Source: Hermatobates lingyangjiaoensis (lineage: Eukaryota; Arthropoda; Insecta; Hemiptera; Hermatobatidae). From it: a stretch of 64,000 bases of DNA. The stretch lies in the NCBI GenBank assembly GCA_026182355.1, contig JAPFBL010000534.1:114501-178500 (forward strand). Direction: 5' to 3'. Below the pieces are notes generated by a model. It searched no databases. It saw only the letters and a list, made by a program, of their open reading frames with translations, and was not told where the DNA came from. Made by a program: the position numbers and the translations under genes. Positions within the stretch are counted from its first letter, which is position 1, and the number at the start of each line of letters is the position of its first letter. Shown piece after piece: positions 1-64,000 of this stretch.

Positions 1-65
1 ACTCCTGTTCCCTTTCTATTTCTGATTTTTGTGAGGTACATTTTTTCTGCCAATAATCTTATTTC

Positions 66-230
66 ACAGAGGGACTGGGCAACCTCTATACCCATTGGCG
101 GAATAACAGAGGCTTCTCTGGACAGCGGGTAACTAGGGCTTTCTAAGAAACAGCACTCATGGACCTACAAACTCTACTCTCCTATTGGTCACCATCGTAA
201 CGAATCATATATACATATATATATATATAT
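66..230. mobile_element. Palindromic element family P, one arm
   Basis: The stretch with CCCATTGGCGG, GGACAGCGGGTAACTAGGG and ATGGACCTACAAACTC resembles the complete palindromic element at 27004-27180, ending in the same CGTAACGAATCATATA before a (TA)n run. It is a diverged copy that probably starts outside the window. No coding capacity is seen. Confidence 0.55.
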
Positions 231-231
231 A

Positions 232-330
232 AATTAAAACGAAGGTAGCACACAGAGAGACAAAGGAATAACTCACTCCTATTCGACGATCGTCCTGACC
301 AGAAAGCGAAGAGTCCCGGAGGAAGACAGG
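232..330. mobile_element. Family C palindrome arm, degenerate ribozyme
   Basis: AACGAAGGTAGCACACAGAG and GAAGAGTCCCGGAGGAAGAC match the outer and inner parts of the family C palindrome at 38205-38470. The minus-strand hammerhead core is damaged: CUGGUCA stands where CUGAUGA is expected. Only one arm remains. Confidence 0.5.
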
Positions 331-436
331 CCGGCGATCGATTCGTTTTTATTTAAAAGTCCCCTGGACCGTTTCATTTATTTACTATATATATATTGCT
401 AAAAGTATCGACCGTAGAATAGAAACAAAACGAACG

Positions 437-607
437 TTTATCGGGACTCGGTCAGTTCTTCAGGTTTAAATTAAACTCTCATTGCCAACGTTTCTGTTTT
501 TATTTAAAACCTTTTCAATAAGCAGTAGTATAACATGTTTTACTGCTGCCTATGAAAGTTGTTGGCAATAAGAGTTTAATTTGGACCTTAAGAATTGACC
601 GAGCTCT
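437..607. repeat. Family L short palindrome
   Basis: The two flanks, GGGACTCGGTCAGTTCTT and the complementary AAGAATTGACCGAGCTC, and the inner TTGCCAACG / TTGGCAATAAG form an inverted repeat. Family L (see 37270-37940) carries a GGUUUU/AAAACC stem and GAAACGU, but the CUGANGA part of its hammerhead-like core is lost. Confidence 0.5.
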
Positions 608-675
608 GTTCAACTTTAATTTTAATATAACTGATTAATTTTTAAAATTAATTAATATTAATTAATTTCTGAATA

Positions 676-1117
676 CAGTGGTACCTCGGTTTTCGACCTC
701 CTCACTATTCGAACAATTCGGTTTTCGACCAAAAAATTCGAGCTAAAAATGCTTCCGAATTGGAACAATTTCGGTGTTCGAAAACTCGGGCTGGGAACCG
801 AAAATAGCCGAGTGGAGCCGAAACGTACGCAGCGTCACCCTGTATGCCATCACACCGCCGTTCAAAAGGTATATAAATGATATAAAATGGTTTATATTAC
901 TTCTTTTTTATGTTTATTCTATATTATGTACACATTTAGGTCTTTAATGTTGTTTAGATACACGTTTTTCTTAATTTTTTAGGTATTTTTCTTTGGGTAA
1001 AACGGATTAAAATACTTACCATTGTTTCTTATGGGAAAAAGTGTTTCAGTTCTCGAACAAATCGGTTTTCGACCAACAAACTCGAACGAATTATGGTCGA
1101 CAGCCGAGGTACCACTG
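676..1117. mobile_element. pogo/Tigger-like MITE
   Basis: The element starts CAGTGGTACCTCGG and ends CCGAGGTACCACTG, with a TA on each side (674-675 and 1118-1119) as target duplication. The termini and the TTTTCGACC/GGTCGAAAA-type internal sequence are typical of pogo/Tigger nonautonomous elements. No transposase remains. Confidence 0.8.
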
Positions 1118-1481
1118 TATAGCTATCATGTTGGGACTACGGAAGTAGTCACTCCTCACTGCCCGAGAATACCTAATATTGTTTTCTGATGACTCTTTTC
1201 TTTTAGTCGTTGCTGTTATTTCGGAGTTTTCATCACTGTTGTTAACAGTTTGTTTATCTATGTTTGTTTATTATTATTCATTATCATAATCTATATTAAA
1301 CGAAGTTAAAACAATCTATCTACCAGCCTTTTTAAATCACCCCTCCTAATTGAACAACTCCTGACTCTGTTGATACAGTTGGAGAGAGCAGAGGGAGACG
1401 CAAAGGAAACAGCGAAGTTGAAAAGTTGAATTTGACTTGGTTGAGGAGTAGCCCGGAGTCGATGAGGAAGAAAGCGGAAGC

Positions 1482-1860
1482 AGCACTCCGCGAGTTGGAG
1501 GGAACAGTGCAGACCCAGGTATTTGTGAATCTATTCAAAACCCGCGAGTTGGAGGGAACAGTACAGACCCAGGTATTTGTCGAATCTATTCAAAACCCGC
1601 GAGTTAGAGGGAACAGTGCAGTCCCAGGTATTTGTCAAATCTATTCAAAATCCGCGAGTCGGAGGGAACAGTGCGGTCCCAGGTATTTTTCGAATCTATT
1701 CAAAACCCGCGAGTTGGAGAGAACAGTGCAGACCCAGGTATTTGTCGAATCTATTCAAAACCTGCGAGTTAGAGGGAACAGTGCAGTCCCAGGTATTTGT
1801 CAAATGTACTCAAAACCCGCGAGTTAGAGGGAACAGTGCAGACCCAGGTATTTGTCAAAA
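1482..1860. repeat. 55-56 bp minisatellite, first block
   Basis: About seven units containing CGCGAGTTGGAGGGAACAGT, CCCAGGTATTTGTC and TCTATTCAAAACC. Overlapping open frames here are artefacts of the repeat, not genes. The same repeat forms a second, longer block at 2300-2940. Confidence 0.85.
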
Positions 1861-2290
1861 TATTGAAGTATTGAAGACTCCCAATAGTAGGAATCAAGCC
1901 AGGTAATGTGGTTCCCCTCAGTAAAATGGGTGCCAATAATAATGACCACAATTCCCGCTCTGAGGACACCACAAAAGGTGATATGTGAATGTACTTGTAA
2001 GTGCGGGAGTTGAAAAACAAGGGCATCCAGTATCTGTGTACATACGTTATGTTAGTTTTGTAAAACGATGAATTGAGAATAAAAACCATTTTTTTTGATT
2101 ATGATAAATTAATAACTGCTTGTAAGTTACGTAGAATTCTTGTTGCAGTTTGTCTTTGCCAGTATGTGTAATTATTGAAAATTCCTGTTCCGAGTGGGGA
2201 AGTACAGTCCATGCACTTTTAATGTATTAAACCGTTAGGTTGAGGTTAGAGCACTGTTTCCCAGAACTTTTTCGAGTGACCGCCCCTATC
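1861..2290. repeat. Local duplication, copy 1 (noisy)
   Basis: Matches 2938-3355 (offset about 1075 bases), including GAAGACTCCCAATAGTAG, GTGCGGGAGTTGAAAAACAA and the start of the hAT element at its end. The two differ by many scattered single-base insertions and deletions. See findings for the assembly-artefact reading. Confidence 0.8.
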
Positions 2291-2299
2291 AAAACCACG

Positions 2300-2940
2300 C
2301 AGACGTTAGAGAGAACAGTCTGCAGTACCACAGGATATTTGTCAAATCTAATTAAAAATACCGCGAGTTGGAGGGAGTGCAGTCCACAGGTATTTGTCGA
2401 ATTGTACTCAAAACCCGCGAGTTGTAGGGAGTGCAGTCCCAGGTATTTGTGGAATGTACTCAAAACCCGCGAGTTAGAGAGAACAGTGCAGTCCCAGGTA
2501 TTTGTCAAATCTATTCAAAACCCGCGAGTTGGAGGGAGTGCAGTCCCAGGTATTTGTCAAATCTATTCAAAACCCGCGAGTTGGAGGGAGTGCAGTCCCA
2601 GGTATTTGTCGAATGTACTCAAAACCCGCGAGTTAGAGAGAACAGTGCAGTCCCAGGTATTTGTCAAATCTATTCAAAACCCGCGAGTTGGAGGGAGTGC
2701 AGTCCCAGGTATTTGTCAAATCTATTCAAAACCCGCGAGTTGGAGGGAGTGCAGTCCCAGGTATTTGTGGAATGTACTCAAAACCCGCGAGTTAGAGAGA
2801 ACAGTGCAGTCCCAGGTATTTGTCAAATCTATTCAAAACCCGCGAGTTGGAGGGAGTGCAGTCCCAGGTATTTGTCGAATGTACTCAAAACCCGCGAGTT
2901 GGAGGGAACAGTGCAGTCCCAGGTATTTGTCAAAATATTG
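2300..2940. repeat. 53-56 bp minisatellite, second block
   Basis: About eleven units of the repeat at 1482-1860. Units alternate between a version with GGAGGGAGTGCAGTCC and one with AGAGAGAACAGTGCAGTCC, so a higher-order period of roughly three units is visible. No gene. Confidence 0.85.
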
Positions 2941-3297
2941 AACTATTGAAGACTCCCAATAGTAGAATCAACAGGTAATGTGGTTCACCCATCAGTAAAA
3001 TGGGTGCCAAGTAATAAATGAGCCACAATTCCCGCCTCTAAGACACCACTAAAAGGTGAATGGAATGGTCTTGTAAGTGCGGGAGTTGAAAAACAAGGGC
3101 ATTAATATCTGGTGTACATACGTTATGTTTAGTTTTGTAAAAGATGAATTAAATTGAAAAACATTTTTTTTTAAATTATGATAAATTAATAATGCTTGTA
3201 AGTACGTAAATTCTTGTTGCAGTTTGTCTTTGCCAGTATGTGTTTTATATTGAAATTCCTGTTCCTAGAGGGGAAGTACAGTATGCACTTTTAATGT

Positions 3298-4076
3298 ATT
3301 ACGTTAGGTTAGGTTAGAGCACTGTTTCCCAAACTTTTTCGAGTGACCGCCCCCTCGAGTCCATAAACCTATAACTCAACACCCTTGAATAATAATCAGA
3401 TTCCTAGACTAAATAACCAAATGAGTAACATTTTAATAATTAAATTAAAATAATTACTAATCGAATATTTATTTAGAATCCAATAGATGTACTGTTTCAT
3501 AGCATATTTGTATAAAAGAATTAATAAACAATAAAAGAAACTTAGGTGAGAATATACTTTTAACATAAAAATGAATTATCAAAACAAATAATTTTAAGAA
3601 ACCGTTTACTAGAAGTTTAGATGTCGTTTTTTCGCTTAAATTTAGAAATTATATTGCATGAACATTTTCAATTTATGGAAATAGAATACCTGCTGCTTTC
3701 TGCATTACCGCCCCCCGATATCAGTGCACCGCCCACTTTGGGAAACACTGGGTTAGAGTGACAGTCACACAAGAGAACTCACATAGACCATCTGTGATTA
3801 TCAACATCATCGATGTGATAATCACATAATCAATAGTCTACTACTTTGATTGTTCTCAATATTACGTAACTCAAGTATGATTAGAGTTGAGAATCAATGC
3901 CGGAATGCCTGATATCGTATAGGCTTGAGAACGACGGCTTAACATCCTCTCAGTGGGACAAAGTGCTCAGGTTTTATTCACGTAAATAAATCAAGTGCCA
4001 GAGTGGGTATTGAACCCCGGACACACCAGTCCAAAGGAGAGTACGTTGCCACTGGGCTAACCTGGCCCTTGTTTTT
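3298..4076 (-). mobile_element. tRNA-derived SINE, minus copy, split by a hAT element
   Basis: Reading on the plus strand, a TTAGGTTAGGTTAGAG tail is followed after the hAT insertion by TGACAGTCACACAAGAG, ATCCTCTCAGTGGGAC, and finally the tRNA-like head (GTATTGAACCCCGG, CACTGGGCTAACCTGGCCC), all in reverse orientation. Strongly diverged from the other copies. Confidence 0.7.
3320..3750. mobile_element. hAT-type MITE
   Basis: Termini CACTGTTTCCCAAA and TTTGGGAAACACTG are inverted, and the element is flanked by a perfect 8-bp duplication, GGTTAGAG (3312-3319 and 3751-3758), the size expected for hAT insertion. Both ends carry CCGCCCC-like subterminal sequence. There is no transposase. The first few dozen bases recur at 2247-2290. 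Confidence 0.85.
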
Positions 4077-4189
4077 AATACAGCTAACTCTCTCTACTTC
4101 AAAGTCCTTTTTGTCGCGGCTTCAGTACATCGCGGGATGGTTCAAAAATATTCATCAAATTTAAAATTGATGAATTATGGTGCGAAAGT

Positions 4190-4206
4190 CCCCCCCCCCC
4201 CCCCCC
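4190..4206. repeat. Poly-C run
   Basis: Seventeen consecutive C residues in otherwise unassigned sequence between the SINE and the next palindrome. 4077-4396 holds nothing else that I can identify. Confidence 0.9.
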
Positions 4207-4472
4207 TGCATACCAGCAAAAGGCAGGGAGTGTCCACAGATTTCAAAATCCAAGTCTCTGATTGGACTTTGTACGTGTTTCATCGACATTTATAAATATT
4301 AAACGATAAGAGCTATTGTCAGAGCGGATCAAGCTCTGTACCTTGTTATAAAAGAAAGGTTGTTATAAGAATAAAAGAGTTCTAAATACATATATTAGAG
4401 TATAAAAAGATTTCACATAAACACGTGAAATAACAATCAATGATCAAACCACAATAAGAAATGGGAAAACAA

Positions 4473-4515
4473 GACTAAGATCTTTCAACCGTAACAAGTG
4501 GTCTTCGTCAGAGTC
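4473..4515 (-). ncRNA. Hammerhead-like ribozyme, family A
   Basis: CUGACGA, one extra A, GACCA with CGGUU as stem II, GAAA, palindromic stem III AGA/UCU, a cleavage-site U and stem I GACU/AGUC. One stem II pair is lost relative to the plus-strand mate. Confidence 0.55.
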
Positions 4516-4561
4516 AAAAACCCATCTGCTTGGGTTTTTTGTCAAAAACAGTTTGGTTTTT

Positions 4562-4604
4562 GACTCTGACGAAGACCGCTTGTTACGGTTGAAAGATCTT
4601 AGTC
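4562..4604 (+). ncRNA. Hammerhead-like ribozyme, family A
   Basis: 43 nt: stem I GACU/AGUC, core CUGACGA, an extra A, stem II GACCG/CGGUU with a 7-nt loop, GAAA, stem III AGA/UCU with no loop, cleavage-site U. All core positions are intact. The loopless stem III is expected to work better as a dimer. Confidence 0.65.
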
Positions 4605-4789
4605 TTGTTTTCCCATTTCTTATTGTGGTTTGATCATTATATTACAGTATATGATCAAACCACAATATGAAATGGGAAAACAAGACATATTTGGGATATT
4701 TACTCAAACTTTTCTTCTTGTTATTGAATTGCTCGTCTGATATATATGTTTAGAATTCAAAACAGTCCGTTTGTTATGTTATGTTATTA

Positions 4790-4960
4790 AACAGATTTCA
4801 CATAAACACGTGAAATAACAATCAATGATCAAACCACAATATGAAATGGGAAAAACAAGACTAAGATCTTTCAACTGACGAAGACCGCTTGTTACGGTTG
4901 AAAGATCGTAGTCTTGTTTTCCCATTTCATATTGTAGTTTGATCATTGATTGTTATTAAA
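4790..4960. mobile_element. Family A palindrome, second copy
   Basis: Arms begin with CAGATTTCACATAAACACG and end near CATTGATTGTTATT. The centre is deleted so that the left arm joins directly to CUGACGA at 4878. The plus-strand core (4875-4914) is intact but its stem I partner is lost. A stray outer arm lies at 5015-5060. Confidence 0.7.
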
Positions 4961-5076
4961 CATATTGAACGATTGCAGGAAAAGAATACGTACAAACATA
5001 CAGCCATTTCAAATTTCACGTGTTTATTGTTGTTTCACGTGTTTATGTGAAATCTTTTTACATATTACAGTATGTA

Positions 5077-5773
5077 CAGTAGTACCTCGAGATACGACTG
5101 CTTTTTCTTACGAATTATTCGAGATAAGGCCAAACATTTCGTGAAAATCCTGTTCTAAATACGACGTAATGTTCATCTTACGACGTAAAATCTGATGCGC
5201 CGAGAAAGAATTTTCTCGAGACTTCTGGAACCTTCCAGAAGCTTCTGAGACCGTTCGGGACAGTGTGTGTTGCAGGAACGACCCAATGTGTTCACGTGAA
5301 CTGCGCGTAGCGATGCGTATACGACGCCGCAGCATCCCACAAGGCGTCCTTTCTTCAGAAAGCCGGTAAATTTCGTATCGTTCGGGTCCCTGTATTTGTG
5401 CTCCGACTTTCTCGTATTTTCTCGTATCGCCCGCGTCTCATTTGTCCTATTTATCTTAATTGTATTAACAATGGGACCTAAGAAGAAGTCCCACCCACGT
5501 ACCAAAATCATGCACCTGAAACTCGGTTTTTACATATTAATTCATTATTTATTCAATTCTTTTGTATTTGTATGGTTAAATGCTTGTTTTTTTAGTGTAC
5601 TTTTGTTAGTTTTATAACGTAAAATAGGAAATTATATACGGGTTTTGGACCGTGGAACCAATTAATTTTTTTTTCCATTAATTCTTATGGTAATTATATG
5701 TTCGTGATACGAATTCTTTAAGATACCACGGGAGTTCCAGAACCAATGAAATTCGTATCTCGAGGTACTACTG
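5077..5773. mobile_element. pogo/Tigger-like element, about 700 bp
   Basis: Inverted termini CAGTAGTACCTCGAGATACG and CGTATCTCGAGGTACTACTG lie between TA dinucleotides. At 5471 a short ATG frame (MGPKKKSHPRT) looks like a vestige of a transposase start, but no continuing frame exists. Deletion derivative. Confidence 0.8.
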
Positions 5774-5879
5774 TACACTTTAGTTGCATTTACGTATGTT
5801 CACACACATAGGATAGCTGTATATATAAATGTCAAGTCGTTTGACTATGAACTTGTCAGTTTCTAATAAATAAGCTTTA

Positions 5880-6010
5880 TTGAAACCCATGTTTCAAACA
5901 CTTGTTGTTCATCATCAAGGCCACAAGTGCTCCTCAGGGACATTGCTCTGTTTCATCTTCCCATGTTTCAACACTTGTTGTTCATCATCAGGCCACAAGT
6001 GACATTGCTC
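5880..6010 (-). repeat. Family B fragments, two direct partial copies
   Basis: Two neighbouring stretches read, on the minus strand, GGCC then UUGAUGA or CUGAUGA, a GAACA stem and GUGUUUGAAAC. The first has lost core position C3. They lie in the intron just before the terminal exon at 6089. Confidence 0.5.
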
Positions 6011-6088
6011 TGTTTCCTCTTCACTTATTCCTGTTTTTCAAAACGAAATATTTACTAAATTTATTTGTTTTTTTTTTTTCTGTTAAAG

Positions 6089-6229
6089 GCAAAATCATCC
6101 ATAGGGAAAAAAGACGACGACACTTCAGCCAGCGAGACGAGTAATTCGCAAAAATCAGACAACTCCAAATCTCCTTCCATTACCTCAATCTATGACTTTT
6201 GCGAAGACCACTCCACTCAAAATATTTAA
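6089..6229 (+). CDS. Terminal coding exon of an unrecognised gene
   Basis: A strong 3' splice site (a run of T, then TGTTAAAG) precedes a phase-0 exon of 46 codons ending in TAA at 6227-6229. The reading is rich in Ser, Lys and Asp and ends SIYDFCEDHSTQNI. I do not recognise the protein. A second open frame starting GKIIHREKRRR is also possible but shorter. The long AT-rich stretch that follows looks like a 3' UTR, which supports a gene end here. Upstream exons must lie before 6089, perhaps outside the window; none could be found in 1-6088, which is full of repeats. The exon is inferred only from the splice signal, composition and UTR-like downstream sequence. Confidence 0.5.
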   Translation, partial: AKSSIGKKDDDTSASETSNSQKSDNSKSPSITSIYDFCEDHSTQNI

Positions 6230-7290
6230 AGAAAAAAAAAAAATAACAACACAATCAGTTACCCTCAAAATAATTATCTTTATGATTTTTTTTTTCCTCA
6301 AACTTATCCATAAGAATTACGCCAAAAAAAAAATTTTATTATTTTTTTTTTTTTAATATCTAGTTTTACCAATTATCAATTAACATAAAAAAAAAAAGGA
6401 ATGACCTGTACAAATGTAACGGATCTCTATGTTCTTTATTATATAATTATCCTAGTCTTTTAAAAAAAAAAAAAAAAATTTAAAAAAAAATATTTTCTTT
6501 TTTTGCTAATTTGTAAATTTTACATTGTAAATATATATATATTACAAAAAAAAAACAAACGCTGTACTTATTAAAAAAGAAAAAAAGAAAAAAAAAAATC
6601 ATAATTGTAAGCATCTGGTTTAGTTACCCGCCAGAATTTTCAGCTGCCAAAATGTGCCTTTAACTATTAAATTAGCGAAAAAAATAATAATAATAATAAT
6701 TAAAAATATTTTATATATATATATATATAATTATAAGGCAGTTGGCATTTTAGGTAAATACACGCTGTATCCCGTAAAGCTCGAAATAGTCTCATTAGAT
6801 GAATGACCAAGCAGTTTTTTTTTTTAGACTATTCCCTCAAGATGTAAGTCACGTGTGATATATCATTTTTGTTTTTTTTTTATATATATTAGTACGATTT
6901 TGTAATTTTTTTTTTTCAAAGATTTATATAAGGTTTCTTTTTTTTGTGTACTATTATTATACTATTGCTTGTTTTGTACAGTGTACACAAACTATATAGG
7001 ATGATTTTTTTTTCTTATTAATTGTGTGAGTTATAAGATAAATTGAGAAAAAAAAAACGAAAAAATATTTTTTTTTAATTTTATTTCATCATTGTTCCTT
7101 TTTTTTTTAAAGAGAAAGTAAAAAACAGAAATATTTTAAAATAATATTGTATTATTTGGAATTTTTTCTTTTTCGTTTTTTTTTTAAAAATTAATTATAA
7201 AAAATAAATTGACATTGTTTTGAAATTTCTTCTTTTGTTTTTCCATTTAATACTAACAAAATTCAGTTTATAGTGTTTTAAGGTAGTGTA
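6230..7290 (+). other. Probable 3' UTR of the gene ending at 6229
   Basis: About 1.06 kb of unique sequence dominated by runs of A and T, with no mobile-element termini. AATAAA occurs at 7203-7208. It resembles in style the 3' UTR at 49316-50780. The next family B arm starts right after it. Confidence 0.55.
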
Positions 7291-7470
7291 ATCAGTTATT
7301 ATGTGGTATTTTATTTATTGTAGGGTAAAAAAAAAGTTAATGAAATAGTGTCCTCGTTTAGATGTTTCATTTTATTTAAGCAAAGCGTTTCGAATACGTA
7401 GTGTTCTTCTTCAGGGATAAAATCAAATGTGTCTGTAGTAGAACAACAACAGTTGTTGCAGGGCATGCCA
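7291..7470 (-). mobile_element. Family B single arm with intact ribozyme core
   Basis: Carries the family B outer sequence (GTAATCAGTTATTATGTGGT, TAGGGTAAAA) and, on the minus strand at about 7382-7418, CUGAAGA, A, GAACAC/GUAUUC stem with one weakened pair, GAAACGC. The partner arm is missing, so this is half of a palindrome. Confidence 0.6.
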
Positions 7471-7569
7471 GAACGAGGAAGAGACAGTTCCTCACTTTCT
7501 CTTTCAATGCCCTGGTTTGGCTCAAAAAAGGAAAGAAGCACTAGGAGAATATTTCTTTGATAATCTTGA

Positions 7570-7745
7570 GAACTTATCATCCACTGGTATCAGGGATCTG
7601 TCTAGATTTATTGTTCTCTCAAGATGGTTCGAGTGGACCAGAGACGGGGGAGAATAGCCCCCAAATTCTTCTTTGTGGTACCACAAGGGGCCGGCTTGCG
7701 GCCGATGTGTGTTCTCTCTCGGGACGGCCACTGTAACCTAACCTG
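7570..7745 (+). mobile_element. SINE-like repeat, second family
   Basis: The stretch from TTTATTGTTCTCTC to GGCCACTGTAACCTAACC is repeated in reverse at 63724-63868. Its end (GGGACGGCCACTGTAACCTAACC) resembles the tail of the main SINE, but the body (GGTCCACTCGAACC in reverse) differs. It may be a related short element. Confidence 0.6.
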
Positions 7746-8040
7746 TGGTACAACTCTTATAGGATTTGTAGAGCGAATTCAATTTTTGGTTAAATCAAAA
7801 TCGTACATTTATATATAAAGATAATGCATAGTCTCTTTATCTTTTAACTGGTTGATTAAGTTATTGAAAATTTTATGCAAACCATTATGGAGTAGTGACG
7901 TGCAGGAAGGGAGGGGGAGGGGGGGCTGTGTCATCATGAGAGGAAAAAAGAAACGCGATAATAAAATAATATGTTATCATTCTAGGGTAAAAAGCTAATA
8001 AAATGGTCTTTTTCACATATAACAATTTAATCGTATAAAC

Positions 8041-8076
8041 AACGCGTTTCGAACACGTGGTGTTCTTCTTCAGGCA
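8041..8076 (-). ncRNA. Hammerhead-like ribozyme, family B
   Basis: CUGAAGA, extra A, GAACAC/GUGUUC stem, GAAA and palindromic stem III ACG/CGU, reading on the minus strand. Stem I is weak. Core positions intact. Confidence 0.55.
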
Positions 8077-8156
8077 TTAACTAAGGATGAGTGTCTGTGG
8101 TACAAGTCACAATACCACACAACTCAGTTGTACCACAGATATTCATCCTTAGTTAA

Positions 8157-8195
8157 TGCCTGAAGAAGAACACTACGTGTTCGAAACGCGTTGTT
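8157..8195 (+). ncRNA. Hammerhead-like ribozyme, family B
   Basis: CUGAAGA at 8160-8166, extra A, GAACAC/GUGUUC stem with a UAC loop, GAAA, stem III ACG/CGU, cleavage-site U. Stem I is only about two pairs (C-G, G-U). Mirror image of 8041-8076. Confidence 0.55.
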
Positions 8196-8350
8196 TATAC
8201 GATTAAATTTTTATATGTGAAGACCATTTCATTAGTTTTTTTACCCTACTATGAGTAAATACCACATAATAACCGATTGCATTACGTTAGAATAATATTT
8301 TATTATGTTATTTGTTAATATCTTCAATAATTAATATTTGTCCTTTGGAC

Positions 8351-9041
8351 CAGTGGTGTAGCAAACATTTTTGCCCCCCCCCCCCCCCCCCCCCCGGGAG
8401 GGTCGTAAAATTGACCCCCCACCCACCCGATAACCTTCAAAATTCTAGAAAGTCATTAAAAATATTTATTTTCATGGAATTACAATCAATGGTCTATTTT
8501 AGACTGCTGTTATTAGTTCCAGAGTTTTCATCTTATTACAGTACTCTTATACATATATAAAAAGATTTCACATAAACACGTGAAATAACAATCAATGATC
8601 AAATGGGAAAACAAAACTATGATCTTTCAACTGTAACAAGCGGTCTTTGTCAGAGTTAGTTGGGTTTTTGACTCTGATCATTTGATTTGGGTTTTTGATT
8701 TGATTATTGATCGTATACATACATTTACAGACGTCATCAAAAAAAAAAAAAAACTAAAGTTTTTTTCAAAAACATAAATGTATAATTCAAATCATAAAAA
8801 AAATAGTTAATATAATAAACTTTCAACCACTTTTAAAAAAAATAGTTTTGAAAAATTTAAAATATTTCTATTTTTTTATTTTGAAATAATACAGTTGAAA
8901 AATGTTTAAAAAAGAATTACGATTTTAAAAATTCATTTTGATAGAAAATTTCAGGAATTTTTGTTACATTATTTTAATTTTTTTTTTGTATTTTTACAGC
9001 CTGAAATCCCCCCCCCCCCCCTCTGCGTTGCTACGCCATTG
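8351..9041. mobile_element. hAT-like MITE with C-rich ends
   Basis: Starts CAGTGGTGTAGCAA and ends TTGCTACGCCATTG, with C runs inside both ends, and near-duplicate 8-mers outside (CTTTGGAC before, CTCTGGGC after). A degenerate family A arm (8560-8660; core CUGACAA) is nested inside. The rest is A/T-rich filler. Confidence 0.6.
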
Positions 9042-9094
9042 CTCTGGGCTATGATTTTGGTCTGGTTCTTAATATACAATACAGGGTTTCGCAA

Positions 9095-9600
9095 AATGAT
9101 TTGACATATTTGTAGGTTTAATAAAAGGCAAATAAAGTCAATAAACAAAAAAAGTGTTGTTATTTTCAAAAATTGCTTTATATGTACTTTTCGAAAATAA
9201 AAACAATGTTTTCTGAGGTAAAATGGATAAATAAAGAAAAGTCTCCATACAAATGAAGTTTTTATTAAACAACAACAACAACAACGCGTTTCGAGCACTT
9301 TGTGTTCCATCATCAGGAAGACACCCAGAAGATGTGGTGCTGAAGGGTTGGTCCAGTGAAAACAAATGACCAACCAACCCTTCAGCACTACATGATGAAC
9401 ACAAAGTTTTCGAAACGCGTTGTTGTTGTTGTTGAATAAAAACTTCATTTGTGTGGAGACTTTTTTTCGTTTATCCATTTTACCTCAGAATGAGTAAACA
9501 TCACACAATTACAGATCGTACAACTAATGATTTAAAAACACTTTTTTTGTTTATTTACTTTATTTGCCTTTTATTAAACCTACAAATGTGTCGCCTGACA
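9095..9600. mobile_element. Long palindromic element, family B-related
   Basis: Arms start with GTAGGTTTAATAAAAGGC and end with GCCTTTTATTAAACCTAC, about 230 bp each, with (CAA)n/(TTG)n near the centre. Minus-strand motif at 9283-9318 has CUGAUGA, extra U, a stem with one mismatch and GAAACGCG. The plus-strand mate lost the CUG (reads CAUGAUGA). The same outer arms flank the element at 52280-52850. Confidence 0.75.
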
Positions 9601-9934
9601 CTGTATTTTGATGATTTTTATAGTAAAAATTGCAAAGATAATGCTGTATTTTTTGCTTCAATAAACAGGCTCGTTGAGAGACGAGAGGTAAGGTATTGAC
9701 AGCTAGAGCCTCCGTCCAGATTGTGCGCAGTCACTCACAAACTGGATTGATGACCGCCTGCTGTTGCTTGCTTGTTCTCATTTCTGTGTATGTTTCCAAT
9801 ATAATTCAAAACACTTTCATGTAATAATAGTATACGTCTTGTTTTCCAAGGTGTTTGGTAATGGATTACACGTAATGTTACACGTATGCGTATAATATTT
9901 ACATCTTATTGGTTTGAAGTAAATCAAGGGACAT

Positions 9935-10345
9935 GCTGTTAGGGGGTAGCAGGTGATGTTGTATCTCTCCTAACTATTTTATCAATGTTGGAAGGTTTTG
10001 CACAACCCCATAGTTCAAGTCCATAAGTCCAGATAGGTCACAGTAATGTTTTATATAACAGCACTTTGTTGTAAAGTGTCAATTTTGAATGTTTTCCGAG
10101 AAGTCTGTACAGTAGTAAGTAGCGTCGTTTTAAGTCAAGTCTTTTCAGTCGAGTATGGGGATTCCAAGTCAAGCGTTTGTCAATAAAGAGCCCCAAATAC
10201 CTGACAACATCTGCAGTTGGAAGGAGAGCGAGCGCCATTCATAGTCATATTCGGACATGGTCCTTTTTTTAATGTAAGTTTCGTGTCATTTTCAATCATG
10301 ACTGCTCCAAAAAATGTACAAATATCAATAATTAAATATAAACTG
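9935..10345 (-). pseudogene. Jockey-clade LINE reverse-transcriptase relic
   Basis: The minus strand encodes pieces typical of the C-terminal part of Jockey-clade reverse transcriptase: TLKKGPCPNM, then VVRYLGLFIDKRLTW, KRRYLLLYRLLG, LTLYNKVLLYK, and after a stop and frameshift IWTYG-like and LWGCA residues. The YLG and LTW motifs and the LYK tract are the family signatures. Frameshifts and stops make it a dead 5'- and 3'-truncated fragment. Confidence 0.75.
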
Positions 10346-10564
10346 TCTTGACACAAAGGAGACACTCAGAAATGAAACAGAAACTCACTACTACTCGTAT
10401 ATTTCGATGTCCTCGTGATCAGAAAGATAGAAACGAGTCGCTCCGCAGGTAGACAACGACTCATGATATACAATACAATAATAAAATATATATATATAAA
10501 GGTTTCACATAAACACGTGAAATAACAATCAATGATCAAACCACAATAAGAAATGGGAAAACAA

Positions 10565-10607
10565 GACTAAGATCTTTCAACCGTAACAAGCGGTCTTCGT
10601 CAGAGTC
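10565..10607 (-). ncRNA. Hammerhead-like ribozyme, family A
   Basis: Complete 43-nt form: GACU/AGUC stem I, CUGACGA, extra A, GACCG/CGGUU stem II, GAAA, AGA/UCU stem III, U at the cleavage site. Confidence 0.65.
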
Positions 10608-10627
10608 AAAAACTCAACTGACTTTTT

Positions 10628-10670
10628 GACTCTGACGAAGACCGCTTGTTACGGTTGAAAGATCTTAGTC
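10628..10670 (+). ncRNA. Hammerhead-like ribozyme, family A
   Basis: Mirror partner of 10565-10607 with the same complete 43-nt form. Only 20 bases separate the two, so a transcript of this element would favour one long hairpin over either ribozyme fold. Confidence 0.65.
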
Positions 10671-10744
10671 TTGTTTTCCCATTTCTTATTGTGGTTTGAT
10701 CATAGATATATATATATATATATATATAAATATATATATATATA

Positions 10745-11020
10745 ATAAAACCAATTAAAAAGAAATTAGCACACAGATAGACAAAGGAATAACTCACTTC
10801 TATATTTTGACCATCGTCGTCATAAGGAGGTGAAGAGTCCCGGAGGAAGGTAGAATGGCGACTATATATGTATAAAACAAATTCAGTAATATATTAATCC
10901 ATGTGTTAGACTAGGTGTATTGTGCAATCGGGATTCGGTCAATTTTCTAGGTTCATATGCAATGAGAGATTGATTTTGAATCTAGAAATTGATCGAATCC
11001 CGATTACAATATATATATAT
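10745..11020. repeat. Degenerate family C arm and a small palindrome
   Basis: 10750-10860 matches a family C arm (AGATAGACAAAGGAATAACT, CCATCGTCGTCAT, GAAGAGTCCCGGAGGAAG), with its minus-strand core broken to CUUAUGA. 10925-11015 is a small palindrome (AATCGGGATTCGGTCAATTT and AATTGATCGAATCCCGATT) with family L ends. Confidence 0.55.
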
Positions 11021-11029
11021 ATATATTGT

Positions 11030-11325
11030 ATTAGGTAGATTTTGTTTTTGAGGGCTAGGTCATATAAAAGAAAATAAACTCCTTCCTAGGCCAACGTTTC
11101 AATGTATTTGTACATCATCTTCAGGGCTAAAATTACAGTAAGAACTATAAATACATTTAACAAAACAATCTTCAACCTACATAATTTTTTGTTAAAATGT
11201 ATTATACTTCTTACTTCTAATTTTAGCCCTGAATATGATGTACAATTACATCGAAACGTTGGCCTAGGAAGGAGTTTATTTTCTTGTATATGACCTAGAC
11301 CTCAAAAACAAAACCTACCACATAC
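11030..11325. mobile_element. Family F palindromic element (variant 2)
   Basis: Arms contain CTCCTTCCTAGGCCAACG and CGTTGGCCTAGGAAGGAG. The minus-strand arm has an intact hammerhead core (11090-11127). The plus-strand arm at 11226-11263 keeps stem II GAUGU/ACAUC and GAAAC but has CUGAAUA, losing core G8. Confidence 0.8.
11090..11127 (-). ncRNA. Hammerhead-like ribozyme, family F
   Basis: 38 nt: stem I GCC/GGC, CUGAAGA, extra U, stem II GAUGUA/UACAUU with a CAAA loop, GAAA, stem III AC/GU, cleavage-site U. All core positions intact. Confidence 0.65.
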
Positions 11326-11477
11326 AATAGAATAGAAGAAGTCAATAACAATTTCTTGAGAATATATATTTCATTAAAATGTTCTTAAACAGCTTAGTTT
11401 AAAAGTCTTAAATGCTGAAGCTGCCTAAGTAAATTTTAATGAAATATGCCTACGTGAAGATTTGCTGCCCTCTTAGA

Positions 11478-11479
<2 letters not shown>

Positions 11480-11514
<35 letters not shown>
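11480..11514. repeat. (TA)n microsatellite
   Basis: Uninterrupted AT/TA dinucleotides. Similar runs lie at 12429-12460, 13201-13220, 22314-22352, 37182-37215 and 53097-53141; nearly all adjoin the ends of palindromic elements, suggesting (TA)n is their preferred target. Confidence 0.9.
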
Positions 11515-11518
<4 letters not shown>

Positions 11519-11665
11519 TAAAAGAAACGGTCCAGCGAACTTTTTTAAATAAAATAAATTCAAAACGAATGAAAGACACAGACATAACTCACACCTCCTG
11601 ATGACGACGATGGTCGAAATATCGATGAGTTATGTTTGTGTGTTTCCTTCGTTTTGAATTTATTA
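11515..11665 (+). mobile_element. Family C element, right arm mostly
   Basis: The left arm is truncated before its ribozyme, then ACACCTCCTGATGACG leads into the complete right arm ending CGTTTTGAATTTATTA. The intact plus-strand motif is at 11592-11629. Confidence 0.7.
11592..11629 (+). ncRNA. Hammerhead-like ribozyme, family C
   Basis: CUGAUGA, extra C, GAC/GUC stem II with a GAUG loop, GAAA, stem III AU/AU, cleavage-site C, and a CACCUC/GAUGAG stem I with two mismatches. Core intact. Confidence 0.6.
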
Positions 11666-11825
11666 TATATATATATATAGAATAAATGTTCAAACCACAA
11701 TAAGAAATTAGAAAAAAAGACTAAGATCTTTCAACCGATCTACCTGATAACGAAGCCATCGAAATATAGTAGTTGGTTTCTGTGATTTCTTTCCTGGGTG
11801 TTCTTTTTGTGAATCTAGTTTATAT
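11666..11825. repeat. Jumbled fragments of palindromic families A and E
   Basis: Pieces of family A (CAAACCACAATAAGAAA, ACTAAGATCTTTCAACC) and of family E (CGAAATATAGTAG, GTGTTCTTTTTGTGAA) are joined here between (TA)n runs. No intact motif. Confidence 0.5.
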
Positions 11826-11990
11826 ATATATACATATAAAGTTTACATCGGCCAGTGGACGCATTTACGTCTCCGTTCCTTCATTCTTTCTCCTTTTATT
11901 TTCTTTCTTTCTACTCTCCTGAAGACGGCAAGACGCCGAAATTATCGAGATTCGTGAGTGTTCGTCCTTTTTCTTGTGTTCTCTAGCTGT
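11826..11990 (+). mobile_element. Family H element arm
   Basis: From CATCGGCCAGTGGACGC to TTCGTGAGTGTTCG, containing one intact plus-strand ribozyme-like motif. A diverged copy of the same family lies at 12530-12690. Confidence 0.6.
11915..11950 (+). ncRNA. Hammerhead-like ribozyme, family H
   Basis: 36 nt: stem I UCUC/GAGA, CUGAAGA, extra C, stem II GGC/GCC with a 5-nt loop, GAAA, stem III AU/AU with a single-base loop, cleavage-site C. Core intact. Confidence 0.65.
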
Positions 11991-12124
11991 AACTTTAATT
12001 ATATACATATAAATTAATACCACAATATATATTAATTAAAATGTTCTAATGCCTTTCGTTACAACATCATCAGAGAGCTAAATGAAACAACCAAAAAATA
12101 TGATATATATATATATATATATAA

Positions 12125-12415
12125 ACAAACACTTTTTCTTCTTCTTGGAATTTGGTCAGGGTTAATATATGGAATCACCTTTTTGCCAACGTTTCTTCTT
12201 TAAGATATCCTCAGGGCTATAAACTAACAACAAACAATGGTCATTTCTACTTTAGAAACATCATAACAAAATTGTTTATTGTTTTTTTGTTAGTTTATAG
12301 CCCTGAGGATGTCTTAAAATTAAGACGAAACGTTGGCAAAAAGGTGATTCCGTATATTAACTCTGACCAAATTCCAAGAAGAAGAAAAAGTCTTTGTTAG
12401 TAATTTTGTGGTCAA
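12125..12415. mobile_element. Family F palindromic element
   Basis: Arms carry TTCTTCTTGGAATTTGGTCA / TGACCAAATTCCAAGAAGAA outside and GCCAACG / CGTTGGC inside. The minus-strand motif at 12185-12217 has CUGAGGA and GAAAC but a damaged stem II; the plus-strand motif is intact. Confidence 0.8.
12300..12337 (+). ncRNA. Hammerhead-like ribozyme, family F
   Basis: 38 nt: stem I GCC/GGC, CUGAGGA, extra U, stem II of six pairs GUCUUA/UAAGAC with an AAAU loop, GAAA, stem III AC/GU, cleavage-site U. One of the best-formed examples in the window. Confidence 0.7.
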
Positions 12416-12427
12416 GAAAACAGTACC

Positions 12428-12466
<39 letters not shown>

Positions 12467-12529
12467 TTATTGTGGTATTTAATTCATATATTATATCAAG
12501 AGTTATTGTTGATTATTAATTTATATATA

Positions 12530-12690
12530 TATATAAACTGGACGTTGTATCGTTCGATAGACACATTCGCATCTCCACTACTGTGTACCTTCTTTTTCCT
12601 TACCTCTCCTGAAGACTGCAAGACAGCCGATAAGATCGAGAATCGTGAGTATACTGTTTTTTGTTTTGTAGTTATAATTTTAATTTTATA
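12530..12690 (+). mobile_element. Family H element, degenerate copy
   Basis: ACACATTCGCATCTCC, CTCTCCTGAAGACTGC and ATCGTGAGTATAC align to 11826-11990. CUGAAGA is kept but GAAA has become GAUA and stem II is broken, so no activity is expected. Confidence 0.6.
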
Positions 12691-12699
12691 TATACATAT

Positions 12700-12930
12700 A
12701 GGTTAATGTACAGAATGAAACATAGAGAAATTAAAAGCACACATTTACAGTCTCTCATTTTCGGTTTGAACCGTCTTCAGGAGAGATAAGAGAGGGAAAC
12801 CAAGCGTACTGGTTCAGAGACAGTTTCCCTCTCTTATCTCTCCTGAAGACGGTTCAAACCGAAAATTAGAGACTGTAAGTGTGTGCTTTTAATTTCTCTA
12901 TGTTTCTTTCTGTACATTGAACTATATTTG
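12700..12930. mobile_element. Family G palindromic element
   Basis: Arms run from TACAGAATGAAACATAGAG to CTATGTTTCTTTCTGTACA. Both contain CTGAAGACGGTT. The centre holds AACCAAGCGTACTGGTT. Fragments of the family lie at 22180-22250, 26820-26980 and 36945-37145. Confidence 0.8.
12839..12872 (+). ncRNA. Hammerhead-like ribozyme, family G
   Basis: 34 nt: stem I UCUC/GAGA perfect, CUGAAGA, extra C, stem II GGU/ACC with a short loop, GAAA, stem III AA/UU, cleavage-site A. The minus-strand mate (12752-12784) has the core but a changed stem III (AAUG). Confidence 0.65.
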
Positions 12931-12989
12931 TCCGTTTCGGATCGTATTTCCAACGAAAAAGTATATATATATGACAGATTCAATAATAT

Positions 12990-13280
12990 ATCGACCGTTT
13001 GATAGAATAGGTGTGTTCTCTAATCGAGGTTCGGTCAATTTTCCAGGATAAAAAATCAAACTCTTGTTGGCAACGTTTCGGTTTTATTTAAAACCTTTTT
13101 CACAGGCAGAAGTAAGAATTTTTTAACTAAGAAAATGAAATTTACATTATTTAAAGGAACAACAATGTTAACCGGACAAAGCCTTCGACTAGACTGTTTT
13201 AATATATATATATATATATATTAAACAAACTAAATGAGATTGTCTATTTTGTTTGTTCGTCCAAAAATTTTGTCATATAA
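12990..13280 (-). repeat. Family L arm and flanking (TA)n
   Basis: TCGAGGTTCGGTCAATTTTCC, GGCAACGTTTCGG and TTTTATTTAAAACC identify one arm of family L. Its minus-strand core reads CUGUGAA, not CUGANGA. The rest to 13280 is (TA)n and unassigned sequence. Confidence 0.6.
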
Positions 13281-13850
13281 TCAACTCATCCACCATATGT
13301 TATAGCGAGTTGAAACTTTGACAGTAGATTTCTGAATGTCTAACTTGAAAGCTAAGATTTGAATGAATTGATAATTTAACTCAGAGGGGAAGGTACGCAA
13401 TTTAAAGCTGTAGCATAGATGAAAAATCCCTGTGTGCATAAACGGTACTTTACAGCCAAATAAGAGTAAATAATATAACAATTTGATAATGCCAACACAC
13501 GTTGGATCAAGGCTACGCTCTTTCTCACGATGCAAACGTAATCTTTTTGACTCCTTCTTCATTTCTTACTGTGCTTTAAACGTTCATTTCTATGTTACGT
13601 GTTATTGTTTAAATTAAAACTTTAAAAACCGAAACCAAAGTTTCGGTTGTACTGAAAATTAATCTATATTAATAAAAAGAAAGTTTTTGTCTGTACATTG
13701 CTTTGAACTAACTCATTTCAAGTTATATTTTTGTTTTATGCATTAGAGAAATCAAATCTACCCTACAATCTGTTTCTTTGTTTTTTCCAAAAAATGTTGT
13801 CACAAGCAAACTCACAAACGATAAGCCACAGCGAATATAAGAAAAGAAAA
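13281..13850 (-). mobile_element. Interspersed repeat, unclassified
   Basis: Matches the reverse complement of 61030-61560 over most of its length (TATAGCGAGTTGAAACTTTG, TTGATAATGCCAACACACG, GAAACCAAAGTTTCGG, ACTCATTTCAAGTTAT). Neither copy has a convincing reading frame. The TAATAAAAAGAAAG...TTTTGTCTGTACATTG end resembles those of RTE- or Helitron-like elements, which I cannot tell apart here. Confidence 0.6.
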
Positions 13851-15529
13851 CGTAAAAAGATAGAGTCACAAAATTTTAACTTCGTCTGAGTTACTGTTTG
13901 CCAACCGAGCAAAATTCTTCTACTGATGAAAAGGAAGTCGAAATATTGAAGTGTTTTGTGTTATTTTTACGTGTTTTATCTTTAGAATTCCATTCTAAAA
14001 GTTCTTTTGTTTTTATTCCCTTAATAGATTTACAAGAGTTTGACGATAGGTTTTTTTTGGTGTTTGTTTAAAATTCATTAACATTATATTACGGAGTTTT
14101 GGAAAATAGATAAATAAATACAATTCAAACGAAATAATTCTTATTCAGTTTTGTTTGAAAAAAAAAAACCTGGTAAAAGCTTTTCTATAACATTACTCCT
14201 TTGACCTATCTATAACCTTCGCAAGGGCAACCTGGATTAACATATAAACTTCCATAAACAGATTCATAACTCGTTTTAACGGATGGATTATAAAAGTGAC
14301 AGACAATTTTGTAAGACAAAGGTATTCCTCAATACATTATGAACATTAGTTACTGTAAACTAATTTGTAATCGAATAGTTAATGTAAGTAAGATAAGCAG
14401 AACTTAGTAAGCCAAGAGATAAATAAGAATGCAATCGAACTCTTAATTATAACCTATGATGTACACATTCTTCGACCTATTTATTTTGACTACTTAATTA
14501 TTTATAACATTTAATAAATATGCATACATTTATTCAGTGATATTGCTATATGCGCAACTTTTTACATGAAATAAATTCTGTTTCAAACACTGTAACCTTT
14601 ACACTGTAAAGTAATTCTCAATGACTATTTTAATTTTACTACTGTTTGCATTTCTTTCAGTATTGCTAGAGTTTAAATTGAAGGAATCCTACTAGTATTT
14701 AAATTAGACGTTAAAATAAAATCTTGATGCCCAAACATCTTGTATAGATAGGAATGCTTGTTCAAAAGTCTTTAAGATTCCAGTAGAACTTGTTCAGTTC
14801 AATTACTTTACAAGAGGCGCAAAAGCAGGTACGTATCTCTATATATAAAGTTCGTGAGTTTGTTTGTTGGTTCACCCATTTCCCGTGGAGATAGAGACCT
14901 GAAATTAAATATATATTATTTATTATCTGAATAATGTTAAATAAAAGAAAATTATCACTATATTCCCAAAATTGGAGCAATTAATTGGAGGAAATGAATT
15001 ATTACATCAAGTACACACTTGATTTTTTAATAAGTTAATTGTTATTAACAAATAATATAAATAAAATAAAATATTTGCAATTCAGTAAACCTAGCATATT
15101 ACTGTTCATTCTCTGACCTACTCACACACGAAAATGGAAAAAAAAATTAAATTAAGCAAACTTACACGTACGTACGTACACGGTATTAGTCGTTACCTTT
15201 TGACTATTTGGAAGTGACTACTACGAAAATAAAAAAAAAATAAGATCTTTAAAGTTTACTGCATCACACTTCACTTTTAGACTATTTTCACGCAAATACT
15301 ATGGAAATGAACAATTTTTGTCAAATTTATTAAATAAAGTCTATACGTCTTGTTATTTTGACTATTTTAACACATTTAATATGAAAATGAAAAAAAAAAT
15401 ACCAAATTTAGCCCAACTATCATATTAATTACATGCATATTATCAATACCACTGAGGTTAGTATGATTTATATTATTAATATGGTAAACTTAATAACTAA
15501 GTATTAATTATCGTATTAATAATTAATAC
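13851..15529. other. AT-rich sequence without recognisable genes
   Basis: No plausible coding frame longer than about 70 codons and no splice-bounded exon could be supported. A short repeat at 14838-14905 (TATATAAAGTTCGTGAG, TTTGTTTGTTGGTTCACCC) recurs reversed at 32175-32228. The rest looks like old unique sequence. Confidence 0.6.
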
Positions 15530-15790
15530 GATGATGTTGGAGTCGTTGGAGCGCTTTCGGACGTTGTCCATCTTCAATTGCAACTAACCTACTGAGCAGT
15601 TATAAAGGGTGGCTTGGTCCTCCTTAGTTGGAAATAACTAAATAAAATCAAAGTAATATAGGACTGCATAGGATAGCAGTGGACTTGACAGAAAATAACC
15701 CCCTTTATAACAGCTCATTAGGTTAGTTAGTTAGTTGCAATCGAAGATGGACAACGTTTGAAAGAGCTCCAACGACTCCAAGATCATCTT
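15530..15790. mobile_element. Family M palindromic element
   Basis: Arms contain TGGAGTCGTTGGAGC and GCTCCAACGACTCCA. The ribozyme-like motif on each strand keeps stem II GGAC/GUCC, GAAAG and palindromic stem III AGC/GCU, but reads UUGAAGA or UCGAAGA where CUGANGA is needed. A single arm lies at 17690-17745. Confidence 0.7.
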
Positions 15791-16590
15791 ACAAGATATG
15801 ACGGTTTGCCATATTAATAATATATATCATATTACTGTCCACGCTTGGACTACAATCAAACGAATACTATAAAAATTGAAAAAATGATCATATTAAGCAG
15901 ACTTACCGTATTATTCTTAACAATTTTTAATATTCTCAGACAATTTTATTCAAATTTAAAAAGAAATGTAAATTTTTCCAAATTTCCACTATTATTCTTT
16001 ACTTCTATTAATAAATTCACTATGAGTATCGGAAATATGGATCCAAACTGGACCCAATACGAGTTTTGTAAAAACTCGTAAATCTCTGTTACGATATTTA
16101 TTAATAATCAAACCACCTGTACAGGTATGTGTTCATGATGTTATTATACATTTTCATGTTAATTCAGTTCCTTTTTTTTTTATAATAAATGGTATAAAGA
16201 GAAGAGAATAATAATCGTTGAGAATGTCGTAACATTTTGCGGTCGGCTTCACGTGCGGTGAACCTAATCCTTAATAAGTAAATTAATTTACATTTTTAGT
16301 ATGAGAAACTATCGTACCAAAGTAAAATGTTCCTTCCGCCCATAGTGGGGCCATGCAGCTATACCACAGGTTGTATTGGCTTTACTTTCCACGTGGTTCT
16401 TCGAACCAGGGGCTATAAAGGCCACTGACCTTACCTACAGTTGAGCAGGTTCAGTAGGACCATTGTTACGGAGTTTGATCCGAAACTTTTAAAATAAGTT
16501 GGTAGTACGTGTGGTGGCGGCCCATGGAGAGGTTCTCTCTCCATCCCGGTTGGACTCGTAGTGGCTGTTGGTTCTCACCCAAGTTAGGTA
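15791..16590. other. No gene seen
   Basis: AT-rich up to about 16320, then a more GC-balanced stretch (CCGCCCATAGTGGGGCC, GGTTCTTCGAACCAGG, GAGGTTCTCTCTCCATCCC) that probably belongs to an unidentified interspersed repeat leading into the SINE. Confidence 0.5.
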
Positions 16591-16591
16591 G

Positions 16592-17175
16592 GCCCTTTCA
16601 GGCTAGCTCAGAGGTTACGTGCTCGCCTCTGAACTGATAGGACCGGGATTCGATCCCCACCTGGTCCTCGATTTATTCACGCGGGAGGTGAATAAATCTG
16701 AGCACGTCGTCCCTCGGAGAAGTATGTTTAACCTGTTTTGATCTATTACCGTGTACCCAAACCTTTCGGTCATAACACGGAACAAAGCAAAGCAGATCGA
16801 TGTTTTTTACGTGGTGCCCTTTAGCCACTCCACGGAATACAGACGGAACGACATACAGCCACTCCCCCTGGATTCCGCGAATCATTGGTTAGAGCTCGCC
16901 TGTGAACTGATAGGACCGGGGTTCGATCCCCACCTGGCCCTCGATTTATTCACGCGGGAGGACTAAACGCCGTACCTTGGAGAAAGACGTTAGACCGTCG
17001 GTCCCGAGCCTGTACGATGTCAGGTTCTCGTTAAAGATCCCTACTCTAAATACACTTGAGTTAGGCAAAATTTAGGACTCCCACTATAGAATCAATCTTC
17101 ATTGTGTGGCATCACAAAGGGCCAATGCTCGGCCTAAGTGTGTTTCCTTGTGGGACTGCCACTGCAACCTAACCT
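16592..17175 (+). mobile_element. Two tandem tRNA-derived SINEs
   Basis: First copy 16592-16722: head GGCTAGCTCAGAGGTTACG and box B-like GGATTCGATCCCC, then truncated. Second copy 16880-17175: GGTTCGATCCCCACCTGGCC, a body with TCGTTAAAGATCCC and GAGTTAGGCAAAATTTAGG, and a tail GCCACTGCAACCTAACC. The head is tRNA-like with a B box; I infer RNA polymerase III transcription of the source element. Confidence 0.8.
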
Positions 17176-17867
17176 AATCTAGCTAGACCCTTGTGGTCAC
17201 TGTGTGAGAAGCAGTAACTTCTCGGGAGGATGCCTGCTTAGCATACCGGGGAGCTAGAACCCCAAACCTTGACCAGTAGGAACGGACCACGATCTCAGCT
17301 AAGTGGACTGGAATACTGATAGTTGTTTTAATAGACGCTTTGGCTTTTGATGGGCTACTCAGATTGGGGAAGAATGGATACCTATCTCGTGCCATTATAT
17401 TCGAAAGAGAGACCTATAGATCTACTCTATCTGGAACTTACACCGTCCAGGTGGCTTTTAGCCAACGAGAGATTTTTAATCTCTCCATTTACAGTCTCAT
17501 TATGAACCAAGACGCCCCATAATGAGGCCCTGATGGGCCAAATTAACTATCATTGCAACCCTGATTCCGGAGTAACGAAAATTCTTTCCTCGGAGGGGGA
17601 CGACCCAACTCCTAAAAGTCGTATGGTTGTCCATAAACTGTCAGCATAGGTTGCGTGCACTGGCATTGAATTGTAAGAGCGGGTTTGTTAAAGCGCTTTC
17701 AGACGTTGTCCATCTTCGATCGCAACTAACCTACTAAGCACTTATGAACAGGTTACCCGTCAAGTCCACATTAAGCATATATTTAACTTAATTAATACTT
17801 AAAACAATCAATCGACGAGAAACTATATCAAAATAAGTGTATATACAATACAATCAATGTCTAAACC
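17176..17867. other. Unassigned sequence with a family M arm
   Basis: 17200-17640 is GC-balanced unassigned sequence without a long frame, possibly a further interspersed repeat. 17690-17745 matches a family M arm with a damaged core (UCGAAGA). Confidence 0.5.
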
Positions 17868-18154
17868 AAGGGTTTAGCGAAACGATGGGTCGCGAAATAT
17901 TTGAAATTATTTATTTTTAAATAAAAAATAAAGGTCTAAATTAAATAAATAATTTATTTATTATTAATGCGGCACAGCAATCTCATTAAAGTTACTATTG
18001 ATCAAATTTATTTTAATTTTCCCTTTTTTTTATTTGTTGTTAATTTTATTTTTGTTCTCAATAAAAGAGTCGCGAAAAAATTTTGGCGCCAAAAATAAGT
18101 CGCGATGTAAAAAAGGTAAAAGATCCCTGTTATATAATAATACTATAATGGTTG

Positions 18155-18706
18155 TTGTTAGGTTAGGTCAGGTAGCAGTGGCAGTCCCACAAGGGAACAC
18201 ACGTAGGCCGAGCAATGGTCCTTTTTTGTGATACCACACAATGAAGATTGATTCTACATTGGGAGTCCTAAAGTTTGCCTAACTCAAATGTATTTAGAGT
18301 AGGGATCTTTAACGAGTACCTGACATTGTACAGGCTCGGGACCGACGGTTTAACGTCCTTCTACGAGAGACGACGTTAGGTTAGGTTAGGTTGCAGTGGC
18401 AGTCCCACAAGGGAACACACTTAGGCCAAGCATTGGCCCTTTATGATACCACACAATAAAGATTGATTCTACAGTGGGAGTCCTAAATTTTGCCTAACTC
18501 AAATGTATTTAGAGTAGGGATCTTTAACGATAAACCTGACATCGTACAGGCTCAGGACCGACGGTTTAACGTCCTTCTCCGAGGGACGACGTAATCAGAT
18601 TTATTCACCTCCCGCATGAATAAATAAATCAAGGGCCAGGTGAGGATTGAACCCCGGTCCTATCAGTTCAGAGGTGAGCACGTAACAACTGAGCTAGCCT
18701 GGCCCC
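18155..18706 (-). mobile_element. Two tRNA-derived SINEs in tandem, minus strand
   Basis: 18155-18374 is a copy truncated at its head (starts GTTAGGTTAGGTCAGG). It abuts a complete copy, 18375-18706, that starts TTAGGTTAGGTTAGGTTGC and ends with the tRNA-like head CTGAGCTAGCCTGGCC. The pair is repeated at 22906-23457 by the duplication. Confidence 0.8.
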
Positions 18707-19339
18707 CAAAGTTGTTGTTAATTTTATTTTTGTTCTGGCTAAACGTTCGCGAATAAACTTTAGCGTCAAAAATGAGTCGCGATGTAAAAAAAGTTGAAGA
18801 TGAATGGTCTAAACCACAGTAAGAAATCAGAATAAAGATCTAAGTCTTTTTGTGGTGTTATACTTACTGTGGTTTAAACATGATTTTTTATTTTATGTAT
18901 TTATTGTGAAACTTACTATATAGTTAGAAATAGATAAAGAAAAAAAAATAAAATGAAAACAGACACTAAGAGTTTCTAATTTTTCAGCTTGAACCGTTGT
19001 GGAGATTCTGTTTAATCCTTTAATTGTCACTGTACCAGTGTGTAGAGTTTCGCTGTCATATCTCTTCTGATGATGGATGAAACAAAAAATTGAATACTGT
19101 AAGTCTTGCACTTTTAATTTCTCTATGTTTTATTTATTTATATTGAACTTTATTTTGTTCTTGTATGTACATTTTATTTTGTTCTTAATTTTTACTGCCT
19201 CTATAGTGTTTCAAATGCTCTTGATGTCTATTTCTTTTCAAAGTAGCTTATACATAGAGGGAAGGAGATGTTAAATGGGTTGAAAATATTGGCAAAAGTG
19301 AAGATTTTTATAAAAATCGTTCATGTAATGTTATTAGGA

Positions 19340-20600
19340 AAGATTCCAGGGTAGCCTAGTGGCTTGCGTGCTCGTCTCTTGACTGATAATTCTGATGCTT
19401 GAAACCCTGGTGTTATTTTATTAATGAAAGAAATGGTAGAAACTGAGCAAGTCGTCCTCGGTGAGGACGTGTCGGTCCTGAGCACGTCGTCCTCGGTGAG
19501 GACATATCAGTCCCGAGCAAATCCTCCTCGGAGAGGACGTGTCGGTCCTGAGTAAGTCGTCCTCGGTGAGGACATGTCAGTCCCGAGCACATCCTCCTCG
19601 GAGAGGACGTGTCAGTCCTGAGCACGTCATCCTCGGAAAAGACGTGTCGGTCCTGAGCACGTCGTCCTCGGTGAGGACATATCAGTCCCGAGCAAATCCT
19701 CCTCGGAGAGGACGTGTCGGTCCTGAGTAAGTCGTCCTCGGTGAGGACATGTCAGTCCCGAGCACATCCTCCTCGGAGAGGACGTGTCAGTCCTGAGCAC
19801 GTCATCCTCGGAAAAGACGTGTCGGTCCTGAGTAAGTCGTCCTCGGAGAGGACATGTCAGTCCCGAGCACATCGTCCTCGGAGAGGAAGTGTCAGTCCTG
19901 AGCACGTCATCCTCGGAAAGGACGTGTCGGTCCTGAGTACGTCGTCCTCGGTGAGGATATGTCGATCCTGAGCACGTCATCCTCGGAGAGGACATGTCAG
20001 TCCTGAGCACGTCGTCCTCGGAGAGGATATGCTCGGTCCTGGACGTCCGAGTACCGGGGTCGTCCTCGCGAGAGGACATGTCAGTCCTGAGCCTCTCATC
20101 CTCGGAGAGAAAGTGTCGGTCCTGAGTACGTCGTCCTCGGTGAGGATATGTCGGTCCTGAGCACGTCATCCTCGGAGAGGACATGTCAGTCCTGAGCCTC
20201 TCATCCTCGGAGAGAAAGTGTCGGTCCTGAGTACGTCGTCCTCGGTGAGGATATGTCGGTCCTGAGCACGTCATCCTCGGAGAGGACATGTCAGTCCTGA
20301 GCCTCTCATCCTCGGAGAGAAAGTGTCGGTCCTGAGCACGTCATCCTCGGAGAGGACATGTCAGTCCTGAGCCTCTCATCCTCGGAGAGGAAGTGTCGGT
20401 CCTGAGTACGTCGTCCTCGGTGAGGATATGTCGGTCCTGAGCACGTCATCCTCGGAGAGGACATGTCAGTCCTGAGCCTCTCATCCTCGGAGAGGAAGTG
20501 TCGGTCCTGAGTACGTCGTCCTCGGTGAGGATATGTCGGTCCTGAGCACGTCATCCTCGGAGAGGATATGTCGATCCTGAGCACGTCATCCTCGGAAGGA
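19340..20600. repeat. 35-bp minisatellite inside a SINE, copy 1
   Basis: A diverged SINE head (19345-19440: CAGGGTAGCCTAGTGGC, TGCTCGTCTCTTGACTGA) leads into about 33 units of 35 bp such as GTCCTGAGCACGTCGTCCTC plus GGAGAGGACATGTCA. The unit equals the SINE body segment CTGAGCACGTCGTCC...GGACGTTA...GGTCC. Long open frames on both strands are repeat artefacts: three units equal 35 codons. 20600-20745 is a garbled continuation. Confidence 0.85.
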
Positions 20601-20745
20601 CGTAGTCGAGATCAAACTTAGAGTTAACACTGTCATTACCCTACGGAGAGTACATGAATCGGTCCTAGAGCACGGAAATAAACGTCCCACTCGGAGTAGA
20701 AAATTGTGTCGGTCTTGAACACGTCATCCTCGAGAGAACGTAGTT

Positions 20746-21800
20746 GTAAGAATCTAGAAAATACTAAATTGTAGTCGGAGTATTTAAATTACTTGGTATT
20801 AGCCTGACTACGAAAAGTTACACTGTAATATATACAGTCCTAAGAGTAGTCGGAGTAAAATAAAAACAGTACCCCTAAGACTCGGAGTTAAGAAAATATT
20901 TGTTGTCGGAGTCGTATATAAAATATCTCTAAGAGATGGCATATTGAAAATAGTTGTAAGAATCTAGAAAATACTTGTAGTCGGAGTATTTAAATTACTT
21001 GGTATTAGACCTGACTACGAAAAGTTACACTGTAATATATACAGTCCTAAGAGTAGTCGGAGTAAAATAAAAACAGTACCCCTAAGACTCGGAGTTAAGA
21101 AAATATTTGTGTCGGAGTCGATAATAAAATGCTCTCTAAGAGATGGCATATTGAAAATAGTTGTAAGAATCTAGAAAATACTTGTAGTCGGAGTATTTAA
21201 ATTACTTGGTATTAGACCTGACTACGAAAAGTTACACTGTAATATATACAGTCCTAAGAGTAGTCGGAGTAAAATAAAAACAGTACCCCTAAGACTCGGA
21301 GTTAGGAAAATATTTGTAGTCGGAGTCGTATATAAAATATCTCTAAGAGATGGCATATTGAAAATAGTTGTAAGAATCTAGAAAATACTTGTAGTCGGAG
21401 TCTTTAAATTACTTGGTATTAGACCTGACTATGAAAAGTTACATTGTAATATAAACAGTCCTAAGAGTAGTCGGAGTAAAATAAAAACAGTACCCCTAAG
21501 ACTCGGAGTTAGGAAAATATTTGTAGTCGGAGTCGTATATAAAATATCTCTAAGATGATGGCATATTGAAATATGTTGTTTTTAAGAATCTAGAAAATAC
21601 TTGTAGTCGGAGTATTTAAAAATTACTTGGTATTAGACCTGACTATGAAAAGTTACACTGTAATATAAACAGTCCTAAGAGTAGGTCGGAGTCAAATAAA
21701 AACAGTACCCCTAAGACTCGGAGTTTTAGGAAAATATTTGTAGTCGGACCTTTTGTCGTATATCCAGAACACAGCTCTAAGAGTTGGATGGCATATTGAA
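20746..21800. repeat. About 206-bp satellite, five units, copy 1
   Basis: Unit boundaries at about 20746, 20952, 21160, 21367 and 21575, each starting GTTGTAAGAATCTAGAAAAT and holding several AGTCGGAGT motifs, itself perhaps built from the 35-bp repeat. The last unit is eroded. Repeated at 25447-26500. Confidence 0.85.
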
Positions 21801-22313
21801 TATTGTTTTGTTTTTAAAAATTTGAATACAGTATGATGTAGACATTTTAAAAACATATTCAGAGTTGGGTATCTGTCAAGCGACTCTGGAATCCTAGAAA
21901 GAATAATACTTTGGTTTAACTGCACCAGTAGACCATCAGTATATAGCAGAGTTTTTTAAAATTACTTTTTTATCGACGCGGAACCCTTTTTGCTTTCAGT
22001 AACTTTCCAAGGAACCACCAGATTCTAATGATTTATATACAATCATAATATAAATATTTTCATATGCTTTTATAAATAGTATGTTTTACAAAACAATTAA
22101 AAGTAATATTACTTTGCAATGCGCATTTTTCGGAAGAAAGGGAAACTTTTCCAAGTTCGCACTGGTATTCAGAGACTGGGTTAAGACGGTTCAACGAAAA
22201 TTAGAGACTATAGTGTGTGTTTTTATTACTTTAAAACTCATACGTTTCTTGTTATGTACATTGAACAACTGTATTTTGTCCGTTTCGGTATCGCAGTTTC
22301 ATCAAAAAAGTGG

Positions 22314-22318
22314 TATAT

Positions 22319-22361
<43 letters not shown>

Positions 22362-22618
22362 CGGTACTGTTTTCTTGACCACAAAATATTCACAAAACAC
22401 TTTTTCTTTTTCTCGGAGTTTGGTCAGGGTAAATATATGGAATCACCTTTTTGCCAACGTTTCGACTTTATTTCAAGACATCCTCAGGGCTATAAACTAA
22501 CAAAAAACAATAAACAATGGACATTTTTTCATTTCTACTTTAAAAACATCATATTTCTTCGGCTTAGGTAACAGAACCAAGCCTTCAGTAAGTTCGTTTT
22601 TCAATTTGTTTAGCGTCT
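22314..22618 (-). mobile_element. Family F single arm between the two duplication copies
   Basis: After a (TA)n run, CTCGGAGTTTGGTCAGGGT, GCCAACGTTTCG and CTCAGGGCTATAAACTAAC match a family F arm. The minus-strand motif at 22453-22490 has CUGAGGA, extra U, a stem II with one mismatch, GAAACGUU and the GCC/GGC stem I. Confidence 0.65.
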
Positions 22619-24090
22619 AAGGGTTTAGCGAAACGATGGGTCGCGAAATATTTGAAATTATTTATTTTTAAATAAAAAATAAAGGTCTAAATTAAATAAA
22701 TAATTTATTTATTATTAATGCGGCACAGCAATCTCATTAAAGTTACTATTGATCAAATTTATTTTAATTTTCCCTTTTTTTTATTTGTTGTTAATTTTAT
22801 TTTTGTTCTCAATAAAAGAGTCGCGAAAAAATTTTGGCGCCAAAAATAAGTCGCGATGTAAAAAAGGTAAAAGATCCCTGTTATATAATAATACTATAAT
22901 GGTTGTTGTTAGGTTAGGTCAGGTAGCAGTGGCAGTCCCACAAGGGAACACACGTAGGCCGAGCAATGGTCCTTTTTTGTGATACCACACAATGAAGATT
23001 GATTCTACATTGGGAGTCCTAAAGTTTGCCTAACTCAAATGTATTTAGAGTAGGGATCTTTAACGAGTACCTGACATTGTACAGGCTCGGGACCGACGGT
23101 TTAACGTCCTTCTACGAGAGACGACGTTAGGTTAGGTTAGGTTGCAGTGGCAGTCCCACAAGGGAACACACTTAGGCCAAGCATTGGCCCTTTATGATAC
23201 CACACAATAAAGATTGATTCTACAGTGGGAGTCCTAAATTTTGCCTAACTCAAATGTATTTAGAGTAGGGATCTTTAACGATAAACCTGACATCGTACAG
23301 GCTCAGGACCGACGGTTTAACGTCCTTCTCCGAGGGACGACGTAATCAGATTTATTCACCTCCCGCATGAATAAATAAATCAAGGGCCAGGTGAGGATTG
23401 AACCCCGGTCCTATCAGTTCAGAGGTGAGCACGTAACAACTGAGCTAGCCTGGCCCCCAAAGTTGTTGTTAATTTTATTTTTGTTCTGGCTAAACGTTCG
23501 CGAATAAACTTTAGCGTCAAAAATGAGTCGCGATGTAAAAAAAGTTGAAGATGAATGGTCTAAACCACAGTAAGAAATCAGAATAAAGATCTAAGTCTTT
23601 TTGTGGTGTTATACTTACTGTGGTTTAAACATGATTTTTTATTTTATGTATTTATTGTGAAACTTACTATATAGTTAGAAATAGATAAAGAAAAAAAAAT
23701 AAAATGAAAACAGACACTAAGAGTTTCTAATTTTTCAGCTTGAACCGTTGTGGAGATTCTGTTTAATCCTTTAATTGTCACTGTACCAGTGTGTAGAGTT
23801 TCGCTGTCATATCTCTTCTGATGATGGATGAAACAAAAAATTGAATACTGTAAGTCTTGCACTTTTAATTTCTCTATGTTTTATTTATTTATATTGAACT
23901 TTATTTTGTTCTTGTATGTACATTTTATTTTGTTCTTAATTTTTACTGCCTCTATAGTGTTTCAAATGCTCTTGATGTCTATTTCTTTTCAAAGTAGCTT
24001 ATACATAGAGGGAAGGAGATGTTAAATGGGTTGAAAATATTGGCAAAAGTGAAGATTTTTATAAAAATCGTTCATGTAATGTTATTAGGA

Positions 24091-25446
24091 AAGATTCCAG
24101 GGTAGCCTAGTGGCTTGCGTGCTCGTCTCTTGACTGATAATTCTGATGCTTGAAACCCTGGTGTTATTTTATTAATGAAAGAAATGGTAGAAACTGAGCA
24201 AGTCGTCCTCGGTGAGGACGTGTCGGTCCTGAGCACGTCGTCCTCGGTGAGGACATATCAGTCCCGAGCAAATCCTCCTCGGAGAGGACGTGTCGGTCCT
24301 GAGTAAGTCGTCCTCGGTGAGGACATGTCAGTCCCGAGCACATCCTCCTCGGAGAGGACGTGTCAGTCCTGAGCACGTCATCCTCGGAAAAGACGTGTCG
24401 GTCCTGAGCACGTCGTCCTCGGTGAGGACATATCAGTCCCGAGCAAATCCTCCTCGGAGAGGACGTGTCGGTCCTGAGTAAGTCGTCCTCGGTGAGGACA
24501 TGTCAGTCCCGAGCACATCCTCCTCGGAGAGGACGTGTCAGTCCTGAGCACGTCATCCTCGGAAAAGACGTGTCGGTCCTGAGTAAGTCGTCCTCGGAGA
24601 GGACATGTCAGTCCCGAGCACATCGTCCTCGGAGAGGAAGTGTCAGTCCTGAGCACGTCATCCTCGGAAAGGACGTGTCGGTCCTGAGTACGTCGTCCTC
24701 GGTGAGGATATGTCGATCCTGAGCACGTCATCCTCGGAGAGGACATGTCAGTCCTGAGCACGTCGTCCTCGGAGAGGATATGTCGGTCCTGAGCACGTCG
24801 TCCTCGGAGAGGACATGTCAGTCCTGAGCCTCTCATCCTCGGAGAGAAAGTGTCGGTCCTGAGTACGTCGTCCTCGGTGAGGATATGTCGGTCCTGAGCA
24901 CGTCATCCTCGGAGAGGACATGTCAGTCCTGAGCCTCTCATCCTCGGAGAGAAAGTGTCGGTCCTGAGTACGTCGTCCTCGGTGAGGATATGTCGGTCCT
25001 GAGCACGTCATCCTCGGAGAGGACATGTCAGTCCTGAGCCTCTCATCCTCGGAGAGAAAGTGTCGGTCCTGAGCACGTCATCCTCGGAGAGGACATGTCA
25101 GTCCTGAGCCTCTCATCCTCGGAGAGGAAGTGTCGGTCCTGAGTACGTCGTCCTCGGTGAGGATATGTCGGTCCTGAGCACGTCATCCTCGGAGAGGACA
25201 TGTCAGTCCTGAGCCTCTCATCCTCGGAGAGGAAGTGTCGGTCCTGAGTACGTCGTCCTCGGTGAGGATATGTCGGTCCTGAGCACGTCATCCTCGGAGA
25301 GGATATGTCGATCCTGAGCACGTCATCCTCGGAAAGGACGTGTCGGTCCTAAGCACGTCATCCTCGGAGAGTACATGTCGGTCCTGAGCACGTCGTCCTC
25401 GGAGAGAATGTGTCGGTCTTGAACACGTCATCCTCGGAGAGAACGT
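24091..25446. repeat. 35-bp minisatellite inside a SINE, copy 2
   Basis: About 35 regular units continuing cleanly to GAGAGAACGTAGTTG where the 206-bp satellite begins. Variants (TGAGGACATATCA, AGAGGACGTGTCG, AGAGGAAGTGTCG) follow each other in repeating groups of three, showing a 105-bp higher-order period. Confidence 0.85.
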
Positions 25447-26500
25447 AGTTGTAAGAATCTAGAAAATACTTGTAGTCGGAGTATTTAAATTACTTGGTAT
25501 TAGCCCTGACTACGAAAAGTTACACTGTAATATATACAGTCCTAAGAGTAGTCGGAGTAAAATAAAAACAGTACCCCTAAGACTCGGAGTTAAGAAAATA
25601 TTTGTTGTCGGAGTCGTATATAAAATATCTCTAAGAGATGGCATATTGAAAATAGTTGTAAGAATCTAGAAAATACTTGTAGTCGGAGTATTTAAATTAC
25701 TTGGTATTAGACCTGACTACGAAAAGTTACACTGTAATATATACAGTCCTAAGAGTAGTCGGAGTAAAATAAAAACAGTACCCCTAAGACTCGGAGTTAA
25801 GAAAATATTTGTTGTCGGAGTCGATAATAAAATGCTCTAAGAGATGGCATATTGAAAATAGTTGTAAGAATCTAGAAAATACTTGTAGTCGGAGTATTTA
25901 AATTACTTGGTATTAGACCTGACTACGAAAAGTTACACTGTAATATATACAGTCCTAAGAGTAGTCGGAGTAAAATAAAAACAGTACCCCTAAGACTCGG
26001 AGTTAGGAAAATATTTGTAGTCGGAGTCGTATATAAAATATCTATCTCTAAGAGATGGCATATTGAAAATAGTTGTAAGAATCTAGAAAATACTTGTAGT
26101 CGGAGTCTTTAAATTACTTGGTATTAGACCTGACTATGAAAAGTTACATTGTAATATAAACAGTCCTAAGAGTAGTCGGAGTAAAATAAAAACAGTACCC
26201 CTAAGACTCGGAGTTAGGAAAATATTTGTAGTCGGAGTCGTATATAAAATATCTCTAAGAGATGGCATATTGAAAATAGTTGTAAGAATCTAGAAAATAC
26301 TTGTAGTCGGAGTATTTAAATTACTTGGTATTAGACCTGACTATGAAAAGTTACACTGTAATATAAACAGTCCTAAGAGTAGGTCGGAGTCAAATAAAAA
26401 CAGTACCCCTAAGACTCGGAGTTAGGAAAATATTTGTAGTCGGAGTCGTATATAAAATAGCTCTAAGAGTTGGTTGGCATATTGAATATGTTGTTGTTTT
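25447..26500. repeat. About 206-bp satellite, five units, copy 2
   Basis: Units start at about 25447, 25654, 25859, 26067 and 26277 with very high similarity to one another, higher than among the copy 1 units. Confidence 0.85.
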
Positions 26501-27003
26501 TTAAAATTTGAATACAGTATGATGTAGACATTTTAAAAACATATTCAGAGTTGGGTATCTGTCAAGCGACTCTGGAATCCTAGAAAGAATAATACTTTGG
26601 TTTAACTGCACCAGTAGACCATCAGTATATAGCAGAGTTTTTTAAAAACTTTTTTTCGACGCGGAACCCTTTTTTGCTTCAGTAACTTTCCCAAGGAACC
26701 ACCAGATTCTAATGATTTTATACAATCATAATATAAATATTTTCATATGCTTTTATAAATAGTATGTTTAAAAACAATTAAAAAGTAATATTACTACAAT
26801 GCGCATTTTTCGAAGAAAGGGAAACCAAGCGCACTGGTACAGAGATGGTTAAGACGGTTCAACCGAAAATTAGAGACTATAAGTGTGTGTTTTTAATTTC
26901 TCTACGTTTCTTTATGTACATTGAACTGTATTTGTCCGTTTCGGACAAATTTCGGACATTTTTATTTCATCAAAAAAGTATATATATATATAGTTTTCTA
27001 TGA

Positions 27004-27180
27004 GTTGTCCGGGGAAAGGAATATGATTCGTTGCGATGTTGACCAATGGAAGTGGAGTTTATATCTGCCTATTGGCAGAACGACTGAGGCTTTTTGCTGA
27101 GCAGCGGGCAACTGGGACCTTACGCATGGACCTGTAAACTCCACTTCCATTGGTCAACATCGCAACGAATCATATATATA
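27004..27180. mobile_element. Family P palindromic element, complete
   Basis: Arms ATGATTCGTTGCGATGTTGA and TCAACATCGCAACGAATCAT surround a shorter palindromic centre (GGACCTGTAAACTCCACTTCC and its complement). (TA)n on both sides. No hammerhead-like core is seen, so this is a palindrome family without one. Confidence 0.75.
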
Positions 27181-27391
27181 TATATATAGGTCTTCAACCG
27201 TCGCTTCACAAGTTGCGCTTATATGGGATGCCCACTTTGGGAATCTCTGTGATTAAGGTAAAAAGAAAAAAAAATATTTCTTATAAACAGTTCTTTTATA
27301 TTTATATATATAAAAAAAAATGAAACATCTGCTTAAATAGATATGCATCCAAAAATTATAATAAAGTAGATATATGTTATTATACAGTTTG

Positions 27392-28456
27392 TCAGTGGAG
27401 TTGACAGGCTCTGACGGCCATCAGTTGTAATAGAATGAATATAGGTGACAGAACTTCGGAGAATTCATGACTCGATTCTCCGCTGAGTTTTTTGCATAAA
27501 AGAAATTCAAATATAAAGACGGTAGTCAGGAAGACGAAAGACCAGCCGGCTCTCAGAAGACCTACCTGAAACAGAGAGAGAGAGGAGGTTATAGCACAAA
27601 CTCACAATGTCAACGTTTAACTAGTGGCCTAAACAAGGTTAAAGAGGCGGGCGCGGGCCGCCTGCTCCTGGCACAACGTGCTACGAGGCACGTTAGCACA
27701 AAAATAAAAAATAAATATAATTCAAATCCATAATAAAAATCTAAAATTTTATACTAAAATTGAATTTTCTTTTCTAAATGTAATACTGTTTATAAATTGA
27801 TTTTTCATCCGTTAAATTTTCAAATTAAAAATACATTTATTTTCAAATTTGTTAAATCTAGTTCTTAACTAGATTTTAAAACTAAATCTAGATCTAATTT
27901 TTAATATATATATAAATATTACAGATTTAATAATGTACTCGTATCAACCGTTTGATAGAATAGGTGTATTCTCTAATCGCGGTTCGGTCAATTTTCTTGA
28001 ATAAAAAATTAAACTCTCGTTGCCAACGTTTCGGTCTTTATTTAAAACCTTTTTCATAGACAGAAGTATAAATTTTGAAACAGAAAAACTAAGTATTACA
28101 TTGCAAATAATTTGTAATCTACTACTACTACTTGTAAACTAAGAATTACATTACAAATTCTTGTATATTATGTAAATATATATATATATATATACATTTA
28201 CATATAAATTGCATACCTTATAAAGGGCTTCCAGATACATCCTAATTAGAACAATTATGCAAAAATACGCATTTAGTGCATCTGCGACAAACAGCGGAGT
28301 AAAGACAATCCACCACGATTGTTCAGATTGATCTGTAATTCCTTCAAAACGCAAAGTCACTAAAATACTGAACACAGTTAGTGACACTAGATTTATGCAT
28401 AATTCAAACACTGTTAACCCCAACCATTGGACAACTTCATCAAATGAAAAAAACAT
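27392..28456 (-). CDS. TMEM203: Transmembrane protein 203
   Basis: Two exons: 28456-28217 (80 codons) and 27565-27392 (57 codons plus TGA), joined phase 0 across AAG-GTATGC and TTTCAG-GTA. The 137-aa product matches the family length of about 136. Recognised by MFFSFDEVVQWLG at the N-terminus, SWWIVFTPLFVADAL, FEFLLCKKL and the C-terminal SPIFILLQLMAVRAC. Four hydrophobic segments fall near residues 12-36, 48-72, 81-104 and 116-135. Known vertebrate members are ER membrane proteins linked to calcium handling and STING signalling; the role here is inferred from family. The true start is the ATG at 28456, not an upstream GTG, because it aligns with the family start and has A at -3. The start lies 47 nt downstream of the POP7 stop on the same strand. 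The coding sequence is intact. Confidence 0.92.
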
Positions 28457-28503
28457 TCTACTTTCCACTTTTACTTTTCTTTAAAAAAAAAAAAAAAAAA
28501 AAA
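28457..28503 (-). promoter_or_regulatory. 47-nt POP7-TMEM203 intercistronic spacer
   Basis: Directly after the POP7 TAA the minus strand has a run of about 20 T, then AAAGAAAAGTAAAAG and the TMEM203 ATG. There is no room for a separate polyadenylation site plus promoter. The T run followed by AAAG could act as a 3' splice site for an alternative or trans-spliced mRNA. Confidence 0.5.
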
Positions 28504-31500
28504 TTATTTTAAAGAGTTTTTCATTATTTTTACACAAACACCAGAATTTATTCTTATTTGTGTTCCATAGTCATCTTCTTCGGAAACTGGTTCAAAAGTA
28601 TCTGAAATAAAAAAAAGAGAGAGAGATAGAGATAAGTTAAAAATCTTTTGTTAGTTTGCTCAACATAAATAGTAGGTTATTAGTAGTAAGGATTCATTTG
28701 GAGGCATAGTAATGTTGAATATATCAGTAATCATTAGATCACTAAAGTTAAGCAACGTTAAGCAGGGTAGTACTTGGATGGGTGACAACATCAATTTGTA
28801 GTTATTAGTTTTCAAAAACGATTACAGCAAAAAAAGGACCTTATCCCATAATTAGGGGTCAAGGCTAAATCATTGGTTACGAGCTCGCCTCTGAACTGAT
28901 AGGACCGGGGTTCGATCCCCACCTGACCCTTGATTTATTCACGCGGGAGGTGAATAAATCTGAGCGCGTCGTCCCTCGGAGAAGGACGTTAAACTGTCGG
29001 TCCCAAGCCTGCACGATGTCAGGAACTCGTTAAAGATCCCTACTCTAAATACATTTGAGTTAGGCAAAATTTAGGACTTCCACTGTAGAATCAATCTTCA
29101 TTGTGTGGTATCACAAAGGGCCAATGCTCGGCCTAAGTGTGTTTCCTTGTGGGACTACCACTGCAACCTAACCTAACCATAATTCAATACACCAGTTTCG
29201 TATTAGATCACCAAAGTTAAGCAACTTTGAGCAGGGTAGCACTTGGATGGGTGACAAGAACAGTTTATAGGGGAAGATCACCAAAGTTAAGCAATGTTGA
29301 GCAGGGTAGCACTTGGATGGGTGACAAGAACAGTTTATAGGGGAAGATCACCAAAGTTAAGCAACTTTGAGCAGGGTAGCACTTGGATGGGTGACAAAAA
29401 CAACTTATAGAGGAAGATCACCAAAGTTAAGCAACGTTGAGCAGGGTAGCACTTGGATGGATGACAAGAACAGTTTAGAGGGGAAGATCACCAATGTTAA
29501 GCAACGTTGAGCAGGGTAGCACTTGGATGGGTGACAAGAACAGTTTTATAGGGGAAGATCACCAATGTTAAGCAACGTTGAGCAAGGTAGCACTTGGATG
29601 GGTGACAAGAACAGTTTTATAGGGGAAGATCACCAAAGTTAAGCAACGTTGAGCAGGGTAGCACTTGGATGGATGACAAGAACAGTTTATAGGGGAAGAT
29701 CACCAAAGTTCAGCAACGTTGAGCAGGGTAGCACTTGGATGGGTGACAAGAACAGTTTATAGGGGGAAGATCACCAAAGTTAAGCAACGTTGAGCAGGGT
29801 AGCACTTGGATGGATGACAAGAACAGTTTAATGGGAAAGAGTCAATCAATACTTGTATTTATTTCAGATTTTTATAACATAACAATGGCATCTTCAAACT
29901 TTTAAAACAAATCGGAATTTGAACAGAAATGTCGAGAAAATTATGCTCCCAAGAGTTGGAACAATTTTTGCAACAGTCGAAACCCAACTGCAGTCAAATA
30001 CAGATCTCAAATATACATTGACTTTCTGATAGAATAATAATAAAATAAATCAAACCTCGACCAGTTTTGACAACTTCAAATGAAACTCTCATAAAAGCTA
30101 ACCGGTTAGATTTAAAACCTTTTTCATAGTCGTAAATTACAAGTTTTCGTACTGTTAACAAATGTTAGTTCTAAACCAATAAACAAATTCATTTCACTTT
30201 TGCCTTTGAAATAGGTTTTAAATAGAAATAGAAACGTCGATATTTAAATGATTAATCTGAAACTGAAAACTGACCCGAGTTCAATTTATTTCAGTAGATT
30301 TCATTTCACTTTTCAATATTTCAACCGTTATGCCGGTCGAAATATTGAAAAGTGAGTCTTTGTTATGTTTCTGTCTATGTGTCACAGTTTATTTTAAGTA
30401 TAATCTGTCCTGCCAGACCGTTTTTCGTTTATCATGGTGTAAATAAATTTAAATATATTTTTTTTATCTCTTTATCGAGGTTTGGTCTAGAAAACCTTTA
30501 TTCTTTTGATAAAGTAAGAAAACCAGTGTTGAATATATGTAATCCAGATAAAAAAACAAATATTATTAAAAATAAGACTATATTTGGATGATGACAGTAG
30601 AAATATCGACTTATTTAACATGTCGACAACTGTAATATATTATATAGTTTGGATACAGTAACAAGAACGTGTTTTTTTTTCTTAGAAAACTTGAGAAACT
30701 GGTACAGAGGGAGCTTATGAGCCCCAGAGTTGATAAATCAACAAATGGCCAAAATGTTTAAAAAACTAATTTCTTTTAATAATTTCAAAATGTAAACATG
30801 GATGGATTTTGTTGTAATTGATAATTGCAGGTAAATAATGTCTATTTATTAGACTCAAAAAAGTGTTTGGTCTTCTCCCAAAAGGGTTTACCTGCTCTCC
30901 AGTAGGGATTTTGGAGTAAACTTATAAAAAAGGAAAGTTTCAGCCAAATATAGTGTTATTTTTAACAATGTTTTTGTTTTTTTTTTTAACAATGAACTAT
31001 ATTTTTAACAATGAATATAGTATTGCAATTACTGCAATACAAGACGTCTACTCTATGATTCTACCACAATATGAGGTCTACTACTTTGATTCTCGTATAC
31101 TATATCATCAAACTTTTTGATTACAGTAGACTATGCGGCCAAACTGTTTGAATATAATATAGTATGGGTCCTACTCTATGATTCTACCACAATATGAGGT
31201 TCTTATTGGATATACAATTTGTGGAAGGCAACTGCTGAAAAATTTGGCACAGTCAAAAGTCAGAAAGAAGACTTTGGAAAATTTCCAAGACAAAACATTT
31301 AATTCAGAATTAAAGATTTAAAGAAAGCATACGCACCAACTATTCTAACAGAAGATGTCTTTACTCCCACTGTATACATTCCATTATATTTTTCTTCGAC
31401 TTGAAGAGCCAAGTTCAATGTTTTCCTTATGGCTGCACCAAGCCCATGAAGGGATATCTCATCAGCGCCTTTGCTGATTAACTCTTCAACACGATTTAGA

Positions 31501-33444
31501 TGGCTCTGAAGCAAAAAAAAAATGACAAATATATTATCTCTAATGTAACAATAGTGGTAATACTGCAATACAAGACGTCTACTCTATGATTCTGGTACAC
31601 TATATATTACTATACTATATATTCTGGTATACTATGATATGGTATACTATATCATCAAACTTTTTGATTACAGTACATTACTATATGGCCAAACTCTTTG
31701 GATATAGTATAGTATGGGTCCTATTCTATGACTCTACCACAATATGAGGTCTACTACTTTGATTCTGGTATACTATACAATCAAACTTTTTTATTACAGT
31801 ACGCTTTGCGGCCAAACTCTTTGAATATAGTATAGTATGGGTCCTATTCTATGACTCTACCACAATATGAGGTCTACTACTTTGATTCTGGTATACTATA
31901 CCATCAAACTTTTTTATTACAGTATGCTTTGCGGCCAAACTCTTTGAATATAGTATAGGGTAGGTCATACTCTATGATTCTACCACAGTATGAGGTCTAC
32001 TACTTTGATTCTGGTATACTATACCATAAAACTTTTTTATTATAGTACACTATGCGGCCAAACTCTTTGAATATAGTATAGTATGGGTCCTACTCTATGA
32101 ATCTACCACAATATGAGGTCTACCACTTTGATTCCGGCATACAATACCATCAAACTCTTTGATTATAGCATAATATATGGGAAATGGGTGAACAAACAAA
32201 CAAACTCACGAACTTTATATATAGAAATGTGATGATACATAAAAGAAACTAACTGTCTGTTCTAACCAATAACATATTACTGCAAAATAACAATGATATG
32301 TTTTGAACTATTCAATTTAAAAATGGATTTAATGTATTGTTGCAATTAACTGAATTGCAAATTAGTAGAACGTAATTATGTACTATCAACTACGAAAATG
32401 GTACACTTTTAAGGTAGGGATTAAGGTTTTAAATGCGAACTGTGATGCTTCTAAGAGCCCTTGTCTCTGCATATTTGCAATTATTTTGAACGATAAAAAC
32501 ATTAAGTAAATGAAGAATTTGTATAAAAAAAAACAAGATTTGGTTAGTAACATTATAATAAGGAGCAACCTGAATTCGTTAAGCTATAACTAAATCATGG
32601 AAGGTAGTCGAATAATAAGAAAGCTGTACGGAAGGTTAGGCTAGAGAGACTAGAATGACGTGAAGAAAATGAGATGGCCAAATGATGTATAGCATTTACA
32701 GTACCAGGGAATTAGGAAATGGAGGAATCATTTAAAATACAAGAGAATTTACAATGGATGGAGTTAAAGATGACTTATTAATTATCAGTTATTCCTTATG
32801 ATATAAAATATATTGAACTTCAAACATACCAAACTTTAATGAATTCAGATCATTGAATTAACCAACAAATAGTTAACGAACTAACACGCATTATGATTCA
32901 AAAAGTTCTTCACAGAACAAACGAGCTGTTGTAGTTTTTAGTTTTATATTGTTCAGAACCTTCCTATAAAGTTTATTAATCTAAATGATCCTACAGTTCA
33001 TACTATCACTATAGAAGATGCTAAAGATTGGTGTAATCAAACTATCACAGTATTTCAGCGTATTTTTCTAAGTAAACATTCCACAAGGCTCATCATAAAT
33101 TACGTAGTTTGCGTAGCACTACACTGTATAAATTACTTTTATCACTATTATCATATGCATGTGCGTTCGATTTATAAAGAATAAAGGAATTTCAAAATTC
33201 CTATTCGTCTACAGAACTCAACAAAATAACTCCCATACAACATTGCTTTACAAAATCTGCAAGCCGTAAATATATATACATTTAAAATGGAGTAGTACCT
33301 TAAAATTAGAATTTGAAGTTACATAAATATCTTGAGGTCTTCTTGGCCCCCTTGGAGCTGCACCTTTCACAAATTTATGATTCAACCACATTGGTTTCTT
33401 GGTTTTTTGTAATATTTGACATCAGCTGGACCACAAGTTGCCAT
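28504..33444 (-). CDS. POP7: Ribonuclease P/MRP subunit p20 (Alba-like)
   Basis: Three exons: first ending at 33299 (AAG-GTACTA), second 31505-31337 (TTCAG-AGCCAT, ending phase 1 before GTGCGT), third 28601-28504 (TTTCAG-AT, TAA stop). Family landmarks: PRRPQDIYV in exon 1; HLNRVEELISKGADEISLHG, AIRKTLNLALQVEE and GVKTSSVRIV in exon 2; DTFEPVSEEDDYGTQIR and the basic end in exon 3. This is the Alba-type Rpp20 that pairs with Rpp25 on RNase P and RNase MRP RNA for tRNA and rRNA processing. The start is uncertain. The ATG at 33391 opens a 119-aa frame; the ATG at 33444 is in another frame that hits TGA at 33382, and a single extra A in the A6 run near 33406 would join the two, giving a length close to the usual 140. 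Introns hold a 5S-derived array, a SINE and a 123-bp minisatellite. Confidence 0.9.
28737..29840 (+). repeat. Tandem array of 5S rRNA-derived 70-bp units
   Basis: Nine units start with GATCACCAAAGTTAAGCAAC at 29206, 29276, 29346, 29416, 29486, 29557, 29628, 29698 and 29769, plus one at 28737. Each holds the central part of eukaryotic 5S rRNA, up to CACTTGGATGGGTGAC, then the unrelated spacer AAGAACAGTTTATAGGGGAA. The 5' and 3' thirds of 5S are missing. The retained part is the internal promoter region (box A, intermediate element, box C). It lies in intron 2 of POP7, antisense to the gene. A SINE separates the first unit from the rest. Confidence 0.85.
28854..29177 (+). mobile_element. Full-length tRNA-derived SINE with target duplication
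   Basis: Flanked by CATAATT (28847-28853 and 29178-29184). Head with GGTTACGAGCTCGCCTCTG and GGTTCGATCCCCACCTGACC, body with GCGCGTCGTCCCTCGGAGAA and CGTTAAAGATCCC, tail CACTGCAACCTAACCTAAC. This is the best copy for defining the 324-bp element. It interrupts the 5S-derived array. Confidence 0.85.
29841..31018. other. POP7 intron 2 sequence without genes
   Basis: AT-rich sequence with a decayed family L region (30050-30260: GGTTTTAAATAGAAATAG, CAACCGG) and TATTTCAACCGTTATGCCGG with a mirrored CCGGTCGAAATATTG near 30330. No supported exon. Confidence 0.5.
31019..32170. repeat. 123-bp minisatellite interrupted by POP7 exon 2
   Basis: Units with CTACTCTATGATTCTACCAC, TATGAGGTCTACTAC and GCGGCCAAACTCTTTGAA occur at 31019-31205 on one side of the exon (31337-31505) and, about five times, at 31558-32170 on the other. 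The exon itself is not repeated. Confidence 0.8.
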
Positions 33445-33965
33445 CTATGAACACATTATTAAATAATAATGAATGTTTAAATAATGGTTCCAAACAATAT
33501 GGTATTCTACAGTTGATAAAAATTATCAAAATATACTAATCAATCGATGTTTAAGGATTCGACTCTGTTATCTAACCGTTACTGATAAATTTAAAAACAG
33601 ATTATTTTATATTATAAACATGAAATGATTTTTCTGGCTAAAAAGTGATTACTATGATTATTAGTTTCAGATACTTTGATTTTAAAAAGTTCTTTACGAA
33701 TATATTATTTACTAACAATGTTTATTTCCAAAATTTAAATATAAAGTAATCGATATTATTATTAGGGAAAAAATCGTAATTATTTGAAAAAATATAAGAA
33801 ATTATTACTAACCAGAAAAATCTTTCTAAGAACATTTAAAACATTTTTGGAACTATTGTACAACAAATAAATTACATAAAACATAAAAAGAAAGAAAATT
33901 ATGAAATAAAGTGAAGTTATAAATATAGCCACATGAAGCTCTGTCGTCGACATCACGTGACCCAC
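33382..33965 (-). CDS. Possible small single-pass membrane protein, two exons
   Basis: An ATG at 33965 (or 33953, reading MSTTELHVAIF) opens a frame that runs to CTG-GTTAGT at 33813 and can continue phase 0 from TTCATAG-ATGGCAACT at 33444 to TGA at 33382-33384. The product would be 67-71 aa with one hydrophobic stretch (ITSLYFIIFFLFMFYVIYLL) followed by a basic tail ending KYYKKPRNQCG. I recognise no family. Its stop overlaps the candidate POP7 start at 33391 by ten bases. AT-rich DNA gives hydrophobic frames by chance, and the second exon is equally well explained as the true POP7 N-terminus with a one-base error, so this is tentative. Confidence 0.3.
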
Positions 33966-34062
33966 GCTAACAGTAATCTTTGTTACTTAATAAACAGTTT
34001 ACCGGGCTCCGGCGTTTTGTGTTAAGTTGTTTACTAGTCCAGTGAATTACTCCCTGGTAATT
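33966..34062. promoter_or_regulatory. Candidate bidirectional promoter
   Basis: About 100 bp between the minus-strand cluster's first ATG and the plus-strand ATG at 34063. It is the only locally GC-rich patch (ACCGGGCTCCGGCG) in the neighbourhood, with a CACGTG E-box at 33954-33959 just inside the minus-strand start. No TATA box is evident. Divergent genes with a shared promoter are inferred. Confidence 0.45.
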
Positions 34063-37000
34063 ATGTCAGAAAATAATTCTGAAGTGAAAACGGAAAACTC
34101 CGTTGAAACTCCAAACAAGGTAAGTTGATAAATCTTATTTTATTACGTTATTCTTTGAGAGGCTTGGTGACCTCACAGTCATTGCTGATTCTAGTTTGTT
34201 AAATCAACTATAGTGAATTATTAGTTTTCATTCAATATTGTGCTTATAATGAATGTTAATTACGTTCACTTTCACTTATTTTCCCACACTTTATAGAAGT
34301 TCTGTTAGCTATCATTACTGGATGCCGTGTGTATGCTGGCCGCCATTTTGCGGGTATTGACAAAATTCTAATTCAACGTTTTCTAGACAATTTAACGAAT
34401 TAAATAAGAAGTAAAGCATCAAACTAAAGCTTATTCATTGTTCATAATGTTATTTTAAAAATATTTTCGTGTCAAAAACATTTTTACTTTCTTGTTTATT
34501 ATTTTGTTAGTAACCTAACCTATATATATTTTTCTTAATATTTTTCTAATAGGACAATGAAGATGCCCCTAGTAATAAGAGAGGTTCTAGAAAAGGGACC
34601 AAAAGGGTTTCACTGTTGGATAGAACTGCCCAAGAAGGACAAGCTATCTTAAAGGTATTTTTTTTTCCTAAAACAATATAACCTTCTGGCACTCGAAAGG
34701 TTAAAAACACTTAGTTTGAATAAGTTCATTTTTATTTTGCTTTTAGGGTTTGGGTCACACGGAAGATGCTCAGGAAGGTAGACGTACTACACGATCGTCT
34801 ACGAGAGGTTCTATTGCAACTCCTCCACCACCGAAGAAAGAAAAGAAAACGCCGACACCAAAAGGTAACTTGTAAAACAAATATTTGTAAACTGAAACTA
34901 TTTCTTTTAACTGATGACATTAAAGGCCGATGATACGAGAGTTCCTTTTATAATTTTATCTTTATTTAAAGTTGAATTCTTTATGATCATTCTTGAAGCG
35001 ACTTTGTCTGACTGTATTTTTTTTTTTTTTTCAATATTATACAACATAGGTTAACTTCTTTTTATTATTAATTCTTGAAATCAATTTTAGGTAGAGGAAG
35101 AGGAAGAGGGCGTAAAAGTGCTGAAGAAGAAGACGAAGTAAAAGAAGAGGAAAAGAAAGATGAAAAAATGGAAACTGAAACTGAAAATGGAGAAAAACAT
35201 GATACTGAAAAACAAAATTCAGAAGAAAAAGTTGAAAACGAAACTTCTGAAGCTAAAAAGGATGAGGTATGCATTTAATTATTTCTTTTTTTTTTTTTTA
35301 AATTAGACAATGCATCTTCTCAATATATTCAATCTCATAAACAGGTTTTTTTTTTGTTCCGAATGCAACTGTTATTGGTCTTAAAATTGAATCTACATTC
35401 TAACTTTGTCCTTAAGCTTTTTTCTCTTACTTTTTTTTTATTTTGCTTTTGGTTTGTTATCCAATAAGTAATCGAAAAACGTCAGAACTTTTTTATACGT
35501 ATATTTATATTTCAAAAAATGAATTTTATAAGGACTCTGTCTGTTCTTCAGCTTCAAATTAAACTCTCAGTGCCAATGTTTCGGTTTTTATTTAAGAACA
35601 TTATGCATAGACCTACAAAACAGAGGAAAAGTAAGGAATAATGCAATCATTCAAAAATCAAACATGCATAAAAAAAGTGAAAAATAAATTTTACTTTTCT
35701 AAAATTCTTTTTGTATTTTTATATTGAAATTGTTTGCTCTTTTTATGTATGTTTGGGTTTTTTGAATGATTTTATTATTTCTTATATTTCGTATGTTTTG
35801 TCTGTTCTTCAAGTTTAAATTAAGCTCTCAATGTCTGTGTTTCAGTTTTTATTTGAAACATTTTTCATAGGACTACTCAACAATATAATCATTCAAAAAA
35901 CCAGACATATATAAAAAGTGACCAACAAAATTTTTACTTTTGCATTTTGATGTTGTATATTTTTTTTATCTTTCTATGTATGTTTGTTTTTTTTTTGAAT
36001 GATTTTATTATTTCTTATAACTTCTTTGTTTGTAGGCCTCTGAATAAGGTTTTAAGTAAAAACCGACACATCGGCAATGGGAGTTTAATATGAACCTGAA
36101 GAACTGACCAAGTCCTGATAAATTTTGTTTCTACTTCACGGTCGATACTTTTTTCATTATATATATATATATTTATATTGTTTTTAAAAAAATGTATGCC
36201 AATTTCATGCTTGGTTACCTTTTTAGAGAAACTCTCTAAAACGGTAACCAAGCATGAAATTGTCATAAAATTTTTAGAAACATGTTTGCAAGAAGGATTG
36301 CTACCAACCTTTACTAATATGTATATTGGTTGCAGATCTTCTCTCAAGCATATTTTATTATATATATATGAAGAAAAATCACGATAAATAAACACATGAT
36401 GCAATCAATGAAGTTTAAACCACAATGGAAAGAGGAAAACAATAGAAATATGCTCTGAGTTCAATGCTCCTCTGGCCTCAAAGCATTTATTTCTATTGTT
36501 TTCCTTTTTCCATTGTGGTTTAAACTTATATATATATATATATATATGTTGAATGCCAGATTAGATATTGTAAAAGACGAGCCAATCCCTGTTACGTATT
36601 ACTTTGGGCACTTCTTATTGGTTGTGGGTGTTTATTCGTTGAACACGTTTCTCCTTAGCACACTCCGTCTGCTCGGCTGCCTCAGCCTTCACTCCGGGAG
36701 AGGGCTCGCAGTCCCTACTTAATTTTCCAATAGAGTTGGATGAAGGTCTTGGCGTCCTGGCTTGGAAGTGTACCTCGTCGAACTCGGTGTTTACTATGGG
36801 CTTAGTGGATTTCATTAGATACTGGTTGTTGGTGTTTTCTGTAAGGAGAAACGTGTTCAACGAATAAACACCCACAACCAATAAGAAGTGCCCAAAGTAA
36901 TACGTAACAGGGATTGGCTCGTCTTTTACAATATATATATATAGTTGAATGTACATAAAGAAACAGAGAAATTAAAAACACACACTTACAGTCTCTAATT

Positions 37001-37176
37001 TTCTGTTGAACCGTCCCACTCTCATCGTCTTCATTCTACGAGTCTCCGAAGAAGCCCGGAGAGTGAGACAGTTCAACAGAAAATTAGAGACTGTAAGTGT
37101 GTGTTTTTAATTTCTCTGTTTCTTTATGTACATTGAACTGTATTTGTCCATATCGGATCGTATTTTCATCAAAAAA

Positions 37177-37218
<42 letters not shown>

Positions 37219-40200
37219 CAAATTCAATAATATATCAACCGTTGGATAGAATAGGTGTATAATAAAATCGGGATTCGGTCAATTTTCCAGGATCAAAATC
37301 AAACTCTCAATGCCGACGTTTCGGTTTTATTTAAAACCTTTTTCATAGGCCTACAAACAAAGGATGACAAGAAATCATATATAAACATCAACATATAACT
37401 AACATCAAAATGGAATATTACAATTGTGAAAAAACAAAAATATATACACAAGTAGAAGTAATAGAAAAGCAATAAATATTTTTATGAACTTACAGAAGTC
37501 AGAATTTTTGAATTAGAAAAATGATGAAATTTACATTATATAAAATGAAGTAACAATAGATAGTTAGTGAACTAACATCTTAACTGGTCAAAAACTTGGA
37601 CCAGACTAACTGATTACAATTACATGTAAACCGAACACAATCCACTCAAAGAACACAAAAAGGAACTAAGGAAATTAATCATTTTTTCTAATTCAAAAAT
37701 TCTGACTTCTGTAAGTTCATAAAAATATTTATTGCTTTTCTATTACTTCTACTTGTATATATATTTTTGTTTTTTCACAATTGTAATATTCCATTTTGAT
37801 GTTAGTTATATGTTGATGTTTATATATGATTTCTTGTCATCCTTTGTTTGTAGGCCTATGAAAAAGGTTTTAAATAAAACCGAAACGTCGGCATTGAGAG
37901 TTTGATTTTGATCCTGGAAAATTGACCGAATCCCGATTTTATTATACATATATATATATACTAGAATTTAAAAAGAACACATGGAAAGGAAATCACTGAA
38001 CTCACTACTATATTTCGATGTCCTCGTCTTCGTTGAGTCGTTATCAGCCTTTGGAGAGCGATTCACTTCTTTTCCTGAAGACGAGGACATCGAAATATAG
38101 TAGTGAGTTCAGTGATTTCCTTTCTATGTGTTCTTTTTAAATTCTAGTTTATTCAGTTCGAAGAATCGTTTCATCTAATTGTATATATATATATATATAT
38201 ATATAATAAAATATAAAACGAAGGAAACACACAGAAAGACACAGACATAACTCACATCGATATTTCGACAATCGTCGTCATCAGGAGGTGCGAAGAGTCC
38301 CGCAGGAAGACTCAGTACTGAGTACCGCCCTGTCTTCCTGTGGGACTCTTCGCTCTTCGCACCTCCTGATGACGACGATTGTCGAAATATCGATGTGAGT
38401 TATGTCTGTGTCTTTCTGTGTGTTTCCTTCGTTTTTTATTTTATTGTAAAAAAGTCCGCTGGACCGTTTCTTTTAATTGTATATATATATATATATATAT
38501 TGGTATACTTTGGGAGCAGACCTTCTTTTAAACATACCTCATTAAAGATCTTGCCAACATTAAGTTTAGTATGTTTCCTACATACCTTTTCAAGGTTTCG
38601 AATGCTACCTTTCCATCTCTGTAATCACTTTCTTAAAGTTATGTTTGATAGAAGTGAGGTAATTGTCATTGTAAATAAGTATTTATTAGAATTGTTTTAA
38701 AAAAACCTTGTATATAGAATCCTTGAAAATGGTCAACGTAGACCGAAACGTCGGAAATGTAATATGAAAAATACAATGAAAGATAAAAAAATCGGTGAGT
38801 TAATTTATATGGTACCACAGAGATGGAAAGGTAGCATTCGAAACCTTGAAAAGGTATGTAGGAAACATACTAAACTTAATGTTGGCAAGATCTTTAATGA
38901 GGTATATATATATATATATATATAATATGAAATAAAAAAAAACACGATCTAAACTGGACTAATAAATGACTGAAAAAACAACACATAAAGAACGAAAACA
39001 CTTGCTGGAGCGAATATGTCGAATCGAAACGAAGTTGATCATCAAATATCGATCCTAGTAAGTGTTTTCGTTCTTTGTGTGTGTTTTTTCAGTTATTTAT
39101 TTATGTTTTGGGATTGTATGTAGACATTGATGATTGTTGTTTTACCGATATCAAAAGTTAATAAACGCTTTTCCTAAATCCTATTGGTTCTCAAGTTTTC
39201 TCTATCAATTTTTCTTTTGTTATCCTTCTTATCATTGAATTATATCGGAAAATTCCGAGACTATAATGTGTTTATTTTAATATTTATTGATAATACGAAG
39301 TTCTATAAAAAAAAAAAAATTATATGCCATTATATGATCTTTCCTGATTTGATCTTAAGAACTTTTGCAAGGTCTTACAAAAATAAAACGCCGAGAACTT
39401 TAAATTTTCATCTTGAACTCTTTGAACATAATTTTTCTTATATTGACACCTTTATAAATTTACTTATAAGATATCTCAGAACTTTTAAGAGTTTGCTTAT
39501 ATGACAGAACTCCATGAAATTACTTTTGGAACGTTGAGAACTTTACAAATTTGCTTAAGGATCTTTCAGAACATAAATTTTCTTATATTGACACCATTAC
39601 TGATTTATTTACAGATATCTCAGAACTTTAAGAGTTTGCTTATGTAACAGAACTCCATGAAATTACTTTTGGAACGTTTAGAACTTTACAAATTTACTGA
39701 TATAGTTCTCTGAACTTGATAAATTTAGTCGATGTAATTTTAGTTGGATGCTAAATACATAATAAATGAGCCACTATTTCCGCCCCTTAGAACAGCACTA
39801 AAAGGTGAGAGCCTTATACCATGAGGCAGTGGAAAACAAACAATTTTAAATTTCAACAGAATACTTAATGGTGACTTTCAGAAATTTACAGATTTACCGA
39901 TATACTAACGAAATTCTCAAAATATGACATATCTACCAGGTATACTTTACACGTATACTAAAATCATTTTCACAACTTCAAATTTTATGTAATTTCCAGA
40001 AATTTAACTAACTTAAATTTGATATAACTTAATATGGAAGTCTTAAAAAATGTTTAAAATTTACTAAAAATACTTTTCTGAGATGTTATAAATTTAGAAA
40101 ATATATTTGCATTGTTGCTCAGTTTATATTACTGTTAATGATTTTTCATATGAATCGTGCAATTTGAAAATAATCTAATTGACGAAATATTTGAATTGTC

Positions 40201-43200
40201 ATTGTTATTAGATGTCAATAATCAGTGTTATTATTAGCAATAATCAATAATCAGTATCATTGTCATTTTTGTTATTATGAGCAGTGAATAGTCAGTGTCA
40301 TTGTTATTTTTGTTATTCTTAGCAGTGAATAGTCAGTGTCATTGTTAGTTTTCTTATTATTAGCAGTGAATAATCAGTATCATTGTCATTTTTGTTATTA
40401 TGAGCAGTGAATAGTCAGTGTCATTGTTATTTTTGTTATTCTTAGCAGTGAATAGTCAGTGTCATTGTTAGTTTTCTTATTATTAGCAGTGAATAATCAG
40501 TATCATTGTCATTTTTATTATTATTAGCAGTGAATAGTCAGTGTCATTGTTATTTTTATTATTCTTAGTAGTGAATAATCAGTATCATTGTTATTTTTAT
40601 TATTCTTAGTAGTGAATAATCAGTATCATTGTTATTTTTATTATTATTAGCAGTGAATAGTCAGTATCATTGTTATTTTTATTATTCTTAGCAGTGAATA
40701 GTCAGTATCATGTTATTGATTGCTTTGTGTTTATGCATTGTGAAGATATAGCCAAAAGAAATGACATGTTCAGTCTGACATGCTAAAAATGTCACATTTC
40801 GCCTTCCCTTTTAGTAATGTACTTCAACAGGTGCTACTAATCTCACTTAGCTATCATGATTTGCAGTATGTTGTCTTGAACTTATTTTTGTTTTTAATAG
40901 GGTTAGCTTACTATTAAGTTGAGTGTGGGACAATACAGATTTGTTTTTAAAGCCTATACTGATTTTATTGTTTCTGTTTTGTATCATAAGGGGATTAACA
41001 GTTTGTGATTTGTCTAAGATTCCTTTTGTTTTGGTTTGATTTCAATCTGATAGTCACTTTAGAGTTACGTCAAGATAGGATGTTATCGTTAAAGTGGGCA
41101 GGGTAGCCCAGTTGCTTGTGTACTCGCCTCTAAGCTGTTCAGTGTTTAGTAAGCACTTTGATTCTCGATATATTGATGCGAGAGGTGAATAAATCCTAGT
41201 CAAGTCGTCCCTCGGAGAGGACGTTAAGCCGTCAGTACGATATCAGGTAATCTTTCAAAATCCCTACTCTAAATACACTTGAGTTATTCATTAACTGTGC
41301 AATCTGTTATAGTGTTGTATTTACTCATTTTAGGAAAAGTATGAAGTATGTTCCCAAAGCTCTTAAATTCATATGTATTTTTAACATATATAATATATTA
41401 TTATTATATATTAAATTTCTTGCCAATGTAATATATACTTTTACTGTAAATACAATTTCAGGGGTAACTATCTTATAGATAATGGGTTAGTTCCACTGAG
41501 GCTTTTTTTTTTCGTCGTAGGATGTGGAAAAATCTGTTCATCAGATCCCTTAGCAAGACGTCTTGCTTAATGTATGTGGGGTAGGGGGTCCCGACCCACT
41601 AAAAACACCACATCCTATTTCCTGGCAATACCCGACACGGAAACCGTTTGCACATTACTTCATGTCGGTGCCTCAGTCCTCCTGAATAGGATTCACCTTC
41701 TTGTCCCCATTCGTTCATCTATGAATTATCATTGCCCTTGCCTCACGCCACTTCCATTCTTCTTATGACGGAGAACTGCCTCTACAAAGTTTGCAGCTTT
41801 TGACCAATTATCTTCATTTTGGAGCATCTTTTGAACTATGGTCTCTGGAGTGACCTCACCCAGTGATGCTATTAATTCCTGGCGCAGCACTCCCCATTTA
41901 GCACAGAAGAAGAAGGTATGCTCTGCATCGTCGTTTTCCCCCGAGCTATCAACTTTACCCATCCTGTGTAAATATTTCTCAAAATTCCCATGGCCAGTCA
42001 GCATCTGAGTTAAGTGGAATCCAATCTCTCCATGCTTCCGGCCCAACCATTTAGGGAGGTCCTGGATGAGCCTTGCAGTCCACCTCCCCCTTAACTCTTG
42101 TTCCCATCTCTCTTTCCATTTCCTCAGGGTTATTGTTCTGGCTTGTCGTTTTGCCGCTTTTCGGTCTTCTACCGATTGTCCCACTGAGGTTAGTAATATT
42201 AGAATTAGTAGTAATAGTGTCCGTCATACCTCGTAAAGTCTCAGAAATGTCTGAGCTTTCTGAGACTTTACGAGGTGTGACGGACAGTATTACTACTAAT
42301 TCTAACTATCTTATGTTCAAAGGAAATTATTTCTCAAAAAACTTACTTATTATTGAAATAATCAAAATTATTTCAAATATGAGCTATTACAACTACAAAC
42401 ATTTTGGATAGATTCGTTGACTGTTTTTTTTTTATACAAAATAATGACAATTGTATAATTGAATCATCTTATAAGGGCAATAAAAATAAATCTAAAAATC
42501 TTCAAAAAAAACATATTGAATAATAAAAAATGCAGAAATTGTTATTGAATCACTTATTGAACGACGAGTCGCAAATTTGCGATTTTTGCAGCGAAAAGGG
42601 TTAAAAACAAAACTAAGTTCAAGACAACATACTGCAAGTCATGATCGCTAAGTGTGATTAGTAACATCTGTTGAAATGTATTACTAAAAGGGAAGGCGAA
42701 ATGTGACCTTTTTAGCATGTCAGAGTGAACATATCATTTCTTTTGGCTATATCTTCACAAAACACAAAGCAACCAATAACAATGATACTGATTATTCACT
42801 GCTAATAATAATAGAAATAACAATGATACTGATTATTTACTGCTAATAATAATAAATTCATAATCCTTTGAAAAATTGTAGAAGCTCCCTTTTATGTTTC
42901 TAATGATACAATTCATAACGATTTAAAAATTCCTTTTATCTACCAGGAAATCCGATCACGTTGCCACAAATTTCATGAATCTTTTTACCCTCCGACCTAA
43001 ACCCTTTAATTCAGCAATTATCATCCCACCAAATTCCTACCAACTATACCAGAAGGCTAAAAAGATTTTGGCCTCCAGATTTACTCAGCAATACTAACTG
43101 ATTTCCAGTGATCAGAATAATGTATACGGAGTAAGATTACCACTAATGGGTGGTTTCTCCACTCTTTATTTCATTTTGTCATTTATCACTTATCAATATT

Positions 43201-46200
43201 ACTTGTTACCTGTTGGGAAGTTGTAATAATAATAATAAATTATAATAAAAATAACGATTACACTAACAATGAAAACTGATTATTACCTGCTTTATGAGGG
43301 CTATTGACAAAGTAAGGATTTTTTTTTTCAGAAAAAAAACTTAAGTACAAAAAATAAATTTTATGGTGTACATCTAAAATAGCGACGAAAATACTATTGT
43401 TCTACATAGTCGCAAAAAAAAAATTAAGGCACTTATCATAGCGGTAGATATGCTTTGAAGTTCCTGCGAACTTCAGAATTCAGTCGACCTCAATGATTCG
43501 CACGCCGAGTTCATATTGTATATATAATACAGTTTTTATTGTACTTAGTTATTTTGTAATTCCAAAACGTAATAATGATTTTGATTACTCACTGCTTATT
43601 ATAATGATACTGATTACTCACTGCTTATTATAATGATACTGATTACTCACTGCTTATTATAATGATACTGATTACTCATTGTAATATACTGATTATTAAC
43701 TGCTACTATTTCGTGAGATTATGTTCAAATTGCATGATTAATATAAACTGGACAAAGTATAAGTAGTTTTTTTTTTCATAAACTTATAAAATGTCAGAAA
43801 TATATTTTTAATAAAAAGTTCTGTGAGTTTCGTATGTAAATCTATAAGTTTTTTGAAGTTATATCATTAAATCTTTAATGTTTTAAAAGAAAAAGTTGTA
43901 AAGTTCTGAAAATTATTTTTAGTAAATTTGTAAAGTTCCAAGGATTTTTTACTACATCAGTGGAATTACGAAATTCTGTGAGTTTTTGCTACTGGTATAT
44001 CTGTCATATCGGTAATTGTATAAAGTTCTGTTGGATCCATAAATCAATGATCAAACCACAATAAGAAAATGGGAAAGCAAGACTAAGATCTTTCAACCGT
44101 AACAAGCGGTCTTCGTCAGAGCCAAAAACCCAACTGAAAACACTAGATGCTGAAAACATCTGGTGAGGGGTTGAGAAGAGTGGAGTAAGAAAGAGTAAAG
44201 TTAGCGAATAGTTTTTTTTCTCTTTCTTACTGTCCTCTTTTGGTTCCCCCAAACATCCCTTTCTGGATATTTGTCCTTTCCTGCACTTCCACCCTTTTAA
44301 AATACCACTCTTCTCAACCCCTCACCAGATGTTTTCTGCATCTAGTGTTTAAGTTGGGTTTTTGACTCTGACGAAGACCGCTTGTTACGGTTGAAAGATC
44401 TTGGTCTTGTTTTTCCATTTCATATTGTGGTTTGATCAAGTATCTTTATATAATGTTCTGTAGGGCCTGAAAGTTAAATTTGTTAAATTCTAGAAGTAAC
44501 TTATCAGTTAATTGGTGAAACTTTCACCAGTAAATGAATGAAAGGTTGTCTGTTCTCCAATCCTTCATTTTGGAAGTTTACTTGATGATGAACACAAAGT
44601 GTTTGAAACGCTTAGTTGTCTGTCCTCCTCCACTCCTTCATATTGGAAGTTTACTTGATGATGAACACAAAGTATTTGAAACGCTTAGTTGTCTGTTCTC
44701 CTCCTCTCCTTCATATTGGAAGTTTACTTGATGATGAACACAAAGTGTTTGAAACGCTTAGTTGTCTGTCCTCCTCCACTCCTTCATATTTGAAGTTTAC
44801 TTGATGATGAACACAAAGTGTTTGAAACGCTTAGTTGTCTGTCCTTCATATTGGAAGTTTACTTGATGATGCACACAAAGTGTTTGAAACGCTTAGTTGT
44901 CTGTCCTCCTTCACTCCTTCATATTGGAAGTTTACTTGATGATAAACACAAAGTGTTTGAAAGCTTAGTTTGAATAAAACAACTTCTTTTGTGTGTGTAG
45001 ACTTTGTATTATCTATTTACCCCCAGGATGAATTTGCAAAATAATATAACAACTCTCTTTGAAATGTCACTCAGAAGTTTCTGCTTGTCGTCGCTTCATT
45101 TTGTTTGTCTTGTCTGTAGATTTAACTTTTAATTTTTATTGATATATATTTTCGACCACTCAATTGTTTAAAATACTAATTTAGTCATCGATGATTAGGT
45201 CCAAGTTAACTTCAGATTTCGAGCCGACGTTTGAATAGTCATTATAATAACTATAAGAATAATAATAACGTTTGAATAAGCTGATAATAACAAAGTGAAA
45301 ATACATGCATTTCGTCATTACCACAGAGGTTAGTATTATTAATATTAAACATATAATATACTGCCTTACCACAACGGTAATCTTACGTTACCAGTAGTGT
45401 ACGAGGTAAGACGATATATTATATGTTTAATATTAATAAAGTGAAAATACTTCCTCCTTTAAATTGTAAGGCAACAAAATTGTACATTTTGTTTTTTTTT
45501 TATATTGTTCCTTAATGTGTTTTTTGTTTTCTGTTTTCTTTTTGATTGAATTATAAGTAAAAAATTTTTACACTTTTATTAAAGGAAAATATTTTCCGTT
45601 GTTTTTTTTTTATAAATCTGAGGATATTTTTCGTTTATTGCTTTTGTAGTTTTAAAGATAATGCCCAAAATTTCAAGACTCTAAAATTAGATATGTTAGG
45701 ATAAGTGTTAAGGTCTCCACACAAAAAAGTTTATTACGAGAAACTAAACAACTCGTTTCGAACAGTTAATGTTCTTTTTCTTGTGGAGACTTAATACTTT
45801 TCCTAACAAGAGTAAAATACCACCACACTATAACAGATTGCACAGTTAATGAATTTAAATTAGTTAGTTTTAGGAGAAAACAATATTTAAAAATGGATTT
45901 TTTTTGCAAAAAAAAAGAAGAAAAAAGTGATTTGTTCATCGTGTATAATTACTCCCAACCAATAGGGGGGGCACTTCTACACCATGAGGCCCATTTTTGT
46001 TCTATGTATTCTCATGAACAAATGGGCCAGAGCCCATGCAAAACAGTCACAGAGTGGTATTTACTCATGATAAGGAAAATATGTCTTCACACATAAGGAT
46101 TTAATTATGCAACGCGTTTCGAACACTTAGTGTTCATCATCAGGAAACGTCTTGTATAATAATACAGACTTATTGTATTTTTCCTGAACAATCATGAAAC

Positions 46201-49200
46201 ACATATGTCTAATGTACTTTTTTTTCTTTTATTTTATTTTTTTTGTGCTGTTGGCGTCTTATATTTTTGTTTTCACTGTTGTTTACAGTAGTACTAATTT
46301 TTTCAATAAATTTTTTTAGGTTTTTTGAAAATGCCAAACAGTTTGTCGGTGAAACGTCGGTTTCAAACACACAGTTATTACTGTAGAGCTACTTTCAAAT
46401 AATTTTTTTTTTCTTTTTAATTTCTTCTTAAAATGACACTGCTAAAATGTAAATGTGAGGGTTGAATGAAATCTTAACTTTCTTGTTATCCCCCCCCCAA
46501 GTAAAATTTCTTGTCATCCCCCCCCCCAAGTAAAAGGTAGTTTGCTCTTAAATCATATAATATAGAATATTATAATTGTTATATTATGCAGGGTGATTGA
46601 AAAGTAACTCCCTATTTTAAAAAAAAAAACTATAATTTATTTTTAAAATATAATTTCTACAATTAATGAATATGAGAAGGAAGTATAATGCATGGGCTTT
46701 TATTTAAAATTCGATATGGGCGCCTTTATTTGCCACCAGCTTCTCAAAGTCGACCAGGAATCGCATCAACTGATTTCGCAAAAAACTCTTGTGGGATGGA
46801 AATATCATAACTTCTCGTTTTCGCCCTTCAAGTTCTTCCAAATTCAGATTTAAATAAATCTGAAAGGAAAACAAGAACATAAATTAAATTGCCATACATT
46901 AAAACCTTCCTCAACCTGAAATGGGGTCAGAAATGACCCCAGAGTATGAAATTTTTAAATAATTTATAAAGTACATGGTAATTTTATGTAAAGTTACTAT
47001 TTCCTTCCTAAAATGATGTACAAAACACTGACAAGAGGTATCAACAATACAAGTGTTCAATTTTGCTACTAATTAGGATTTTAATTGCTTGGGATCAAAT
47101 ATGACTCCATTTTAGGATAAAGTGTTGATGGCAACTATTGACAAAAAACCTTTTTATTTCAAATATATTTACTAATTAAAGCTTATAAACTCTAGCCATG
47201 TCTCGTAAATGCACTGCAGATCATGCAAAGCCAGATATTATATTGGACTACAACAAATCAAAGGGTGCTGTTGATAGTGCTCAAAGAGTTTTCTTGTCAC
47301 AGAATCTCAAGAAGATGGCCGTTTGTTCTTCTCACTCATATTATCAATTTATGTGCTTTGAATGCCTATGTGTTCTATAAAAAAAAAATTCCTAACACAT
47401 CATTGAATAGACTTAAATTTCTCAAAAATTTGGGTTCAGCACTCATGAAACCTGCGATCAATCCTCCAAGAACAGGAATACTATATTGTCAGTTCAAGCA
47501 GCTATGGCATCAGTGATAGGGCCTCTACCACAGCAGGCTCATCAAGCAATGATAGCTAATTTAGGAAGAGGAAAAAGAAATCGTTGTGCACTCTGCCCGA
47601 GGTCAAAAGATACCAAATATAGTGCTGAATGTTCAACATGCTCAGCATTCCTCTGCCCTGAACATACAGAATCCAATATAACAACTTGTGTGAACTGCAG
47701 CGGTTGATTATTTTTAAGCCAATTATTCCTTTTTCATTTAATTGTGTTATTCCTTAAATCTATTTTTTAATCTTTAAAGTCTCTAAACATGATTTTCATT
47801 AATTTCCTTCCATTTATGAGTATTTACAATGTGATTTAAACAAAAAAAACTATTGGGGTCATAAATGACCCCATTTCAGTATTCCATGTATTGTGAGAGG
47901 TTTTAGATAGAGGAAGGTTAAAGTAATATATACACAAAATTGAGATTTAAAATAAATTGTATTTATTTTAAAATAGGGAGTTACTTTTCAATCACCCTGT
48001 ATATAATATATTATAATATAAAAATTAGAGTAGCATAGGCTACTCGGTCTCACTCTGCCCTTATAGTGACTTAGCAATATGTGGATGATAATCTATATTA
48101 TTGGGGGAAAGAAAGTACAGATCTGAAACTTGATACGGAGACTCGAGGATGACTGTATTAGGGTAGGCAAATATGAATTTCAAAAAATACCTGTTAATGA
48201 AGTTTTTTATGTCCAGTTATTGGAATAATTTGAAATTGCTTTTACTATTATTACAACTAGCTGATCTACCCGGCTTTACCCGGGCAACAATTTAATTCCA
48301 ACTCTAATAATAAATTACATATAACGAAAACAATTTAAATTTTCTATAGTTCCGTTACACTTAACTTTTTTTTGAGATAAACGAAATTATTAGAATTAAA
48401 ATTATAGATTACGCAAAAAAGATATAATCTAGCACTGATTATAAATATCACACATTGTCTAATACAATTGGTAGTTGATAGATTAGATTAAACAAATAAT
48501 AAAAGGAATATTTTTTACCGAACAATATATCAAGAAATTTTGAAAGAAGTCTTAGCTCATTAAATGTGATATGTCGTTTCTGTTAAATATAATGACACAA
48601 ATCGTTTCAATTACCTGCGGCTGCCATTACCAATTAAAGTCAAAATGTAAACAAACAGGTTATACAGCAAACCTTATCTGTTATAATATTTTTGGGATAT
48701 TACCTGAACCACAACTCTGAATTTTAAAAAACTTTACATAAACCTTCCCGGGGATATACCTAATAATTTCCTAAATTTTCACGTCGATTGGATGTATAAT
48801 TTTTTGAGAAAAAATGCAAAAACTCAAAATCGGCAAATTTTTGAGGTTTTTGGGCCCCTAGGGGGCCTGGGTTAGGCTGCCCCCCCAGAGTTTAATAGCC
48901 TAAAACCACCCCAAGACCTATAGAAAGTGCCTTGCAAAAGAATTTTTGAAAAAGGCCAATTGTAGGCCGAATGCATAAGGTACAAACATACATACAGAGC
49001 CACGAAGAGAATTTATATATATATAGATAATAGACAAAACTATTATTTTTGTTTTAGATTGTTCCTGAAAAAGAAACAGTTGATGGAGAAGTCGAAAAGA
49101 AAAGTGAAGAAGTAGCGGAAAAAAAGGAAATAGCCATTGAAGATGAAGAAGAAGAAGATGATGAAGAGGAAGATGATGATGAAGAAGTGGAATCAAATGA

Positions 49201-49315
49201 AAAGAAGAATACTGAAGAAAAATCAGATGAAACAACAACAGCAAGCAAAATAACAGAAGAAAATGAAACCAGCAAACATACAATACAATCAGCTCCTTGT
49301 GTTAGCGTAGAATGA
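34063..49315 (+). CDS. Acidic nuclear protein with an AT-hook-like motif
   Basis: Five exons: 34063-34119, 34553-34654, 34747-34864, 35091-35266 and 49058-49315, all with GT..AG borders and compatible phases (0, 0, 1, 0), giving 236 aa. The N-terminus is MSENNSEVKTENSVETPNK. The middle is basic, with RRTTRSSTRGS and TPPPPKKEKKTPTPKG. KGRGRGRGRK near residue 92 is an extended AT-hook-like run. The C-terminal half is dominated by Glu, Asp and Lys, with a stretch of some 18 acidic residues around position 180. This layout (AT-hook, then acidic tail) is seen in small chromatin proteins of the HMGA/HMGN kind, but I cannot assign a family. The last intron is 13.8 kb and full of repeats; the others are 92-433 bp. 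No frameshift or stop was seen. A nuclear chromatin role is inferred from composition only. Confidence 0.85.
35500..36110. repeat. Decayed family L arms in intron 4
   Basis: Three stretches with CTGTCTGTTCTTCAGC-like outer ends, TTTTTATTTAAGAAC or TTTTTATTTGAAACA, and at 36030-36110 the plus-strand version CTCTGAATAAGGTTTTAAG. All have damaged cores. No coding sequence. Confidence 0.55.
36197..36270. repeat. Perfect short hairpin
   Basis: CAATTTCATGCTTGGTTACC and its exact complement GGTAACCAAGCATGAAATTG face each other around TTTTTAGAGAAACTCTCTAA. Size and perfection are those of a miRNA precursor or very young palindrome. No hammerhead core. Confidence 0.6.
36400..36535. mobile_element. 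Family A-related palindrome without ribozyme
   Basis: Arms GTTTAAACCACAATGGAAAG and CTTTTTCCATTGTGGTTTAAAC resemble the outer parts of family A, but the inner part (ACAATAGAAAT, CAAAGCATTTATTTC) has no CUGANGA/GAAA core. A similar short palindrome is at 18795-18890. Confidence 0.6.
36550..36940. mobile_element. Palindrome with 100-bp arms and unique centre
   Basis: Arms from TATTGTAAAAGACGAGCC to GAACACGTTTCTCCTTA and back are nearly identical. The 180-bp centre (CTCGGCTGCCTCAGCC, GAGTTGGATGAAGGTCTTGG) is unrelated to other families and has no open frame of note. Bounded by (TA)n. Confidence 0.75.
36945..37145. mobile_element. Family G palindrome, core lost
   Basis: Outer arms AATGTACATAAAGAAACAG and complement match family G at 12700-12930, as does AATTAGAGACTGTAAGTGTG. 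CUGAAGAC is replaced by GAGACAG, so the ribozyme core is gone while the palindrome persists. Confidence 0.7.
37270..37940. mobile_element. Long family L palindrome, about 270-bp arms
   Basis: TCGGGATTCGGTCAATTTTCC at the left is mirrored by GAAAATTGACCGAATCCCGA at the right; the arms match almost base for base down to CTAATTCAAAAATTCTGACTT, with about 110 bp between. Each arm holds GGCC, UAUGAAA, stem GGUUUU/AAAACC, GAAACGUC, GGC: the hammerhead layout with a broken CUGANGA segment in both arms. Confidence 0.85.
37965..38140. mobile_element. Family E palindrome
   Basis: Arms TAGAATTTAAAAAGAACACA and complement, with ACTACTATATTTCGATGTCC inside. The plus-strand motif at 38071-38105 has CUGAAGA, extra C, a weak stem II (GA/UC closed by GGACA), GAAAUAUA. 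The minus-strand arm has lost the CUG. Confidence 0.75.
38253..38290 (-). ncRNA. Hammerhead-like ribozyme, family C
   Basis: Same 38-nt form as its mirror at 38360-38397 on the opposite strand: CACCUC/GAUGUG stem I, CUGAUGA, extra C, GAC/GUC stem II, GAAA, AU/AU stem III, cleavage-site C. Core intact. Confidence 0.65.
38360..38397 (+). ncRNA. Hammerhead-like ribozyme, family C
   Basis: 38 nt: stem I CACCUC/GAUGUG (five pairs, one mismatch), CUGAUGA at 38366-38372, extra C, stem II GAC/GUC with loop GAUU, GAAA, stem III AU/AU, cleavage-site C. This has the longest stem I in the window. Confidence 0.7.
38505..38910. mobile_element. Family J palindromic element
   Basis: Arms ATACCTCATTAAAGATCTTG and complement, extending through GCATTCGAAACCTTG. 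Between them at 38719-38757 the plus strand reads UCC, UUGAAAA, U, GGUC, AACGUA, GACC, GAAACGUC, GGA: hammerhead layout with stems kept but CUGANGA degraded at C3 and G8. Confidence 0.75.
38930..39110. mobile_element. Palindrome, family I
   Basis: AAAAAACAACACATAAAGAACG and TTCTTTGTGTGTGTTTTTTC with AAACACTTGC / AGTAAGTGTTTTCG form the arms. The centre has TCGAAACGAAGTTGATCATC, reminiscent of a core on the minus strand (GAUGAUC) but not convincing. Confidence 0.55.
41095..41290 (+). mobile_element. tRNA-derived SINE fragment, diverged
   Basis: GGGTAGCCCAGTTGC, ACTCGCCTCTAAGCTG, GAGAGGTGAATAAATCC, AAGTCGTCCCTCGGAGAG and CCCTACTCTAAATACAC follow the SINE order. The tail is missing. Confidence 0.7.
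41729..42184 (-). pseudogene. C-terminal end of an R1-like LINE ORF2
   Basis: An uninterrupted 151-codon frame encodes RWTARLIQDLPKWLGRKHGE, GFHLTQMLTGHGNFEKYLHR, DAEHTFFFCAKW and LRQELIASLG. The LTQ-LTGHG-F--YL and AEHTFF-C-W signature is typical of the region after the reverse transcriptase in R1-clade and related LINEs. The expected first cysteines of the zinc knuckle appear replaced (VDSSGEND). Truncated at the 5' side, where it abuts a small palindrome (42192-42305). It lies in the spacer of the foldback structure, antisense to the host gene. Confidence 0.75.
42192..42305. repeat. Small palindrome, 50-bp arms
   Basis: ATTAGTAGTAATAGTGTCCGTCA and TGACGGACAGTATTACTACTAA-type arms are complementary across CTGAGCTTTCTGAG. 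No hammerhead core. It borders the R1-like relic. Confidence 0.7.
42840..44030. other. Foldback right arm, no genes
   Basis: AT-rich; repeats of AATGATACTGATTACTCACTG at 43580-43680. The stretch 42850-43140 contains no frame that I can support. Nothing else identified. Confidence 0.5.
44081..44123 (-). ncRNA. Hammerhead-like ribozyme, family A
   Basis: 43 nt with intact CUGACGA and GAAA, GACCG/CGGUU stem II, AGA/UCU stem III; stem I is GGCU/AGUC with one G-U pair. Confidence 0.6.
44364..44406 (+). ncRNA. Hammerhead-like ribozyme, family A
   Basis: 43 nt, core intact; stem I is GACU/GGUC with one G-U pair. The changes in the two arms' stem I differ but both preserve pairing. Confidence 0.6.
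44535..44985 (+). repeat. Tandem array of ribozyme-like 60-85 bp units
   Basis: Six units, each CTGTCCTCCTCCACTCCTTC, TTGGAAGTTTACTTGATGATG, AACACAAAGTGTTTGAAACGC, TTAGTTGT. Every unit has stem II GAACAC/GUGUUU, GAAAC and GCUUAG, but the core reads UUGAUGA, so C3 is U throughout. Relative of family B (compare 62640-62890). Long open frames across it are artefacts. Confidence 0.75.
44986..45316. other. Family B-like tail and unassigned sequence
   Basis: 44980-45030 (GTGTGTGTAGACTTTG, CCATTTACCCCCAGGATGA) is the outer part of a family B-like arm. 45180-45300 includes short ATAA/ATAATAACG tracts. No gene. Confidence 0.45.
45317..45440. repeat. Palindrome
   Basis: TTAATATTAAACATATAATATA is complementary to TATATTATATGTTTAATATTAA, with TACCACAACGG / CGTTACC-like inner parts. 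No hammerhead core seen. Confidence 0.6.
45441..46588. other. Intron sequence with family B and K fragments
   Basis: 45710-45850 is a collapsed family B-like palindrome with damaged core. 46105-46160 is a family B arm with an intact motif (separate entry). 46325-46380 contains TGAAACGTCGG preceded by a decayed core. Two C-runs near 46495 and 46520 repeat TTCTTGTCATCCCCCCCC-like sequence. No gene. Confidence 0.5.
46111..46147 (-). ncRNA. Hammerhead-like ribozyme, family B single arm
   Basis: CUGAUGA, extra U, GAACAC/GUGUUC stem with UAA loop, GAAA, stem III ACG/CGU. Core intact; no mirror partner nearby and stem I is weak. Confidence 0.55.
46905..47917 (+). mobile_element. piggyBac-derived element, internally deleted
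   Basis: Ends CCTTCCTC and GAGGAAGG with TTAA at 46899-46902 and 47918-47921 (two extra A at the left). Subterminal palindromes GGGGTCAGAAATGACCCC (46924-46941) and GGGGTCATAAATGACCCC (47856-47873) mirror each other. About 1 kb, less than half of a full element, and inserted inside the mariner-like element. Confidence 0.8.
47198..47707 (+). pseudogene. piggyBac transposase C-terminal relic
   Basis: Pieces in shifting frames: KPDIILDYNKSKGAVDSAQ, RRWPFVLLTHIINLCALNAY, FLKNLGSALMKP, then RCALCPRSKDTKYSAECSTC, FLCPEHTESN and CVNC. These match the end of the DDD domain (the KGAVD aspartate and the RRWP/NAY motifs) and the cysteine-rich C-terminal zinc finger of PiggyBac transposases. At least two frameshifts; the first two catalytic aspartates are absent. 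Inactive. Confidence 0.8.
48254..49027 (+). mobile_element. RTE/SINE-type nonautonomous element
   Basis: Begins ACTAGCTGATCTACCCGGC and ends ACATACATACAGAGCCACG plus TTTATATATATAGAT, a start and an end that occur in many invertebrate RTE-derived repeats. No reading frame survives. It ends 30 bases before the last exon of the AT-hook gene, so the branch site of that exon lies at its margin. Confidence 0.6.
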
Positions 49316-50780
49316 AACCAACCCAGGAAACCCAAATCACTCTCACTTCCTGGGTCACTCTAAATCCTGACTTTAAATAATTATTATTAAAAAAAATATA
49401 ATAATTTTTTTTTAAAAAAAAAACACAAAAAACTTCGTTTTAATGAGAAAAAACATGTTTCTCTCTCCCACACCTAAAAAAAAACCAACAAAATCATTTT
49501 TTTTTATTTTCAGTGGACTTAAAAATATATATATATATAAAATATATACAAAAAAACCACTAATATATATACCCATTCTATTAACATCGTAGTTTTATAT
49601 AAAAAAATATATATATATATTTTAGATTCTATTTATATGTACCTAGTTGTCGTACAAGATAACAATTGTATTTTATTTTTATTTTTATTTTTTTTTTCTT
49701 AGAATAAAGAAATTACTTTTGCCATTTTCAGAGTTAGGTTATAGATTTTGCATAGTACAATAGTTTACTGTTCTAGTTGCAATATTGTAAACTTTAGTTT
49801 TGAAGGGGGTTATATATAAATATATATTTTTTTTTTAATTCTTTTTGAAAACGCTTATTTTCGTGAGTGCACTTCTTTTAACGGGAGCTTTATTATTTTA
49901 ATAAATCAACAACAAAAATTACGAAAATATATATATATATATTTCCATCGTTCTTTTTTACTCTTGTACATAATGCAATAGAGCCGCATGTTTTTTTTTC
50001 CTTTATTTTTAAGAAGGGGGGGATTTAAAATAAAAATAAAACATTTAAAAAAAAACACAAATCAATTTAAATGTACCTCTTGTAAATAGTACTTTAAAGA
50101 AAAAAAAAAAGAAACAAAAATTATTTGCATTTTTTTTTTAATTTTACTTCTATCTGTTTTAGAAATCCTTTAAATAAAATATTTAAAAAAAAAATAAATA
50201 AAAAAAAATTAAATTTTTGTAGAAACTTTTTAGAATTTCTTTAGAAATTTTTTTTTTCATATTTCCTTTTTCTTTTTTCTATTTTGCAAAAAAAAAACTA
50301 CCTAAAGTGTACATAGAACGAATAGTTGGCTTTTTCATATAATACATTTTTTAAAAAGAAAAATATTTCACTTAATATTTGGGTTTTTACATTTTGGTCA
50401 GTGCCAATGTATTTTTTCTTCTTTTTTTTTTTTACAATTTTAAGACATACAGAAGAAATTGGTAATATACCAAGTACTGTTTTTTAAATTAATGGACCAT
50501 TCACTTTATATTTTTAATTTTAATTTTTTTTTCTTTTTGTGTAATTGTAAATATAGATCCTTGTATTTATTCTTATATTGCTGGGTATTTTTTTTTCTAG
50601 CAGAGTCCATAGAACCCTTTCCAGTTTTTAGGTAATTGTTTTAAAATATATTTATAAGGTATTCTGATTTATTCGGAAAATTGGATGTTTTCAATGTTGG
50701 CATCGTCTTGTGGATTTTTCTTAAAAAAATAACGTAATAAAGAGTAGATTACGATAATTGTTTCAATTGGATGGAATAAA
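49316..50780 (+). other. 3' UTR of the AT-hook gene
   Basis: About 1.45 kb of runs of A and T without repeat termini, ending in two poly(A) signals, AATAAA at 50736-50741 and 50775-50780. The size matches the UTR after the exon at 6089. Either signal could be used. Confidence 0.7.
50736..50780 (+). terminator. Two AATAAA polyadenylation signals
   Basis: AATAAA at 50736 and 50775, in-register with the end of the AT-rich UTR and before the minisatellite. Confidence 0.6.
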
Positions 50781-50847
50781 GAGATTTACTGTGAATTTAG
50801 TTGTTTTATTTTACTTATATAGGTCTTTGGAGTTTATTTGTTATGAA

Positions 50848-51690
50848 CCCATAGCTGTCAGGGCTTACCTTAGGAGTGGAGTACCGACTAGACCTCATAC
50901 AGGCAGACACTGTCTACCCATAGCTGTCAGGGCTTACCTTAGGAGTGGAGTACCGACTAGACCTCATACAGTAGACGCTGTCTACCCATAGCTGTTAGAG
51001 CTTACCTTAGGAGTGCAGTATCGACTAGACCTCATACAGTCAGACACTGTCTACCCATAGCTGTCAGGGTTTACCTTAGGAGTGGAGTATCGACTAGACC
51101 TCATACAGGCAGACACTGTCTACCCATAGCTGTCAGGGCTTACCTTAGGAGTGGAGTACCGACTAGACCTCATACAGGCAGACACTGTCTACCCATAGCT
51201 GTCAGGGCTTACCTTAGGAGTGGAGTACCGACTAGACCTCATACAGGCAGACACTGTCTACCCATAGCTGTCAGGGCTTACCTTAGGAGTGCAGTATCCA
51301 CTAGACCTCATACATGCAGACACTGTCTACCCATAGCTGTCAGGGCTTACCTTAGGAGTGGAGTACCGACTAGACCTCATACAGGTAGACACTGTCTACC
51401 CATAGCTGTCAGGGCTTACCTTAGGAGTGCAGTATCCACTAGCCTCATACAGACAGACACTGTCTACCCATAGCTGTCAGGGCTTACCTTAGGAGTGCAG
51501 TATCCACTAGCCTCATACAGGCAGACACTGTCTACCCATAGCTTTCAGGGATTACCTTAGGAGTGGAGTACCGACTAGACCTCATAAAGGAAGACACTGT
51601 CTACCCATAGCTGTCAGGGCTTACCTTAGGAGTGGAGTACCCGCTAGACATGATCCAAGCAGACACTGTCCACCCATAGCCATCGGTCAG
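50848..51690. repeat. 69-bp minisatellite, about twelve units
   Basis: Unit: CCCATAGCTGTCAGGGCTTA, CCTTAGGAGTGGAGTACCGA, CTAGACCTCATACAGGCAGA, CACTGTCTA. Because 69 is divisible by three, one frame stays open (PIAVRAYLRSGVPTRPHTG) for a few units; this is an artefact. Units differ by a few substitutions (GCAGTATCCACTAG variant). Confidence 0.9.
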
Positions 51691-51840
51691 GCACTCCGTG
51701 GGACGAAGATACTTATATTTATTCACCTTTCACGTGAATAAATCTAGGGTCAGAGTGTAAGTATTGACCGTACCACTCCAGATACGAGCAGGCTACCCAC
51801 TTGACTATCCTGACCACTATGACACTAAGTGACTTTAAAA
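51691..51840 (-). mobile_element. tRNA-derived SINE fragment
   Basis: ACTCCGTGGGACGAAG, TATTCACCTTTCACGTGAAT and GCAGGCTACCCACTTGACTA are a diverged reverse-oriented SINE head and body. Downstream to 52280 nothing is recognised. Confidence 0.55.
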
Positions 51841-52279
51841 GACACACCTACAACTATCGGAGTAGTGGCAGAACCTTGCTTCCCTGACCATTGTGAGGAT
51901 TTAGACAGGAACTAACTTAAGAATTGACCTAATCTAGTCAGAAGCAGTGGTTCATTTGACAAAATCCTTTAATATTGACCTTCTAGAGTGGGGCTGGGCA
52001 ACCTCTGGCACGCAAGAGCACAGGTACAAACACATGGTACTCTAAGCACAGACAAAAAACTATCCTTGGGGTATAAGCTTTCATGCAATGACATTATAAG
52101 TACGTGTCCTGGTGGTTAAGAAGTTTAAGCTCTACGAAGCTGAATAAGTCTCAAGAAAAAGAAGTTGATCTTGTTGCCATAGTTACCTCTTTTTTTTTTT
52201 GGACTTGGAATACTATTCCAGAAAATTATGTGGTTTGGGATTGGACAAGAGTTTCAAAAACTCTGCCTGTATATACGGG

Positions 52280-52850
52280 GTGGGCAAAAAATATCTGACA
52301 CATGTATAGGTTAAATAAAAGGCAAATAAAGTCAATAAACAATAAAGTTGTAACGTACTGCAATCAGTTATTATGTGGTATTTACTCATCGTAGGGTAAA
52401 AAGCTAATGAAATGGTCTCCACATATAAAATTTAATCGTATAAACAACGCGTTTCGAACACTTAGTGTTCTTCTTCAGGCATTAACTAAGGGTGAGTATC
52501 TGTGGTATAACTACCACAGTGTCTGTTTTACCACAGATAGTCAACTTAGTCAATGCCTGAAGCAGAACACCACGTGTTCGAAACGCGTTGTTTATACCAT
52601 TAAATTTTTATATATGGAGACCATTTCATTAGCTTTATACACTACAATAAAGTGTTGTTTTTTTATTTTGAAAAGTACATATAATGCCATTTTCTCTCAT
52701 TAGATTTAAAAAAAAACCAATGGTATTATACAGAAAAAAAAAACAAAATGGCCATTATATGTAATTTTCGAAAATAAAAACACTTTATTGTTTATTGACT
52801 TTAGTTGCCTTTTATATATCCTACAAATCATTTTGCCTGACTATATATAT
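52280..52850. mobile_element. Long palindrome with a family B palindrome inside
   Basis: Outer arms GGTTAAATAAAAGGCAAATA and TTGCCTTTTATATATCC are those of the element at 9095-9600; inside at about 52350-52645 is a family B palindrome. A damaged duplicate of an outer arm is at 52660-52800. Confidence 0.7.
52446..52481 (-). ncRNA. Hammerhead-like ribozyme, family B
   Basis: CUGAAGA, extra A, GAACAC/GUGUUC stem with UAA loop, GAAACGCG. Core intact. The plus-strand mate at 52556-52592 reads CUGAAGC, losing A9. Confidence 0.55.
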
Positions 52851-52854
52851 ATAC

Positions 52855-53091
52855 ACACTTTAACACATAGAAAAGAACACAGAAAGACACTACAGAACTC
52901 ACTTCTATATTTCGACATCCGTCGTCATCGGGAAGAAGTGCGAAGTACTCGCGTTGAGAAGCAAACTGCTACTCAACAGTAGCAGTTTGCTTCTCAACGC
53001 GAGTACTTCGCACTTCTTCCCGATGACGACGGATGTCGAAATATCGAAGTGAGTTCTGTAGTGTCTTTCTGTGTTCTTTTCTCTGTGTTAA

Positions 53092-53110
<19 letters not shown>
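52855..53110. mobile_element. Family D palindrome, shared core mutation
   Basis: Near-perfect arms from ACTTTAACACATAGAAAAG to CTTTTCTCTGTGTTAAAGT with ACTGTTGAGTAGCAG-like centre. Both arms read CCGAUGA, extra C, GAC/GUC stem, GAAAUAU: U4 of the core is C in each arm. Related to family C. Confidence 0.75.

Positions 53111-53141
<31 letters not shown>
53097..53141. repeat. (TA)n microsatellite
   Basis: About 22 TA units between the family D palindrome and a family A arm. Confidence 0.9.
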
Positions 53142-53145
<4 letters not shown>

Positions 53146-53225
53146 AAAACCACAATAAGAAAATGGGAAAACAAGACTTAAGATCTTTCAACCGCAACAA
53201 GCGGTCTTCGTCAGAGTCAAAAACC
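53142..53225 (-). mobile_element. Family A single arm with ribozyme core
   Basis: ATAAAACCACAATAAGAAAAT through GAGTCAAAAACCC. The minus-strand motif at 53175-53218 has CUGACGA, extra A, GACCG/CGGUU, GAAAGAUCUU; one inserted base lies beside stem I (GACU versus AAGUC). Confidence 0.6.
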
Positions 53226-53254
53226 CATTGAGGATTTTTATTTTATGCTGATTT

Positions 53255-53422
53255 GTATGACGTCAGCTACTCGTTAAAGAGCCTCTTACTCTGAATACAT
53301 TTGAATTATCCAAAATGTAGAACTCTCAATGGAGAATCAATCTTCATTCTGTGGTATCACAAAGAGGCATTGTTCAGCATATGTGTGTTCCCTTGTGAGA
53401 CTGCTATTGCAACCTAACCTTA
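53255..53422 (+). mobile_element. tRNA-derived SINE, 3' part
   Basis: CTACTCGTTAAAGAGCC, AATCAATCTTCATTCTGTGG, TGTGTGTTCCCTTGTGAGAC and CTATTGCAACCTAACC follow the SINE body and tail. The head is missing, so truncated at 5'. Confidence 0.75.
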
Positions 53423-53539
53423 GATCCTAATTTCAACTAAAAATAAAATTTTAACTAAATTTCAATTCTATGAATAGTAAGTTTTCTTTAATCTATATTT
53501 ATTGTGATTTTGTTGTTGTTGCAGAGTTTTTGAATGTGA

Positions 53540-54180
53540 TCCCCTAGTGATCTCTCCGGCAAATTTTAAGACTGTCAGTGTAGAATTAACAGGTAATGTA
53601 ATTAACAGGTATTATTATTATTATTTGAGGGTGACTATAGCACTGCGTCTTAAAAAAAAAACTATTGTGTTTCCCCTCTCTGTACTAAAGTACCCCTTAG
53701 TTGACTTCAACGTCTCCAAGAAGCTCAGCACTTTTGCTGGTTCCAGCGGTAAAAGTTTTTCTATGGTTTTGTTGAGTGTCCCGAAGCACTTACCTCTGTG
53801 TAGTAAAGTTGCCTTACAGTCAGTCAGCAGGTGCTACGGTGTTTCTTCCTGTTTTTTTGCAGAATCTGCATAAACTATCATTGGTAATGTCCATTCAGGC
53901 TGCATACGTTTTGAGAGAAAGTAACTTCCTTTCCCCTTCTTTGGGTCCTTAGGTACATTTGTGGGAGGTTGGCTCCCACAAGTTAGCGCTTTTCGAACCC
54001 TCTGCGCTTCCGGAGGATGGTCTCCGGACTTCCTTCTCCTTAGTATCATACAGGGGAAAATCCCTGTATCTCTATCGGTGGTATTTTTTCCGCTGCGGCA
54101 AAGCACCGCATACTGGAGTAAGGCTATTTACTCAAGGGGGTCGCCTGGTACCCTTGCGGCTCCGTTTATAATACAGTAAC
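53540..54180 (-). pseudogene. LINE-type ORF2 C-terminal relic
   Basis: The minus strand gives KKGKGSYFLSKRMQPEW, PMIVYADSAKKQEETP, then after an in-frame stop HLLTDCKATLLHRGKCFGTL, NKTIEKLLPLEPAKVLSFLE and STKGYF. The EETP-HLLTDC pattern is the cysteine/histidine knuckle found after the RNase H or reverse-transcriptase region in several LINE clades. The relic extends to the GGAGGATGGTCTCCGGAC area. I cannot fix the clade. Confidence 0.6.
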
Positions 54181-55778
54181 CCCTGTATTATCCATCCTTC
54201 GGCACGGATCCCATAACACCTTAGATTGGGGCTGGGATAAAATTTGGGAGGGGATTTGGAGATTAGGAAGGATGTGAAACGAAGGTGGTCAGGCCCAGCC
54301 CCTGATCACCTTCTCCTCCTCTTTCGTTTGTCCCTGCATATAGCAGGTTAACAGGGTAGCCTCGTGAAGGTCGAAAGTCGGAGTTGAGTGTTAGAGGCGC
54401 TTAATCACTCCTTTACTACTCCAATTAACAGACTGCTAAATAATAAATGTGCCGCACTTTCTGCCCGTAGAATTGGGGTCTAGCAACGTTATATAAACAC
54501 TAGGCATTCTAAACTAGATTTGATGTTAAATAAATATATCGGAATTTATTAAATACCAAATTTAAAAGTCACGGGGTGATTGGAGGGGGGGGGGGGGGAC
54601 GACCACACTCTAGGTGGGAAAAAATAGTCGATAATACATTGGTGGGGTATATCTATTTCTTAGCTCATTCCGAGATTAATCGAAGTCCACCCCGAGTGTG
54701 CTCGAAAAGCAAATTAACAAAAGATGATCAGCAACCGATAACAAGTAACATAAAGGAAATTCATTAAATACCATGAAAACAAAGAATTGTCATGGTGACG
54801 AGAGGAAGACGGAATAATTAGATAATTATCGATAAGACAGAATACTTAATTGGATAATTATCGATAAGATCGAATAATTGGATAATTATTATAATAATCC
54901 TTTGTTTAATTTAATCGAATTACTAGAAAATTTATAATTAGGCGTAACTAATTAGTTTTAGTATATTCTACTTCATAGATTTGTAAACAATGCCCAAAAG
55001 AAAAAGGGGAAATGAAATTACTGAAGAGAAACTAAATGAAAATGCAACACTGACAGAAAGAAAGGAACCAGTAGATTAAGCTCAAGACAACGCTAAATAC
55101 TTACGCAGTTTTAGATGTTATGCGACAAAGGTCAGCAATTTTCAAATTGAGATTAGTTTGTTGAAATAATAAAGCCGATTGACTGTAACATTACTATATG
55201 AAAAACAAAACAGATAGAAGATTTAATTCATACTCTACTAAAGGTAAGCTAGTGTTACTATCATTGTTTACACACCCAGCAAATGCAAACTTTACACATT
55301 GTATTCTAAACCCTTTAAAGAAAACACGTAACCTCTTATAATGGTCACTCAACTTTTTTCTTCATCGGTGAACAATTTATTAGAGTTGATACAAAAAACA
55401 TTGCCAAATATATTGCTCAAAGTTGACTTTAAATTTTCCAAGTAAATTCAATAAAGTTTGAATATTTGTTCAAGTCATTGTCGCCGTTTATACCAGTTAG
55501 TAACTAACTGAAATACAATATATGTATATTGAAATAAAGACGATAGTTAATGCCATTTCATAGTAATCCAGAAAATATTGGATTGCAAAAAATACGAAAC
55601 GATGTATAGGGCTTTTAAAAGATATGATAATAAATAATCTTATATCAGGGGAAAGAGAATATCAGTTGGAAAATACTATTTACAGTAGGTGTAAAAACGA
55701 ATGTTGACTATATTGAATAGCATTTAAATATTTTACCAGTTGATAATTCGTATCGAATCATTCTTTGAAGTTCAAAAC
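54181..55778. other. No convincing gene
   Basis: 54181-54500 is GC-balanced unassigned sequence that may continue the LINE relic. A poly-G run is at 54583-54598. A 29-codon frame at 54990-55079 begins MPKRKRGNEITEEKLNENAT, but lacks splice support. The remainder to 55778 is AT-rich and unassigned. Confidence 0.5.
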
Positions 55779-56000
55779 TCATGATTTCTTGTCTTGTCTT
55801 ATAATTTTTATTCCTCTCAATGACGAGTTTGAATGGAAAATTAATTCACCAGGAGAATCTCGAGTGTAAAAAAAAACGCTTGATTCGCTAGGTGATTGAC
55901 GTTTTTTTACACCAATAGGATTTGTCAAAAAGGTTGTGTTCACCCAAGCTTCTGACGTGCCCACAGCTTTCATGACATCAACGGTCCACACTATATACAA
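55779..56000 (-). CDS. Possible terminal exon of a minus-strand gene
   Basis: After a possible 3' splice site (TTGTATATAG at about 55989-55998 on the minus strand) an open frame of about 69 codons runs to TGA at 55779-55781: WTVDVMKAVGTSEAWVNTTF, then LTNPIGVKKRQSPSESSVFF and SPGELIFHSNSSLRGIKIIR. Composition is unlike the translated AT-rich noise around it (balanced, with Trp, Pro and Gly). I recognise no family and found no upstream exon. It may be a genuine exon, possibly head-to-head with bmb, or chance. Confidence 0.3.
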   Translation of the reverse strand: MYIVWTVDVMKAVGTSEAWVNTTFLTNPIGVKKRQSPSESSVFFYTRDSPGELIFHSNSSLRGIKIIRQDKKS

Positions 56001-56393
56001 AAATTCGTTATTTAAGGTACATTTAATAATTAAAAATTAATTCTCGATATTCCTCGAATAAAAGAATACAATTGTATAGTCCAAATCATAAAAATCGAGA
56101 ATAATTAATATTGGATTTTGAATGAAAAACAATTAAGGAAGCATGAATGGTTTCGATAATTCATTCAACACTACAGTAATAAAATTTACATTTTATTAGA
56201 TAAATTATTTTTTGGATACATGTGTTAAATTATATTTAGTATAAATAATTTAATTATGTGACATTAATTCTTCTGCAGAATGATCCATGCAGCTGAATAT
56301 TTTCGAAAGTGCATATTAGGAACTAACATATACCAGTTAGGAAACCTTAGGATAACCTCAATTGTGGGAAAATAGTTCAACGATTTTAAAAAA

Positions 56394-59300
56394 ATGAAGC
56401 GTATTATCAGTTTGTTGTTATGTTTTTCAAATTCTGTAATTAGTTCTTCAATTTTTAATTGGCTTGGTTGGTCGCAGAAAGAAGAAAACATTACTTATAA
56501 AGGAGTACCGTTATTGGAAATACCTTTCGAAGAATTATCACCGGAAGATAGATTTTTAGTCGAAGCCAGTAGAATATCAAATATTGATCTTAGTGAATTG
56601 GATGTATGTCAGCAAAAAGTGAGTAACAATTTAATTAATTTTTTTTTGTTTTATTTAAATTAAAATGAAATTGAAATCTTATAAGGTTTTTTTTTAAGCT
56701 TATTTTTCTTGTGCAGTTAGTTATTAAACTGAAGTCTTCTTGTGGTTCCTTATCTGAAGAAGCACTGGCGAAATTTAGTGTTAATTTGCTAAATTGCCAT
56801 TTACAAGTGGAAGGAAGAAAACAATTTCCTTGTGATGAAAAGATGGTATGAAATGAACAATTTATTATTAACCAGTGTTTTAAAATAACAAATATAAGCC
56901 CTATGGTAACACTGCATGCTCTCTTGAAAATAATAACTTATGTAAATATGCCCTTCGTAAAAAGTAACTAATATATCTACAATATTGATCTATATTAACT
57001 TTCGTGTCTAGTCCTATGGTTTTGAAACAATCAAATATAATATCGATATTCTATCGTAGACAGTTTTATATTGAAATAATTCCATTAACTCTTTTTTTCT
57101 TTTGCTTCGCTTTGTATCAAAGACGCCATTTTATTTTCACAGTTACTTTTCTTTAATCGTTATGTTTTATTATTTCTTTATGTGTTTGAACTACTTGTCA
57201 TAGTGAATCTGAAAACGTTTACTCAAACTGAATAATTGTATTAAAGGTACATATTGTTTTCAATACATATTACATTAATAACAAGATTGTACTATAAAAT
57301 AAAACACGTGAAACATCAATCAACATTCAATCTACAATAAGAAATGTGAAAAAAGACTATGATCTTCCAACCGTAGCTAGTGGTCTTCGTCAGAATCAAA
57401 CACTGACTCTCATTTGCATGTTTATAAAAGCATTAAATATTATTGATATAGCTTCTCGGCCACTGATTGTTCAAAAACTAATTTATTTTTTGATGATTAA
57501 GTCCAAATTGTGTTTTTTGATTTCTGTTCTTGGATATTCTGTAGAAGTGTTCTCTCGGTTATTTGCAGTATCATTAAACATTTAAATTGTTTTTAGCCCT
57601 AATAGTAATAATTATTGCTATTTGATATTCTGTAGAAGTATTCTCTCGGTTATTTGCAGTATTATTAATCTTTTAAATTGTTTTTAGCCCTGATAATAAT
57701 AATTATTGCTATTTGATATTCTGTAGAAGTATTCTCTCGGTTATTTGCAGTATTATTAAACTTTTAAATTGTTTTTAGCCCTAATAATAATAATTATTGC
57801 TATTTGATATTCTGTAGAAGTATTCTCTCGGTTAATTACAGTATTATTAAAGTTTTAAATTGTTTTTAGCCCTAATAATAATAATAGTTATTGCTATTTG
57901 ATAATCTGTAGAAGTATTCTCTCGGTTAATTGCAGTATTATTAAAGTTTTAAATTGTTTTTATCCCTTATAATTATTAGTATTATTATTGGTTGGCAGGT
58001 TTTGAGATTTTTTTTAGGGTTTTGGTCTGGATATTAAAAAACGCTTCTTCGCCAACGTTTCGACATATATTTATGTCTTCCTCAGGGCTAAAATATTAAT
58101 ACATTGAGCACAATTATGACGACTACATTAGGTCTATTGTTTGCTAATAATAATAATAACCATTTATTGCATTATACAACTTTACACTCTTTTCTTATTT
58201 ATATTATACAGATTGTTAATGCAAATCGGCTTTTGCCGTGCTACTCGGAAACGAGTGAGTTCCGTATTTCGATATTTAGTAAGCTACATTTATATACAAT
58301 AATATAGACAGGCTTCGAATATTAACAGATATAATGATACACAATTAATGCGTCATTCTAAAGTTTGTTATCCAAATTCTTGTTTACATTTTTATTATTT
58401 TATGAATTCTTTACTTACTTCTCTCAGTTATCCTATTTTTATTATTATGAGTTTTGACTTTACTTCTGCTTTCTTCCTTTGATATGAATATTGTTTGCTA
58501 ATATGTAACATAAAAGATAACCTATAGATTTTCGTATTTCAGCCAGGTTTTGTATTACATTGATAAGAATTTTCAGAGATTTAAATTTGTTTACCTGGGA
58601 AGTCTGTTGTGTATTCTTGTTTTTTTCCATTTGTATAAACTTCTCTACATATTAAATTATTATTATTATTATTATTAATATTATTGTTATATTATAATAT
58701 TATTATTGTTATTTGTTTTCTGTTATTTAATATTCTGAAGAGGTATTCTCTCAGAGTTATTTTGCAGTATTATTTTAAATTGTTTGTAGTCCTAATAATA
58801 ATAATAATAATTATTATTTGTTTTCTGTTATATGTTATTCTGTTAAAGGTATTTTGTTTTCAGAGTTTGTTTATTGTAGTACTAATTTTTTCAGTAAATT
58901 GTTTTTTCGTCTTCAGAATGCCGACTAAAACGTTGATTAGAAATCAGAAGTTATTAATTTGTATCTAATCCTGAATAACTAAATTAGTATAACATATATA
59001 TTTATACCTGTGTTGACATTTATACGCACCAAGCCATATTTCAGGCCATATCGTTTTTAAATCAAGTCAGGTTGTCTTTTTACGATTTGCCCTTTAGCCG
59101 TCCCATATATATATTTATACCATCAAACGTACCCAACTTTGATGGGTATTTTACTAAAATTGAGAACTGCATTCTAGAACTCTACTCAGAATCCTATTTT
59201 ACGTTTTATATATAGGTTAGGTTAGGTTGCAGTGGCAGTTCCACAAGGGAACACACGTAGGCCAAGCATTGGCCCTTTGTGATACCACACAATGAAGATT

Positions 59301-62300
59301 GATTCTACAGTGGGAGCTAAATTTTGCCTAACTCAAATATATTTAGAGTAGGGATCTTTAACAAGTACCTGGCATCGTACAGGCTAAGATCCTTCTACGA
59401 GAGACGACCTTAGGTTAGGATAGGTTGCAGTGGCAGTTCTACAAGGGAACACACGTAGGCCGAGCATTGGCCCTTTGTGATACCACACAATGAAAATGGA
59501 TTCTACATTGATATTAATAAAGATTGCTTAACTCATATGTATTTAGAGTAGGGATCTTTAACGAGTACCTGACATCGTACAGGCTCGGGACCGACGGTTT
59601 AACATCCTTCTACGAGAGACGACGTTAGGTTAGGTTAGGTTGCAGTGGTAGTCCCACAAGGGAACACAAATAGGCCAAGTATTGTTTAACGTCCTTCTCC
59701 GAGGGACGACGCGCTCAGATTTATTCAGCTCCCGCGTGAATAAATCGAGGGCTGATATATTTGCTTTTATTCCAGGTGAGGATTGAACCCCGGTCCTATC
59801 AGTTCAGAGGTGAGTACGTAACCACTGAGCTAGCCTGGCCCCCCTACGTTTTATATATATAAGAGGAAAAAAAATGAAATATATTCATTTTAAAAATGTA
59901 TAGATATTTTTAAAAAATACCTTTATATCTATTACACAGGTTTTGACTACACATTGCTTAGAATTGACTCGTTTCAAGTTGTGTTTAAGTTTCATATATT
60001 AGAGAAAAATTCAGTGATGATACATGGTATTCTAAAATATTATTAGAAATTATAGAATAGCAGGAAATATCATTATTACTGCAGTCCATAACTGTCATAA
60101 GATCTGGAGTTCCTTTTACGTTTTGAAGCTTTATATACTGAGCTCAAATTTGATTTTATTCTAAGCGTACTTCTTATTTAATCAATGATAAAACCACTAT
60201 ATGAAATGGGATAACAAGACTAAGATCTTTCAACCGTAACAAGCCGTCTTCTTCAGAGTCAAAAACCCAACTGAACACTAGATGCAGAAAACATCTGGTA
60301 AGGGGTTGAGAAGAGTGGGAGGGAAGAGTGGTATTTTAAAAGGGTGAAAGCGCAGGAAAGGACTAATGTCCAGAAAGGGATGTTCATTTCTTATTGTGGT
60401 TTGATCATTGATTGTTATTTCACGTGTTTATGTGAAATCTTTTTATTCTTATTTAGTACGCAGGTAGGCAAGATTGACTTTTTGAAAGCGAGCAAATTAT
60501 GATAAAAATCAAATTAAAACATTATCGTACTATTTTATTCAGTTTTAAATAATTTATTATTATGTTTTTAAAAGTCATAGATATGTAATTTTTTTTTAGA
60601 TGCAAACCTGAAGAAGAATACTAAGTGTTAGAAATGATTTGTTAGTTTTGACATAAAGCTCTTCTGTTTAGTGACGTAGTTTTTTAAATTTCCCATCGTG
60701 CAGTATTAATTTATTATACAATTAATGGATATCGATTATTTTATCCATTAAATTAATTGTTTAGCAAACGACATTAAAATCAACTAACAATACCTACTTG
60801 CTACAGTATCAGGTAGCTAAAAATACCTGTATATCTATACAGGTTTTCTCTGTACATTGCTTAGAACTGACTCATTTCAAGTTATTTGTACGATTTATAT
60901 AGTTGAGAAAAAAGATAAAATATATTTTAAAAATATACAGGTATTTTTAGGTGTCTGATACTGTAGCAAGTAGGTATTTAGTCGATATACCTGTGTAGCT
61001 AGCCAAACACGGATTAAAAGTTCATAACTTCGCTTCTACATTGATTTTCGAATCCCATTCAAATCTTATCTTTTAAGTTAGACATACAGTAAATATACTG
61101 TCGAAGTTTCAACTCGCTGTGACTGTGTCTGAGTTTGCTTGTGATAAAAATTTTTGAACAAACAAATAAACAGTTTGTTAGAAATTTTTCTTCAAGGGTA
61201 GATTTGATTTTTATAATGCATGAAACGTAAATGTAACTTAAAATGAGTTCAGTCTAAGAAATGTACAGACAAAACCTTTCTTTTTATTAATATAGATTAA
61301 TTTTCAGTAAATCGGAAACGTTGGTTTCGGTTTTGAAAGTTTTTAATTTAAATAGTAACCCGTAATATAGAAATCAACGTTTAAAGCTCAGTTAGGAATT
61401 AAGAAGGAGTCAGAAAGATGACATTTGCACCGTGAGAAAGAGTGTAGCCTTGATTCAACGTGTGTTGGCATTATCAAATTGTTATATCATTTATTCTTAT
61501 TTGGTTGTAAAGTGCTGTTTTTGCACAGAGGGAATATGACTTGATTAAAGGCATGTCTATTATTGGATGATCAAATTTATATACAGTAATCCCTCACTTT
61601 TCACTGATAATGGGGACCAAAGACACCAGCGAAAAACGAAAATCCGCGAATAATGGACGCGCCTTTATAAAAAGCCTCTAAAGCTCAAACAACTTACCTT
61701 TCCAGCAGAGAGAGAATTCTGTTCTTACTGAATACAGTATTGTGTTGTAAATAAAAATGAAAAAAAAAAAGAAATAATTCTGAACAAAGACTAAAGTGCA
61801 GTGTGTAGATTGACAAGGGCTTGGTAAACTGGAAATTGGGCGATATGAATTAGCCAACCCAGTGTTAACGTGCTCGCCTCTGGACTGGTACGTCCGGGGT
61901 TCAATACCCACTTTGGCCTTTGATTTATTCACTTGGGAAACTAATAAATCTGATCACGTCCTTTCTGTACGATCGCCTACTCTAACTACACTTTAGTTAA
62001 GTAAAATTTTGAACTCCCTATGTTGAATGAATATAATTAATGTTGAACTCCCAATGTTGAATGGATATATTTAATTCTAATGTAGTGCAATCAGTTATTA
62101 TATGGTATTTACTCATTGTAGGGTAAAAATGTAATGAAATGGTCTCCACATATAAAAATTTTAATGATATAAACAACGCGTTTCAAACACGTAGTGTTCT
62201 TTCTCAGGCATTAACTAAGGATGAGTGCCTCTGAATAAGACTCAGAGGCACTCATCCTTAGTTAATGCCTGAGGAAGAACACTACGTGTTCGAAACGCGT

Positions 62301-63176
62301 TGTTTATATCATTAAAATTTTTATATGTGTAGACCATTTCATTACATTTTTACCCTACAAGGATATATTTAATGTTGAACTCCCAATGTTGAATGAATAT
62401 ATTTAATGTGCAACTCCCAATGTTGAATGAATATATTTAATATCGAACTCCCAATGTTGAATGAATATATTTAATGTTGAACTCCCAATGTTGAATGAAT
62501 ATATTTAATCTTCAACTCCCAATGTTGAATGAATCTATTTAATGTAGTATTACAAAGGTGGAATGTTGGGTCTATGTACCTTGTAGGACTGCCACTTCAA
62601 TCTAACCTAACTATTATACAGAGGCAAGCGGATTAAACAAAGGCTCCATATATATAAAAAAAGAAACCTTTTTTATTCTTCGCGTTTCAAACACTTCGTG
62701 TTCATCTTCAGGTAAACTTCCAATAGAAGGAGTGGAGGGCCGATAGTCTAACGTTCACTCAACTTACGAAACTAACGTTGAGTGAACGTTAGACTGTTCT
62801 GGCCTCCACTCCTTCCTTTGGGAATTTACCTGACGATGAACATAAAGTGTTTGAAACGCGTAGAGTGAAAAGGCTTTTATATATATATGGAGACTTTTGT
62901 TTTATCCATTTACTATTACTTAATTAATTATGTATTAATTACTGATTATACAACTAAAAAATTTTCTAACAGTTGTTTTGTTTGTTTCAGTCTCTCAAGG
63001 ATTGCACTAAAGATATGGATAAGGAAACGTGGAACACATACCATGTTGTCAGCAGCAGAGCACACGCTATATGCTACGCCTCGAGGCAACAGCACTTCAG
63101 AGCGCTCTCTGAAATCAGCGTTAACAAACTGATAGAGTCAGTGCGTGTCAATGTCATAGCTCTGGACCGACTGCAG
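56394..63176 (+). CDS. bmb: Brambleberry (Kar5-related nuclear fusion protein), 5' part
   Basis: Three exons: 56394-56618 (75 codons, before GTGAGT), 56717-56845 (43 codons, after GTGCAG, before GTATGA) and 62991-63176 (62 codons, after TTTCAG, before GTCAGT), all phase 0. The protein starts with a likely signal peptide (MKRIISLLLCFSNSVISSS). Family landmarks: LSPEDRFLVEASRI, LDVCQQK, LKSSCGSLSEEALAKFSVNL, LNCHLQVEGRKQFPCDEKM, SLKDCTKDMDKETWNTYHVV, SSRAHAICYASRQQHFRALS. The conserved cysteines are present. In zebrafish, brambleberry is needed for fusion of nuclear membranes of chromosome-containing micronuclei in cleavage embryos; it is related to yeast Kar5. The same activity here is inferred. 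The rest of the gene lies beyond the window. Intron 2 is 6.1 kb and repeat-filled. The end of exon 3 with its donor is tandemly repeated downstream. Confidence 0.9.
57300..57400 (-). mobile_element. Family A arm, degenerate
   Basis: TAAAACACGTGAAACATCAATCA, CAATAAGAAATGTGAAAA and GTCTTCGTCAGAATCAAAC match family A. Minus-strand motif keeps CUGACGA but GAAA became GGAA. In bmb intron 2. Confidence 0.65.
57533..57975. repeat. About 91-bp minisatellite, five units
   Basis: Unit: GATATTCTGTAGAAGTATTC, TCTCGGTTATTTGCAGTATT, AAATTGTTTTTAGCCCTAAT, (AAT)n, TATTGCTATTT. A sixth, diverged relative is near 58730-58800. The TTTTAGCCCT end resembles the start of the family F ribozyme region (TTTTAGCCCTGAGGA), hinting at common origin. 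Confidence 0.8.
58020..58110 (-). mobile_element. Family F single arm with intact ribozyme
   Basis: GGTCTGGATATTAAAAAACG outer sequence, GCCAACGTTTCGAC and CTCAGGGCTAAAATATT inner sequence. Only one arm present. Confidence 0.7.
58051..58088 (-). ncRNA. Hammerhead-like ribozyme, family F
   Basis: 38 nt: stem I GCC/GGC, CUGAGGA, extra A, stem II GACAUA/UAUGUC perfect with an AAUA loop, GAAA, stem III AC/GU, cleavage-site U. Core intact; stem II sequence is entirely different from 12300-12337 yet fully paired. Confidence 0.7.
58111..59213. other. bmb intron sequence, (ATT)n and unassigned
   Basis: An (ATT)n microsatellite is at 58656-58690; 58905-58960 has a decayed palindrome-family K core (CTTCAGAATGCCGACTAAAACG). 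No exon supported. Confidence 0.5.
59214..59845 (-). mobile_element. Three tRNA-derived SINEs joined tail to body
   Basis: Copies begin at about 59214, 59411 and 59623, each with AGGTTAGGTT(A)GGTTGCAGT. The first two are cut at CTACGAGAGACGAC, at the same point as 18374, and only the third has the tRNA-like head (GAGCTAGCCTGGCCC at 59828-59842). Confidence 0.8.
60175..60440. mobile_element. Family A palindrome, internally deleted
   Basis: Left arm complete with the 44035-44440 inner segment (ACACTAGATGCAGAAAACATC, GGGGTTGAGAAGAGTGG, GTGGTATTTTAAAAGGGTG); right arm begins only at TTTCTTATTGTGGTTTGATC. The right ribozyme motif is deleted. Confidence 0.7.
60218..60260 (-). ncRNA. Hammerhead-like ribozyme, family A
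   Basis: CUGAAGA, extra A, GACGG/CGGUU stem with one mismatch, GAAA, AGA/UCU stem III, GACU/AGUC stem I. N7 differs from the other copies (A instead of C), which the fold permits. Confidence 0.55.
60441..61029. other. bmb intron with a decayed family B motif and a palindrome
   Basis: 60608-60640 reads CUGAAGA, A, GAAUAC..GUGUUA, GAAAUG, a weakened family B motif. 60795-60985 is an imperfect palindrome with AAAAATACCTGTATATCTAT and ATACAGGTATTTTTAG plus ACAGTATCAGGTAG / CTGATACTGTAGC. No gene. Confidence 0.5.
61030..61560 (+). mobile_element. Interspersed repeat, reverse copy of 13281-13850
   Basis: Shares AGTTTCAACTCGCTGTGA, ATAATGCATGAAACG, GAAACGTTGGTTTCGG and CAACGTGTGTTGGCATTATC with the other copy. 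No reading frame. The GAAACGTTGGTTTCGG hairpin is part of the repeat. Confidence 0.6.
61585..61760 (+). mobile_element. pogo/Tigger-like element, 5' end only
   Basis: CAGTAATCCCTCACTTTTCA, AATGGGGACCAAAGAC and GCGAAAAACGAAAATCCGCG are characteristic of a Tigger-type left end, truncated after about 150 bases with no right terminus found. Confidence 0.65.
61850..62020 (+). mobile_element. tRNA-derived SINE, truncated
   Basis: AACGTGCTCGCCTCTGGACTG, CCGGGGTTCAATACCCACTT, TTGATTTATTCACTTGGG and CTACTCTAACTACAC are the SINE head and body; the tail is absent. Confidence 0.7.
62088..62358. mobile_element. Family B palindromic element
   Basis: Arms TAGGGTAAAAATGTAATGAA and TTCATTACATTTTTACCCTA, very short centre (CTGAATAAGACTCAG). 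Clean boundaries within the minisatellite. Minus-strand core CUGAGAA has lost G8; plus-strand core intact. Confidence 0.85.
62267..62304 (+). ncRNA. Hammerhead-like ribozyme, family B
   Basis: CUGAGGA, extra A, GAACAC/GUGUUC stem with UAC loop, GAAA, stem III ACG/CGU, U. Core intact, stem I weak. Confidence 0.55.
62548..62612 (+). mobile_element. SINE tail fragment
   Basis: TCTATGTACCTTGTAGGACT and GCCACTTCAATCTAACCTAAC match the SINE end only. Confidence 0.55.
62679..62714 (-). ncRNA. Hammerhead-like ribozyme, family B subtype 2
   Basis: CUGAAGA, extra U, GAACAC/GUGUUU stem with GAA loop, GAAACGCG. Core intact; stem III partner sequence is changed (CGA). Confidence 0.45.
62827..62865 (+). 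ncRNA. Hammerhead-like ribozyme, family B subtype 2
   Basis: CUGACGA at 62830-62836, extra U, GAACAU/GUGUUU stem, GAAA, stem III ACG/CGU, cleavage-site A. Core intact. Confidence 0.5.
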
Positions 63177-63468
63177 GTCAGTCTCAACATCATGTCGCCT
63201 AAGTCATGCCCACTCATACTATATTATGTAAATCAGCGTCAACAAACTGATAGAGTCAGTGCGCGTCAATGTCATAGCTCTGGACCGACTGCAGGTCAGT
63301 CTCAACATCATGTCGCCTAAGTCATGCCCACTCATACTATATTATGTAAATCAGCGTCAACAAACTGATAGAGTCAGTGCGCGTCAATGTCATAGCTCTG
63401 GACCGGCTACAGGTCAGTGTCAACATCATGTCGCCTAAGTCATGCCCAGTCATACTATATTACGTAAA
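63112..63468 (+). repeat. Tandem repeat of the bmb exon 3 end with its splice donor
   Basis: Three units of about 119 bp, starting near 63112, 63231 and 63350, each with AATCAGCGTCAACAAACTG (first: GTTAAC), the last 60 or so coding bases, CTGCAG-GTCAGT (CTACAG in unit 3) and CATGTCGCCTAAGTCATGCC. Each repeat therefore brings a potential 5' splice site. Confidence 0.85.
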
Positions 63469-64000
63469 CCAACGGTTCTCAACATAATTCCATTGTGGAC
63501 CTCAGGTTACATCTATATTAGTACGGTGATGCAACCTCAGGAATTGTACCATTGTGGACCTCAGGTTACTTGTCGCCTAAGGCATACCATATTACGTAAA
63601 CCAGGGGTTCTCAACTTAGTTCTATTGTGGATCTGAGGTTACATCTATATTAGTAAGTTAACGTAACCTGAGGAATTGTTCCATTGTGAACCTCAGGTTA
63701 CAACTATATTAGTACGGTAATGTGGGCTACGTTAGGTTACAGTGGTCGTCTAGAGAGAGAATACACATAGGCCGCAAGCCGTCCTCTTGTGATGCCACAA
63801 CGAATAATTTGGGGCTATTCTCCCCCGTCCCTGGTCCACTCGAACCATCTCGAGAGAACAATAAATACAGTGATGTATATTTTGGAATTGTTCCATCGTG
63901 GACCTCAGGTTACAACTATATTAGTACGTTGATGTAACCTCAGGAATTGTTCCATTGTGGACCTCAGGTTACATCTATATTAGTAAGTTCATGGAACCTC
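63469..64000. repeat. About 80-bp repeats with an inserted SINE-like copy
   Basis: Units with ATTGTGGACCTCAGGTTACA, TCTATATTAGTA and GTAACCTCAGGAATTGT occur at 63480-63720 and resume at 63880-64000. GGTTCTCAAC at 63474 and 63606 suggests a hAT-derived unit. A reverse copy of the second SINE-like family (see 7570-7745) occupies 63724-63868. Confidence 0.75.

Follow-up and report, generated by a model that had tools for sequence, protein, structure and literature searches.

Hammerhead motifs in short palindromic repeats of Hermatobates lingyangjiaoensis and their probable derivation from Penelope-like elements

Hammerheads of Penelope-like elements (PLEs), head-to-head PLEs and U3-A8 hammerhead cores have already been published. 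Minimal type I PLE hammerheads are described, in papers citing Cervera and de la Pena (2014) and Lunse et al. (2017), as acting as dimers and occurring in thousands of copies in animal genomes. In PAc, a Poseidon element from Anolis, both strands are cut and extended, starts are internal and the tail lies between two start sites; its ORF starts at hammerhead stem II, and cleavage requires protein (PMC11167929). The bdelloid Penelope has inverted, mostly head-to-head pLTRs, one of them tailed, and duplications of 8–10 bp, as given in the available part of PMC3846280. A compensatory change from C3-G8 to U3-A8 has several natural examples and is active in vitro, according to the accessible text of Perreault et al. 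(2011, PMC3088659).

The window analysed here is a stretch of 64,000 nt from the hemipteran H. lingyangjiaoensis (contig JAPFBL010000534.1, positions 114,501 to 178,500). Its hammerhead motifs share the type I order, the reduced stem III and the PLE association with the minimal hammerheads as far as these are described in papers citing Cervera and de la Pena (2014) and Lunse et al. (2017). PAc is similar in its ORF start at stem II, its tail of 30–40 nt, its AT-rich target and the cutting and extension of both strands, which we propose here as well. It differs in having C3 and G8, whereas here one coding PLE family (P1) has U3-A8 and another (P2) has A3 and three extra nucleotides; furthermore, A or C replaces the U of the AUG in the window's families F, B, A, C and H. 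The bdelloid elements share inverted pLTRs, a tail on one pLTR and first codons within pLTR plus tail. However, the word ‘hammerhead’ is absent from the available text of PMC3846280, the palindromes of the window are tiny and the P2 arms can be traced to one template source. In comparison with the U3-A8 hammerheads in the accessible part of PMC3088659, U3-A8 here serves as the core not only of the coding family P1 but also of two other sequence families. Animal retrozymes resemble the window elements as non-autonomous units with type I hammerheads and a likely PLE helper, but form tandem units giving circular RNAs instead of palindromes (PMC7229834, available part).

Hammerhead motifs of the window

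Both strands were searched with two grammars. A loose one (CTGANGA, stem II of at least three Watson-Crick pairs, GAAA) matched 26 times in the window, compared with a mean of 0.8 and a maximum of 3 in 60 dinucleotide shuffles. The reversed window gave eight loose matches, none with a stem II of four or more Watson-Crick pairs, as against 18 of the 26 in the real window. A strict grammar additionally asked for H17, for two or more base pairs in stem III enclosing a loop of 1 or none, and for stem I or a longer stem II; it matched 20 times in the window and in none of the 60 shuffles. The thresholds of both grammars were fixed with the window sequence already seen, and members of the same family cannot count as independent observations. 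The type I core (C3 U4 G5 A6 N G8 A9 ... G12 A13 A14, A15.1-U16.1, H17) is present in the 20 strict motifs, and the A15.1-U16.1 pair in all 14 sequences of a set chosen for pairing. The presence of the hammerhead motif far above shuffled sequence is thereby confirmed.

The initial annotation had counted about thirty candidates in at least six families. Both estimates hold: roughly a dozen sequence families were counted, and a covariance model (R1), trained on 14 of this genome's hammerheads, 13 of which lie outside the window, found 35 motifs at E<0.01, or 53 with the limit raised to E<1. These E-values are rough, and families used in training occur in the window too. R1 matched all 12 individually named sites, nine of them at E<0.01, while three named family F copies (4560, 10626, 44362) had E-values of 0.034–0.068. 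One of the nine, 58048, is an R1 training sequence.

The covariance search that the annotation had proposed thus succeeded with the genome-derived model and not with those of Rfam. At the gathering threshold, Rfam returned no hammerhead and no other match in the whole window; at E up to 10, positions 4300–13200 gave 51 matches, mostly to miRNA models and none to hammerheads. RF00008 had no match across the genome of this species, which is uninformative since the controls were likewise unmatched. For annotation, this means that Rfam misses the group and returns sub-threshold microRNA-precursor matches instead. The density called unusual is borne out in part: it is 0.31 strict motifs per kb in the window versus 0.15 per kb elsewhere (26 in 174.5 kb at 20 other loci, selected non-randomly by GIY-YIG), and partly a property of the whole genome.

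The spacer of one nucleotide between A9 and stem II, a feature of the original description, was found in 25 of the 26 loose motifs when spacers of 0–3 were allowed, the sole exception being motif 5991 with a spacer of 2. Stem II directly after A9, the type I standard, is absent from all 26. A wider scan, which kept only spacers of 0 or 1 and contains some rows twice because loci overlap, gave a spacer of 1 in 114 of 114 rows. The self-complementary stem III held for most motifs: it is loop-less, with 4–6 nt, in 19 of the 26, has loops of 1, 3 and 4 in three, and is missing in four. Without a loop it cannot form within one RNA and is therefore possible only in a dimer. Stems I and II pair across the window motifs, although the short stem I described earlier is a weak 1–2 bp in family B (stem III ACGCGT). 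The consensus core is departed from at position 3 in P1, P2 and the family at 37.3 kb, and in P1 and the 37.3-kb family also at position 8.

As had been noted, all three stems differ among families and still pair. They vary on both sides, and so does the 3-8 pair. Changes on both sides of a pair numbered 8 versus 6.7 in shuffles (124 of 500 as high) and further pair types 21 versus 17.3 (34 of 500 as high); two of five measures did not stand out, and the counts are partly circular because the families were picked by pairing.

Table 1. Hammerhead-bearing elements and related features of the window (strand in brackets)
Position	Feature	Hammerhead motifs	Remarks
4411..4637	Family F palindrome, arms ~90% alike	4471-4517 (-), 4560-4606 (+)	Tail on left arm only
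4651..5052	Older family F palindrome, second F element nested inside		Putative 12-bp duplication ATATTACAGTAT
4796..4946	Nested family F element	4875 (+), stem I unpaired	Putative 12-bp duplication TGTTATTAAACA
7977..8292	Family B palindrome	8035-8079 (-), 8154-8198 (+)	Stem III ACGCGT; right-arm tail translates as MSKYHIITDC
10493..10703	Family F palindrome	10563-10609 (-), 10626-10672 (+)	Tail on left arm only; adjoins AT repeat
11024..11329	Family G1 palindrome	11087-11130 (-), 11223-11266 (+, core CTGAATA)	
11546..11671	Family C element, arms asymmetric	11592-11629 (+), in right arm	Left arm truncated just 3' of motif
11913..11952	Family A hammerhead	(+)	Stem II GGC/GCC, stem III ATTAT (loop 1), stem I GAGA/TCTC; palindrome partner not found
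12124..12398	Family G2 palindrome	12182-12220 (-), 12297-12340 (+)	
12696..12927	Family H palindrome	12749-12786 (-, stem III decayed), 12837-12874 (+)	
22450..22493	G2-like hammerhead	(-)	
37256..37948	Palindrome, arms 98.6% alike	37309-37353 (-), 37851-37895 (+), outward	Core altered by an additional U and by A3 and A8
38202..38448	Family C palindrome	38253-38290 (-), 38360-38397 (+)	
38717..38758	U3-A8 hammerhead (TTGAAAA)	(+)	Stem II GGTC/GACC, stem III ACGT, stem I GGA/TCC
44042..44438	Longer family F palindrome	44079-44125 (-), 44362-44408 (+)	Tail on neither arm, the one exception
44555..44970	Tandem array, unit ~73 bp	B-like remnants (+)	TTGATGA; stem III palindrome lost
46105..46149	B-like hammerhead	(-)	
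52388..52648	Family B palindrome	52440-52484 (-), with tail	Right-arm motif decayed
52842..53109	Palindrome, arms 95.5% alike	52900-52937 (-), 53014-53051 (+)	
53173..53220	Family F hammerhead	(-)	Weak R1 match, E 0.55
58048..58091	G4 hammerhead	(-)	R1 training sequence; palindrome partner not found
60185..60437	Family F element	60216-60262 (-), decayed, E 0.45	Tail on right arm only; putative 10-bp duplication TTCTTATTTA
62075..62357	Family B palindrome	62169-62213 (-, G8 changed to A), 62263-62307 (+)	Tail on left arm only; 12-bp duplication GGATATATTTAA
62630..62907	B-like palindrome	62676-62717 (-, decayed), 62824-62865 (+)	

Palindromes, tails and coding elements

Within palindromes lie 21 of the 35 window motifs, and all 21 point outward; one of the 21, the motif at 38717, sits between the arms of palindrome 38534-38905, outside both. 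No palindrome partner was found for 14 of the 35. The elements end ~65–100 nt past the motif, as read by eye, and the tail has roughly 30–40 nt. It is present on exactly one arm in 30 of the 31 palindromes judged (P2 13/13, P1 5/5, F 8/9, B 4/4), a count without the fifth B pair, 62711/62830, which has diverged beyond judging. Target duplications of 10–12 bp were found at four window elements, three of them putative. Among the P2 coding palindromes, duplications of at least 8 bp (range 8–11 bp) flank 11 of 13, compared with 0 of 156 mismatched flanks, and two show no clear duplication. For families B and F, where 12 of 23 listed rows were used and 11 left out, six have a duplication of at least 10 bp and six no clear one; mismatched flanks gave 2 of 132.

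A search of the same genome listed at least 142 GIY-YIG matches (150 candidates scored), many in close (-,+) pairs. One copy (L038) contains RVT_1 (6e-9) and GIY-YIG (4.5e-6) domains, and another locus (L050) GIY-YIG (2.6e-8) and RVT_1 (1.6e-6, slightly below its cut-off). These PLEs have the same palindrome and tail anatomy as the window elements, and the head-to-head palindromes of P1 carry the motif near the 3' end of both arms. In L040, an ORF of 846 aa begins at an AUG inside the ribozyme motif, and the start of L038 is homologous. In this coding family the AUG is made up of A9, the extra U and the G that opens stem II. Stems II and III stay complementary in P2 and P3 while the coding sequence differs. 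L038 had been considered a separate coding family, P3; this was dropped, and P3 is treated as a related pLTR because the ORF end of L038 is the same as that of P2.

The two arms of a P2 element come from one template source. Over the 13 elements, 37 variants are each private to a single element and present in both of its arms, many of which may come from L048, the most diverged, and in none of the 13 are the arms split over a shared polymorphism. This led us to reject an origin of the arms from two different family members. Of 120 differences between P2 arms in an earlier listing, 26 had both variants present in other elements; almost all of the 26 fall at the ends or centres of arms, stretches that do not align safely.

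The tail of family B was used to search for a coding partner and gave at least 41 matches (40 of 706 candidates scored). Six B loci were read, one of them the window's own copy, and no reverse transcriptase frame follows the tail: its frame stops within 24 codons in five, and the tail start is unrecognised in L054. No coding PLE with an F, B, C, G, H or A end came to light, in a search that covered family B. Local comparison of the window with the P1 and P2 proteins revealed weak relics of ORF starts only.

Origin and activity of the motifs

The short repeats are very probably the 3' ends (pseudo-LTRs) of PLEs, often in head-to-head pairs, the window copies being non-autonomous remnants. The initial annotation had suggested non-autonomous relatives of Penelope elements, and this agrees with PLEs encoding reverse transcriptase and GIY-YIG in the same genome and sharing palindrome, outward motif and one-sided tail, with a duplication in four window elements. 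Its second reading, a captured ribozyme, is unnecessary because the motif belongs to the PLE end itself.

For the insertion, we propose that the PLE protein cuts both target strands. Each target end would then prime a cDNA, the two cDNAs starting at adjacent sites on RNA of one source locus, and these 5'-truncated cDNAs would be joined at the middle. For the extra nucleotide, the fitting place would be the second letter, U, of the AUG with which the ORF of one coding family starts. Cleavage, if any, would need two RNAs, as a stem III without loop cannot close in cis, and probably the PLE protein too.

Whether the motifs cleave at all is doubtful from the computed evidence. P1, P2 and the 37.3-kb element have non-consensus cores despite arms mostly 97.6–99.9% alike (L032 down to 94.7%). 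No accumulation of arm 5' ends is seen at the cut site: of 191 BLAST pieces, 2 begin no more than 2 nt from it and 4 no more than 4 nt, small numbers from seven family queries and from pieces that extend 45 nt or more beyond the cut. The two closest are a tandem copy (L053) and a microhomology join (11593). Too short for this count is the left arm of the F element at 4651, which starts one nucleotide downstream of the cut site as read by eye. In predictions for 19 sequences at 25 C, the hammerhead dimer was never the minimum-energy dimer, lying 3–9 kcal/mol above it in nine and 12–32 in ten, and the precise stem III contact was present in one of the 19 minimum-energy dimers. Young copies with altered cores, arm ends that do not cluster at the cut and cofold energies would all suit relics without RNA activity, the core being carried along as part of the reverse-transcribed end or as a coding-start overlap; PAc mutants without cleavage, moreover, still insert (PMC11167929). 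That the paired positions change on both sides and still pair, if in families chosen by pairing, and that P2 and P3 keep stems II and III complementary, speaks against this possibility, which we regard as a serious minority reading.

The common template source of both P2 arms also suits self-priming, in which one cDNA folds back and is copied into a palindrome, as proposed for rotifer Penelope in the available part of PMC3846280. Copying a folded cDNA to its end predicts identical 3' termini, yet the tail is on one arm only, and open-frame lengths and centres indicate arms of unequal length. Self-priming is therefore rather improbable.

Animal retrozymes, i.e. tandem type I hammerhead units spread via circular RNA with PLE proteins as helper, are, like the elements here, small and AT-rich and would have PLEs in the same genome at their disposal (PMC7229834, available part), and the 73-bp array of Table 1 has a tandem form. 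As described in that part, published retrozymes are tandem repeats of 150–450 bp. A tandem-repeat scan found no array with such a unit near the named motifs, only the one 73-bp remnant array; what is common here is a pair of arms set head-to-head, one of them tailed, while a loop is usually lacking in stem III and arms starting at the cut site are few. Retrozymes are thus a very unlikely source. Least probable by our estimate are MITEs whose terminal inverted repeats resemble hammerheads by chance, which would explain fixed outer ends, variable centres and flanking duplications but not the one-armed tails, the same anatomy in GIY-YIG/RT elements, a B tail that reads as an ORF start, or a hammerhead core in 19 otherwise widely different representative sequences.

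Possible dimerisation and the start codon

With the repeats taken as PLE ends, the loop-less self-complementary stem III might be a signal for RNA dimerisation. A PLE protein dimer would hold two sister transcripts from one locus, and the hammerhead would be assembled only across both RNAs. We consider this an improbable proposal. If it were true, the uncut single RNA would be the mRNA, with its AUG inside the motif, and the paired RNA would be licensed as twin template, partly cut 23 nt after the AUG, which would lead to singly tailed head-to-head insertions. A single element would then unite the ribozyme with the start codon, the choice of template and the geometry of integration. The figure of 23 nt, counted by eye from the start of the in-motif AUG, is where P2 cleavage would fall.

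This genome bears on the role of the hammerhead in Penelope elements. It contains many natural families of one geometry, two core variants (C3-G8 and U3-A8) and an in-motif start codon in one coding family, and such variety makes roles in dimer formation, translation and cleavage separately testable. One tail per insertion, target duplication and a single template source together constrain models of insertion. The copies also show that a hammerhead motif can overlap a start codon.

Hammerhead candidates and their geometry

A loose grammar (CTGANGA, stem II, GAAA; both strands) found 26 motifs in the 64-kb window (G000:C534:114501-178500; genome of 910 Mb in 1629 contigs), compared with a mean of 0.8 and a maximum of 3 in 60 dinucleotide shuffles. 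A strict grammar found 20, and none in 60 shuffles. The reversed window holds eight loose motifs, none with four or more Watson-Crick pairs in stem II, as against 18 of the 26 real ones. A covariance model (R1), trained on 14 sequences of this genome including one from the window (58048), gave 35 matches at E < 0.01, rising to 53 at E < 1; it is not independent of the window families, several of which are also present in the training loci, and it gives rough E-values. The abundance of candidates claimed in the initial annotation is thus confirmed. All 12 sites named there are matched by R1, nine at E < 0.01 and three copies of family F at 0.034–0.068. The annotation had also proposed a search with the known models, and here R1 alone responded: Rfam yielded no hammerhead match in the window, nor in 4300–13200 at relaxed E up to 10.

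The single nucleotide described between A9 and stem II is present in 25 of the 26 window rows when spacers of 0–3 are allowed; the other row (5991) has two. A wider scan, covering both window and loci and keeping spacers of 0 or 1, found it in 114 of 114 rows, some of them repeats from overlapping loci. Counted by eye in 19 representative sequences, the extra nucleotide is U in 11, C in five, A in three and G in none; one decayed F copy in region L034 has G. In 19 of the 26 window rows stem III, the stretch 3' of GAA, runs from A15.1 to U16.1 and is self-complementary with zero loop; H17 and stem I follow 3' of it. Three of the remaining seven have loops of 1, 3 and 4, and four lack stem III. 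Its forms in window and loci are AGATCT, ACGCGT, ACGTGT, ACGT, ATAT, AATT, AGCT, ACATGT and ACCGGT. As an RNA hairpin requires a loop, two RNAs are needed for a loop-less stem III to form.

That stems differ between families and still pair was examined further. In 14 sequences with a 4-nt stem III, 90.8% of cells pair versus 66.3% when shuffled (0 of 500 shuffles as high), and at most 42% when partners are slid by one to three columns. Two of five covariation measures do not clearly exceed shuffles, and since the sequences were picked by pairing, the covariation counts are descriptive, the independent test being the pattern-scan shuffles. Core pair 3-8 is C-G in 10 of the 14 and U-A in four; the U3-A8 core is known from several natural hammerheads, according to PMC3088659.

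The extra nucleotide and the start codon

The 846-aa frame of L040, the longest of the coding family P2, starts with MDQIRKRSN, its AUG being formed by A9 together with the extra U and the G that opens stem II. In the related pLTR of L038 the frame starts with MGDARNRSKN at the same motif position. Stem II (GGA/TCC versus GGG/CCC) and stem III (AGCGCT versus ACCGGT) differ between them but are complementary in each. That both frames begin at the in-motif AUG suggests that the extra nucleotide has its natural place as the U of this start codon. Where a family has A or C instead, that AUG is absent; in the coding family P1 it opens a frame of just 6–12 codons, the ORF lying further downstream. 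The family B tail translates as MSKYHIITDC. An ORF start at stem II of the hammerhead is likewise found in PAc, the Poseidon element of Anolis (PMC11167929).

Palindromes and their insertion

Twenty-one of the 35 R1 matches lie within palindromes, all reading outward, and 14 have no palindrome partner. With 150 out of 9198 candidates scored, a GIY-YIG search of the same genome gave at least 142 matches, among which close (-,+) pairs were frequent; twenty regions (L031–L050) were read. P1 arms are 98.6–99.7% identical in four of five elements and 94.7–99.0% in L032. Between the P1 and P2 proteins, identity is 28% across ~500 residues (E 2e-49). Pfam matched GIY-YIG in L050 (P1), with RVT_1 just under the cut-off. 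Both domains were matched in the P2 copy of L038; in the L040 frame there was no match to either, even at E up to 10.

A tail occurs on exactly one arm in 30 of 31 palindromes (P2 13/13, P1 5/5, F 8/9, B 4/4; L031 judged by eye, the diverged B pair 62711/62830 omitted); the sole exception, of family F, has none. Flanking duplications of at least 8 bp accompany 11 of 13 P2 palindromes versus 0 of 156 mismatched flanks. For B and F, duplications of at least 10 bp were found in six of 12 rows used, four of these in the window, versus 2 of 132 mismatched flanks; the omitted rows of the 23 listed were three mispairings, seven in AT repeats and L031:8185-8353, which shows no duplication. In the last 560 bp of each arm of 13 P2 elements, 37 variants private to one element are in both its arms and 24 variants are in a single arm. 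No element has its arms split over a shared polymorphism, and arm identity is 99.67% within versus 98.25% between elements. Together, the one-sided tail, the flanking duplication and the variants common to both arms point to one insertion of two cDNAs, with one template source and two 3' start sites.

Because PAc cuts and extends both target strands (PMC11167929), two-sided target priming is the simplest model: a cDNA would be made from each cut strand, with two 3' start sites and one template source. Self-priming, proposed for palindromes in PMC3846280, is unlikely here, as it leaves the one-sided tail unexplained; the head-to-head bdelloid Penelope elements in that paper, with a tail on one pLTR, resemble our palindromes.

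Minimal PLE hammerheads, dimer action, head-to-head one-tailed PLEs, U3-A8 cores and the ORF start at stem II are already published, separately, and the motifs of window and genome are added examples of this established type, with an interesting mechanistic reading. The literature searched, outside which lie the 2014 and 2017 minimal-hammerhead papers, gave no precedent for the link of extra nucleotide and start codon, nor for the one-tail count and one-template-source result.

Putative ribozyme activity and further features

Judged from sequence, cleavage by these putative hammerheads is doubtful. Cores are non-consensus despite near-identical arms in P1, P2 (A3, plus a three-nucleotide insertion separating stem I from the core) and the 37256–37948 copy (arms 98.6% alike). 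Arm 5' ends do not cluster at the cut site: out of 191 pieces, 2 begin no more than 2 nt from it and 4 no more than 4 nt; a short F arm at 4651, outside this count, begins 1 nt past it. By computed cofold energies the hammerhead dimer is the minimum-energy dimer in 0 of 19 sequences, lying a predicted 3–9 kcal/mol off in nine (F, G1–G3, E, P1a, P1b, P3, P4) and 12–32 kcal/mol off in ten. In favour of activity, the geometry is kept across families, and related motifs are reported to cleave as dimers and with protein assistance (the latter in PAc, PMC11167929).

Coding families and further features (window positions unless a region is named)
Feature	Location	Strand	Description
Family P1	L031–L034, L050		both arm ends: AGCC TTGA[AT]AA T GCCAAAC...TTTGGY GAAACGTCGGC, small variants; most of the insertions read lie within AT repeats or next to them
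Family P2	13 palindromes		arms 97.6–99.9% alike; motif GTTG CGA ATGAAGA T GGACCAGATCC GAAAGCGCTC CAAC, read by eye; insertions (L035–L048) in varied AT-rich sites
Hammerhead	38717		one of the 21 outward motifs; between palindrome arms, in neither
Extra-core-base family	37256–37948, 13066–13111, 28019–28064; L010:779		A or G at position 3, A at position 8; first copy with nearly identical arms, young without consensus core
ORF-start relics	15424–15800, 42180–42272, 45269–45370		weak, P2/P3-like
In-motif AUG	15577	-	in one of the preceding relics; MDNVRKRSN
Family B end arrays	44555–44970; L053		tandem, ~72-73 bp; hammerheads decayed or missing
Palindromes	4300–13200		sub-threshold Rfam miRNA matches, E down to 8e-19, source of false microRNA calls
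Tandem repeat	29205–29837		nine 70-bp copies, presumably resembling part of 5S rRNA; another copy beside, 28733–28801
Direct duplication	17868–22327, 22619–26992		4.4 kb, 96.5% identity; minisatellites of 35/105 bp and arrays of 207 bp
Open frame	31302–31583	-	candidate, which we take to resemble RNase P/MRP subunit POP7
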